From contig NC_049979.1 of the NCBI RefSeq assembly GCF_000003815.2, positions 19,711,201 through 19,775,200 on the forward strand: a stretch of DNA of 64,000 nucleotides, written 5' to 3'. The notes below the pieces were generated by a model. That model saw only the letters and a list, made by a program, of their open reading frames with translations, searched no databases and was not told the origin of the DNA. Position numbers and translations under genes: made by a program. Positions within the stretch are counted from its first letter, which is position 1; each line of letters begins with the position of its first letter. Positions 1-64,000 of the stretch are shown here, one piece after another. Source of the DNA: Branchiostoma floridae. Lineage: Eukaryota > Chordata > Leptocardii > Amphioxiformes > Branchiostomatidae.

Positions 1-982
1 CCCGCCAATTGGCTTTTAATCATTTTGAAGTGACTTTTGGCCAAAAATAATACCGGGGTCCTTTTGATAAGTATCTCACACAGTATCATACCAAATTTCA
101 GGCCATCCGGACTTAATACCTGGGCACGGGAGGCAGGAATGTGCAGTATGGTCAGAAAATAACCTAAAAACATCGGATTCCATAAAATCATTGTAAAGGT
201 ATCTATCAAAAAACTTTGATTTGGTGACAATAGCGCTGAGAACAATGCCCTCACACCGTGTCATTATTCGTCGTTCATGAATTTGATAACAGCAGATATT
301 CGAACAACACCCGCATTTGCCGGACGACGTTTGCGACGCGTGTTCATGAATATTAATTATTAGAGCAAGCAGGGGTGACCACGTGCACGGCCGCCACCTG
401 GTCCTACAGGTGGCGGGAAGGTAATTACGTCATTTACCATATATGGTGAGACGCTCAGAGGCGGTGAAGACGAAAACGCAGATGAAAAAACCCGCCAACT
501 TGGCTTATAAATCATTTTGAAGTGATTTTTAGCCAAAAATGATAACGGGGTCCTTTTAGCAAATATCTCATGCACTACCATACCAAATTTCGGGTCCCTA
601 GGACTTAATACCTGGTCACGGGAGGCACAAGTATAAAGTTTGGTCAAATTATCACCTAAAAACATCCATAAAATCATTTTAAAAGTATCTATCAAAAAAC
701 AGAAAAAAACGTCCGAGGGTATTGGCCCAAAGTACACTTGTGCCAAATTTCAGGTCATTCGGTCCAAGAACGACGGAGAGGAATCACTTTAAAGGTCGTG
801 ACAGGAGAAAGAAAGAAGAAACGGTACGAAAACAATATTTTCACTCGAAGCGTACCTACGGTGCGCGGAGTGAAAATAAATAGGTTCAGTTATCATTCTA
901 AGATGATCCCAGCTGGATTGGGTTATTTTCTTCATATCAGTAAAAAGGCAGTTGAAAAGTTTGTTCTTTCTTTTCATGACAG
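1..982. repeat. Diverged direct repeat pair (1-214 and 491-700) in upstream intron
   Basis: Two same-orientation copies both start CCCGCCAA and end in ATCTATCAAAAAAC. They share about four-fifths of their bases by eye and stand about 490 bp apart. The left copy runs into the window edge. The stretch is upstream of the first visible desaturase exon and so is probably intronic. No desaturase exon 1 or 2 was found here. Confidence 0.7.
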
Positions 983-3627
983 GATGCACCATGGCCAGTG
1001 ATCATACTCTTGGCGTACTGTTTCGGTGGCGTCATCAACCACTCCATGATGCTGGCTATCCACGAAATTGCACACAACCTGGCCTTCGGCCACTCTCGTC
1101 CCCTCCACAACCGTATCCTGGGCATTGTGGGAAACGTGATCATTGCCGTGCCCATGTCCATCTCCTTTAAGAAGTATCATCTGGAGCATCACAAGTACCA
1201 GGTAAGATTCATACTTTTCCTTCATTCTGAGGGAGAAATGCTGTTTTATCTTAGATTTTCTGTCTTTTAAGATCAGACACTGAAAGTAGGCACCCCACAC
1301 TGCTGTAATTTAGATGTTGAAAAATTAGTTTGTTGTTGAACAAGCCAGTGATTCCTTTTTCATACCAGGCTGCAGGCATCTCCCTAGAAATACAGAATAA
1401 GGTGGTGCTGTAGGACAGAAAAGGGTGAAACTAGGCAAAAAACAAGTAGATTTAAATGACTGAAAGCAAAATCTGAAACTTGACATAACACAGTAGTGTT
1501 CTACTTGAACTTCTAGATTAGGACGCTGGGGAAAATGCTGTTTGTACTTTTAGTGTTTTGGACTATGATTTATAATGCAGGCATATAACAGAAAATGTTC
1601 TGATACCTTTCATGGATTCCCAGGGAAATGAAGAGATGGACATGGATCTGCCATCCAAGATGGAGGGAATTCTGTTCCACACCACCTTCACCAAGTGCAT
1701 CTGGCTCTTCCTCCAGCCCTTCTTCTATGCCCTCCGTCCACTCTTCCTGCGGCCCAAGCCTGTCACAGGGCTGGAAATCATCAACACCACCGTCCAGATC
1801 ACCTTTGATGTGGCTATTTTGTACTTCTTTGGAGGCAAAGTGAGTGCACTTTTTTTTTTCACAAAATGTGGGATTTCCCTTTGTACCTAACAGATAGGAG
1901 GCAAGAACAAGGAGATACACATGTGCCATGATACAAGTGATAATAGCAATGTTAATGTTAATCATTGAAATTTTTGCTCCTGTTTTAATGATATTAGCAA
2001 TTCTTTATAACTAGAATAACTGGTACTCCGTTGTATTTAAGCCATAGCCTTGTCTAGTAGAAAAAGGTTTATGTATGACCTTGTTTAAAAATTGCTTGAA
2101 CAATGTACTTCCATCTAACCTATTCATGCTTTTTCAATCCGTATATTTAGAATAAACATCTCTGTGATATGGCAATGTAGTTATAATCTTTATTATCCAC
2201 ACTACAGTCTCTAGCGTACCTGATGATTGGCAGCCTGCTCGCTATGGGAATCCATCCCGTGGCGGGACACTTCATCTCGGAACACTACATGTTCAAGAAA
2301 GGCTATGAGACCTATTCCTACTACGGTCCACTGAACGCGATCACCTTCAACGTTGGTTACCACAACGAGCACCATGACTTCCCCAATATTCCTGGGTGCA
2401 GACTCCCCAAGGTGAGGTCTCAAAGTTGAAGATGCACTAGCAATACAATTACAAGGAACAATAAAAGATCAAGTGTTGTCATCTGAACATGTATTGTATG
2501 TATCATATATGCACATCTTGCCTGTGAAAGAGCTATATAAGCGTCATTTGTAACTCAAGTAGGCCAAGATTATTTGATTGTATAGATGACATCCTCTGGG
2601 AACACCAGAACTGATGTAAGCTTGCAAATAAAGATGTTTGGCTATAAACAGAAGTTGCCTTCATGATGAAGTCTAAATGGTCAGGAAGGTTGGAAAAAAT
2701 GACCAACCACGCAGTATGGAATACCATTCATTTTTGTTCTTCTTTAACCATGGCATTGCTTCACATTAGTAAATGTTTTACAATATATCTTTTTTTAGAT
2801 CTACGGCATGTGTTTGCTCATTTTCAGCTGCTTTGTGTGATTCACAGCATGGTTGAACACTTTATTTTGAAAGGGACAAATATTGATGCAGGCGCAGATG
2901 TCATCCTTATAATCAAATCAAGATGGCCATAGAAAATCAACTGTATCTGTATGTACTGTATGTTGTAATACTACAGTCAACAGTCAAGGCAGTTTTTGTA
3001 TACATGCAGTAGACTCGCAGAAACTGGAAAAGCAGGGCTCGAAATTTATTTTTGGGATTAGGTGCACTGGTGCACCCAGCTTAAAAATTGGGTGCACCAA
3101 AAAATTTTTGGGTGCACCACTTGAATTTGAAGTAAAATGTAAAAAAAAAACTAATTTTAGTAATAACAAAACTTAGTTACAAGCTATCAAATTTTTAAAC
3201 AAGTAACATGACAGACATTTTTATTGTCTCTCTAACACTTAGATGTCAAGAATATGATGTATACTAGTATACTTGAATAAACCTAAGAAAATATTTGGGT
3301 GCACACTGAAAAAAATTGGGTGCACAGTTCCAATTTTGGATGCACCTGGGTGCACATGCACCCAGTATTTCGAGCCCTGAAAAGTGATGCATTATATAAG
3401 GAAGGAAGGATGTAATAATATATACTTTTCTTACATATCTCCAGGTCCGTGAGATTGCTCCTGAGTTTTATGAGAACCTTCCCTGCCACACGTCTTGGAG
3501 CCGCGTCCTGTACGACTTCGTTACCGACCCGGACATCGGACCATACGCTCGCGTCAAGCGCAGGAGTAAGCCCATCCCCATCAACCCTGCCAACCTAGAT
3601 GTAGATGGGGACACCAAGGCAGAGTGA
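983..3627 (+). CDS. degs1: Sphingolipid delta(4)-desaturase, degs1-like, 3' four exons (5' partial)
   Basis: Exons 983-1201, 1624-1839, 2208-2411 and 3445-3627, with GT-AG introns all at phase 0, encode the last 272 residues or so and end in TGA. The product should introduce the delta-4 double bond into dihydroceramide at the ER membrane. All three histidine boxes of the fatty-acid desaturase family are visible: HEIAH (first exon), HLEHH (end of the first exon) and HNEHH (third exon, in [14 protein letters not shown]). Hydrophobic membrane segments flank them. The C-terminus [14 protein letters not shown]...LYDFVTD resembles vertebrate DEGS1. The two N-terminal exons, present in the paralogue at 12125-18070, are absent from 1-982 and presumably lie upstream. 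Exon lengths 219, 216 and 204 are identical in both paralogues, so they are tandem duplicates. The family call is firm; DEGS1 versus DEGS2 is inferred from a few positions. Confidence 0.93.
3033..3379. mobile_element. MITE-like element with CAGGGCTCGAAAT ends, in degs1 last intron
   Basis: It starts CAGGGCTCGAAAT and ends with the exact inverse ATTTCGAGCCCTG. Inside, the motif GGGTGCAC and its inverse recur many times, so the element can fold on itself. Short AAAG-like flanks may be the target duplication. It is a non-autonomous element in the intron between 2411 and 3445. Confidence 0.75.
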
Positions 3628-5576
3628 AACATTACATGTAGACACAAGTACACTTCACTATCAATGATGTATCTACACACACTTATGTACCTTTGTCAGA
3701 TTACAGAAAGAATTGCAGAAATACTAGAGACATCCCATTTGTCCTGTGCTTTAGGGTTGCCATCATCAGAACATATGACGTATTTCATATTTAAAGAGCT
3801 TAAAAGTATTAATCTTAACAGTATTCGAGAGCTAGAAAATCTTCTGGTTAAGTAAGAATGGTCATGTATCAAATTGCCCTTGGAGCTGGTGAACAAAGTT
3901 TGCCTACTATTTTGCTTTGTTGGCAATTGTTGGAAGTAGACTGGGGCTTGATAGCCAGTAAATACTAAGTGCCTCTCATTGCACAAACTTCTCAGAGTGG
4001 CCTAAAGGTTTGAACAAAAGAAGTTGATGCTTAGATTCTTAAGGTCTATACAAAGTTGTACTTGAAAAGGTTGAGCATGGTACATTCATGCCATTAGTAC
4101 AGTCCCTGTAATTCTATGGGAGGGGAGTCAAATTCCCCCTTAGAGTTGTTGGACCTGACGTTGATCGAATTGTGGTGCATAAGCACAGCCATGTGATGAT
4201 TATAGTTTTGTACCGTGGCAGGAAGAAACAACAGAATGGAGTCGTGTATAATTGCCTGTGTAATTAATTGTTATTACATTTCTCATTTACAGAAAATTCT
4301 GTATCTGAGACAGGCCATAATTCCTTGTTTATCATTTTAAGGCCTTCAACAAGGTTTTTTATTGTATCATGAGATCAGTGCAATTGCAATGATATCTTAC
4401 ATCATTTGTTGTTTTAACTGCATATGCATAGAGATACATTCATGTCAAAAAGGATGGGATTGATATGAGATGTTGGATTTAAAATCATTGGAGTGTTGTA
4501 CTTCATTGGGGGATTTCCAAAATAATACATGCTCAGAAGTTGAAATGATGTGTGAAATACGTGCCAAGCAAGGAACACTATATCACTTTGTATTCAGACT
4601 TATGTAGCATTAATCAGCATGTTGCACTCTACAAAAATAATGCTATAAAATATCTAGCATTAAAAGTGATATGATCCATAAAACCCTGCAGATATCTTTA
4701 TTTTCAACATGGAGGGTTTTGAGATGGAATATGCAGGTTAGAAAAATGATCATGCTAACATATAGTAATTCTGAAGAAATGTTGATATTATGATGTTGAA
4801 GACACAATGATCACGCATGGAACGGTTTTGTACAAAATTGTCATAGAATTTCCAACAAGATAAGGTTTCACAAGCCTGAGCCTCTAAAGCTACGTCTTAT
4901 TTTTTACCAACAAGTAAAATATTATTTATTTTGAAATACCAGTATTGTATTTTAAAGTATCTCATGTTTTCTTGTCCACAAAGTTGGGTTCTTCCCTTTG
5001 CAAGAAGATATATGTATATGGCATATGGCTATCCAAACATGTATGTATTTATGTATGTTGAATGTAAGAGTATTTCCTCCAAAATGTTGTTAACAGCTTT
5101 ACTTATGTACACATGTGTAAGCTGTGCATTGTGTTTGGATGCCAATGCTTTTAGCCATGACAGTTGTAGAGAGAGAGAGCTATTTCAATACACAATTTAA
5201 TACACATCCAACTGAAAATTCAAGCATTTTGGAATATAACATTCTTCACTTGTGCTTCAAGTTCAAACATTGTTAGATGGTCTGGTTACTTTTGAAATTC
5301 AAAGTCATTTGAGAAAGAGCAAAGCTGATGTATATTTGTAATGAATTCAATTTTGTTTCTTTTTAATTTTACACTGAGTCATTTCTCTGAGGCATTGCCA
5401 GAAAAATTGTCATATAACTGCGTTTTGCACATATCCATGGTTTGTCTTTTGCTTTACGATAAACAGAGGGAACGTAGACATGTTATATTTGAGAAGAAAA
5501 CGTGTTACTGGGTTATGAAACTGAGTGAAGGTTCATTTCTGTGTTGTTGAATTAAGGGTTAATGACCCGCCCCGAG
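3628..5576 (+). other. degs1 3'UTR and downstream AT-rich DNA
   Basis: AT-rich sequence with no credible exon. It probably holds the 3'UTR of the degs1-like gene; no canonical poly(A) signal stands out close to the stop. Confidence 0.5.
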
Positions 5577-5676
5577 NNNNNNNNNNNNNNNNNNNNNNNN
5601 NNNNNNNNNNNNNNNNNNNNNNNNNNNNNNNNNNNNNNNNNNNNNNNNNNNNNNNNNNNNNNNNNNNNNNNNNNNN
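5577..5676. other. Assembly gap (100 N)
   Basis: Exactly 100 N, a conventional filler for a gap of unknown size. Sequence on the two sides need not be adjacent in the genome. Confidence 0.99.
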
Positions 5677-6249
5677 GCCGGAATCTTTGTGTTACGGCGT
5701 CATAACCAACGTGGAACGGGACTTTTGATTGGTCCGCGCCACCTGGCTATATGACAATAGTAGAGCTTGTACATTGTAGTGATAAAGTCGACTGATAGGA
5801 GGCGCTTTAGTATAGAAGCGTTACTGCATGACTGGAGATGAGTTCTGATGGCAAATTACTGGTCGAAAAGATATAAAGCAATATCTGTTAGGTACTGTAA
5901 TTTTGACTCAAACTACCACATGATTTCTTAGACGGACTACCGATACTCAGTAAATATATAGTACATCAGAGCGCTTTAGCTTAGCTTTGTAACTTTTTTG
6001 GTGGGGGATTGTAGATATACGATGGGGGTAATTAACGTTACACAGTTCTAGAGATTCACATCAAAGTTAGTCTGCTACAGTCGTGTTTGCCACTAACATG
6101 AATATGCTACTAGTATGTTGGCTTGTTTGTCAGACGTCTAAAGGTAATGGTGAGGCCACGGCAATTGTCGGGTAAGGCACGACTCAGGCCTACGTCACAT
6201 TTCCAAACCGAGGCCTGGCCGGGCTAGCCTGGCTACCATCCGATTTCTA

Positions 6250-6319
6250 CCGGGGCTCCTTACTCTCGCTACCCTAAAATATTAGAACTTTTTAGGGTAG
6301 CGAGTGTAAGGAGCCCCGG
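6250..6319. repeat. Foldback hairpin
   Basis: CCGGGGCTCCTTACTCTCG...ACCCTAAA is followed after a short AT-rich loop by its inverse, giving a stem of about 29 bp with one or two mismatches. It is likely a solo foldback transposon end pair. Confidence 0.75.
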
Positions 6320-6844
6320 AACAAAAAGTATGGTATAAAAGACACCAAACTACACAAGACGTAAAGAAAATAGTAATTATATGTGACGTCACACCGTGCG
6401 TAGCAAACTTTAGGGCTACACAAGATTCAGCCGCTACACAGTTTCAGTCACGTCATACTAATGTATATTATTTCTGAGAAGACTCCTGTATCAAAGAGCT
6501 TATACTAAATATCGCGTCTGTGTTACATTTAGCCACTGGGATATGTTGACACTTGGATGGTAGGACGACATAGATAAAATGTACTGCTGGTGATATTCGT
6601 GTGAAGTTGTGCACATGTGATATAGGGACAATATTGTAAACGTAAATAGCAGACAACAGCTGAACTATAAAAACTTATATTACCGCAGTACTCGGCCCTA
6701 CCAGCTGATTGTAAGAATGGCAATTCCGTGTACTAGTAAGTAATACTTGGTGTTGCTTCGGTACATTGTAACCTTACTTAACCCCAGTGACCTTATCTCA
6801 CCCCAGATAATTAGATGTTGCCACAAACAACAAGGGCATGTGGC

Positions 6845-6950
6845 TATTGATAGGATGATCCTGTCAATAAAGGCAAGATTTGCGCGATTGACGGGATCAT
6901 TCTGTCAATAACAGAATTTTTGCCACTGTTGACAGGGTGATCCTGTCATT
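6845..6950. repeat. Three tandem palindromes of the ATTGACAGGATGATCCTGTCAAT type
   Basis: Palindromic units lie at about 6845-6867, 6886-6909 and 6928-6950, spaced about 41 bp. Each reads nearly the same on both strands around GGATCATCC. Confidence 0.65.
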
Positions 6951-7109
6951 AATACAAAAAACTGTTATTTTAGGATAATGTACATTCCCTAATACCTTCC
7001 CTCCATTTAATGATAGTGATACCGAGTGAGCACCTTCGTAAAATTGCCGCAACATGAAGACGTTCCATATAACTGAGAGGGTGTTTCTTGCCTTTTGTTC
7101 TAACAATTT

Positions 7110-7740
7110 GGAAATCTTTGTAACAATCTAACTGTGATAAGTAACTGTTTAGAACTATTTACAACATCTATATGACGTTCTAAATGTTTCTATAGTATTC
7201 AAACATGTTAGAAACATTTCTAACATCAAATACATTATTTCTGTTAGTTTCTAAACTGTTCCAACATAGATGCATCATTTGTGATCACATGTTCGAACAT
7301 GGAAACAATATGATGAAACTGGGTCAGTGGGCTGGGAAGAGGGCAATTCGCACATCCCTGCCAAGTGCAGGAAATTATGTCTGTCTGCCACCTTCTCACA
7401 AAAGACTCACCAGTGTATACTAAAGAAAGTCTTAAAATACAAGAGCCAAGCAAAGGACCAAGCTTAGCAGCTTTGTTTATGGGGTCAATAAAAGTTTTAT
7501 GGAGGGAAAAAAATGACACAAAATGTTGGAACATGTTGGAACAATAACAAAAACACATAGATGTTTGAAAATTGTTCTAAATAAAGAGATAATGATATCA
7601 TTACTTTCCCAAATGTTCCAACAAATATGAAAAGGTTCAAACATGTTCAAACTTTTATTTTGAAATGTTTGAACAATTTTGAACTTTAGTGACTGAAATG
7701 TTCTTTTACTCAAATTAGTTCAAACTTATTACAAATATTA
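7110..7740. repeat. Degenerate GTTCnAACATGTT-rich tract
   Basis: Variants of GTTCAAACATGTTC, GGAACATGTTGGAAC and GTTAGAACATTT recur on both strands through about 600 bp. It is low-complexity, with no coding potential. Confidence 0.5.
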
Positions 7741-8950
7741 TTTCAAAACCATCTCGGTGACTTGGAATTGACTCTAGAATTTACATAAATATGATAACTT
7801 GTCGCAAAACAAGTTGTCAATTCAATTATATTTCAGCCATACCGCAGGTATGAGATGAAATATCTTACTTTTTCTTGAAGTATGGTTGAAATATGTTGTA
7901 TTTGCTCGCAAATGTTGCCTACTTTGTTATAAAGACGCTATTTATGCTGGTACGTGGTGTACATTTTGGGTAGTAATCTCCAAGTGACACTTGCATCCTT
8001 TCTTTATGCCCTCAACACAGAACGAGTAATTTGGGGTATTGTTATATTTCGTTTTGACGAAATGACATAGAGAACAGGCATTATTTTTCAAGAACAACAG
8101 ACATGTATACTTTCAATTCCCTCAGCAATATACCACTTAAAACACGCGTCACAACATACAGTAACGTTATTTATATTCAACACATTGGATGTGTACGTAC
8201 GGTCACAATACATTTGGGGGATCAAAAGAAAACATCCTGTCAGTAGGTTACAAATTTTAACGTTACGCATGAGTGAAGTAGTTGCTCGACCGGATTTCTC
8301 ATGTATGCAGTACATACCTGTAGGCACCATTATAATCCTGTTGTGAGCTAGGGAGCCGCGTTACCACAAGCTCCAAGCTGTTCTAGAACACAAAATCGAA
8401 TTTGAGGCAACAAGTCCCATTCTGCATAAAATTCAGTTGTGTCAACCTGCCTTGCCCTTGGTTACAACCTAGGACAGAACGTGAAACGTGAATGTCAACA
8501 CTCGGGTAAGTTTGGATTTCCACACTATTTGGTTGACATTTGGTTGACCTGTCTGGTATGGTTGGTTTGCGCATAGTGTCAACACGTTTGGGGTGGCACG
8601 AGACCTTTCCGTGCAATAAAGTGGCTCTTTCCGACCAAACAGCCTTGAAGTGTTGACAGGAACGATTGATTGTTTGATTCGTACTTCCAGAGCATATTGG
8701 AGGGCCCTCAGGCTGTGGCCTGCCTTGGCTAATGTGGTGGCTAACATTAGCCTAAATGAATTACATGTAAATCTGTACATACTATATTGCAGACATGGGG
8801 GTCAAACATCCCACAGTCAGTTCCATGGTTCCACTTGCAAAGGGCCTTTGCAATTAAGTCATTGAGGGATGTTTTTTTGCGGTTTAAAAACGTTGTTTAT
8901 GTTGTTATTTAAACCGTCACCTGGAGCCAAATTTCTGAAAGCATTGTTGA

Positions 8951-9917
8951 GGGCCCCAATGGGGGGTCCCGACAACGCTCTACGCTAAATTCTGGTGACC
9001 GGCTACGTATTACGCTGAATTCAGGGAGCCTCTCTACGCTCTACGCTAAATTCGAAAGCTTCCCCACACATTATACAGAACTCATCACCGAGCGACTGAG
9101 CGTTTGTGTCAAAGATGGTATTTATGATAAATAGAAGTGACAAAAGTTGAGTTAAAAGTATCAATGGTAACCGGCGGCAGACGCGGCGGCAGCAAATTTC
9201 TAACGGGGGTCTGGCGGGGGGGGGGGGGCAATATTGCTGACCGAATTTATCATCTTGAGCGCCGAAGGCGCGACAATCCTAGGGGGTCGCGGGGCATGCT
9301 CCCCGGGAAAATTTTGAAATCTTGACCCTTTGAAACGTTATTTCCTGCATTTGAGGGGCAACTTTTTCTCCGAGCAGACTAGGCAATACTTAATGCCGCC
9401 AAAACAGTTACTCAAATAAAAATAAGCAACTGGATATGATTTTCCTGGAGTAACTGTTTTTGGCATACTTCTCGTATCTTATTTAATACCTGGATGTCTA
9501 ACCTTCATGGACGAATCTATAATGCAATTTCTATTGAAAATACAGTTTAAGTTTTTGAGAGTGACGCCCCCACCATATTTTCACCATGTCGCCGTGAGCG
9601 CAGATGGTGCGGGGCGTCGCAAAGGAGGTCCACGGAAATTTTGAAATTTCGACCCTATGAAACGCAATTTCCTGCATTTTGAAGGGACTTAGGGCAATAG
9701 TTAGGGCAGGTTTGATTCCGCTACACGCACATTTCATCCATTACGTTTTTCGGTAAATTCCGGGGAGCTACAACGCATTACGTAGAATTAAAAGAGTCAA
9801 TTACGCTCTACGCAAAATGCACTGATTACGCTCTACGTTGAATTAAGCGATCCGTCTACGCTCTACGTAAAATTAAAACGGCCGATTACGCTCTACGCAA
9901 AAGGGCATTGGGGCCCC
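8951..9917. mobile_element. Non-autonomous element with GGGCCCCAATG ends and TACGCTCTACG subrepeats
   Basis: The left end is GGGCCCCAATG and the right end is its inverse, CATTGGGGCCC. Both sub-terminal regions carry several copies of CTCTACG(C/T) followed by AAATT. Near-matching CATTGTT flanks could be target duplications. The interior (9170-9340 and 9590-9680) resembles the interior at 39790-39905 in inverse orientation. Confidence 0.6.
9392..9466. repeat. Short MITE, AGTTACTC...GAGTAACT...TTGGCAT family (copy 1)
   Basis: ATGCCGCCAAAACAGTTACTC at the left mirrors GAGTAACTGTTTTTGGCAT at the right. The same ends occur at 32754-32917, and the right end also at 31178. It is nested inside the 8951-9917 element. 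Confidence 0.6.
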
Positions 9918-11453
9918 CATTGTTCATACTGGAACAGTATTTGTCTTCATGCTCTAATTGATTTTTTTTTAAACCTCGAGTATGCCTTATCTATATGTCA
10001 ACAAGACGAAATACAGGTGGTTCAAAGACTTAGTGTTACATTTCCGGTATCACGTGTGTAATGTTGTTTTTGTTGTTGTTCTTGGGAGTGGGCGTTACGA
10101 AAACGCCCTGTCCCCGGAATTGTAACACTCTGTTTGATGTCACTTGTGTCACAAATCGTTGCCCAGTTCTTTGAATTTCGATAGCCAGAATGTTTGAGCG
10201 TGAAGTATTTGTCAAGGTAAATGGCCGTTTCCGAATGAAAGATTAGAACAAGGACACCTGTATCTCTAAACCACACAGGTCACGGACCTTAACGCTTGTC
10301 GCATGCGTCAGGAATGTTCGCAGAGTTAAGGCGCCTCTGGGTAGTTTCCAGGTTTATCTCAGGTCAGCGACAATGTCCACATGCACAAACGTTTATAACG
10401 TTTAGTAACCTCGAAGAGTGGCTTGCTAAACCGACATTGCTGTTTTATCCACAACATGAAATGTAAAAGGCTCACGTATCCAAACGTATTGAATTAACGA
10501 TTAGGATCATTAATTGATCAATATCGGCAAACAGTCTGACGTTAAGGACATATTTGTGGCTTACGTGGTGGGCAAGGTGGCATAGTTTTTGCAAAGGTCA
10601 TTTGCTCTATCTTCAGAAAATGTCGAGAATGTCAAACAGTCGTAGATCAAGATAACTAAGATTTTGAGCCATTGTTGATGATCGGAAGGTTTTCATTGCC
10701 TAAAGGCATACTTAGGTAGCGATTATACTTTTCCGGACAGGCTGTTGACAAAACATGTTCCCATAGATTATCATTATCATACTTTTGCTCTCTATGGACC
10801 TAGTGCGGCGCATCAACGATAAATGTGTCCACAATACATGTCTGGAAAACGACACTTCAAATTAAAAACACAAATGCTCACCAACAATAACGTCGGACGA
10901 TTTGGGTTAATAATCGTTATTTGTCACGCAATTACAATGTCACCCCAAGGTTACAAATGATATTTTAAATGACACCTTTCCCCTTTATGTATCATTTGTG
11001 TTTCGAAGATGATATATCTTCTGACACGAGAAAATTTCGACATTATTATAAGCCATTTGGTAAATACATTTTTTTCTGTTATCGTGAGAAAAAAACTTAT
11101 CTTTTTTCGTCACATTCTTCGCCAATTAACGGATTCAAAAATATAGGTGATTACACGCGAGGTCATTTCAACCGATTGATTTAAAGTTCAACGTGACTGA
11201 ATTTCTGTTGCGTCGTATTCAAACTTTAACAGTTAACCGCTCAACACGAAGTAGGTCACACTACATAGATACAAAACGCTTACAATCATTGAATAATTCT
11301 TCAAGTTATTTTTAAAAGAAATTGTACCATTAAAGGACGTATGGGTAAATTTGTTTCTACGTTAACTCAATATGTGCAAATATGTATTTCTTATGCTATC
11401 GAGCAAAGTAAATATTTAAAGAATCTAGTTCCACACCCAAACCCTGGACTTAC

Positions 11454-11721
11454 CTTCTGTTGGAAGAGCGCTTCCGCACACACTGCAGTTAGGTAAGACA
11501 GGAGAGTTTGTCTTTCCAGATGAACCATTGTTACAGTGACAACGAAAACAACTAGTCTGTTCGTAGCTTTGGTTTCTGAAGGGACCGAATAATTTGCCAG
11601 GGGAGTCTGTCGGCCACAGGGCCTCTAGCAAATCAGTCAGTCTATTTTTCCAATTTTCACTTTTTTCGAGCAACCCAATGAGTCTTGTTGAGGTCAGAAA
11701 TTGACATGATGTTAAACGTCA
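11454..11721 (-). CDS. Possible zinc-ribbon-like exon of an unknown minus-strand gene
   Basis: An open frame on the minus strand ends in a strong splice donor (AAG/GTAAGT) at 11454. The reading STRLIGLLEKSENWKNRL... then CFRCHC and, 17 residues on, NCSVCGSALP looks protein-like, with two Cys-x-x-Cys pairs as in a zinc ribbon. There is no in-frame ATG, so it would be an internal exon or have an upstream start; a TGA bounds the frame near 11722. I could not find a convincing partner exon below 11.4 kb. It lies 0.4 kb upstream of, and divergent from, the degs2-like start. It may be part of a real gene, a decayed fragment or chance. Confidence 0.35.
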
Positions 11722-12124
11722 GTAGGAAATGATTTTCCAGAATTCAAAGAATCTAAAATAAGGAACTTACAAAAAGGAGATATTTTCTCGCACACGCTCA
11801 CATTCCCGCTCAAAATACAGCCCAACCAATCGTCGGGTCATGTTTCATCTGTGTTCTTTGTTTCTTGTCAGAGAACATTCTTACTCACCTTCCAGAAAGA
11901 TCCACCTGTGCCATTGGTCCGACTTTTGCGCCATAAACATATCACGTGTTTACGTTCCCTAGCGACAAGTCACCGCCTGAAATAGACCCGCGCAGGTAAC
12001 CGCAGGACAGGTAAACACCTGGGGATTATTCATCGCCTTTATGCGTGACCGTCTTCCGTTCGTATAGGCACAGTACCCGCCCAAGCCGCAAGACGTACAC
12101 ACACCCCTCCACCAACACCCAAAC

Positions 12125-15100
12125 ATGGGAGGACAAGTCTCTCGGACCGACTTTGAGTGGGTTTATACGGACGAGCCCCACGCTACAAGGAGAAAGGAGA
12201 TCATGGGTAAGTTTGTAATTGGTGAATTGGGGAATTGTAGAGGCGGGACACCAGTTATTTGTACCCCGTGTATCAAGGGAGTCCGTTACGCTTTGAATCA
12301 TGGCGGGTGGGTATACTAAAGGACACATGATGCGTGTAGTATGTTTTATGGAACTCTATTGGATCATTAGCACATATCTATACGTGCGCGTTTGGATCAT
12401 AACTCTGATGAGATAGTTGAATCCTGCATTGAAGAATTGCCCTGCATTAGGCATGGCATGGAGACTTAGATAAACAATAAGGACACACCCCAATGATGCA
12501 GCACTCTCCAAAACACGTTCTTCGTGTTTGTCTACAGAAGGTCAGCGGTCTCTAAACGGTTGTGTATTCTGAAGTATAAACGTGATAAATCAATGCGTGT
12601 CCGTCAATTTTCGGTTGAAAGGCTTTAAAAATGAAGCAATATGGAAAGAATCAATTGTTTTCCCTGTCGCGTTATAATGCCAGACCCACCCCTATCCTTT
12701 TGTTAAACAGTCTTCTTCATTTGCTGCATTATAAAGCGCGCCCTTGATTATTGTAGTAAAAGGGTGTTGTCACGCAATATAATCTACAAGGTCAGTTTAA
12801 CCAAGGAGCCTGTAAACCGGTCTGTCATCATCGTCTTAAGGTTGTTTACTCTTATCACGTGGTCTGCCCTTTTAGAAAAAGCTTTCTTTTGGTAAATGTT
12901 AACAAATCGATTACACAAGCCCCGCGCCTATTAATAGGAATTGTTTGTTTTAGGGTAAAATATTAAACGGTGATATAGTATGTACTTTCACTGGCCTGAA
13001 GGAAGAGGTATAAGTGATACGCGTCAGGTGGGAAGAAATCAGTTGCCATAAAACAATATTGACTCACTTTTATGTGCCAAAGCTGACGTCACGTCGACCT
13101 AGTGGTCAGTGTGTTGTTTAGTCCTGTTGTATGAGCGGTTCTTTAGTGACGTTTATTTTACTTAATATCAATGAAATCGAATCAGACCTCTTTGGAACGA
13201 ACATATATGTATAGAGAGTGAGAGATAATTTTGTGGAGCAGTAGCTCTAAGTCGGCAGTGACTGTAACTTGACCGACCGTCAGCCCAAGAAAGAAAAGTT
13301 TCTTCTGTGCCGTTCACCTTTGCTTTTGTTTGACTATGCGGTGTCACGGGTCGTTTGAATTAACCAGTTCCAACCTGTGAAGACATCGAAAGAGCCACAT
13401 GTTGTACTTGTTGTACATGTTGAAGTTAACAATAGTTAGTCATAGGCCCGTTCTCTTCGGTACCGGCAAAGCCCAGTCCTGTTCACATTCGTGGAACGTA
13501 CGGTGTTTCTGTGTAGTTGGATCAGTGAGGCTAACCGCAGTATACAATGATCTATGGCCAAATGTTCTATTAGCCTCTACCAGGCTCCGTGGATCGGTAG
13601 AATCATTATCCTCAGTCCACGAAGCCTGGTAGAGGCTAATGTTCTATCACAAAACATCTGAATTTCATAATTTGTTCCCCAAGTCTAAGACCCGGCCCGT
13701 CGTGGACTCGTCGCATGACGTACAAATGTGACAGGAACCTTAAGCTTGCTGACTATACTGCAAGCAAGTGATTCACAAGACAAATTACCATGCTGACGAT
13801 GTCATTGCCGACATCTTTATGGGAAGTATTGATAAGTAAGGCTCCATCATTCCTGGTATGGGTGGAGCAACCTGATCATTACCCAACGGTCTTAAGCAGC
13901 TTGTGGTGTGCTGTGCCTTAAGCCGATTTACCTGATTTCTAAGCAGAGGTTCGGCTCTGACGTGTTTTTAGGTGTCGTGATTTCTATTCTGCACTACCGG
14001 TCGTTTGATTTACCCGCGATTTTGAAGTTTTTAACGGACTATTTACGAACAGTTACGAAAGCACCGGAGGGGGGGGGGGTGTTACACAACGTGTGTCCGA
14101 CAGGTGTGATTGTATGGCTGTCACATGAGACAATGCGATGTGTGTCAGAGGAGCGGCTCTTTTTTTAACATGCCGACATCTGAACCCCCCGGCTGACTGA
14201 ATAAACTAGGGCGGCGCTAAAAGTGCAATCTCATTCACTGTGATATAATGAGGGTGGAGAGAGATAGGTGCATATCGTATAGTTTTAGATTTACAATAAA
14301 GATGAGACATTCAGGTACATAGTTTTAATGAAGTCTGCAACAGAGTTTCATATAGCATCCGCCATATATTTCCTCCTTTTCCTACGTGCAGCTTCTTTTA
14401 CAAGTCCATAGCTACATACAGATGGAGAAAATTCGTACTATATCACACCAAACTACCAATGTCACTTCGCTTGCTAAACTACATTCAGAGTCTTCTATTT
14501 CATTCTATGAAGAGTGCACACATTTGTGTTGTCTGTGTACTGTTATGCTTTTTCGTTCTGTTTGATTTGGGGCTTTTAATTTTCAAGAATCAAGATTGTA
14601 TTTTAGTCTCTGTGTGTACATGTGTGTGAGTTGGATGGGAGTGGGGGTGTGGGTGGAGCGCACAGAAGGAGGATGAAAGACACTATGAGACACTTTGACA
14701 ATAGGAAATTATAACTGTGCCTACCGTAGATTCACAAGTTAGTTTCATTCTACTTTGTTTAATCAATGATAGTCTCTGCTAAACACACACGATTATCATG
14801 GATTAGAAAATCAATCCGTCTATGTTTACCCTTGTTAATCCTGTATTGTTTCAGCTAAGTATCCTCAGGTGAAGAAGTTGATGGGACACGATCCGAACCT
14901 GAAATACTGGGTGTTCACAATGGTCGCCGTGCAGCTGACGATAGCCTACATGTTGAAGGTAATTCTGAAAGTGTTAAGCACCATATTCTGAATCAGAACA
15001 TTCAGCTACAGTACTTTTAAACACAAGCCGACCCACACAAATTTTTGACTGTACAGCACCAGACTTTGACAAGAGATGAAGCACAATGTTACAGATAGCA

Positions 15101-18070
15101 ATGTACATCCGGGCCCTTCAATCATCACTGAATAGAGGCGGAGGACGCTACAAGCTGTCTGCAACGTTTGATGACGTCATAGTATACCATCCTACCAATA
15201 GTTGAAAAATTCTTATTGTCGAGTCTCCAAGCTACGACTGTTTTGACGTACTCGTTTTAGGTGTTTGTATCGTCTTTTATGCGTTTTTCTATTTTGGACT
15301 GTTTTCTTTATGACTTGATGACTTCCAGCCAAACGTTTCGAAAGCGTATCGAATGTCATTTCTTGACAAAGACTCACGACGTCACGAAATTTGGCTTGTA
15401 TTGGCACGGCCGTATATTTGACACATCTCATCACCTTTAAGTGCCTAAGCATGTTACCTCGAAACGAAAATGCCGTTTGTTTTGATGTTCGCAAAATCAT
15501 ACGTCCAATTAAACTCTCTGCAGCGTTACTACAGCCCACGTTTTGAGGTGGAATAATTACCATTATTACTTGCAAAACAGGCGGACAACAACGATTTAGA
15601 TTAAGATGAATTGGGTCAAATTAGGTCACATTACCAGGTGTTCAGGTGATCTTGTTGATAGGAAACATCCCGGAGAACACACACACACGCAGACACACAC
15701 ATGCATAACGTTACACACACACACACAAACACACACAAACGCACACACAGAAGCGCGCGCACATACACACGCCCACGCAAACACGCACACAATTTGAAGA
15801 CAGTAATTGTGTCTTGCTCTGAAACCATATCTACAAACGAAAGATCAAGTCTTGTTGTTTTATATGTCTGCTGTAGGATGCTTCCTGGCCACTGATTCTA
15901 TTGACTGCCTACGTCATTGGCGGGACCATTAATCATGTCATGCTTATCGCTTGGCACGAAATTTGCCACAACCTCGCCTTCGGGCATGCTCGGCCTCGTG
16001 CGAACAAGGCCCTCGGCATCTTCGGAAACGTCATCATCGGTTTCCCGGCATCCATCTCGTTCAAGAAGTACCATCTAGAGCATCACAAGTTTCAGGTAAA
16101 TTGTTACATAACGTTATACACCTTATACACAAGCAGACCATGATATTTAGAACAGTGCCAACAGGAATGAACATCGAAAACTTGCGTGAAACAAAACATA
16201 TACAAATGCACCTGTTACTCAGAGAAATCGTGGAATAATTTTCCTTCTCTCAATTACTTTGACTTCACAGGCCCAGGACGGTTTTGACCCTGACCTTCCG
16301 ACTGTGTTTGAAGGTCAATTCTTCTGTAACTCGTTTGCGAAGGCATTGTGGGTTTTCCTACTGCCCGCGTTCTACTCGCTCCGTCCCTTGGTGGTGAGGC
16401 CAAAACCCATCACAGACTACGAGGTCATTAACCTCGTGCTGGTGGGCATTGCTGACGTTCTCATTGTGTACTTCATGAGCTACAAGGTAGGGAGCGCTCA
16501 TACACCTCATGCTTTGACTCCTTTTTCTGATAGATTGAATGCTGTTTGTGATGGACAATTCAAGAAATAAACTAACTTATTTATATTTTATTATCACGAG
16601 AACCAACCTATTTTGAAGCCGCTCTTAAACATCGAACACAACCGTCAAAATAAAATGTAACGTTACATATAGGTTTTTTTTATGTATATGATTATTTTAA
16701 CACATGACCGACTACTCAAAATCACTGCAATCATTGTACTGTGGAATTTTATGTACATAGCTTTGCAGCAAAGGACCACGAAGAATAGGCTAATTATAAA
16801 TCATTCAGTATGTTCAAACGTGCACTACTACTATCTCATTGGCTGTACTGCTAATTATGTTAGGGAGTTGGGATCGTTTCGATGATGTTAACCTTATCGT
16901 AAGTAGGATTTGGTCATATAGTATCATACTTTATATTTCAGTCTCTACTCTACCTGGCCATCGGTACCCTCCTAGGCTTGGGGCTCCATCCCATGGCTTC
17001 GCATTTTATCGCCGAGCACTACATGTTCATCAAGGGCCAGGAGACGTACTCGTACTACGGACCAATGAACGCCTTTACTTTTAACCTGGGGTACCACATG
17101 GAGCACCACGACTTCCCCAACATTCCGGGATGTAACCTACCCAAGGTACATTCAACTTACCTTTTCCAACAACTGTTCATTTGTTGAAAACGTTATTGGG
17201 AACAAGTATTGAAACATTGGATTACTTTTAAGCCGAATATGCAAAGAACTCTTCCACATGTCAATCAGAATATCAAACACGCTTCCATCATTGTCATCAA
17301 GTCTTCCTTTCTGTCAAATTCTGAATTATCATTTAGGCCATTACATAGAGTCATTTTAGTAGTGGTTGGAAGAAAGACTCGGATGTGTTACTTTAGTATG
17401 ATATCGGCAAAAGTTTAATGCCCGAATAGTGTTTTTGTCAACATTTAACAAGTAGCGTCACGTCTTTACAGAAGCGCACCTTTGCAACTCCTCAGAGGAA
17501 GGACCTACATGTATATACATAACGTCCTTGCTTAAACGGAGGAATGTCAGAAAAGAAAGGTAGCGAGGGACATAGATCTATGAAACAAACAAAAAATATC
17601 AAACAGGCCAGGTTGTCACATCTGCTTGGAGACTTTTTCGAACGTCACCGCAAATATACAAAAGTAACGGTCTCCTCTGTCAGCACTGGAAAACCAGTGC
17701 TGAAGTGGTCGTCAGCGCTGGAAGTCCAGTGCTGAGGCAGCTTCAGCACTCGAAGCCCTCCTGTCACCTTTCCAACGAAAAGACAAAATTTGCGTCAATA
17801 TAAAAGTACACAAAAGAGGTTCCAATACACGCTCCCTTTCCACGCATCATGTCGACCAAGTTAACACTAGTCCTCTGTTTCCATGCATCACAGTTAAAGG
17901 AGATCGCTAAGGAGTACTACGAGCCTCTGCCGTCGCACTCGTCATGGCCGAAAGTCATCTGGGACTTCATCATGGACCCGGCCATCGGGCCCTACTGCCG
18001 CATGAAGCGCCGCAGTAACAGGGCAAGGGACAACGGCAGCTGCGACGACGACCCCGACAAAGACATGTAG
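12125..18070 (+). CDS. degs2: Sphingolipid delta(4)-desaturase/C4-hydroxylase family, degs2-like, complete
   Basis: Six exons: 12125-12206, 14855-14958, 15877-16095, 16271-16486, 16942-17145 and 17894-18070 (TAG). They give 333 aa, close to the 323 aa of vertebrate DEGS proteins. Intron 1 is phase 1 and the rest are phase 0. The start ATG has A at -3 and G at +4. The N-terminus MGGQVS fits the N-myristoylation pattern (Gly2, Ser6) known for DEGS1, followed by the family signature [11 protein letters not shown]. Histidine boxes: H89-EIC-H93, H128-LE-HH132 and H259-ME-HH263. The third box has Met where DEGS1 has Asn and human DEGS2 has Val (from memory). Together with W in VIWDF, this leans toward DEGS2, which also hydroxylates C4. 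It lies 8.5 kb downstream of the degs1-like gene on the same strand. A MITE begins 19 bp after the stop. Substrate preference cannot be read from sequence. Confidence 0.93.
12207..14854 (+). other. degs2-like intron 1
   Basis: A 2.65 kb phase-1 intron (donor GTAAGT, acceptor TTTCAG). It contains the 68-bp foldback element at 13571-13638 and a lone AAGCAGAGGTTCGGCTC transposon end at 13941. No other exon was seen. Confidence 0.8.
13571..13638. mobile_element. 68-bp foldback MITE with 9-bp target duplication
   Basis: Ends TAGCCTCTACCAGGCT / AGCCTGGTAGAGGCTA are inverted repeats extending about 24 bp each. It is flanked by exact 9-bp direct repeats ATGTTCTAT at 13562-13570 and 13639-13647. Confidence 0.88.
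15676..15792. repeat. (CA)n-rich microsatellite
   Basis: An imperfect CA/ACAC tract with GC interruptions in degs2-like intron 2, 85 bp before exon 3. Confidence 0.9.
17681..17734. repeat. Twin hairpins in degs2-like intron 5
   Basis: CAGCACTGG-aaaa-CCAGTGCTG (17681-17702) is followed 10 bp later by CAGCGCTGG-aagt-CCAGTGCTG (17713-17734). Each has a 9-bp stem and a 4-nt loop. The paired stems share sequence. Confidence 0.7.
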
Positions 18071-18088
18071 ACCGTTTGCATCTTTTAT

Positions 18089-18387
18089 TAACCTGGAATC
18101 CAGTCTCCTCGTGACACCGCCTACCGTAGTTAGTTTAGGCTCTCCACGGGGCCAGTGTAGCTCTCAGCCGCCGTGTAATTTACACCCGGTAGGATTTCAC
18201 GCAGTTAGACTTAATTTGCCGAGTTAATTGCCGGCTAATTATCCCACTGGCACTGGGCTAAGTCTAACCCCTGAAAATCCTTCCAGGCGCGGCCGATTCC
18301 CCCGGCGGCTGAGAGCTGCACTGGCCCCGTACAAAACCTGCGCTAACTACGGTAGGCCGAGCCACAATTAGACTGGATTCCAGGTTA
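18089..18387. mobile_element. 299-bp MITE with 9-bp target duplication, in degs2-like 3'UTR
   Basis: TAACCTGGAATCCAGTC and its inverse form the ends, and more inverted matches continue inside (CTACCGTAGTTAG, GGGGCCAGTG, CTCTCAGCCGCC). Exact 9-bp direct repeats ATCTTTTAT flank it (18080-18088 and 18388-18396). It begins 19 bp after the degs2-like stop codon. Confidence 0.92.
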
Positions 18388-19190
18388 ATCTTTTATCTAA
18401 GTAATTAAGTAAGGACCGGCGGATTAATATCATTCAGGACGTACAAGTTGATGGTGGCCACCCAACAATACTAGTCAGGCGGACCCAACCTTACTACTTG
18501 CGTGCAGTAGAACATTTTTTTGAATATTATATTGATAAATGCAGTAATCCTTTCACATTAAAGTGATGAGGCTTATTTTGGTAAGCTAAGACAAAACTAG
18601 GCTGGTGAATCACTTTGAAAGGACATACCAAGGACCTCTTTGGACGTACTCAAACTATTTTATCTAAGTAGTAAAGTAAGAACCGGCAGACAAATATCAT
18701 TCAGGAAGTACAGGTTGATGTGGTCACCGAACAATATTAGTCAGGCCAAGGAGGTTGAAAGAGGGGAGGCGGACCCAACCTTAAGTTACTACTTTCGTGC
18801 AGTAGAACATCTAAGTTCATAATGATAAATGCGGTAATCCTTTCACATTAAAGTGATGAGGCTTGTTTTGGTAAGCTAAGACAAAACTAGGCTGGTGAAT
18901 CACTTTGAAAGGACGTACCAAGGACCTCTTTGGACGTACTCAAACTATTTTATCTAAGTAGTAAAGTAAGGACTGGCTTACTAATGTAATTCAGGAGGTG
19001 CAGGTTGCTAATGGTAACCGAACAATATGAGTCAGGCGGTCTCCACCTTACTACTTTTGTGCAGTAGAACATCTAAGTTCATATAGATAAATGCAGTCAT
19101 CCTTTCACATTTAAGTGATGAGGCTTGTTTTGGTAAGCTAAAAGACAGAACCAGGCTGGTGAATCATTTTGAAAGGGCGTACTCAAACAC
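18388..19190. repeat. Tandem array, about 2.8 units of 265-290 bp
   Basis: Units begin TTTTATCTAAGTA at about 18391, 18658 and 18948; each contains CCTTTCACAT..AAGTGATGAGGCTT and GGCTGGTGAATCA. It lies just downstream of the degs2-like gene. The MITE at 18089 inserted at the array's edge. Confidence 0.85.
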
Positions 19191-20981
19191 TGAAAAGGGT
19201 ACAGAGACATACATTGTATGGGTAGATGTGGAAGAAACAACATTAATATATTTTACATGTTAGTATTTGTGATCTACGTCCAAATTTTGCGCTAGACGAA
19301 TTTTGTTTTCTTCTGTACACCAGTGCATGACATGCTTTGTCAAAGTAACTTGCAGAAAGAGTCTCATCAAATCCCAAACATGTGGCATTTATATTGATTT
19401 GTGCCTTTGTGTTTGCAAATGTGTAAAAAAAAAGAAGAGATAAGTGTGTTGGTTGTGGTCAAGAGAGCTACAAGGTTATTGCGAAATATGCCCTCGGTTT
19501 TTTTTGGCAAAATATGTTATGCACATACTACAGCTTTGCAACTGAATGTATAGTTTCATGTTGGTTTAGGAGCCAATTGCAGTGCTAGATTCTTCCACTT
19601 AGTCATGTTTGCATCTATGTTTTTACAGCTCTACTATGTAGTTGCTTTAACTTCTTATGCATTTCAAAAAATGTCAAACACAACTGACAATTGTATTTTA
19701 AGAATGCCAATTTTCTTCCCTTGGTCTTCCTGTGACGTTACTATGTAAAGTTACTGCAGAAATTGTTTGGTTGTTATCTAAATTTGAGAGTATTCTTTTT
19801 AGCTCACACAAACTGGAGATGTGCTGCTGATGAAATACTGTGTGGTATAGAAAATGTATATGTGGATGTTTGTCATGTAGTATATCCGTAGAGAAATTGC
19901 TATGTCGAATTGTAAACACATGGCTGCCCGTTGTTGTGTCAAGCTTTCAATGTTCTTCCATTCTTTAAGTTTATCTCGGCAACATTTCGTACAATGCTAT
20001 TAGTACTTGTGCATAGATTCCATGACGCTGCTGCAGAGAGGTGAACACTTGTGAGATTTGTTTGTCTCTTCTGAGTAATAAACACTTTTCCTATTGTGCA
20101 GAAAAAGAGAAGATTGTCTCTCCCAGATATGTATGATATTGGTATGCTTCTCCCAAATGGAAGCTGACAAGGTCCTTCAATCTGTAGTTACACCTTATCC
20201 TGTAAGGAGGCACTCTTGAAAGGCAATAACATATGTAGTGGTTGTGTTGTCATTTCAAGGCAAGCACATATGTTCTCTATGTCTGCTTAATATTTCAATA
20301 CATGGGAACCCAAACAGTGAACAACCCAAAAAGTTCATTATATGGTTCTGATAGCGGTCCAGTCAATATTTAATTGCTGACTAGAAAAAAAAAATCAGTT
20401 CCATTTAAATCCTGTATTTTCTACAGCTCAGTTGGATGAGCTTAACACTATTTAATACAGCTCCTTGCATCTCTATGCATAGTTAAACATATTGCACCAT
20501 GTCATCAACAACTTTCATACCTGACAGTTTTCCTTCTTGGGTTAAAGAGTTTTGACAATAGTATCATGGCTGTTGTGACAATGGATCATCATGTCAATTC
20601 CTACTAAAGACAACAAAGAATAATACCTATAAATCTTCCAAACATATACATGTACTTCAATTTAATTTCCAACAGTAACTTACCACTTGTAATCATAACC
20701 TTAATCCAGCTACTAATATTCATCTGACCTACGTGCCAATCTCAAAATGTATTTGTCAATATACCAGTGGTGTCATGAATGACTATTTGCCTTGCAAACA
20801 TCTCCGAAACCACCACTTCTGAAAAACAGCAAAAAAAAGAACCAGTTTCTTTTATGTGGTACTAAAGCTTCTGTCTATGACACACAGGTGTCACTGTAGA
20901 GAGGTATGCTACTTTTAACAATCAATAGCAACATAGTAAGTGAACTTTTACATTGGCTCTCCACTTGTCACATTGTGAGGA

Positions 20982-21403
20982 CTAGGGGTGGGTACCAGTA
21001 CAGAAAATTCAGGTCCAGGTCCGGTTCAGGTCCAGAGGATCAGGTCCAGGTCCGGACCTGAACCTGATGCAGTATGACTCATACCAATGGTCCATTTAAC
21101 TACAAAGAAATCTGTTTGGTGGAGTATTAGACTTACACTGGCGTTTTAAAATCCTACAACGCTAACTGCACCTGTACAATTGGCTGTAAAACTTGGTAGA
21201 AATTACTATAAACTCTACTCTACTCCACTCTTTTCTTCCACCTGCAAGCGCCAAAACGTGTGAATGCCTGATAAAATAATGTTAATTTTCTAATCAGTCC
21301 AACATGCGGTCCACCTAATTTTTTTCAGGTCTGGTTTTTCTGTACCGGTCCAATAAGAAAAACCGGTTTTGTACCAGTACGCTGTACTGATACCCAGCTC
21401 TAG
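20982..21403. mobile_element. hAT-like non-autonomous element (CTAGGGGTGGGTACC ends)
   Basis: The left end CTAGGGGTGGGTACCAGTAC mirrors the right end GTACTGATACCCAGCTCTAG. Flanking TGAGGA direct repeats (20976-20981, 21404-21409) are probably the core of an 8-bp duplication. The interior carries repeated CAGGTCCAGGTCC. Ends of this type are common on animal hAT elements. Confidence 0.75.
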
Positions 21404-23401
21404 TGAGGATCAAATGCCAGGAAAATTTCAGTTATCAGTAGGACTGCTCTGAATGGTCCTGAAATTTGAGTGACAGACCATTGTTTGCAAAAACCATGTA
21501 GACATGCAGCTATATGGTATGATTATATATAGAGAGTGTGAATCCATGATGGTAAAACAATCTCAGACACTATGATGGTAAAACTATCTCTGCATTAAAA
21601 ATGATACACAGATAAATTGATATGTTGGCTGTGACTGAATTGGTGATGTAGACTTAACAAAAGGGCACTTAACTCCAGAAGGGGGAACAATTGCAGGGCA
21701 ATAGAGACTCTAAGCAGAGGGTCAATTGTTGATAAGATATCATTAATAAACCATTTTTGATTGATTGATATAAAAGAATAAGTAACAAGTTTTTCTTATT
21801 GTCCCTGAACTTATTTTTGTGACCTAACTTTATGCAGGCCTTGTCAGGCACATTGTATTGAGCTATAGTCTGAGATTGCTTATAACTCAAAGGGTACATG
21901 GGAGTTATGTAGCTAATGTTTTTTGATGCCTGCAGGACTAGTGGGTACTTCATCGTATACTGTGCATATAGCACGCATTTTTACTTCTACAAATTATCAC
22001 CTATTAGAACATAACACCCCCTTCTGGAATCAATGCTACTTTATGACCTAATGTTATACCCATGAAAATAGCCCTCAGAATGGTTACAACAGGGATATGG
22101 AATTGGTATAAATACAACTGTGACAAAAAAACACCACTCATTTAGTGCAACCTAATATGCTATCATAGCGATAACAACTGATATACATGTACATGTCCAA
22201 TGTACATGCCTTAAAAACAACAGAAAGAATAAGACATAACTTATTTGGACTAACCAACATGATTCTATGCGCATTCAATAAAATAGAATACAACATAACT
22301 GTCATTACCTATAGTCAACATAATCCACAAAATACTATTCCAAGAATAACATTAACATTTATATATTATACCAACAAAGTACATAAGATGTCATAATAAC
22401 TTAAATCAGTATAGTATAAGTGTATTAACATTTTGGACCCATTCCAGTACACACATATTATAATTCTCTTTACCCCGGTATCTATATATATCTGATGATA
22501 TTCTAGAGGGCAAATTTACAACTGGTGCAACACTTCTCTATTGAAGAGAATAAGCAGAATTGCAACCCATGCTAGAAATAAGCATCACAATATACAGAGA
22601 ATTCCTATTCATTGAGATACTGCTGACTCATATATAATATGAGAGATGGTCAATAAAGTACCATTGACAATAAACTACTTTTGCATTGAAATAGCTCATA
22701 TTATGCCACTAAACAAAATTGTATTTCCTGTTTTGATCTGTTTTATGTTCTGATGATGAAGACTGCCAAATCCAAAATACTGATAATTTGATCAGTAATG
22801 TCATGGAAGCATTTAAGGAGCGAAATTCATGTCAGAGAGAGAATTTTATGACAGAACAATATTGAGGTAACATGCACAAATCTTTCAATGGCATTCTTTC
22901 GTGCCACACATTGACTGAATGAACAACTTAATAAAATTGCTCTAATGTCTTGGCTTTGTACACATGACTCCCAGCAAAACATTCAGTATTTTGCTGGCCT
23001 GGCAAACATAGAATACATGAACATAGAGGAAATATTTGCTAATTCCTAAGAACCATACATTGTAATGTGAATTTGTTTCCTACACTTTTGCTGACAATGC
23101 ACAAAATATTACAAATGGCAAATGGAAATGTCACAATGTCAGGTCTATTCCCAAAATATAGTGGACAAAAAAACAACACTTGTCTGGTCACTGGATACAA
23201 GTTTGTTTTGTAAGGCAATGGCATCAGTCTGGTACAGTTCTAGTGGACACACTGTTCGGTAGACATGGTACACAGTCAAGACTCACTGAAAGGAAAACAA
23301 GCATGGTGATCCTATTCTTGAATTTCCTATTCTCACATGCAAACTTGCACATGATTGGCCAATCTGCAGCATTGCTATCATTGATGTTTATGACAACATA
23401 T

Positions 23402-23554
23402 AGGGCTCGAAATACCAAAAACTGTTTCCTGCACTTTGTGATTCATACATTTTTGTGTGCTATTGAGCCAGTAGTCTTCTAGCTTGCCAAATTGCTAGTT
23501 GTTCTGTAGTCTTCAGAACTTTGCTGCAAACTGCAGGTGGGTATTTTCAGCCCT
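23402..23554. mobile_element. Short MITE related to the AGGGCTCGAAAT family
   Basis: Starts AGGGCTCGAAATACC and ends with near-inverse GGTATTTTCAGCCCT. The ends are similar to those of the element at 3033-3379. Confidence 0.55.
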
Positions 23555-24469
23555 GCTATACATGTAAGAGTGTTACAAAGCAACAGGTTCACCATAACAC
23601 ATAATACTTGCCCCAAATGCCTGGCCTTTATGCAACATTTTCTTGTAGTTTGAACCTTGTATACCATTATTTGCACCCAGACAATACATAAAGTACAGGT
23701 AATGTTGCTGTCACAGTGTGAAGATATAGTTCTAAAGGCAAGAAATTTACCTGCCCAGAAAGCTCTTCATTGAGGTCACATAATCTCAGTTATTTGGTTC
23801 ACAAATTTTTCTTAAGCCATAGAGAAGTTAGGCAAAACATTTACCAATACCAGTATCTTGAAGTCCTGTGCCCCTCTATAATGTGGCACCTTGAATCTTG
23901 ACTTAAAAAAAAATGCTTTTTGTTTACAAGCAAAACCATGTGTAGCTGATCTTTTCTGTCTTTTCATAACATAAACAGATATTGAAAAAGGAAATTTCAT
24001 TTATAATAATGTAAGGAGGTACATATCAAGTACCAGGATTGTATGGCCCTAATGAAGTATAACAGATATGCAACTATTTGTTGTTAGGACTGAGGACTCT
24101 TTCTTGATAATTTCTACACACTACATTTAATATGGCAAACAATGTAGATATTTCAAGCCAAATGACATGCAGTGGTGAGACAAATAACTTGGATCTATCA
24201 CAAGCATTGCCTATACTGCATCACAAACCATCACCAGCTAGATACAAACAAACAGATACGTGCATATATGAAATGAGAAAGTAGGGTTGTTTTTACACTC
24301 TGAACCTGTACAAGAAACATGACATGAATGTAACTACCATGCAAAGGGGAGAAGGAAAACCCACACAGTTTAGCTCCAGAAAAGCTGTTAGCAGCTGAAT
24401 GCGATTAAAAGTTCAAACCTCAGCCAAAGACACATTCACGCAGCCAGGCACTACAAAGTCCCCTATTGT

Positions 24470-27400
24470 TTACTTCTCGTACAGATGGGGCTTGGACAGC
24501 GTGGTGTCCACAGGCTGCGACGGCCTCATCTCTCTCAGGAACAGTGTGACTACGGTGAAGGTGGCGGCGTTCACAGGGAAAGCCCGGATCAGCGTTGAGT
24601 TCAGCCCTCTCGTGTAAACCGTCCAGCCTTCTGCCTGGTAGCTGCGAACAAAGCAGTCTAGCGTTCCCTTGTACATGCTCTTGCCCCCCACACCGTCTGC
24701 CTGGACACGAGACTTGATGACATCGATTGGATACGTGGATATCCACGAGGCAATCCCGCTCATTCCTCCCGCGAACATGAGCGCAAGCATCCCGATGTGT
24801 TCGTTGGGGTCCTTCGGAGATAGCAATTGGCAGATCATGTCATATGTAGCAAAGTATACCCCAAAAGCAGGGGTTTCCCTCCACAGGGTAAGGGTCATTC
24901 CTCTACAACAGCCTCTCAGCCCCTCCTTCCTGTAGATCTTCAACAGACAGTCCAGAGAATTCTTCACATCCTTTTCTTTCCTCGTCTTGGCTTTCTGCCC
25001 CATGCCCATGAGCTGCATGCGGGTCTTGGCCAGCTCCATGGGCGAGCACACCAGTGTCTGGACGGCTCCCGCCGCACTGCCCGCCAGAAAACTGTTCAGT
25101 ACGCTTCCCTCCCCGATCACACGCATCACGTTTCCCTGGACTCCAAACACAATGGCATTGATGAAGGTCAGACCTATGAGAGGCGAGGTCATGCCCTTGT
25201 ACAAGCCGAATGCCTGCAAATCATGATAAACAAAAATTAGCTTTTTCATATCTTAGTACATGTGAGTATAAGATCAGAATTCAAGGTAATACTTATCTAT
25301 CTAAAACATGATTTCTCCATTGTTTTTGTGACATACCGGTAACACTTCTATCATGTCAAGACTCACCGACTCCTTTCTGATAATCTCAGCAAAGCAGTGG
25401 AAGGTGCCTCTGTAGAGGCGATGGTTGGCCGGCTGTGTCTGTAGACGAACCTGGGAAAACAGGGAACACGTCGGATTGTCAGTACAAGCAATCGAAACAA
25501 GGTCTAACTCTAACTTAGTCTAAGTAAATACACAGCTGCTGTATGTGTGCAGGAGATGTAATACAGCTTTACCCTTTAAGATACACAACAAACTCCCCTA
25601 GCTTTACTTGGACAAACTGCAGCTAGATCTTTGTGACATGTAATGTTTTGGTTGTCAAAATAATAGGACCACGATACTTTTGGCATCATTTTCCTTCAAT
25701 TCAAATAAAAACTTGATTCATTCAAAGCATCAACATGATGCATCAATCCAAAGAAATAAAAAGGCTAAGGAAATAAAAGGCATGAAGGAATACTGTAAAT
25801 GTATTTAAGGTTGCTGGGATTCAGTTTTGCGGTAGCGGGAAAAAGGACTTTTCGCGGTGGTTCTAATTTCGCGGTAGCACCATGCACTGTAGCCTCTTAC
25901 TGCCATTGAAAAATGTTCGCGGTGCTTTTAAGTTAGTGGTGAAGTGGCCACTGCGAAAACCGCAAACATCAAACCACCACGAAAGTTTCTGCATTTACAG
26001 TACACTGTACAGTACAGATTTGTGGGCAGTGGACAATTCATTGTCCTCAACATAGTTAATCTTATTTAATCATTCAACAAGTAGAACTGAACATGAAAGC
26101 TATGTGATCTTGGACATCCTTGAAGTGTCTAGTAATGTGTCTGTTCCTCTGTATAAACCTGTCACAGACTTCAGTAGAACCAAGATTTGCACATCTATTC
26201 ACATGTAGGACATACATGATGTACATGTGGTAGACAAGGTCACTTCAACTATGTCGGTGTCAGACCTTAGACAAGATTGGATGACAGGAACACCAAATAT
26301 AGCCAATAGAATGTCAATACGACCCAATTGGGGGCATGGCGACACTTCTGTATCCTTGTGACTTCTGTGTTAGCTCTTCAAAATGGCCCTTGGTTCACTT
26401 ACAATACCGGACAGTCAGAAAGCTGTCAGACTTGATCTATGGATGGAAATCTAAATTGATTCTGTTGCAATTTGCAAAGTGGAAAATTCAAAATGTAGAA
26501 TCTAAACAATACCAAAATAATGGTTGTACTAACTGACACCTGAAAGGGCCTTCAAATACATGTAGATGAATATGATATCAACCATACAAGTAGTGCACCA
26601 TACATTTTTATTGGGCATAATGTGTTAAACATTGCAGTATTATAATACTGTAAAATAACACACTGTAGTACAATATGCTTTTCATAGTCTAACACCATAG
26701 AGGTGAATTTACATGTATATTATTAACTTGCTAAATTTACACATAAAACAAAAAATATGAAAACTACCCTGGGTACAATCAAATAAAAAAAATTAATGAG
26801 GAATGAAAGACAGGCTCCATGATGATATAGATGACTATACACTACTGTGAATTGAAATGCTCTAAGAAGAAAATATAGATATTAATATGTTGTTTCTCTC
26901 TTAACTGGAGGAAATATCAACTGTAAATGCATTTGAGTTCCCAGGGATTTAATTTCGCGGCAGCGGGAAAAAGGAATTTTCGCGGTGGATTTAAGTTCGC
27001 GGTAACACCATAGACTGTAGTCTAATACCATAATAGAAAAATGTTCGCGGTGGTTTTAAGTTCGTGGTGAAGTGGTTACCGTGAAAACCGCGAACATTAA
27101 TCCACCACAAATATTTCTACATTCACAGTACTAGATCCACGATTGAAAACCACAAAACCCTTCCAGTTCCATACTCATGTCAGGTCCTGCATATTGTCCC
27201 CACCACAAAAAGTCATTTCCGATGATGAATTATGAAAGACCTCAATCATACAAGATCGCTGCACCCCGAAATCCACAGGAAAGATCAATAAGGCATTTTC
27301 TCCGGATGACTTGTTGTAATGGACATGGATTTCTCTCTCCCACCATCATATTTTCTCACCTTCTTTGACCCCACACATTTGTCACATGCAGGGAATGTCA

Positions 27401-30400
27401 GGCTAATATAAGAAGTGTGTTTTAGACCTTACCGGAGGAAAGTTTGTTTTGGTAGACAATCTCTTTTATCCTAATCTTTTTAATAACATACAGCGATTTT
27501 TCTATAAATATCAATAAAAGTATATATCTTAATTACAAACTAATTTGACATGAAAAGCAATTGGAATCATTTTGCCTAAACTAAAGACAAATTCTTGAAT
27601 TTTGACATTGTCCCTTATATGGAGGACACACTCAGTGACCTCATATCTTTGCACTATACCTAAAACATTGCGACCTACATTTTTTGGCAATCGAGATGGT
27701 AATATTTATCATGTTGGAATCAAGTCTTTTGATATCATATAGGACAATTTATTGAATGTGGTACAACTGTACTATGTGAAAGAAAACTGCCAATAAAACA
27801 GAAGAGTAACCACTTAAGGTTTATGACTTATCAACAATAAAATCGTGATCTTCGTTTTGAATATGATGATCTTAATCAGAATAGAAATACAGTTCTGTTT
27901 TTTCAGGAACATAATATTATTATCCCCTACTGACATGATGTATTTCTACCGGGATATTATTTGTTGTTAGATACAAATATATCACAAAAGCTAACAGACA
28001 TGTTGATGTCAAAGGTCACTAATGTCTTGTGACTGTCAGCCATGGCTTGGGCTGGTGTGTTGACTGATGAATCCACACAAGCAGCATGCCCGTCACGGGA
28101 CTTCAGTGGGTATAACGTTACAGTCAAATGGTATGCCAGGATTGCACACAGTACAGCGAGAAAGTGCGAACTTTATGCAAGAAGTATATCAATCATGATT
28201 GGGAGTTGTAAGTCATCATCCTAAATGACACAGTGTAAGTGTAGGTTTTGCCTTGGTGTTGATGGAAAATTTGATCCCGGCACTAATAACCTGTAATCTT
28301 CCCTCTGCGAAGCCATAGCAACCATTTCAAACCATGGAAATGCCAGTCTGATGTGGAGACAAGAGATTAGGGTGAACACCATGCTGATGATTCTGATCTT
28401 TCTGAATGTTTCTACGGCAGCTCGCTCCAAACATTAGCGACAGTCGTATTGAGGTCACTTGAGTGGCGCCGAAAGGCAGCTCGCTCCAGACCAGATTAGC
28501 CCCGCCTATTGTAAAATGTAAGCTCCTCGCAATTCAGCCCCTGGCTGCGAAGAGAGACTAGTCAGCCCACCCAATAACAATTACAATATGTACTAATAGT
28601 ACCATAAAGTTTTTATCATGATCTCCAACTCCAAGGCTAGTCAGTAGGTAGTAAAATAAGGATGCAAACACCATCATGGCATGGTATCACAGTGGAAACT
28701 ACGTACAATGTATGTCTACGCATTTGATATGTGCAATTGGTTAACTGAAGTGTTGACACCAATGTTGTCTGTCAGTTGATTTTCTCTCTTGTTTTGAAAT
28801 ACATTTCATTCCAATATCTCTGCAACTATAGAGCAAAGTAAATCAATACGGACAATGCTGGGATACCACAGCTGTTTTCAAGCAGACAACAGACGGTTTG
28901 TGAACATGCCCTAGGCTCTAACTAGCTGGCAGCTGATGCAAGTTTTACTGTAAATTCATTTATTTTTGAGCAGACATACTTTTGTGTTGAAAGTGAAAAT
29001 GAGTTTTCAAAACAATTCTACAGTACAGTAGATGCTGTAGTAATATAGTGGAAATGTACATTCACAGTGTCAGGAATTTGGGAAAATAAATTCATCACAA
29101 ACATTTAAAGATTTACAGTACATGTCTTAAGCATTTGTGCATGAGAACCCAACCATATCTATTAGTTTTCTTTCAGTGGAGTACCTACAAAAATCTGTGG
29201 AGACAAAAAATGTGGGGGTGCTCCCACCCACAATGTGTTGTGCTGTCAGAGGGAATAATTCATCATTATTACTTTTCAATAACATCTCACCTGGCACCTA
29301 CCACTAGTAATCACAGTGTTATGACAGTATTGGGGCCAGATTGTTACTTTGGCCTTGGACATATCGATCACGTCCCGGCAGTTCTACTGCGACAATCCAC
29401 GGGTTGCATATATGCATGACAATCAGTACCTGGTTATACTACTATCCCTGCTTACACCCAAATTGATCATCTGTTATCCCTCGTGGGAATTTTGGAGATC
29501 ACGTTTACCTATTGTGCCAAGATTAATGAGTCTTTGTAGTGGCATACGGTCCCAAATCATTCAGGATATAGTGGATATTCATGATATGTTCATATAATAC
29601 AGGGGAATGATTGTATTATGACAGGCAAGTTCATGACGTGACACGTTATCACTGTGTGCGTACATTATAGGATCTCTCAAGGTACTGCCATAATTGCAAT
29701 AGAACAAGGCCTATTTTCCTGCTATAAGAATATGAGGCTCTGTTGGGGTTGCTAAAACTAAACATTGTATCTTAGACCACAATACCACCTTTGCATGAGG
29801 AATATGTCATGATCTACACAAGGCAATGACAGATGGCAGACTTCACCCCTTCACATAAAAAATACCAGACACTTCAAAAACAATACGTCACTCTCTCCAT
29901 TGGGACTGGAGCAAGATTATCAACTAACGAGAATAGTATTACCCAGGCTATACTTAATGTGCCTAATTAGAAGAACCCACTGGTACACTGGCATCTGTGT
30001 GTGTGTCTTATTATCAGCTATTGACTACTGATTACAGATATACACACCCATCACTGTCACTGTGTTACAAATGGTGGGAGTATTTGAGATATTGGGGTCT
30101 TAGGAAAGCCCCTGTTTTTCAAGGGAACCCAACATGTGCAAACATTAGGCCTAGGATATATAGGAAAAAATGTTGTGTTTCCTGTTTCCCAACCTTCCCT
30201 AGACTGTTTTGAGAGGGCAGTGGAGTCACAGTTTCCAGTCACAAAAATTTAAAGATTAAAAAAAATTAGAAGAAAAAAGATAATGCCTACCTACCGACCC
30301 TATTTTTCTATGAACTGAAACAGGAAACATCATTTTTTTCCCTAGGCCTTATGTATATGTCAGTCTAGGATTGCAATCTGGCAGAATGTACCGATTCTCC

Positions 30401-31307
30401 TGGTAGACATCCGGGTTGTAGTCTATGTAGAACAGTCTCCCATTTATAAATCCTATATTGCATGAACTGAAGTGACATGAAATTGAATCCTAAAGAAAGT
30501 GACACGAATAGAAGCTGAATGTAACTTTAGATTTACAGACAGTTTCTGATCAGGATCTCTAATGGTAGAACAGTGATTCTGCCAGATTGCAGTCTCTACT
30601 CTGACATATATATCACCTGTGAAGTGAAAGTTGATTGTACATGAAGACGGCAATTTACATGTAAGAGAGGGAAGTTGATGACTGGTGACGTGTGGAATTA
30701 CAATTTGCTATTCCACATTGATGGAATAGCAAATCTCAAGTTTATTTTCAATTTCCTGTATCTGGTATATATACACATATATATATAGAGAGAAATGGCA
30801 TGTGACAATACTTACTTTTACAGTATCAAAGGGATGTCCCACCAGTACACCAGCAGCACCTGTGTACAAAGAAAGGGAGATGATTTACATGTATCAAAGG
30901 CTAGTTCTTTTGATCTCAAGAAAGTATTGATAAAACATTTACATAGTTGTATCTCAAATTTTGTGAGCTGTGTTGCTACATGTAACATACACTACAGTCT
31001 ACAACATTATTACATGCCAAATTGTCATACTATACATGTTTGTACTTTAATTTTCTATACATATTCTAACCAGTAAAAACTGACATCAGTGTCACTGATG
31101 AAGGATAGTGGATTCTATCCGAAACGTCTGACCGTTTCAAAACCATATCCAGTTGCTTGAGTAACTACTTTTTGGCATAACCAGTAAAAAGTTGTACTTA
31201 TCAAATACAATGAAATGTCACCACTTGATACAAAATTAATTCTTCATGAGTAAACTATACGCATAATTAGCTATGTTCAGTCGAAAGTGACTTTGAAAGC
31301 TGCATGA

Positions 31308-31361
<54 letters not shown>

Positions 31362-34300
31362 GTATGTATGCATGTATGTATGTATGTATGTATATATATG
31401 TATGTTTCTTCTGTAACCCTCCATTCCAAATACTGTATTTTCTCATTTTCTCCATTTGATAACTTGACCAGGGCTCTCTGTGACATTTGCCATCCTTGGA
31501 CATAATTTTGCTGCTCGGTTCGGACAAAAAAGTTCGACCATTTCGTCCCCATTGATTGAGTAAAATTTGACACTAGTATTAGTAAAGCTGTGAAGGGCAA
31601 GTCATCCACCATGTAAAAGTTGGCACAGACAGGCTATTATTTACACGGTTGACTTTCACACTTACTGCAAGGGCTAACATGTTAACATGGTAAGTCTGGT
31701 CAAACTATGAAGGATAGGGGGGAGGGGGCATAGTTGCAAAAAAATGGGATAAAAAGTTTAATCACGGGTATGGAGAATAACAAGATTTAAGTTAGTCATT
31801 TATAACTATTGCAATTTTCTAGCTTATCTGGGCATATGATCTATTCTCCTTAGTGGTTGGTCCTGTAAACTTTTGATCCTGACAAGTGGCTTTAGAGGGG
31901 TGAGTGTGAAAATCTTATTATAAACATGGCTTTAGAGAGGCAGGATGAAAATCCTATTAGAACCTGTGCTGTCATCAACTAGGACCCATTACTAGCAAGA
32001 GACTTACAGCTAACGAGACTTACAGCTAACAGAGTGGTAAAAACATCAAATATCCTTAGGGAAAATGTCAGCACATGTAGCAAAGACCAAGGATCATCTA
32101 CCATCATTATCTTCCCATCTGTCTCAGATGATTCAATCATTAGACATATCATCATTATGGTAAATTGTTATAAAAACAGAGAGATCATCTACCAAAAGAT
32201 CATTTGCAATATGTACATGTCCATTCAATTGTAGATTTTTCAGGGCTTGTTGTTCAGGGTTACTAATGGTTTGTCTTCAAAGAAGAGTTAAAGCAGTTGT
32301 ACTATAGACAAATGCTGCTTTCCAAATCCTAACCACAAGATGAATGGATAGATAAGGTTGACTTGGCAGCTTCCTATGTTGATCTATCGACATGTACGTG
32401 TACATTAGATTTCCGGCCAAGACAGGGAAAGAAAAATGCAAATCTCTCCTCCACAAAGAAAGCATCTACTATAGGACCACACAAGGGTTACTGTACACAG
32501 AACTACTTTATATATTCATGTTTGACATGTTTTCCAACCTTCTTTCAGAACGTTAAATGCATATGTAACAGTCTTTACTTCAAGCAACAGTAGAAGTAAC
32601 ACTGCATTAAGAGCCAGTGAATTTTCGGAACACAAGTGCAAACTCTATTCTGCAACTGATATACTGTATACCTTCAAATTAAAATAAAACAACATCAACA
32701 ATAACCAAACAAGAAAATATGTTGATGAAGGTTAGACATAGGGGTAATAAGATATGCCAAAAAGAAGTTACTCAAGCAACTCAATATGATAATTATGAGT
32801 GTCATTGACAAAAGATAGTGGATGCTATCTGAAACATCTGACCGTTTCCAGAATCATATCGTTGCGTGAGTAACTCACTCACACTCACTCACTCACTCAG
32901 TAACTGCTTTTTGGCATCAGCAAGAATATCATCAACGTTGTATCCTAGTTTCCTACTATGAAGAAACAGATGTATATTGTATGTAGTTATACATTCGTTA
33001 GGGAAGTATCACAGCCTGCTGGAGTGGAATACAGATAAGACTTGTTTACTCATGATTAATGCCTGGGTGTCACATCCCAACAGGCTCACATGTGCTGGCA
33101 TCCCATTGGGAACACATTAGAATCCCATCACATGTGCAAATGTTTGTTCAGCAGGGCTAATTCATGATAAGGAGAGGTGTTGGGCTGTGTAGAATGAAGG
33201 CAGGGAATAAAAGGGGTATGACAATGAGATATACCTGGCATTTTGGATAAACTGTATCATGCATTAAATGTTGATAAGGGTTGTGACTTTGAGTGGAAAT
33301 GTTTCAAGGGTAGGAAAATGGAAAACAGTGTCAACACATGGGATTCAGATTGGTTTATAATAACAATTAGTAGAGACAGGAATATAAGTACATTTTAATG
33401 AAGTAATTCATCTCTACTTATTTCTTCTGGAGTTGAACAAATATCAGTAATACAAAAGGTAGAAAAACATGATAAGTGATTGAAAGATTTGTCATAGGTG
33501 TTAGCCAGAAACCATGAAACCAAGAGAACTGATTGACAGGCTACCAGTTATTTGTTCTCAATTATCACTTCACACCCCAACATCATAAATCATTCAGTTG
33601 ACCTGCACTCATGCTGCAGTGAGAAAGATCAAATTGTACATGGAAGAATATATTTAGAGACATCACAAGGCCAATCTTTGTTTCACTATGGTATGAATGA
33701 AAACACCAGCCAAAACTGACAGTTCTTTCAAAATCATTTGCAATTCTGATATGGCTTGGAAACATGCAATGACCTCACCTGTCAGAAAACCAGAGGAAAA
33801 CGTTATGATTTTTCACCCTATTAAACATCTGCTTGAATGTAATGTTCTTGCCAGCTTTCTTCATTCGGCTTGTGAGCCTATCATGAAAGACTCTGTAGGC
33901 AATCCATCTGACAGCATGGCTTTCCCCCATGTCTAACTACATTCTCAAAGCAGAGGTTCGGCTCCAAGTTTGGCTGTCTGATACCCTGGGAGCCAGACAG
34001 GACCGGGTAGCTAGCGAGTTTTGTTCGGGGACCCAAGGCAGTCAGCCCGCAGGGGGAGTTTAAGCCTGAAGGACTTATCGCTACCCTAGATAAACTGTCC
34101 TAGCTGCCCGATCACGGCTGGCTCCCAGGGTAGCTGTCTGACAGAAAACAGCAAAAAATAGAAAACCTGACAAAACACAAAAAAAAATATGCAATAAAAA
34201 AAAAACAACATCTGTAGCCAAACTTCTGCTTGGCGAGAGGTCGAAATAGATTATCCCTAACATACAGCCCAAACCATTCCTGCTGACATGGAAAATTTGT

Positions 34301-37300
34301 TCCATTACACGCTAAAGGTAACCAGCAGTGGGCGATGATAACACACGCCAGGACATGCATGTTAACGCCACTATCCTGTAACACTCTCCCCATAAAGCAA
34401 TAAACGCTGGTACATTTCAGTAGTTATGGTCAATCTAAAGCCCATCGATGACTGTCAGAAACTCTGGTACACACTGGATCTCTGTTGTCAGACCTGCAAG
34501 GTCATTGGCAAACTATTCACCCCATTTGGGACAGTTTCTATCATTGATACGGCCCTAACAGAAGTTTACTACAGACAAACCAAATCTGCCTCTGCAGGCA
34601 TCCAGTATGGTGTACCAGGGGTGTACTGTATATCATCATGTGAAAACATTTTGAGATACCCTCTTCTGCAGAAGGAGGAAATTGAGTTTGTCCTACAAGT
34701 AATACTAAACCAGGATTTTTAAATAAGAGAGGACTGAAAAGGGCTATGCCAATCTGTCCAACTGGTTCTGGAATACAGTACATTCATTCATAAACTGATA
34801 AAGAAAGTTTAAGGACTTTGACTATTTTATTAAATAGTAGTTTGTTCTTGCCGACACAGTACAGCTACATGTAAGAATGAAAATATATCTGATTATGTTC
34901 AATTCATTGCCCCATTCTCTATACTGAAATTACACTTGTCTTCTGAATTAAACATACACGTCAATTACAACTAGTACTTGCTGTAGCAAAACAAATCACT
35001 TGCTGCCAATAAAGGTCTTCACTCCCACATGGTTCTGTGTTCACACCCTACTGTTCTGTTTACACAACCTTCACATTCTGAAGTATGTAAACACACCTTT
35101 GGAAGTTATAAGTCATAATCATGTTTATGTTATTCACACTTTGTGCTCCCACCGTCACCCTGTGATTCAACTTAAGTTATTGTGACAAACAGGCGGAAAG
35201 CGTGGCTCTCTAAAATATTTTGCATCTGTGAATAAAAAAGAATAGCTTTCTTCAGTTTTTACATAAACATGATTCCTGTTCAAACTATGGTAAGCTGTTT
35301 TTGTATGTGCGCAGTTGTCGGCTTATCGCAAGTAACCTTAGACTTTGATACCATGTAAGAGGGACAACACCTATGCACACGCTTTAGTTTCTATCAACGC
35401 AGCGATTCAGGAAATGAATTCCTCTTTTCTCAGTAGCAAACTGAAAACAATGTTTCAACTGCAAGCAATTGTCTTGGTAACATGACTGTGATAACCTTTA
35501 ATGATGACAGAAGACAAAAAAACTAATATATTGCACCTGACACAAACAATGTTACAGACGTTCAGAGAGTAAAATAAACACTTCAAGCAAGGCTTATGTT
35601 AAGATAACATGTTGAAGTGTTGGTGTAATAATCATTACAACAGTGAACGAGCCTGAAAGGGTACTACAGTACTCTGTACAGCTTCACTGATCAATACCAG
35701 AGGATTGGTTGCTTGCAAATTGTTTAGCATATTCTCTACATAAAGCAAACGACATTTGGGAAAGACGTTTTTCTTGAATACCCATATCTGCATATTGACC
35801 ATTGTCGTCCTACTTTTTCTTTTACAGTAAGACAGTAACTGATACTGTGCAAAGTCTTCAGGTTAACAACATTTCTTGGCTATTTGCCAAAACATGTGAC
35901 ACACCCCCAACACACCCATAAATCCTGCACTGTGATTGGTCCTTCCTATTACCACAAAGGGTATGTGTTGTTTTCCCTTTGGCCACAATTACCGGTACCC
36001 AACAATCTTTAACTGACGCCCACATACGCCTTCTGGTACAAAGTTTGCAATGTTGTTTGAAAGTGCGTAATGGGATAAAAATGTTGGGTCAAAGTTTGAA
36101 CAGAAAAGAGCTGTGTCAACATCAGATAAACGTCAGTATAGACAGGAAGCCTGCAGAATTAGTAACTTCTCATGTTTTCCTTCACCTACAAGGAAGGAAA
36201 TGACTTTTCACTCTGTGTAAATCTGTGTTCATAATCTCTAGTCCAGAACTGAGCCAAAATGTCAAACCTTCCTTAGGCTAGGGTCACAATTGGCCCGGTG
36301 CCCGTCGGGGATGTAGCCCCGGCCGGGCTCTGAAGTCGGGCGGACACCGGCTGTTTACCGGCTGTCGTGGTCACAATCAAACGTCACAATCAAACGTTGC
36401 CTTCCCGCAGTGTTCCGGCGGGCACCCCGTCATTTTTCTTTAAAAAATTTCCACCTTCCTAGGTTCGTCTCCGGCAGACACCCGTCAGATGTTCTGACGG
36501 TGTCCTGTAGTCACCCCTGCGGGGTCCGACAGGGTAACGTTTGTCTCTCACAGCCCGGTGGGGCAGTTGTAGGGTCCCTGCCGCATGCCCTGCGAACAAC
36601 GGCAGGGAACCAGGCAGGCTCCTGGTGGGCACTCTTTAAGGGGTATAAAAACAAGCATTGCCTGCATTCACTTAAGGTAGTACATCATTGAACTTGGAGT
36701 ACTGGTGCGGTACGTCGGGGTCCGTTCACTGCGGCACGGTTTTTTTCGCCAACTTTTCCTCGCACTCGCACTGACGTGCGGCACTGTTACGTTTCTAAAC
36801 TAAACTAAATAAACATGTTATTGGAATTTTTAATGTCGGCGGATGACTTGCCAAACTGTTGAGGCCTATATTTTTATATTTGTAAAAAGAAAAAAAATGG
36901 CTTATGGGTCCGAATGACTGCAAGTTTGGCGTTCCGTCGGCCAATTGCAGAGGAAACGTCCTTCTTCAGCCAAACATCTTTCTTCAGCTTGTTTCTATAG
37001 TCTGGGGTTGTAATATCGTAAAAAACATAGAAGCTTTCTATGAAGGAGGCTATCTGTTCGTCCTGCTTCTCAGTGATGCAGCCTATTATGTGGTCTGTTG
37101 CGTGGTGTGTTGTCCTATCCCCCTCTGTTCAGCCCTTGTCTGCAGAAGTTTCTGTTGCTGAATTCTTCCGCCTGCCTAGTGGGCTAAGGGCTGTTTCCCC
37201 TGGTCTTCTCCTTTCCCTTGGTATAGCGCTATGCACTTAACTCCACTGTAATACGAGAACTGTGTGATACGTGTAACTTCACGGCTTTTGTCCTTTCACG

Positions 37301-40300
37301 TGATCTGTGACGTCACATATTTGACCCGGTGTTACGAATTACACACTTTTATTCCGTAAACCTGGTCTTTGACGTAACGAATTTATTCCGACAGACTGCC
37401 GGCAACCGGAGGGGTCCCTCTCGGTGTTGTCACGATTAGGTCGCGGGGTGGTTGTACGAGCGGGTCCCTGGTTCATTTTAACTCAGACTTAAATTGAACC
37501 AGGGTCCCGGCCGGGCCTCAAAATACCCCGGCAGCCGCGAGGTGTCCCACAGGGCAACGCAGGGGTCACGCCCGAAAGTGCCAAAAAACAGCCCGTGAAT
37601 TGCCCGGCAGGGCCCCTTTTTCGAATTGTGACCTAAGCCTTAGCTGTACTGAGGCTGTAGCATTAACCCTCTCCTAGCTATCTTCTGCTGTGATCAGTAC
37701 ATAGTCTAGTTGGTGGGTAAAATCGTAAATACCCCATTATAAACTCATGGTTAAAGTAATCCAAGACAATCAACCTGGGAGAATTGTCCAGAAACTCAAA
37801 TATATAAGAATATCACTCATCAGTACATGTATAAAGTATTGATCAGCATGTCACACTAAGCAGCAGTTAGCTGCCAGGTATAGCCACCATTCAGTAAAAG
37901 ACTACCTTCAATTCTACATTGTAAAAAATAACCATGTGAAAAAAAAATTTCATCTACTCAAGCAACAAGTTTGTGCAATTCCTCCTGGATAATTGATGCT
38001 GACACAACTAAAGCCACATCCTTTTGTGCTGAAAATTAGGGGATTATTGAGTGGGAGGAGGTCTTAGATGGATAATACTTCAATTACTGTGTAATACTAG
38101 TTTGCATGATTACAATTGTCTGCAAATTGTGAAATATTCACAGTGGTCTCATGCTGCAAGCATACATATTTTCTTCCTAAATTAGCTCTGACCTTCTATC
38201 TCCTCCTATCACTAGATTAAGTCCCTACAAACACAAATCAATTTACAACTTCCAGTAAGATCAATTCTTGCCAGTTTTGCTGTGGTCTGTTCCAAAATTG
38301 TGACGTACCAAGATGGAGGACAGGCAAATTGGTACAAATTGAAAATTGGGATAATCCAAAGATTAGCTACTGATGTGGCTTTCAACACTGCAGTATCTAC
38401 AAGGATGTCCAATACACAATCCACAAAACACATACAACATCAAAAGTCAGTATATCTATTCAATCTATTCAGTATCTATTCATCAAAAGTCAGTTTATCT
38501 ATTCAATCTAAACTACAAATCCATTTGAATTTGCTAGGCATAAACTTGACAGTGGTGGTAAAGAGGTGTTTGTTGTGAATGGAGTTTGCAGTGGGAACAC
38601 AGAGTACGCTACTGAACAGATATGAGTGGCAAATTCTAGGTGGAGAGGTCAACATCAAATATTACACTGTTGTATATATTCAGAGATTTACAGTGACCTG
38701 AATGGCAGCTGTGTACAATAGCTCACTGTCACCTATAGTAAACCATTTAGGTGCTGACCTACATGTACAGGCAACAGTAACAGAAGCTGCTTGTCCGAAA
38801 ATTGCCAACTTAGAGCCTTGAAGTTAAATGTGAAATCTTAATATCACTGCACTTCCTTCAATTTCTAAAAAAAAGTAGGTGGTACTCTCCAAGCAGAGGT
38901 TGCTGGGAAAATTGTGACCTGCTTCTTATACGCCCCAATTGCCCCACTTCTGTTTGGACAGGAATCAGGGGCGGATCCAGGATTTTGCAAAGGGGGGGCG
39001 CATATGCTGTTGCACCTCAGGTCGTGGCCGAAGGCCACGAATGCGCAGCGTAGCTGCGCGGGGGGAGAGCACGAGAGGGGGGTTTCCCCCCCTCTCGTTG
39101 GGGGGGTTTGGGGGGCCTCCCCCGAGAACTTTTTAAAATAAAGAGGCTCTCTGGTGTATTTTAGAGCCATTTCTGTGCAAAAATGACCAACGAATCAACA
39201 CTGACTTTTAGGGCTGAACATTTAATATAACGTTAATGAACGAACGAACACTGATTTTTATAGTTAGCAATCTCACATTCAACAATCATATTTTTGGCCT
39301 GTGGGAACGGCCATCGAAACATTTTTTGAGCCGGGGGGAGGGCCATTGGAAAAAAAATGCCTTAGGGGCCTTACAAATACAAGCAAAATGTGCCCCTGAA
39401 ATGCAGGAAATGAAGTTTCATGTGGTCAAGATTTCAATTTTTCTTTGGACGTCCCTGACGACGGCTTGCGCCTCCGGCGCCCACGACGCTCCGGTGCTCT
39501 TCGCCATCAAAATTATTTTCCCCTGACAGAAATTTCATTACATTTAGCATAGTCTACCAGCAAAGTTTATCCCTCAAAGTGCAGAAAATCCTGTTTCAGA
39601 GGGTTCAAATTTCAACATTTTTCTCCAAACCTACCTTGCGACGGCTCGTGCGCTCGAAATCGTGAAAATACGTTGGGGACGTCGTCGCCCTCAATAATAT
39701 TAGCTAAAACCCTGTGAAATTCTACTAGAAAGGCTATTAAACTTACTGAGTCTGCCAGCAAATTTGCCCATCAAAAGTTAGGAAAGATCGTTTCAGATAG
39801 TCAAGATTTCAAAATTTTCACGGGAGAGCATGACCCCGGACCCCCTAGGATTACGTCAATATAGTTCGCCCTTCCCATAAGAAATTTGCTGCAGCCGCCT
39901 CTGCCGTGTAGGCCATAGAAACCAAAATTGGTATCAAATATCAATCCTGCGTGCAATGGTTCTTTGTAAACGGAATGGTTCACGGACGGCAACGGGATAA
40001 AACATTACGATGTTTACTTTCGTGACAGCGGGCTCTCTGCTGCGTGCATACATGCATATGATGGCGCGAAAATGTTTCGGCAAGTTTGTTGGTTGGCCGA
40101 AATAACTCCCGTTTTGGAATGATTACAGCAGTATTGAAGCGGTTTTCGTTACGATATCGCTAAAATGTACCCAAGTCTCTTCTAAGTAGAACATTAATTT
40201 ATTTTCTTTTGTGTAAATATCGTACATGTGTGGCGTTTTTTTTTTACCTGACCCATTTTGCACCAGCCCTCCCCCCCGGTAAATATCGTCAAGTCCCTTA

Positions 40301-41109
40301 GCGGAGACATATCGTAAGTCTGACATTAAATTTGTATCTTGCGTCGCTCAGCCCACATGGGCTAATAGGGAAACAAAATAACAAATATATATATAACGTT
40401 AATAACAATATTAGAGTCAGACGGAACATAAGCGAGTTCCGAAGGAGGGCGGGAGTATTGCCAACGTCCTGGTTACGGAACATTTTGGCTATGCCTGCAA
40501 AGACCGACGCAATGTCCAATGAGGAAGTAAAAGCGAGAGGAGTGCGCCTTGGCATTGTTGGTTAGCGGCTTTGTATTGTTGCTGCAACTTTCGCTGATTT
40601 TCTTGATTTCTTTGTGGAATTCCTTTTTTTTTTGGTGGTCCAGCCGAATTTTTTTGGGGGGTCCAGCCAAAGGGGGGGCGCGCGCCGGGTGCGCCCCCCC
40701 CTAAATCCGCGCATGGGAATGGATCATTGAAGAAGTAGGCCACAATTTTCCCCACCAACCTTTGCTTGTAGGGTTTATCGTATGTCCCTCTTAAACTAAA
40801 GATGGAAAGTGTGACAAAGAACAAGCAGGTAACGTTAATACTATGCAACAGGTACAATACCAATGGCTCTGAGTTCTTCTTCTTACTCTTAGGTTGTAAT
40901 GTGTATTACACAAGTGGAAATAGAAAAGCATTCATCTCAACTGTACATACAGCAGTCTTGTCATATTTCTTTGACACCAAATAAACGTTGACAAAAGTAA
41001 CTGAAATTGTGAAAATAAGTTAGTAAATCAGGCTCTTATTTCTAAAACATGTGCACCGCACACTTTAGTACTTACCTCCGAGACAACCGGCAACGAAGTC
41101 CAGCGCCAT
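24470..41109 (-). CDS. slc25a29: Mitochondrial basic amino acid carrier, SLC25A29-like
   Basis: Four exons on the minus strand: 41109-41076 (ATG), 30859-30816, 25450-25367 and 25213-24470 (TAA). They encode 301 aa; human SLC25A29 is about 303 aa. Introns are phase 1, 0 and 0, about 10.2, 5.4 and 0.15 kb. The three mitochondrial-carrier signatures are PFDTVK (21-26), PMELAK (112-117) and PIDVIK (216-221), each starting a roughly 100-residue repeat with two membrane helices. Runs such as GLYKGMTSPLIGLTFINA, RETPAFGVYFATYD and RAFPVNAATF match SLC25A29 closely. The family member imports arginine and lysine into mitochondria. The tail after residue 284 is poorly conserved. The gene is head-to-head with the SLC25A47/48-like gene and shares three intron positions with it. 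Its length comes entirely from introns full of transposon remnants. Confidence 0.94.
25791..26002. mobile_element. TACTGTAAATG MITE, copy 1
   Basis: Ends TACTGTAAATG / CATTTACAGTA. The interior carries repeated TTCGCGGT and its inverse ACCGCGAA-like runs. It is the same family and orientation as 26919-27130. Confidence 0.8.
26919..27130. mobile_element. TACTGTAAATG MITE, copy 2
   Basis: Same length (212 bp) and interior order as copy 1, about 1.1 kb away, with diverged ends AACTGTAAATG / CATTCACAGTA. Confidence 0.8.
28946..29120. mobile_element. TACTGTAAATG MITE, degraded copy 3
   Basis: Starts TACTGTAAATTCATTTAT and ends ATTTACAGTA. The interior has lost most TTCGCGGT runs. Confidence 0.55.
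30703..30734. repeat. Perfect 13-bp-stem hairpin
   Basis: ATTTGCTATTCCA, 6-nt loop, TGGAATAGCAAAT. It lies about 80 bp downstream, in gene direction, of slc25a29 exon 2, so it is intronic. Confidence 0.6.
31082..31178. repeat. Truncated MITE, GAGTAACT..TTTTTGGCAT family (copy 2)
   Basis: Shares GTGTCA(C/T)TGA..A..GATAGTGGAT, ATCTGAAAC/ATCCGAAAC and GTCTGACCGTTTC-like runs with 32754-32917 and ends TTTTTGGCAT. The left end is missing. Confidence 0.6.
31307..31406. repeat. (AT)n then (ATGT)n microsatellite
   Basis: Poly-A, then about 35 bp of pure AT, then TATG/CATG tetranucleotides, in slc25a29 intron 1. Confidence 0.95.
32754..32917. mobile_element. MITE with ATGCCAAAAAG.AGTTACTC ends (copy 3)
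   Basis: The left end ATGCCAAAAAGAAGTTACTC mirrors the right end GTAACTGCTTTTTGGCAT. A CTCA microsatellite expansion lies near the right end. Confidence 0.7.
33943..34238. mobile_element. Outer MITE, split by a second insertion
   Basis: TCTCAAAGCAGAGGTTCGGCT at the left mirrors AGCCAAACTTCTGCTTGGCGAGA at the right, with mismatches. A separate element (33982-34132) lies inside. The left end is also found alone at 13941-13957. Confidence 0.65.
33982..34132. mobile_element. 151-bp inner MITE with 9-bp target duplication
   Basis: Ends TACCCTGGGAGCCAG / CTGGCTCCCAGGGTA. It is flanked by exact 9-bp repeats GCTGTCTGA (33973-33981, 34133-34141). It interrupts the element at 33943-34238 and is therefore the younger of the two. 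Confidence 0.9.
36275..37640. mobile_element. 1.37-kb non-autonomous element with AGGCTAGGGTCACAATT ends
   Basis: The left end AGGCTAGGGTCACAATT and right end AATTGTGACCTAAGCCT are inverted, with two mismatches. GC-rich sub-ends contain repeated GGCCCGG/CCGGC runs. A TATAAAA box follows a GC-rich stretch near 36644. No transposase was seen. Confidence 0.7.
38966..40715. mobile_element. 1.75-kb element with CAGGGGCGGATCCAG ends
   Basis: CAGGGGCGGATCCAG at the left mirrors CTAAATCCGCGCATG at the right, each next to a G/C-run and GCGCG stretch. GGAAT flanks both sides (38961-38965, 40716-40720). No intact transposase frame. Part of the interior (39790-39905) matches the 8951-9917 element. Confidence 0.7.
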
Positions 41110-42369
41110 TCCCGGCACTTTCACGGATCAGTTTTCCAGCCGCGGAAATTCCAGTAGCTTCAAAGTATCAGCTTCTCGTTACGATCACTTTAGGGGTGAC
41201 CTACATGGACCACATCTGTCAAAATGTCTCAGAGAGGGGATCGAGAAGAACGCGCCTTCAGGATGTGTTCCTTTCACGTATGGCTTCCCTTTTCACGCTG
41301 TTACAAAAGATCTAGTACACGTGGAAACATCCGGAAATGTATATAAGGCTGGTCTCTTTACTCGATGACGAATAGGAATTTTCCTACGTATCAGTTTACA
41401 AAGAAAAAAGGCGCCCCGGGTCAGTAGACTGTTTTTTGTTGCGTTGCCCTTCGAGGGCGGTACGTGTCACGCGCTGCTGTGACGCGGCTCACACGCGTTT
41501 GATCCCCGAAGAATTCACCGCGTTTGTACGATGCTCCAAGCGCTGCGGGTAACGGTGTAGATCGTCGGACATCGGACTCAGTCCTCACGTGGGTTACATG
41601 TTAGCCATACTTGTGACGTTTGCTGAGATCAAACAATGGGGACAAACAGAGACGGGAGGTCCCTTGATCGCCGGCGCGCCTTCGGGCCGCACGAGATTCC
41701 AAATGTGTCAGCGTGGAGACTGACCTCTGACCCTACATATCCCATCAGCCACTACGAAAACCCGGAAGTTCAAAGGTTGCAATAAATTTCGTAAATACGA
41801 GGGCGGCACAATGTTTAATAATTGCCACTCTTTCACAGCATGTAGACAGTATATTGCAATTAAGTGGTAAAAAACTTGTATTTGTCATCAACATAAAAAT
41901 TGTTTCATTTATATTGGGACAAAAAATATCAATTTACCTTCAAAGAATGTATGGAGAAGTCTAAGGTTACACTTTGTGTTTGTATTCTGACGCACATGTG
42001 TCGTAGCCTCGTGCGGTCGAGGTCCTGCGAGGGCCAGAGGAACGTAATTTGTGTCGCACAGTAATAACCTTTTGAGTACACGGGTCAAACATATGTAAGA
42101 CCACTGATAACATCCTACGGTTTTCTCCCAAGATGTTTTTCCTCCCGAGGACTGATATCACCACACACGTCTAGGAAACCGGTCGGGTGTGTGGTTGCGT
42201 TTAGCGTTTCTAGGCGGACCGGCTTTTGATCAAGAAAACTGTTAACGTTTTAAGTTGACATATTTAATTGCACAACGGAGCACAGACAACAGTGTCAGGC
42301 TTTTACGAACATTTGCCTCAAGTTCTTCAAGAGATCTGCAGCTGTGGGACATCAACTGTCATTTACAAA
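41110..42369. promoter_or_regulatory. Shared divergent promoter region of the two carrier genes
   Basis: 1.26 kb separates the start codons of slc25a29 (-) and the SLC25A47/48-like gene (+). The middle, about 41400-41720, is visibly richer in CG dinucleotides than its surroundings, as in a CpG-type bidirectional promoter. A TATATAA lies at about 41340. Transcription starts cannot be placed from sequence. Confidence 0.5.
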
Positions 42370-45300
42370 ATGGGATTTCGTGTGGATGACTTCATAGCAG
42401 GATGGATTGGTGGTAGGTACTTTAGAATTTTGATTCAAATTATTTTTAGTGTAAAAACTGAGACAAACATCAGGCATTGCTATTTTGTATTCTGTCACAT
42501 CAAGGACGTTATATCAACGTGCTTGGTCACATTAAGTAACCATCCTTTAAAAATCGTAGCTGTCACCCATGTATCATTTCAAGTTGTAAGAACAAGATTG
42601 AGACAACTGATTACCTGTTGGTTACAGTGTAAGGTGTGCTGTAGTCTGAACTTTGTAGATAACTGACTTATGCATTGATTGATGCACCAGGATCATTGCT
42701 TGTAACTGGTAGAACAAAGGGCATTATAATATTCTAACAGGTTGTCAGTATGTCAGATGACTGTATATGAAATAGTTCAGCACAATGCATGATGCATGCA
42801 TATTCTGATGCATGCATATTCCTAGTCTCTACCAGACCGACTACGCTGGCTATTATAGGGAGAACGATTTGCCAGGTGAGTTTTGCTACCAGAGGAGATG
42901 GTCGGCCGCACAGCCGAGGGGAAACATGAACCTAAGTCTGGACTGACTTCCCTGGGCAATTTCCCAATTTTTTTGCCGAATTCTAGGATCCCCACATCCC
43001 CGTAGGAAGGTCCGGTGGAGACTAGCATATTCCCAGGGTGCAATACTTTTGTATCAATGTGTACTGATGCTGCAACATTTTGTTTTGATTGCAACAGCCA
43101 ATAGGAGCCCAAACAATGATCCGATAAATCAGAATTGTTTGGTATGATCTACCGGTTATCAAAATTGCAGTCACCAGGTCTTTACCATTAGATTACTAGA
43201 AACAAGTCCACTGATTTTTTTTTACTGTTTGCCAATACCTGAGTATAAAAGGGATCATAATCAAGTTCTATCTATTTGATAAACAAAATTGTCAATCATT
43301 GTCAGAAACTTTTAAAACACAAACAAGATTTATGACACACCCCTGACACACCCCTTGAATTCTTTAATCTGATTGGCTGCTCACACCATTTACACAATTG
43401 GCTGATGCTGCTGATCAAATATTCACAGATTAATGTTTTGTATGTCAGTGTTGAATCATCAGGATTTTTTAACAGCATGGGAGCATCTTCGTGCAGGAAA
43501 GCCATGTGGTAAGCAATACAGGTCTGAGCATTGTAGGGGGTCAGGGGGAGTCCTCCTTTTGAAAATCATTTAACCCTCTGAAACACTATTAGTATTTCCT
43601 GCATTCAGAGGGTAACATTCAGGCAACATTTTTTTTTACCTTTGTTACAAAACAACAGAAGTGTCCCCATGAACTGGTTGAAACATAACGTATCCAGTGT
43701 AGGGGATTCAAATCACAGGTGTCCTCTGTAGGGGATCCAAATCACAGGTGTCCCCTATGCTGAAAAGGCAGAGGTTCCAAAGGACTCTTGATTGCAAAAA
43801 AAAAAACTATTAAAAGGACAGCAATTGAATCAGAAAGGAACTCATGAGTTATGAAGTAGTGAAAACTGCATGCACTGGGAGTAAGGAAAAATCAACCAAT
43901 GATGTAAATCACATTTTTCTTTAAAAATTTTCAGGTGCAGCAGGTTGTTTTGTGGGGTATCCCCTGGATACTATCAAGGTATGGTTCCATCTGATTCTCT
44001 TCTCTTTTTGCATGTTGTTCAGTGCCAATTTGTGTTTGTTTGAAGATGAGTCAATATTGCTCTGTATCACAGCAAAATTAGGATATTTCTTGAGATGGAT
44101 GTCAGAATCCCTGTGTGTTGTCTAGGTGCGGTTACAAACCAACAAGAGTGGTGGTGCAGTCCACATTTTAACCAGCCTGGTGAAGAAAGAAGGGGTAGGT
44201 ATTCAACAGGATTCTATCTTCCATTCCAATTCTGTATGTTATCTTACTGTACTTCAGTCCATGAAAGAATACATGTATACAAATGCCTAGATGAAAGTCT
44301 TAAGGACAAGTCTAATGCATAGATGTGGTTTTCATTGCTCAGTACTCTAGTATTATGAGTTTAAGTTAGTGCCAGTTTTGTATGTCAAAGCTACTTTCAA
44401 ATCACAGCACAAATGTTGACAAAGCTTCTCTCTGCACATTTCAGCCACTTGCCCTATTCAAGGGAATGAGTTTTCCACTGGCTACCATTGCGTTTCCTAT
44501 GTCTGTGGCCTTTGGAGCAAACAGCAACTCCCTCAGGAAGATTCAAGAGTGGAAGTACGGAACCACGGACCACAAGGCTAGCTACACAGATCAGGCTGCG
44601 GCGGCATGTTTTGCAGGCTTTGTGCAGGCCTTCGTAGCCTGCCCTATCGAATTGGTAAAGATTAGACTCCAATCCCAGACTCATCGGATCGGTGTAAAAG
44701 GTAATTTTTATTGCCTTAATGTTTATGAATGTAATCTGACTGATGGCAAAACAACTTTCTTTTCCTTTCTTTCCCTTCCCATTCCTTTTGCAAGAGCTGT
44801 TTGCATGGCAAGTTGTAAACTTAAATATGTTTTCGATGTATGTTGTCATGTTGATCGTTCAGTGATTAGGAACCCTTTTTTTTGTTTAAACCAGAAGGTC
44901 AAGCTTATTTTGTATGCTCCTAACTAGGGTTGTATTCCTTACAGTGTTGAAGCTGCCCAGGAGCCAGACTACTCTGCATTACAAAAATGAAAATTGGATT
45001 CCACGCTGATGTACATACTCTGTCAATCATGTTGTTCACTTGATGTTCTGACTTTGTGAATCTTACCACACAGGTGTAGGTAGTAATGGCATCATCCAAG
45101 GAGCGCATCCCAATATGGTGGCTGCTTACCGCGGCCCTTTTGATTGCATCGGCTGCATAATCCGACAGGATGGTTTCCTGGGAATCTACCGCGGTCTTTC
45201 CAGTCTGATTCTACGGGACGTTCCCGGGTACGCCTTCTATTTTATCTTCTATGCCATGACTTGCGACCTCCTCAGACCCAGTAACGGTGAGCTGGGTCCT

Positions 45301-45573
45301 GTACAGTTCATGTTGGCAGGGAGTGTCGCCGGTCTGGCCACATGGGCCTCCTGCAGTCCCATGGATGTCATAAAGAGTCGACTTCAAGCCGACGGGGTTC
45401 ACCAGAAGAAATACAAGGGCATCATTGACTGTACGGTACGCAGTTGGAGGGAGGGGGGACCGAAGGTACTGTTCCGGGGGCTGGGGGTCAACTTGCTCCG
45501 TTCTATCCCTGTCAATGCTACAACATTCCTGGTGTATGAGTATAGCATGAAACTGTTGTCAGGTAAATTGTAA
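42370..45573 (+). CDS. Mitochondrial carrier, SLC25A47/SLC25A48-like
   Basis: Five exons: 42370-42412, 43935-43978, 44126-44194, 44445-44691 and 45074-45573 (TAA), encoding 300 aa. Carrier signatures are PLDTIK (24-29), PIELVK (119-124) and PMDVIK (230-235). AGWIGG, KGMSFPLA and LRDVPGY resemble SLC25A48, whereas VGYPLDT and the ending KVLFRGL..PVN resemble SLC25A47. It may therefore represent the ancestor of both, or belong to either. Human SLC25A48 has been linked to choline transport; the SLC25A47 substrate is less settled, so no substrate is assigned. The start ATG (A at -3, G at +4) is the first usable one in the frame. The first three introns match SLC25A29 in place and phase; the fourth (phase 1, after HRI) is extra. 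The exon-4 donor GTGTAA is weaker than usual but keeps frame. A poly(A) signal lies at 46073. Confidence 0.92.
42823..43024. mobile_element. 202-bp MITE with 9-bp target duplication, in SLC25A47/48-like intron 1
   Basis: TAGTCTCTACCAGACC at the left, inverse of GGTCCGGTGGAGACTA at the right. Exact 9-bp repeats GCATATTCC flank it (42814-42822, 43025-43033). Confidence 0.88.
43695..43760. repeat. Minisatellite, GTAGGGGATyCAAATCACAG unit
   Basis: Two full units and part of a third, about 33 bp each, with GTGTCC(T/C)CT between them. Confidence 0.7.
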
Positions 45574-46072
45574 AACCTTGTAATTGCGGCAATATCTTGG
45601 ATCTGGGTAAGACGACCTGAATCTCAGCTTTTTTTTAAAGCAAAGAAAGTCTTCTACGCTCAATAACAGAAATGACAGAAAAAGAAAGCAATGCATGTAC
45701 AAAGCCATAAGCATATCACTTATGTGAATGTATGGAGTCAGATTTTTATTGTAATATTCCATATGAAATAGCCATTCAAGAAGACCATGAAAGATTATCA
45801 TGTGACAGCTTGTAAATTGTTAGTTTTAACATCATAGGTTGTAATTTAGTCTACTTTTGTCTTTTCATGTTGAAAAAGTGAAACATTGCAGACATTCTGC
45901 AAGCAAAGCATGAGAGATTTTAACTCTTAAGGTCAATCTCTACTCATCACTTCTGAGATTGATTTTGACAAGTGTGTTTCAAATACTTACAAGTGCTTCT
46001 CAAATATTATATTTTGAATGAGAATATCTTATAATGATGTGATTAGATTTTATTGTAATAAGACAGATCTTA

Positions 46073-46078
46073 AATAAA
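46073..46078 (+). terminator. Candidate poly(A) signal of the SLC25A47/48-like gene
   Basis: AATAAA 500 nt after the stop codon, followed within 30 nt by a GT-rich stretch. Confidence 0.55.
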
Positions 46079-46569
46079 GCATAAACTTGATTTGTCTTTG
46101 TGCAATTGTGAAATATTGTGTCAATGAAGCTAGCCAAAGATCAAGACATTTGATAAAGGTTGCAATTCTTTGTCAGGCACTTAGTAACACTGTCATAGCC
46201 ATATTTGTAACCTCTCTTTCACAATGTCACAATGATTGACAACATGGCAAGGATTTAGCAATGTGAACATTGCCATGGCGCACAACTGTTCGTGATTGAC
46301 AATTATTTTTGAGAATTTGCTATTTAAGTTGTATTTGGACAAATTATATATATATTTCCAGTTGATGTGGCAACAATACAAAGTATAAAAAGAGGGTCAA
46401 ATGCAGAGAGCAATACTCAATGAGAGAATAGTCATGAAACCTTATACTGTACTTATGTATGTATTCAAGTCAGCATGGCCTGACATCATCAAAAATGTGG
46501 CAAGATTTAAAGAGATCTATTAAGAGATCATCAGTAGTGCATGAGGTATGCACACGTACCTCCTACATC

Positions 46570-46748
46570 TAGTCTCCAAGCAGACCCTACGGTGCCTTAG
46601 AAATAGTATCAAAGCTGGCCAGGGACTTAATATACCGGCACCGGTGCCCGTTTGACTCCCTTAGCCGGCTATCTCCCTTTGGCCGGCTATACTCCTTTGC
46701 CAGCTTTGATACTATTTCTAAGGCACCGTAGGGTCTGCTTGGAGACTA
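46570..46748. mobile_element. Foldback MITE with about 50-bp perfect inverted ends
   Basis: It begins TAGTCTCCAAGCAGACC and its 50-bp end is matched exactly in inverse at the other end, closing ...GGAGACTA. ACATC (5 bp) flanks both sides. It is downstream of the SLC25A47/48-like gene. The start resembles the element at 42823. Confidence 0.9.
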
Positions 46749-47950
46749 ACATCCAGGTGTTCATTATACTCTTGAGGATGCTTTTATAACCTCACCCTTT
46801 TTATGTGCTGGTCTCAGGGTACCTGGTGAAATCATTAGAGTTGGTGTTAGTTGTAAACTTGTCACAACAATGTCCGGCATATGGATGCAGTACAACAGTT
46901 CACATGTACCACTGTCAGTCATTCTACAATAAAAATGTATGTCTAAATCATATTAAACCCTTCAATAGGCAACTGAATATACCAGCCTTGTCATACCCAA
47001 CATTACTCTATACACCTTTCTCACGCAGCGGCCATGGTAGATCTAAAACGAGTTCAATGAGTCAAACAAAAGACTGTCCATCATAATTAGCAGTTCAACC
47101 AATGATAGCCTGCCAGTAAGGAATGTGACCAATAAGAGAATGGCTGCATGTCCGTCAAATATTTGCATTATTATCTTTTTGTTTTGCATCTCTTAGGGAC
47201 TATGGGATCAGTCTACACTACTCTGAATTGCTACATCTTTTGGTGCATATCACTAGTTACAATATTTATTATTTGATGTTATATTGTGAAAAATTGTGGT
47301 TTTGGGGAAAAGTGAATGGGAGCTAATTTTAGAAATAAGTTTTGTCTGTTTGCCTCATTGACCTCGTGTTCGATCTATCATGGCCGCCGCGTGAGAAAGG
47401 TGTGTAGTGTCAGGCCAAGGGTGAGTTGTATTGAGTTTTTCACACATAATAATGGTTGAAAACATTTTGATTTGATATATAAAGTTACATTTGGAAATGT
47501 GCAATTGTGATTAGAAATATGTCCAAACTAGTATATCTTTTTCAATTGAATTCATTGATTTTTTAAACATTATAAAGGTTGAAGCCATTTTGATTTGATA
47601 TGTAAATAGTTTTATTTAGAAATGTCCAAACTGGTAATCTTTTTCAATTGATTTCTGACAATTTGTGACTGTATGAATGTACATGTACTCAGTGATCAAG
47701 ACTACCATATAGCAACTTAAGACCCATTTATGAAGGTTAGACATCTACATGTAGGTACACAATATTTGAAGGCAATTCAATCTCTACAACTGGATAAAAA
47801 CTTGGAAACTTTACTTCTGTACATTTCGAGTGACATCCATCACTCTTGATCTTACTTCAGATACAAAAATTCATACACCATAATACTTTAACCCGGCACT
47901 ATCCACGCTCCAATTCTGTTGTAATGTCTAAAATATTTTGCATTTGTGCT

Positions 47951-48021
47951 CTGTGATACAAAAACACCTTTGATATGAATGTGCACTGCACATTCAAATC
48001 AAAGGTGTTTTTATATCACAG
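47951..48021. repeat. 71-nt imperfect hairpin
   Basis: CTGTGATACAAAAACACC..GAATGTGC, a 3-nt loop, then GCACATTC..GGTGTTTTTATATCACAG. Nearly the whole length pairs with a few bulges. Size suits a small foldback element or a pre-miRNA-like fold. Confidence 0.6.
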
Positions 48022-48159
48022 CATATGATATAAACAATGGTGACTGTTGAATATTTATGCAAAGCAATAAACATGCAAATGAGGATTTCAAAGTACATCT
48101 CTGACTGATCATTGTTGTTTGGTTATTTTTGGCCTCAAGTTTTCATGGATGCCATTTAC

Positions 48160-48285
48160 CCGAGTGGTGTCATGTTGGCATTAAGGCCCATAATCCAGAG
48201 CTCCTGGGTTCAAATCCACCTGATGTTGTGCCCTTTGGAAAAGCACTTTACAGAACTTTCCTCAGTTCAATCAGGTGGAGATTAG
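48160..48285 (+). mobile_element. SINE-like fragment with tRNA B-box and core motif
   Basis: Polymerase III B-box-like GGGTTCAAATCC at 48207-48218, followed by TTGTGCCCTTTGGAAAAGCAC and CTTTCCTCA. The same order recurs inverted at 53090-53232. Confidence 0.6.
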
Positions 48286-48896
48286 TACTTACCTTTGGTT
48301 AGGGATATCCCTCATATGAAAGATAAACTTAGACCACATTTAAGAACGCACCACTTATTGAAAAGAGTATGTGTCCTGCCTAGTGGATCTCACAGTCAGG
48401 TCTCCTGTTGACATATTGAAAAGGTGACAGTCACCTGTTATAACAATGCTTTCACAAAATGGACTATATGGTACCTCAATAAAATAAAAAAATACCCTAT
48501 TATTGAGGACTCAACAGACTCAAACATGAAACAAGATTCTACAATTACATGTAGTTTCAGCAACATCATTTTTCTCCGTTTAATAATTTCTCCATACACC
48601 TGTCAAAGTCGACAGTCAATTTCTTGAAAATTACACAAGAAATGCACATTACCTTTTCTAAAATGAATGTTTCAAGATATACATGTACTTGGTTAAAAAG
48701 ATCTGAATTAGATATGTCTTTTTTTTTATTGTCATATCCCATTATAAGTCTGTAAAACCCCTTAATGGCCTGTCTCGTCCAATCTTTTGTGGTTACCAGC
48801 CATAGCTAATTATACTATTGTGGCCCTTATCCTACTGTAACTTTACACTAGGTCGTACAACTAGTACCTTCATACAGAGAAATAAACCTAGACATT

Positions 48897-49373
48897 GGGT
48901 TGGCGGAAACTGCTGCCCGGTCCAATCGGCAGAAACAGCTGTCCAGTCCGGGGCAATTTTGAGTATTGCATATGGCAGAGCAAGGTACATGTATCTCGTG
49001 CAGCTGTGCCTTCCTGCGGAAAATATTGGAATCTCAATCCCTATGTTTCCGTATTGCCTACCGTCCATGTCAGTGTCCGTTTCAGCACTCTTTTCGTTAT
49101 GGCCAAGTTTTACGACCGCGCGCATGTTCAACAGAGGCCAGCTTCTTGGATCACTTGCTGCTGACCATATAATTTCAACAAGTATGGGGCAATTACTGCA
49201 ATTAAAGCGTTTTTTTAAATGTACCTTTGCGAGACTGACAAAAAGCAGGCTACCATAATTGTGGTGTTTGAAAAATGAATACACTACCATCGAATCCCGC
49301 CAAAAACTGCACCTTGACCGGACAGGGCAGCTGTTTCCGCCGACCAGACCAGGCAGCAGTTTCCGTCAACCCC
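48897..49373. mobile_element. 0.48-kb element with GGGTTGGCGGAAACTGC ends
   Basis: Left end GGGTTGGCGGAAACTGCTGCC mirrors right end GGCAGCAGTTTCCGTCAACCC. A second inverted motif, GAAACAGCTGTCC / GGGCAGCTGTTTC, lies just inside each end. Confidence 0.75.
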
Positions 49374-50122
49374 TTGACATCTCAAAGATTTCATTAAAAG
49401 ATCATGATAACATCAAAATATGAAGAAACTACCAAGTGTTAATGTTAGTCCAAAATATAAAATGACAATAAGTAACTCCTATTCTATCTCTACTTGCTCC
49501 TTTTTTATGATAACTGTATTTCATACAAAGGTAAAAAAACTAACTGAATGCTCATCCCTAAGTAAGTATATTATTCAGTTGACCCTCTTAATATCAAAAT
49601 TGCTTACAGCAACTTGAAAGTCATTTTCAACATCAAGTGCTAGGAATATATCTGGCTGTTACGATACATAATTAGACTCTCTAGATGCCACTTGTGTAAC
49701 TATTAGCCCAACCATACTCTACAGCATACAACATTGAATATGACATATATGGCAAAAGGAAATGTCCTTACCAGACAATATGTTATGCAGGCACTACTTG
49801 GCACTGATGAGCTGTAGTATACTTCTTGACATTTCTAATTGCATGTACATTTTGTATATGTTTGTAAGAGAACAAAATGTAAGATAAACATTGTAAACAT
49901 ATAAACATGATTTCTATGCTACTAATGATAAAGTTAAACTTCAGAGTAGAAATTCCAATGTATATCTCAATAAACTGTTGGAAAAGACTTAGCTTCTTTC
50001 CTGTGCCCATTATCTTTCCACATTGACAAAATTTAGCAAGGTGTCAACTTTATTTTGTCAAAAGTACAATGAACATTCAGACTGAAAGAAAAGACTTGTT
50101 TCTTTGTACAGTCAATTGAGCA

Positions 50123-51817
50123 TTAGCAACACTTCAGTATGGTGACACAAGTATGACAACACAGACCCTTGTCCATGGTTCCTACATGGCTGAGTGACTG
50201 GGTTTCTGGATCTAGGCACATGACTGCTGTTCTCCCCTCCACGTCGCCATTTCTTTTACCCATGCCTCCACAGATATAGAGCTTTGTACCAAAGACAGTC
50301 ATTCCACAGCAAGGTGGAACACCTGATGCTACCTTACTCCAGAGACCACCTTCATCATCAGGCTTAAAACAGAAAATACATGACTGTAGTTCAGCGACAT
50401 AGATGCTACCATTGAGAACTGAAGCTGAGGTACAGGTTGCTACAGGCGCATCCCTCTGTGGTTGCCACTGGGAGTCCCCTGGGCTGAAGCGGTACACTGT
50501 AGATGTTCGTTTCTTTTCAATGTCAAACCCACCCATCACATATATGTAGTCATCCAACACTGCAGTGGCATGACCATACCTGGGCTGTGGGAGAGGTACA
50601 CCTTCAGTCCACTTGTGCTGCCTTCTATCATAGACCTCTACAGATGAAAGAGCAGGAAGAACGTTATTTCTACCACCAATCGCATACACTTTACCTTGTA
50701 ATACTGCTAAGCCATGAAAATATCGATCTGAGTTCATCTCAGCAAGTTTGGACCAGGAGTTCAGCTCTGGTTGGTACAGCCACACTTCCTTGTCAAGAGA
50801 CACAATAATGTCACTTGTGCCAAGAACAGCCACAGGGTTGTTGGGACATATTCTCTTATCCATTCTGGTCATGGGCACCCAGCTTGAGCTGGATGGCTCC
50901 ATGGAGTCTGTCATTGTGATGGTGTGAGAGTAAACTGGCCTCCCTTCATTATTCTTCTCCATTCCTCCAAGGATCACTACTGCCTCCTTCAGACCACTGG
51001 CACGGCGGGGACGGGTGCGGGGTGACTGGATCTCTCCAGGGAACAGCTGGTACTTGCGAGTTTCCAGGACGATATCCTGGCAAGTCTTGCATACAGTGTT
51101 GTTACTCTCCACATTCTCCAAGAAGTACAGCTTGTCCATGAAGGGAAACCTGACAAGTTCCATCAGCTCTTTCATCTCCTGGTTCCTCCCCCTAGTGTCA
51201 TGGTTGATCCATGCCATCACTGCTGTGTAGACTGTTTCTTCTGAAGCATTGAGGTCATCAGATGAAATAAGTGTGATGAGCTGGTCCTTTGTCAAAGAAA
51301 GGAACTCAGGTGTTTTACTAACTGCTGCAAACTCCTTCAAGGCACATAATCTTGCTTTCTTCTCCAGGTCTGGACAGGACAGCATGTTACCTACATGCAT
51401 CATCTGCAGACAGTTGTCAGAACTCAGATTGTTGGATATGAAAGTCACACAAGCATCACGCACAGGTTGGATCTGGAAGAAGTTGGCCCCTTCTAAAAGT
51501 TCCACAGCATTGTGTTCTGTGATTGTGACTTTTGATGTGTATGCATAGTCCACAAGAAGCTGCAAGGCATTACTGTCGACCTCGTTAATGGTTACTTTAT
51601 ACTCTTTGGTCTCGCGATGTCCATTGCAGAACATTGCACAGAAGTATTCACTGCAAGCAGCCAGAACATTTCGGTGACACGGGATCTCTTTTCCAGCGAC
51701 GCAAAGGGAGACATCAAGCAGTCTGTTGTCTGATCGCAGTTCCTGCAAGCCCTGCAAGAGGGAGCCTGCATGCGGATTGTGGCAGAAGTCAAATGAAGCT
51801 TGTGTCCTTGCCATCAT
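50123..51817 (-). CDS. BTB-BACK-Kelch protein, KLHL24/KLHL35-like (copy 1)
   Basis: One uninterrupted 564-aa coding exon. The BTB domain is about residues 33-130 (LLDVSLCVAGKEIPCHRNVL...), BACK about 135-240, and a Kelch beta-propeller about 278-560, with blade-ending Gly pairs at 284, 381, 429 and 517. Two blades lack the Gly pair (near 339 and 475). PRTRPRRASG before the propeller and the ending CVTI resemble KLHL24. Such proteins recruit substrates to Cullin-3 ubiquitin ligases; the substrate is unknown here. The start is the first of two adjacent ATGs, 9 nt after a splice acceptor (TTCCAG/GATTGAG), so a 5'UTR intron is likely. It is head-to-head with the paralogue at 58444-60144, with which it shares a near-identical BTB tract. 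The protein ends in Lys-Cys-Cys. Confidence 0.93.
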   Translation of the reverse strand: MMARTQASFDFCHNPHAGSLLQGLQELRSDNRLLDVSLCVAGKEIPCHRNVLAACSEYFCAMFCNGHRETKEYKVTINEVDSNALQLLVDYAYTSKVTITEHNAVELLEGANFFQIQPVRDACVTFISNNLSSDNCLQMMHVGNMLSCPDLEKKARLCALKEFAAVSKTPEFLSLTKDQLITLISSDDLNASEETVYTAVMAWINHDTRGRNQEMKELMELVRFPFMDKLYFLENVESNNTVCKTCQDIVLETRKYQLFPGEIQSPRTRPRRASGLKEAVVILGGMEKNNEGRPVYSHTITMTDSMEPSSSSWVPMTRMDKRICPNNPVAVLGTSDIIVSLDKEVWLYQPELNSWSKLAEMNSDRYFHGLAVLQGKVYAIGGRNNVLPALSSVEVYDRRQHKWTEGVPLPQPRYGHATAVLDDYIYVMGGFDIEKKRTSTVYRFSPGDSQWQPQRDAPVATCTSASVLNGSIYVAELQSCIFCFKPDDEGGLWSKVASGVPPCCGMTVFGTKLYICGGMGKRNGDVEGRTAVMCLDPETQSLSHVGTMDKGLCCHTCVTILKCC

Positions 51818-53089
51818 ACCTCAATCCTGGAAAACAACCAGACATATTGAAATGATATTGATCAGTTATATTTCTAGGCACAAGATAACTTCTCCCATTT
51901 GTAACTTGATCATATTCATTATGCTTCTGCGAGACTAGATTATGTGTATACATATGGTGTATTGGAGTGTTCATGTGCATGTGTTTGGGTAAATGCTGAC
52001 ATATAGTGGTACCCATTATCGTCCGATTTATCCAAAATTGTGAGGACAGAGTCAAATACTAGTATGTAATCCATGGGAAGAAATCTTCCACAATGATCAA
52101 TACCTGGCTTGACAATTTTTCTCCTCCTCTTTAAAGGGATATATCGTAAAATTTGGCGCCAAAATTTGAAATTTTCTCCAGTCAGATTACTTTCAACTTA
52201 TCTGCATCATTTTTTCACATTTCTAGCGCTAATTAACAATGCCAAAGTTAACGATCAAATTCTCTTACAGTCAAACCTGCCCGAGCGACCACCTCTTCTC
52301 AGCGACCACCTGGCCATTTCGACCGCTTTTTCTCGGTCCCGATTTTTTTCCACATTGACGTAAGCCTTAAGCGACCTTTTCTCAACGACCACCTGGCCAA
52401 CGCGACCGCGACCGCCCAAAATTAGGACACATAACGACCGCGTCATTTTCAACCTTGCGATTTTTAATGATAACTAGCATGATTTTGTGCCGAAATCGGC
52501 CAGTTTGCGTCGGATTTTGACTGCAATTACGATCTTATTATTATTAAAATTACGTACAGTACGTATTATAATGTTGGTTATATTTACCTATCTTGAATGT
52601 GGACGATTTCATGGCAGTTCTCTTCTTGTTATGAATAACGTTGCCGACTTGCTGTCCTCCAGAGAGAAATTATATAGCAAACTAAATACTAGTATAACAC
52701 TGGTCCATCGAACGACCGTAGACGCAGGAATGCAACATGTACAGAACGTACTTCATTGTATGGTAGAAATTCGATTTATAGAAAGTAACGGTATATCTTT
52801 TTAGACTAAAGTAGATAGTAGACTTTCTCTGGCGCAGGTAGGAACGTCCTGGTCCAATTTGTTCCAGTTTCTGTTTATTTATTTTTATTTATTTTGCCAA
52901 TGATACAACTCATTACACGGATCTGCCTAGGCAGCTTTGGGCTGGTAGCGGCAGATCCACAGAGATACAGACGAACATACATCATCGGTCGACGTGATCG
53001 CACATGTTCGCACATGTTTACAAACGACGGGGTTATACCGCCCCTTACGGGGTGACATACCCTTTCATATGCGCCAGGTCTCCCGTCCG

Positions 53090-53232
53090 GGTGAATGATG
53101 TAAATCACCGTGAGCCGAAGCTAGGTACTCATTTTCACCTGAGTATAGTGAGGAAAGCCGTGTAAAGTGCCTTTCCCAAGGGCACAAGATCGGTGACACG
53201 CAGCCGGATTTGAACCCGCAACCTCTCGGTCC
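53090..53232 (-). mobile_element. SINE-like fragment, minus strand
   Basis: On the minus strand: B-box-like GGGTTCAAATCC (53217-53206), then CTTGTGCCCTTGGGAAAGGCAC and CTTTCCTCA. It is nested in the 52268-54528 element. Confidence 0.6.
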
Positions 53233-53636
53233 AGTTTCTGTTCATTTATTAAAATTCACAAGGCTTACTGATGATTACCTTTGCCAGAATGGCTAAGGTT
53301 ATGTTTTAGGCTTGTGAGTCTGTGTGTCTGTCTGTCTGTGTGTTAACAGTATAACTCAAGAAGCCTTTGATGGATCCCAATAATATTTGGTAGTTGGGTA
53401 GGGGTCGGGAAAACGAAGGTCAAGTTCGACAATGGGTCCCCTAGCGGCTTGCTAAGGTACTGCAGCAAAACCTCAATTTTTTTAATCTCGTGTTCTGGAC
53501 CTGCTGTGGTTATGATTTTTGAGTGGTAGATAGCCCTTGGTGCAGAGAGTAAGTGCTTTAAGTTTGGACCCCCTAGCGGCTTGTTTGGAACTGCAGTCGC
53601 CGATTTCCTTTCAAACTTTGGACGAGAATAACTCGA

Positions 53637-54110
53637 GAACGTGTTGATGGATCGTCATGGTTTTTGGTATGTAGATAGCCCAAGTAACAATGTACACAAT
53701 GGAATACCAATTATGCAAATCAGCAACTAAGTTGCATAATTAATGAGGAAAGTTTATAAATCCACTGCATTTCATGATAGGACTTTCAAACTTGTCACAT
53801 ATATAGATGAGGAAGAGAGAAATATCAATGCATATTAATTATGCAAATGACGGCCTCATTTGCATAATTAATGAGAAAATATAAACGTGTTGACGGATCG
53901 TCATGGTTTTTGGTATGTAGATAGCCAAAGGGAAGACTTACATGATGGAATTATAATTATGCAAATCGACTGCTAATTTGCATAATTAATGAGAAAAGTT
54001 TGTAAATCCACTGCATTCCTTATAGGACTTTCAAACTTGGCACATTTTTAGCTAAGAAAGAAGGAAATATCAATACACATTTATTTTGCAAATGATGCTT
54101 GATACAATTT
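53637..54110. repeat. Two tandem units (about 247 bp) rich in ATGCAAAT octamers
   Basis: Units start AACGTGTTGATGGATCG (53637) and AACGTGTTGACGGATCG (53884) and share GGTATGTAGATAGCC and TAGGACTTTCAAACTTG. Each carries TTATGCAAAT and inverse ATTTGCATAATTAATGAG sites. Confidence 0.8.
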
Positions 54111-56027
54111 AATATTATTATGTAAATCTAATCTGCATAGGGATCTAATTTGCATAAGCAATGGCGAAATGTTATGAACCAACTCCAGGCATATAAAATA
54201 AAATGTAATGAGTAACACATTTATGTCTACAGACATCATTCTACATAACAAACCTGGTTTATTTGGCAAAGGTATGTGTTCGTTGAACTCTAGTTATTAC
54301 TTACAGTACGTTTTTGTGTGTGTGTGTTGCAATTGTATTTGACATTAAAGACCTCGCTTAAAGACTTCTTTGCGTGCGTGTGCTTGCTTTTTGCCATTTA
54401 ACTCAACGGAAACCATTTATACTATGCATCAGGCATGTTTTTAGTCAATACTCTTCTCAGCGATCACCTGTCCAAATCAACCGCTTTTTTCCTGTCCCCT
54501 GGGTGGTCGTCTTGGGCAGGTTTGACTGTACTTCCGGGTAGCCTACCGGAAGTAAGCCGGCTGTAGATTTCCGAATTGACTGTTGCGGTCGCAGATCTTC
54601 GGAGCATAGTGGGCACTTTCGACAAACTATTCGAGCAAACCACCGAAAGCATTTTAAAGTGCATTTTGGTTTGCCGGAGAGTTGAATAAAATGGCGGGCA
54701 ACTCAAGCGGCTGTGTGAGTGCGCATATTTGAAGACGTCCTCACCTCACAACAAAGTCATATCCATACGCTGTAAATATTGCTGTAAAGTGTAATGATGT
54801 AAGGTAGACTCAACTCATAATGTAGAAAAATGACCGAAAAAAGTGACTTTATCTTTTTTACATTATATCCCTTTAATGGCTGGCAAGCATATATTTATAC
54901 TGAGGTCCATAATGAAGAATTGTCTTCCACTTGGGTTGCTCTTCCTCTAGCACTCTACCTGATAACATACAAAATTAGAAAAAATGCTCATGGATTGTCA
55001 AAAAGTACATGTAGTCTGTGCTTGCTTGCTGTGTGATTGAACAAAACAATATTGTTCAGTCAATTTCAAACACTGAGTGAAACGTGAAAGTTGCGTGATA
55101 AATGCATAGCAATAAATTATATACATGTACATTATGTTCAGACGTGCCTAATCATAGTGTATGGAGGTAGCTGGATCATATAAAACATCCCAAAAACTTG
55201 CTAGAAATAAAGAGTATCAAATTTAGAATCACCAATGATGGTTTTGATAACAGCATAATGGAGAGGACTTTCCTAGACCGGCAAATTTCAATCCCGCAAT
55301 GGGTTTTCGGAAAACCCTGTCCAGTCCAGACAGGGAAATGGGGCGGAAAACCCTGTCCAGTTTGTAAAGAGGGTCTGCATAGGGGTTCCTGGCAATGCTT
55401 AAAATATTACTTCAGACAGCACTTACACAAACTATAGTTATACACATAACTATAGAATCTGCAGCATAATGAGTGACCTAAAGGTGCAATATGTACAAAG
55501 TCAGTTCTGTCAAATGCAAAGTACCCAATTAACACTTATCTGGTAGGACATGAGGGGGAGAGAATTACACCCATTGTCCATCAAACAATGGAAAGAGTGT
55601 CCGTCAATTTCGGGTTGTTAAATAGTGGCAATACATTACAAAGACAGGCTTTGAAAGGTTTTCTTTAAATGATAAGTGTGCAGCACTCATTTTGAGAGCT
55701 TGTCTTTTTAAATCCTGGTTAAATAGAATGACTGCGAAAGGTTTCAGTATCAACACGACTTTAGTACATACATGTTATAACATAACATATATTTTACAAT
55801 GCACTACAAGAAAGCCGAGATGGCATTTGTCAAACCCTAGTACAAGTTGTGAGCTATATAGAACTATGTAATTAAAATAATTTAATGTGCTTTATTTGCA
55901 AAATTATGCTGTAAAGCTAATAGCATGTTCAGTCTCAAAGATTTAAAGAGTAGAAGTTTTTTTATATGATGCACAGAAGTAACAATGATGGATGATTTGA
56001 AGTTATAATTTTTGTATGACATTGTGT

Positions 56028-56127
56028 NNNNNNNNNNNNNNNNNNNNNNNNNNNNNNNNNNNNNNNNNNNNNNNNNNNNNNNNNNNNNNNNNNNNNNNNN
56101 NNNNNNNNNNNNNNNNNNNNNNNNNNN
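56028..56127. other. Assembly gap (100 N)
   Basis: Exactly 100 N, gap of unknown true size, between the two kelch genes. Confidence 0.99.
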
Positions 56128-57146
56128 CTAGCGGCCAGGCCATCTGGATGGGTCTGTGGCAAAGTTCGATCAAAGACAAAGGGTAGAATCGGCTCGGACA
56201 TGTTGTAAGGGAACGCTATCATCTTTCGGAAGGGACGTAAAACGGGGGTCCCGGCCTAAAATGAAACCACCTTGTTCCTACCTGCTGGCTTGATGAACTC
56301 AAAGCTAGTCGTCTGAACCACTCACTGACAGGTATTCTTCTTGCCCTTCAGTTCAGACAAGAGTAGAGTAGAGTAGAGTATTTCAGTCCGTGAACAAACG
56401 TGAACTTTATACTTCATACCTCCTTTGGTTACCGTAACCACACAACATCTTATTACAAGTTGGTTCGATAGTATTTGTTACCCAAATTTGTGACAATCTG
56501 ACTTTACCTTGGCCGGGACCAGAACTGCTGACGACAGCTCGTCTCAGACAGAAAGCGCACGGTCAGCAAAAGCACGGGAAAGTTCCAGGAGGTCCAGTAC
56601 AAAGGTCAGGTCTGGCATGTGCGACAACTATCCGAGGGGGAAGGAGGATAATAAATACTTATCACACCTGCATTTTCCACACAATGAATGATATTTTGCT
56701 GTAAAAAGTGCATAACACAAAGCTTATTCTATGATTAAAAAAATGTATCTTATTTGATTTTTTTTTCCTGTGGCAACTTATCAAGTGATAATGATACACC
56801 CCCTCTTCAAATTTCTGAACTTCCAGGAAGGTCCCCACGCCCGCCTTGGGTCCAGCTGCCACGAAAGTACTAAGTTGGTCTCCGTTGGTTATACGGTCAG
56901 TCCAGGGGAATTATCGTTAATAGGGCAAAAATTTCAACAGAAATTGGTTCATACTTTTTATTGCGTTATCGTGTTATGATGTTTTATGTAGTTGTTGTTG
57001 TTGTTGTCCCCTCTTTCAACCTCCTTGTTTGTTTCTGAGCAGTCTGCTTCAAATTTTGCTTCAGAGCCTGTGATGAGATGACATGTCGTGCTGTTCTCTT
57101 GTCAGATTTCGCTTTTTTGTTCGGGAAATCTGTTTTCACAGAACAA

Positions 57147-57240
57147 CTTTTTGGCGACGCCTCAGAGGCGAGCCTAATGGTGTAGTATTGTGTTCAGTTT
57201 TTGGCGACGCATCAGAGACCAGCCTAATTGTGTAGTATAT
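57147..57240. repeat. 50-bp tandem duplication
   Basis: TTTTTGGCGACGC(C/A)TCAGAG...AGCCTAAT(G/T)GTGTAGTAT occurs twice in a row, upstream of kelch copy 2. Confidence 0.75.
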
Positions 57241-58443
57241 ATATTTGTGCTCAGTTTGCAAGAATTCTAGGAATTGTACAGGAATATGTCCACAGGAATG
57301 CTAGTCCACAGGCACATTTGGAATGTTAGATGTTAGTCCCAAGGAATGTCCTGCCTGCCTGCCTAAGTGCTTAGGCCAGGGACTGGCCCCTTGCTCCTCT
57401 CTGTCAGAGCTCTCCAGGTTGCACGGTCCATTGGACTTGTTTCTGCAAACTTGAGACTCAGTCCAGTGTCTTCCTGAGGAATTTTGATAGAAGGAATTTG
57501 GGTCATACAGGTTCCTGGGCATTTGTCCAAGAAAGCTGAACAGTCAGCCACACGTGTTGTCCAGATGGAGCAAGTTGAGTTGTATATAGGTGGACTTTGC
57601 ACAATTCATAACATATCCTTGGACGTTTTATAGTTTGTACCAGTCAAAATAGGAGGGACAGTCACATTACAGAAAGACCACTGCAGGAAGTTGGTAACAA
57701 GACAAAGAGGTAGACATCAATCAAGACCTAGTTAGTCCAGACCAGCTGATGACAGCTTGTAACCAAAGAAGATTGCTATCTCTCTGATCACAGGCAGACA
57801 ATTCCTTCAGTGTACCTGACTCATCTACAGTTTTCTTAAACAGTGTGTGGCTGTTACAATGTTTTTAGATGCTGTTCCTTCAAAATTATAACATTTAATG
57901 TCCTTATTTTAGGAAGGGGTTATAACTACATCAATTTTGCACTTACTCTATACCCTTCTTCAATTACCAAGACAGGCTAGATGTTGCCCTGGAACCGGCA
58001 AGAAGAATGTCTATGTGACAGGAATATCCTGTTGACATTGGAAAAAAGAATTTCATTATCAGGAACATCCAGTCAATTATTTTCCAGGTTTCGTTTGTCT
58101 TATGTTCACCACCAGTAAAACATAATCGTCGCCATGTTTTCAACGCCAATCTTGTTCCTTTTGTGCTCAAAATTCTCCAGGTATGCATTGTTATCAATTG
58201 TATGCGCCCTGTAGTTTGCTGATAATCAATTACCCAACCTTAAACTTCTAAGGATGGTGTCTCCACTCCAAACAGTCTGATAATTTTCTGATGATGACCA
58301 TATACTATAGACATTTGCAAATGATGTCATGACATCAATGGAATGCAACACATGAACAACAAACATTTTTTAAAGTAATGTGGAGAAAGGCTACTAGTAT
58401 TGATTTGTTGCCCTTTTGTTTTGCAGGATCAAGGTGCAGTATA

Positions 58444-60144
58444 ATGGCAGGGGTGCAGGGATCACGGGCATCATTTGATTTTTGTCACAATCCGCATGCA
58501 GGCTCCCTCTTGCAGGGCTTGCAGGAACTGCGATCAGACAACAAGCTGCTTGATGTTACCCTTTGCGTCTCTGGAAAAGAGATCCCGTGTCACCGAAATG
58601 TTCTGGCTGCTTGCAGTGAATACTTCTGTGCAATGTTCTGCAATGGACATCGCGAGACCAAAGAGTATAAAGTAACCATTAACGAGGTCGACAGTAACGC
58701 CTTGCAGCTTCTTGTGGACTATGCATACACATCAAAAGTCACAATCACAGAACACAATGCTGTGGAACTTTTAGAAGGGGCCAACTTCTTCCAGATCCAA
58801 CCTGTGCGTGATGCTTGTGTGACTTTTATATCCAACAATCTGAGTGCTGAAAACTGTCTGCAGATGATGCACATAGGCAACATACTGTCCTGCCCAGACC
58901 TGGAGAAGAAAGCAAGGTTATGTATCTTGAAGGAGTTTGCAGCAGTTAGTAAAACACCTGAGTTTTTTTCTTTGACAAAGGAACTGCTCATCACATTTAT
59001 TTCATCTGATGACCTCAATGCTTCAGAAGAAACAGTCTACACAGCAGTGATGGCATGGATCAACCATGACGCTAGGGGGAGGAACCAGGAGATGAAAGAG
59101 CTGATGGAACTGGTCAGGTTTCCCTTCATGGACAAGATGTACTTCTTGGAGAATGTGGAGAGTAACAACACTGTACGCAAGACTTGCCATGATACCGTCC
59201 TGGAAACTCGCAAGTACCAGCTGTTCCCAGGAGAGGTCCAGTCACCCCGCACCCGTCCTCGCCGTGCCACTGGTCTGAAGGAGGCAGTAGTGATCATTGG
59301 AGGGCTAGAGAAAAATGGTGATGAGAGGCCAGTTTACTCTCATTCCATCACAATGACAGACTCCATGGAGCCAACCAGCTCGAGCTGGGTGCCCATGACC
59401 AGAATTGATCACAAAACATGTAGCAGCTGTGTGACTGTTCTTGGCACAAGTGACATTCTTGTGTCTCTTGACAAGGAAGTGTGGCTGTACCAACCAGAGC
59501 TAAACTCCTGGTCCCAACTTGCTGAGATGAACTCAGATCGATATTTTCATGGGTTAGCAGTATTACAAGGTAAAGTGTATGCAATTGGTGGTAAATTATA
59601 TAAAAGTAAAATGCTTCCTGCTCTTTCATCTGTAGAGGTCTATGATAGAAGGCATCACAAGTGGACTGAAGGCATACCTCTCGCACGGCCAATGATAGGT
59701 CATGCCATTGCAGTGTTGGATGGCAACATATATGTAATGGGTGGGATTGACAGTGAAAAGAAACAAACATCTACAGTGTACCGCTTCAGCCCAGGGGACT
59801 CCCAGTGGCAACCACAGAGAAACATGCCCGAAGCAGCTGAGGGGATCATCACAGCTGTAGTTCTCAATGATAGCATCTACGTCGCTGAAGTACAGTCATG
59901 TATTTTCTGTTTTAAGCCTGATGATGATGGTGGTCTCTGGAGTAATGTAGTATCAGGTGTTCCACCTTGCTGTGGAATGACCGTCTTTGGCGAAAAGCTC
60001 TTTATCTGTGGAGGCCTGGTCAATGACATTACAAGTAAAGAAGTCTTATGCCTTGATCCGGAATCACAGTCACTTATCCATGTAGGGACCATGTCTAAAG
60101 GTCTGTATCTACCAGGTTGTGTCACCATACTGAAGAGTTGTTGA
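58444..60144 (+). CDS. BTB-BACK-Kelch protein, KLHL24/KLHL35-like (copy 2)
   Basis: One coding exon of 566 aa. I chose ATG 58444, which gives MAGVQGSRASFDF, because a splice acceptor (TTTGCAG) ends at 58426 and the longer frame upstream of it would be intron. BTB is about residues 35-132, BACK 137-242 and Kelch 280-562, with the same layout as copy 1 at 50123-51817. The BTB-BACK half is about 93 percent identical to copy 1 by eye and the propeller is clearly lower. Residues 44-134 are completely identical. A three-residue length change lies in the blade near LPALSSVEVYD. Predicted role: Cullin-3 substrate adaptor, substrate unknown. The copies point away from each other 6.6 kb apart, an inverted duplication. 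A poly(A) signal candidate lies at 61344. Confidence 0.93.
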   Translation: MAGVQGSRASFDFCHNPHAGSLLQGLQELRSDNKLLDVTLCVSGKEIPCHRNVLAACSEYFCAMFCNGHRETKEYKVTINEVDSNALQLLVDYAYTSKVTITEHNAVELLEGANFFQIQPVRDACVTFISNNLSAENCLQMMHIGNILSCPDLEKKARLCILKEFAAVSKTPEFFSLTKELLITFISSDDLNASEETVYTAVMAWINHDARGRNQEMKELMELVRFPFMDKMYFLENVESNNTVRKTCHDTVLETRKYQLFPGEVQSPRTRPRRATGLKEAVVIIGGLEKNGDERPVYSHSITMTDSMEPTSSSWVPMTRIDHKTCSSCVTVLGTSDILVSLDKEVWLYQPELNSWSQLAEMNSDRYFHGLAVLQGKVYAIGGKLYKSKMLPALSSVEVYDRRHHKWTEGIPLARPMIGHAIAVLDGNIYVMGGIDSEKKQTSTVYRFSPGDSQWQPQRNMPEAAEGIITAVVLNDSIYVAEVQSCIFCFKPDDDGGLWSNVVSGVPPCCGMTVFGEKLFICGGLVNDITSKEVLCLDPESQSLIHVGTMSKGLYLPGCVTILKSC

Positions 60145-62562
60145 TGTACAATGGACTGCCATGTACTATTCTAAATTTAGAATATTCAAAGCTAAGTACA
60201 TCGTTTGATATTTCAAATGGATAATGTTAACAATCTGATTGTGGCCACCTCAGTAGCCTGCTGTTGTTAATGGCTGGGGGAATAGCACATGTTCACAGAC
60301 ACATTTTAGCTACATTATGGAAGGAACTATCATACCAAGGGAACTCTTCCACAAGCTTACTATAGGATATATCCAATAGTTTAAATCTAAGGAGGAATTT
60401 CCTCTAATGTACTTGAATCCTGTCAAATTCCTTGAAGAACATTGTTAGTACATCATGCTATTTGATAGAGCTATAGTCAAAAGTGTTTTAATTTTTCATG
60501 TTTTTTTTTCTGTGCCACTGTTCAGTTCATTGAGTAGTACAAAATTCCTGTAAGAGCCAATTTGTGATCATTAAATTATGGTCATTATTTTGTTTTGGTA
60601 CAAACATGTACCTTTGTATGAAAGATGTTAACCTTCTTAACAATGAGGATTAAAGGAACAATTAGAGATAGAATGGGAGCTGTATAGAATAGTTACTGTT
60701 ATCATACTGCCTCAAGTATAAGTAGTTTATTATTATTTTTCTGTAATTGTTATTGATGATTAACAAGCTGTGTTTGAAAAACATGACTGATTTTTTATTT
60801 TCTAAAAGTACAAGTAGTCAGACCATGTGAACAATTACTAGATGGTAGTAGCAGTAAAGTCACTGCAGAATTAGAGCCAGCTCAATCTGCATTGTAGAAA
60901 CTCCTAGATTCACCTTCTTAATCACACTGCCATTGGACTATTCAGTTTATTTGGCACAAACCACCAGTGTGCAGTGCCTAGATTTCAAACACTCTCTACC
61001 GGTACTCAAAGATCTAATAGATTTTGTTTGGCCACAGAAAGGACTGTTGAACTGCCTTGGTGGAACATTGGCGTACGTCACCTAGGTCATGAATATTAAG
61101 CACAAGTTTTCCCTTTGGACAACAACAAGGTGTCTTGTCTGGCTGACCGCTGGTTAGTGGCGACACCCCCAATAATGGAAAGGGCAGGGCAGCAGAGTAT
61201 GAACTGAGCAGAGTTCTAAGACACAGAGTCGAATCTGCATAGAATGAGCCAATCCACTTGAAAAAGATATAACATACTGTATCTGTTTTGGTTTTTACCT
61301 CAGTAACTTTTTGTTGGCAAAATGCACTTTTAATGCATGTTTTAATAAATTTTAGAAATGTGTGCTGGCAGTTTCCTGACTGAAATACTCACTGTACATT
61401 AGGATGGAAACTTTATGTGTAGCCAGACTCATATGTTGCCCACAATGCATAACCTTACAATGTTGGGTGGGTTGTTTTCATTTCAAAAATGTTGTTTCCC
61501 AACCTCAGCTCTAGCATGGCTACATGATTGAGTTCCCATTTCTGAAACCGTTTTGCCTTTAGATTGTGAATGTTCCACTAGAAAATTGAAGTTTGCTTGC
61601 CTTGAAAAGAATAGAATGAGAACAGATGACGTGCAATCCAAATAAGCACCATGAGGTCATGGGTAAGCATGTCCTTGGTGCTGAACGTACCTTCAATTCA
61701 GTGACAACTGTATGTTACAACTGGCAGTAATATGGAGCAGGATGATGTGCAATCCAAATAAGCACCATGAGGTAAACCTGTCCTTGGTGCTGAACGTACC
61801 TTCAATTAAGTGACAACTGTATGTTACAACTGGCAGTAATATGGAGCAGGATTTATGTGAATTCCAACACAAGAAGTTGTACTTACCCACATTTTTGACT
61901 GCACATTCCTCGATTCCTGTCTTTGCCTATGTATTTTTTTAAATATTTGGGTCAAATTTTTAAGTCCAATTTTTACATGTGTTGAAAAGCACAGTTCAAT
62001 CCTTCACCAATTTGACACTTAAGCTTTGATGCAGAGTAATGTACAAACAACAGGATACAATGTTCCTTATCTTTCCAAGATAAAACATGACAAGTAGAGG
62101 ATTATTGCAATAACTTTTATTATGAAAATAGTGGTCACAAATCTACAAACTTTTGTTTTTTCTAATAGAATGACTACAGCATCTCAGGCTACAAATCAAT
62201 TTGTACAAACATCACTCCTATTTGATGGGTTTAACTGCTACATGGAACTACTTTTGTTACAAAGTTCACAAACGTAAACTCTTGCTTTTGACTTAAGAAA
62301 GATTAGGTCATCATTTGGCCTAGAATGATTACAAAATGCAACAGTATCAAACTGTCACAAACAGTCCACATTGCAAGACATGAGAATGATTTTAATGCTT
62401 TTACAAGACAAAACATTTCTTACTGCACTAGTCCAAAATTGTTTTGAATCCATTTACAAAGAGCACTTGTAACTTTACCATAAGAGAAAACATCCTATCA
62501 ATATTGACATCTATGGAACATTACTAAAATTGCTTTTCATTATTTTTAATCTAAAACTCCTG
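60145..62562. other. Region between convergent kelch copy 2 and the unrecognised gene
   Basis: Likely two 3'UTRs. AATAAA at 61344-61349 (+) suits kelch copy 2 and AATAAA at 62121-62116 (-) suits the minus-strand gene. No exon was seen. Confidence 0.55.
61625..61852. repeat. Tandem duplication of about 115 bp
   Basis: GATGACGTGCAATCC... and GATGATGTGCAATCC... (from 61741) are nearly identical through CTGGCAGTAATATGGAGCAGG; the second copy has a small internal deletion. Confidence 0.9.
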
Positions 62563-63656
62563 TTATGTTGTACAGTTTGTTGACAAGAGGTCAAAGCTGA
62601 CCTCTGCAATGTTGAATGGTTCATGGAGGCAGTCAGGAGAAAGGAGGGAGGCGAGGCCGCCTTTCTGCTGGTTCTTCTTTAAGAACTTGGAGATTTCCTT
62701 CCACCTTGCCTGAGGGAATATACAGTAAAACAAAAGTTAAGACATGTCATTGGTACTGATTTTATATGAAGCCTGAATTCTGAGGTCCTTTGTTTGGTAG
62801 GAGGACTGTTTTGGATCTGATTTGAATAGCATAGCAACCCTGATGGCATGGTAGTGTGCAGTGGTTAGCCATGAGTTCGATTCTGCCTGTGTCGCTCACC
62901 TGGCATGCATGTTACCGGAAAGGGTTACAGTCCATGGACGGGATATTAAGCTGTTGTCCACTGTTCATTGTGCTTGTTGAACAGAGCTAGGGGAGTGTCA
63001 CTGGTACAATGAACCTGTAAATACTGTACATACTGGTAGGGACTGTCTGCACTATCACAACCAGTGGAACAAAGGCTCTTCAATGAACTAAACTGGATTG
63101 ATATCACTGTCACTATGATGCTTACATAAATCCAAATGGTAATCATCAGCAAAACCAAACTAAACCATAACAACAGTGTCCCAGAATCTGTGAACTCACA
63201 TCCATGACTGACCCGTCCCACCACTTGTACTCAGGGAGTGATGTGGAGAACAGCAGGGCATAGGCCGTCTCCAGAAACACCTGGCTGAACAGGGTCTTCA
63301 TCTGCTCACTGTCACGCTAGGGGAGGACACAGAAATATATTTGTTGAAAACATGACAACACATTACACAAGTTAGGCAGGTGTTCACACCTAGTATAGGC
63401 TGTCTAGCTAATAGTACAAAATTTTACCATGTCTATTCATGATACACAACATAGGTACATCAATGATGGTAATACACAAAGACCAGTAATAAAAATGCAC
63501 AGAATAAGAATTAGTTAGAAACATCCTACTCTTACTTCTCATCTCAATTCAGTAATTTTGAGCAAGCCAAAGCTTAGATCTACTGAAGCTTATCTATACC
63601 TTCCTTCTTACCTTGTTTGCTTTCTTCATTGTCTTCATTTTCTCACCCCAGACACT
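62563..63656 (-). CDS. Unrecognised gene, three C-terminal exons (5' partial)
   Basis: Three phase-0 exons on the minus strand are linked by proper GT-AG sites: 63656-63612 (15 codons), 63316-63200 (39 codons) and 62709-62563 (48 codons plus TAA). The joined 102 residues are basic at first (KMKTMKKANK), then contain a hydrophobic-aromatic stretch (FLETAYALLFSTSLPEYKWW), a Lys-rich segment (ARWKEISKFLKKNQQK) and a short acidic-hydrophobic tail. I do not recognise the family. No signal peptide, membrane helix or catalytic motif is evident in this part. The rest of the gene lies beyond the right edge. It runs tail-to-tail with the kelch gene ending at 60144. An AATAAA on the minus strand at 62121-62116 would give a roughly 440 nt 3'UTR. 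Exon structure is good; function is open. Confidence 0.72.
62840..62945 (+). mobile_element. Degraded tRNA-derived SINE-like fragment
   Basis: GAGTTCGATTCTGCC resembles a polymerase III B-box in a GTGGTTAGCCATGAGTTCGATTC context, in an intron of the minus-strand gene. It does not fold into an intact tRNA by eye. Confidence 0.4.
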
Positions 63657-64000
63657 CTGAAAATAAGGAAACTCTGCATCACACACAACAAACTCTACAA
63701 TGTACATGTTAATTTATCTGACATGCATATTTGACATTTTCTTACAATATCTTTCCACACTGTACAAACTGCCCAACAAATCATTTCTTTCCACTCATAG
63801 TAATAATCATACCCTGTGCCTGCCAACAGGGGAAGCACAATGCTTTCTAGTGGTAGTGCAACAGTTTTGCTACTGCTAGCATGCTCAGCCAAGCAGCCCA
63901 ACTCTTTTCATGAATTCAGTAAGTGTATTGGGTTCTTTTACGTGGAAGTTTGACGCTTGAGGCGTAAAGCTGCCTCACACACAAGTCTGATGACTTCACA
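63657..64000. other. Intron of the unrecognised minus-strand gene
   Basis: Begins at the acceptor of the exon ending at 63656 and runs to the window edge. I see no further exon. Confidence 0.5.

Follow-up and report, generated by a model that had tools for sequence, protein, structure and literature searches.

Why do genes for sphingolipid desaturases (DEGS) and for two mitochondrial carriers lie side by side in the amphioxus Branchiostoma floridae, in an arrangement that recalls human 14q32.2? We addressed this question in a window of 64,000 nucleotides (the whole stretch analysed; NC_049979.1, C1, positions 19711201-19775200), by modelling its genes, placing the carriers in trees and comparing the locus with the vertebrate neighbourhood.

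Gene content of the window

The window is predicted to contain two DEGS genes (+), SLC25A29 (-) and one gene of SLC25A45/47/48 type (+). A preliminary description had listed a desaturase pair, SLC25A29 (-) and an SLC25A47/48-like gene (+) as direct neighbours, and genes and strands alike were borne out by Pfam searches on single exons, by Pfam searches on spliced models and by the exon models themselves. GT...AG splice sites were present in every in-window intron of the four final models. The window holds 78 stop-to-stop frames of at least 90 aa, 19 of which were put to Pfam (9 + 10) while 59 were judged by eye; the second set of 10 returned no family. The features are as follows.

983-1201, 1624-1839, 2208-2411, 3445-3627, plus strand: DEGS-A, sphingolipid delta-4 desaturase type, with exons 3-6 falling inside the window (exon model; Pfam)
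5577-5676, no strand: scaffold gap of 100 N in the interval between DEGS-A and DEGS-B (base count)
12125-12206, 14855-14958, 15877-16095, 16271-16486, 16942-17145, 17894-18070, plus strand: DEGS-B, complete, 6 exons, 333 aa (exon model; Pfam)
41076-41109, 30816-30859, 25367-25450, 24470-25213, minus strand: SLC25A29 orthologue, 4 coding exons, 301 aa (exon model; three Mito_carr stretches; trees)
41110-42369, no strand: stretch separating the divergent carrier start codons, candidate bidirectional promoter (CpG observed/expected)
42370-42412, 43935-43978, 44126-44194, 44445-44700, 45074-45573, plus strand: SLC25A45/47/48-type carrier, 5 coding exons, 303 aa (exon model; three Mito_carr stretches; trees)
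56028-56127, no strand: N gap of 100 bases (base count)

Both desaturases show the features of the DEGS family, i.e. an N-terminal Lipid_DES domain, an FA_desaturase domain and three His boxes. Exons 1 and 2 of DEGS-A lie approximately 7 and 3 kb to the left of the window; Pfam detected Lipid_DES in exon 1 and FA_desaturase in the spliced exons 3-6 (E 9.4e-25). The spliced DEGS-B model contains FA_desaturase (E 2.6e-27) and a full-length Lipid_DES (E 5.8e-23), and the box sets of the two genes are HEIAH/HLEHH/HNEHH and HEICH/HLEHH/HMEHH. A PDB search with a DEGS exon gave no match. Because of the N gap at 5577-5676, the linkage of DEGS-A to the rest of the block spans a scaffold gap. That the two genes represent haplotypes of a single gene was ruled out, given a protein identity of just 60.9% over aligned residues.

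For SLC25A29, exon modelling placed the start codon at 41109, and the two carriers are thus head-to-head with 1,260 bp between their start codons. The spliced model contains three PF00153 (Mito_carr) stretches (E 4.2e-68). In one tree the protein clustered with a provisional human SLC25A29 sequence (98.6/100), and in a second tree human SLC25A29 (provisional sequence) grouped with both amphioxus copies, the other of which lies on C3 (97.5/99). SLC25A29 has been characterized by RE at contact point II and by a contact point I without a negative residue (PMC6769469). The window protein has R-E in the contact point II columns and G in the column of SLC25A45 S65, which was taken as contact point I; it is predicted to be a member of the basic amino-acid carrier family. 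None of nine matches in a PDB search named an SLC25A29-type carrier.

Relationship of the two carriers

The second carrier, whose spliced model also displays three Mito_carr stretches, is the only gene of its type among 16 matches in the assembly (42370-45573, no second). SLC25A45/47/48 have been described as a distinct clade beside SLC25A29 (PMC10526428). In our tree, which comprises few taxa and provisional human sequences (letters checked for 4 of 4 named SLC25A45 residues and 215 of 311 SLC25A48 residues), the amphioxus carrier joined human SLC25A45, SLC25A47 and SLC25A48 with a support of 96.2 SH-aLRT / 94 UFB, and the SLC25A29 clade was sister to this group (98.4/99). The vertebrate trio on its own was weakly supported (78.8/59). 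By tree, the gene is thus a predicted co-orthologue of SLC25A45, 47 and 48; the earlier identification as SLC25A47/48-like stands at the level of the subfamily, not for SLC25A47 in particular, and the name 'SLC25A47' should be avoided for the amphioxus gene. In AU tests, placement with SLC25A47 alone (0.48), SLC25A48 alone (0.38), SLC25A45 alone (0.066) or outside SLC25A29 plus the trio (0.094) was not rejected. Forcing the second carrier inside the SLC25A29 clade gave p = 0.011 (AU) and p = 0.029 (KH); the SH test (0.142 for this placement) rejected none of the five alternatives.

Published criteria for the subfamily are R[DE] at contact point II (PMC6769469) and the S65/R173/R268 columns of SLC25A45 (PMC12594208). 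The amphioxus carrier has R-D at contact point II, R in the R268 column and T in the S65 column. In the human sequences, the S65 column presumably holds S in SLC25A45 and SLC25A48 and T in SLC25A47. Overall identity hardly discriminates, with 40.5-43.8% to SLC25A45/47/48 and 39.9-40.1% to the two SLC25A29 proteins.

The two window carriers are 40.1% identical to each other and have three introns in common (alignment columns 20, 34 and 66; phases 1, 0 and 0). The common intron positions and phases, together with the trees, identify them as predicted sister paralogues, so that their lying side by side is accounted for by a tandem duplication. The preliminary description had spoken of unrelated genes being kept together, which holds for DEGS relative to the carriers but not for the carriers themselves. 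A derivation of SLC25A45/47/48 from SLC25A29 has been published: as far as the accessible part of the source goes, the three derived mainly from an 'ALC' carrier, whose first three introns occupy the same positions as theirs (PMC13385207). The amphioxus pair resembles this model, as far as that part sets it out, in the three intron positions and in a second carrier coming from an SLC25A29-type gene; it adds physical adjacency, while the carnitine-carrier H3-H4 segment of the model is not visible in the amphioxus gene. Its H3-H4 region is 30.4% identical to SLC25A20, 34.8% to human SLC25A29, 32.7% to the window SLC25A29 and 39.2% to SLC25A15, and thus, by crude identity, bears no greater resemblance to the carnitine carrier than to SLC25A29. 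This segment belongs to a proposed history and is not a strict criterion of the subfamily.

Comparison with the vertebrate neighbourhood

In vertebrates, the order DEGS2-YY1-SLC25A29-SLC25A47-WARS is documented in the accessible parts of three sources (PMC2042987, PMC9992842, PMC3985205), which supports the earlier statement that the first four are close neighbours in human; EML1, DEGS2, YY1, SLC25A29, C14orf68 and WARS are ordered on a single platypus contig, and all map to human 14q32.2 and chicken 5 (PMC2042987, as far as accessible). Amphioxus and this mammalian block, in which WARS is WARS1, are alike in that DEGS, SLC25A29 and a carrier of SLC25A45/47/48 type are close neighbours. Probes for YY1 (zinc-finger) and WARS1 had no match in the window or in 100 kb on either side, a stretch that contains N gaps, and YY1 was not found between DEGS and SLC25A29, its place at human 14q32.2.

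We take human SLC25A29 and SLC25A47 to be divergent and approximately 17 kb apart at 14q32.2, human DEGS2 to lie on the strand of SLC25A29, and SLC25A45, SLC25A48 and DEGS1 to be located away from this region. On these assumptions the carrier pair is divergent in both species, as had been claimed, albeit with 1.26 kb between start codons in amphioxus. Amphioxus differs further in having two DEGS genes and a single carrier that stands for three human ones. The claim that the whole block keeps the same orientation is not supported, as DEGS (+) converges on SLC25A29 in amphioxus, unlike the arrangement assumed above for human DEGS2.

These observations make it likely that the carrier pair represents an ancestral inverted tandem duplication that was kept together, with DEGS adjoining. 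An SLC25A29-like ancestor would have duplicated in inverted tandem ahead of the amphioxus/vertebrate split, the inversion probably arising at the duplication. One daughter would have remained SLC25A29, a basic amino-acid carrier, and the other would have become the SLC25A45/47/48 ancestor, a putative carrier of quaternary-ammonium or methylated amino compounds; the amphioxus proteins may have corresponding substrates. In amphioxus the daughters would have stayed head-to-head beside DEGS. In vertebrates, whole-genome duplication would have multiplied the region and given rise to each human locus, with SLC25A29 and SLC25A47 remaining beside DEGS2 and with SLC25A45, SLC25A48 and DEGS1 ending up at the other positions assumed above. 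If this is true, the pair is physical evidence for the proposed origin of SLC25A45/47/48 from SLC25A29, and SLC25A45 and SLC25A47 are predicted to be genome-duplication copies of one gene. No account of amphioxus microsynteny of DEGS, SLC25A29 and SLC25A45/47/48 was found among the matches listed in the open literature searched.

Alternatively, the genes may have shared an ancestral chordate chromosome and stayed close in both lineages by chance, the carriers having no special duplication history. NUP133, AIDA and FAM89, found within the same 264 kb as the block, look like such broader conserved linkage (the name NUP133 rests on a PDB match and FAM89 on a provisional probe, and Pfam returned no family for the pieces of either). 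We presume that the three map to human 1q41-42 and 11q13; a link to these regions as well is what one would expect of a region that predates the vertebrate genome duplications. Printed 1q42/11q13 map positions were not found in the open literature searched. We regard linkage by itself as unlikely, as it leaves the shared introns and the sister relationship of the carriers unexplained and as genes within linkage groups have otherwise been largely reshuffled (PMC7269912). A KLHL pair in this region looks like a lineage-specific duplication.

The interval between the carriers

The interval at 41110-42369 has a CpG observed/expected ratio of 1.12, the average of 251 bins being 0.52, and ranks at the 96th percentile of 1,255 windows of the same size. 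It is a candidate, unproven, for a shared (bidirectional) promoter. Bidirectional promoters serve 25% of neighbouring amphioxus genes; of 372 such promoters that are putatively ancestral, stem vertebrates lost 54.5% (PMC6292497). The carrier pair resembles the ancestral pairs later disentangled in vertebrates in its 5'-to-5' genes and short CpG-rich gap; it differs in its gap, which is 1,260 bp between start codons, the criterion for a bidirectional promoter being two TSSs no more than about 1 kb apart. SLC25A29 was not among the matches listed in the open bidirectional-promoter literature.

The inverted tandem duplication favoured above would probably have left the ancestor with a common promoter region that became separated later in vertebrates, shared promoter activity being part of this proposal. 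Under duplication with retained linkage, the proximity therefore reflects inherited linkage plus, probably, this region. More specifically, and tentatively, the pair may be the preserved birth site of SLC25A45/47/48, with the orientation and promoter proximity of the inverted SLC25A29 duplicate kept for more than half a billion years: a single ancestral gene importing methylated or quaternary-ammonium amino compounds beside a lysine/arginine importer, one promoter feeding both. If the duplication took place as proposed, amphioxus would be a single-gene system for finding out if choline, trimethyl-lysine or both were the cargo of the ancestral carrier.

The preliminary description had instead suggested that the whole block is held by shared regulation, i.e. 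that DEGS, SLC25A29 and the SLC25A45/47/48 gene are co-regulated and breakage is selected against. The CpG-rich gap and the frequency of bidirectional promoters in amphioxus are consistent with such control of the carriers; DEGS, meeting SLC25A29 tail to tail, cannot share a promoter in the carrier gap. The mouse lends no support either: Slc25a29, Yy1 and Degs2 expression is unchanged in the liver Slc25a47 knock-out (weak evidence), and in liver Slc25a47 is under separate control that depends on HNF4A. We therefore consider that co-regulation of the block is rather improbable.

A carrier duplication specific to amphioxus, with convergent resemblance to human 14q32, is very improbable, since the carriers are merely 40.1% identical and the AU and KH tests, albeit not SH, reject a position of the second carrier with SLC25A29, even if lineage-specific-looking duplicates (the KLHL pair, SLC25A29 on C3) do occur here.

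Over 288 residues, the C3 copy of SLC25A29 shows 70.8% identity with the window protein, to which it is sister in the tree (98.5/99); it is intronless, at a locus where 3,438 of the 9,000 bases taken are N. It was rejected as the true SLC25A29 orthologue, as introns are kept in the window gene, and, being intronless and sister to that gene, it reads as a retrocopy.

Gene content of the block

The window occupies 19711201-19775200 of contig C1 (35.3 Mb) in an assembly of 431 contigs and 513,431,437 bases. Exon models were built by hand from splice sites, and the spliced proteins were then run through a domain search.

Genes and gaps of the block (window positions)
DEGS-A: + strand; sphingolipid desaturase gene, four of its exons (3-6) inside the window, the first two ~7 and ~3 kb left of it; FA_desaturase in spliced exons 3-6
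12125-18070: + strand; DEGS-B, second desaturase gene, complete, six exons, 333 aa; FA_desaturase and full-length Lipid_DES
41109 down to 24470: - strand; SLC25A29, coding sequence split into four exons spanning 16.6 kb; three Mito_carr stretches (E 4.2e-68)
42370-45573: + strand; second carrier (SLC25A45/47/48-type), five coding exons; three Mito_carr stretches (E 2.8e-61)
5577-5676, 56028-56127: scaffold gaps (N runs), plus a run of 1,547 N bordering the left edge of the window

Two DEGS genes stand in tandem (983-18070). Table 1 of PMC10240347 is without DEGS for Branchiostoma belcheri; the legend of its Fig. 6 mentions amphioxus degs1. Single-exon KLHL-type (BTB-BACK-Kelch) genes form an inverted pair (50123-51820, -; 58333-60144, +) with 90% DNA identity and a 100-N gap between the copies; their dN/dS is 0.12 for BTB (strong constraint), 0.54 for BACK and 0.70 for linker plus Kelch (least constraint). 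Scaffolding determines where DEGS-A sits relative to the other genes, and likewise where the second KLHL gene sits. A 109-bp unit is arrayed in tandem at 61625-61867 (2.2 copies).

Kinship and origin of the carrier pair

All three introns of SLC25A29 match introns 1-3 of the second carrier in alignment column and in phase. In a tree of nine sequences, the second carrier joined human SLC25A45, SLC25A47 and SLC25A48 (96.2 SH-aLRT / 94 UFB), and this group adjoined the SLC25A29 clade (97.5/99). The human sequences are provisional, with printed data covering parts of two of the six: SLC25A45 agrees at S65, R173, R268 and R285, named by PMC12594208, and SLC25A48 residues 97-311 agree with the cDNA printed in PMC11953726. 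Forcing the second carrier inside the SLC25A29 clade gave AU p = 0.011, KH p = 0.029 and SH p = 0.142. Pairing with SLC25A47 alone (AU 0.48), SLC25A48 alone (0.38) or SLC25A45 alone (0.066), or placement outside both groups (0.094), was not rejected at 5%. Amphioxus and human SLC25A29 are 60.6% identical; the second carrier is 40.5-43.8% identical to the human trio and 39.9-40.1% to the two SLC25A29s, values so close that the argument rests on tree and introns, not on overall identity. Judged by sequence, the window carriers are sister paralogues.

The pair is probably a retained inverted tandem duplication: an SLC25A29-like gene would have been copied beside itself in opposite orientation, and both copies kept together. 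PMC13385207 derived the same duplication from exon similarity, its species list, in the accessible part of the paper, being without amphioxus; it additionally proposes an H3-H4 segment taken from the carnitine carrier. An H3-H4 identity comparison made no such segment visible in the amphioxus second carrier (SLC25A20 30.4%, human SLC25A29 34.8%, window SLC25A29 32.7%, SLC25A15 39.2%). What the pair newly and usefully contributes is a tie to how the carrier subfamily arose; as a type, ancient microsynteny with a possible ancestral bidirectional pair is familiar.

As a genome query the second carrier gave 16 matches: three own exons, window SLC25A29 (42%), two on contig C3 (41% and 59%) and ten at 26-40% identity. 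Among the best-scoring candidates, a single SLC25A45/47/48-type gene was found. The C3 copies, at a place (L037) where 3,438 of 9,000 bases examined are N, are apparent retrocopies of window SLC25A29:

L037:6837-7802: - strand; intronless SLC25A29-like open frame sharing 70.8% identity with the window protein across 288 residues
L037:3065-3418: - strand; truncated SLC25A29-like copy nearby

Intergenic space and shared control

With SLC25A29 coding exon 1 modelled as 34 bases (41109-41076), the carrier start codons are divergent and 1,260 bp apart, a geometry that is a new fact of this analysis. The intergenic space has GC 0.46 and CpG o/e 1.12 (mean 0.52, sd 0.35, over 251 500-bp bins), and ranks at the 96th percentile among 1,255 windows of equal size; since other bins of the window equal or exceed it, the CpG value alone is no promoter mark. 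The motifs TATATAAG (at 41340) and CACGTG came from a scan without control and prove nothing. A promoter common to both carriers is plausible by analogy, because bidirectional promoters serve 25% (3,950/15,884) of neighbouring B. lanceolatum genes and vertebrates lost most of 372 putatively ancestral ones (PMC6292497).

The preliminary description had suggested that shared regulation might hold the block together. Mouse data lend this no support: Slc25a47 is liver-specific and HNF4A-dependent, and, in the accessible text of PMC9992842, neighbouring genes were unaltered by its liver knock-out. The latter is weak evidence, as the deleted stretch may or may not include the shared intergenic DNA.

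Vertebrate counterpart and wider neighbourhood

We take SLC25A47 to be the former C14orf68, and the human strands to be DEGS2 -, YY1 +, SLC25A29 -, SLC25A47 +, with carriers ~17 kb apart. Given this arrangement at 14q32.2, the divergent carriers would be common to both lineages, but DEGS orientation would differ. Table 2 of PMC2042987 gives the platypus ultracontig378 order EML1, DEGS2, YY1, SLC25A29, C14orf68, WARS, all assigned to human 14q32.2, chicken 5 and opossum 1. Gene-model numbers follow closely on one another from YY1 to WARS (Nov5723, 5724, 5726, 5727), with DEGS2 outside the run, and the paper notes probable assembly errors in ultracontig378 for three genes mapping elsewhere. PMC3985205 and PMC9992842 give the same neighbours for human and mouse.

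That DEGS, SLC25A29 and an SLC25A45/47/48-type carrier stand side by side is borne out by exon models, domains and published vertebrate order. Their interpretation as a conserved block holds in part: neighbours and divergent carriers favour it, but the carriers are apparently sister paralogues and DEGS orientation would differ from the human one. SLC25A29 would lie beside its sister because of tandem duplication; the conserved linkage proper is the adjacency of DEGS and SLC25A29, shared by amphioxus and vertebrates. Chance is an unlikely source of this adjacency, a comparison picked post hoc, because order within linkage groups is mostly scrambled (PMC7269912).

Across 264 kb (the window extended by 100 kb on either side, several N gaps), probes for YY1, WARS1, BROX, CNIH4 and the EVL EVH1 domain had no match. 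The same 264 kb contains NUP133, identified by PDB match 1xks (E 2.8e-13), and FAM89, of which a provisional probe matched two exons (E 1.5e-13 and E 1.3e-07), neither of them with a Pfam family; it also contains a probable AIDA (Aida_N E 2.3e-05, 25.2 bits, cut-off 25; PDB match 1ug7, E 6.2e-05, presumably the mouse protein under an older name of AIDA) and a UvrD-helicase protein, TRANK1-like by eye. Other frames are lineage-type (LRR-Roc, P450, EcKL, TPR, PGRP-like amidase, Bcl-2). The NUP133, FAM89 and probable AIDA exons, within ~61 kb of the block ends, lie on separately numbered flanking stretches:

L012:2045-2440
L013:988-1383
L014:2240-2632
L021:7111-7491

We take human 1q41-42 to hold NUP133, AIDA, FAM89A and DEGS1, and 11q13.1 FAM89B and SLC25A45; given these relatives, the neighbourhood may be the pre-genome-duplication counterpart of several human regions, not of 14q32.2 alone. 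PMC7269912 assigns pure CLGA ancestry to a single arm of chicken 3 and to a single arm of chicken 5; this would fit such a counterpart, with C1 a candidate for that linkage group.
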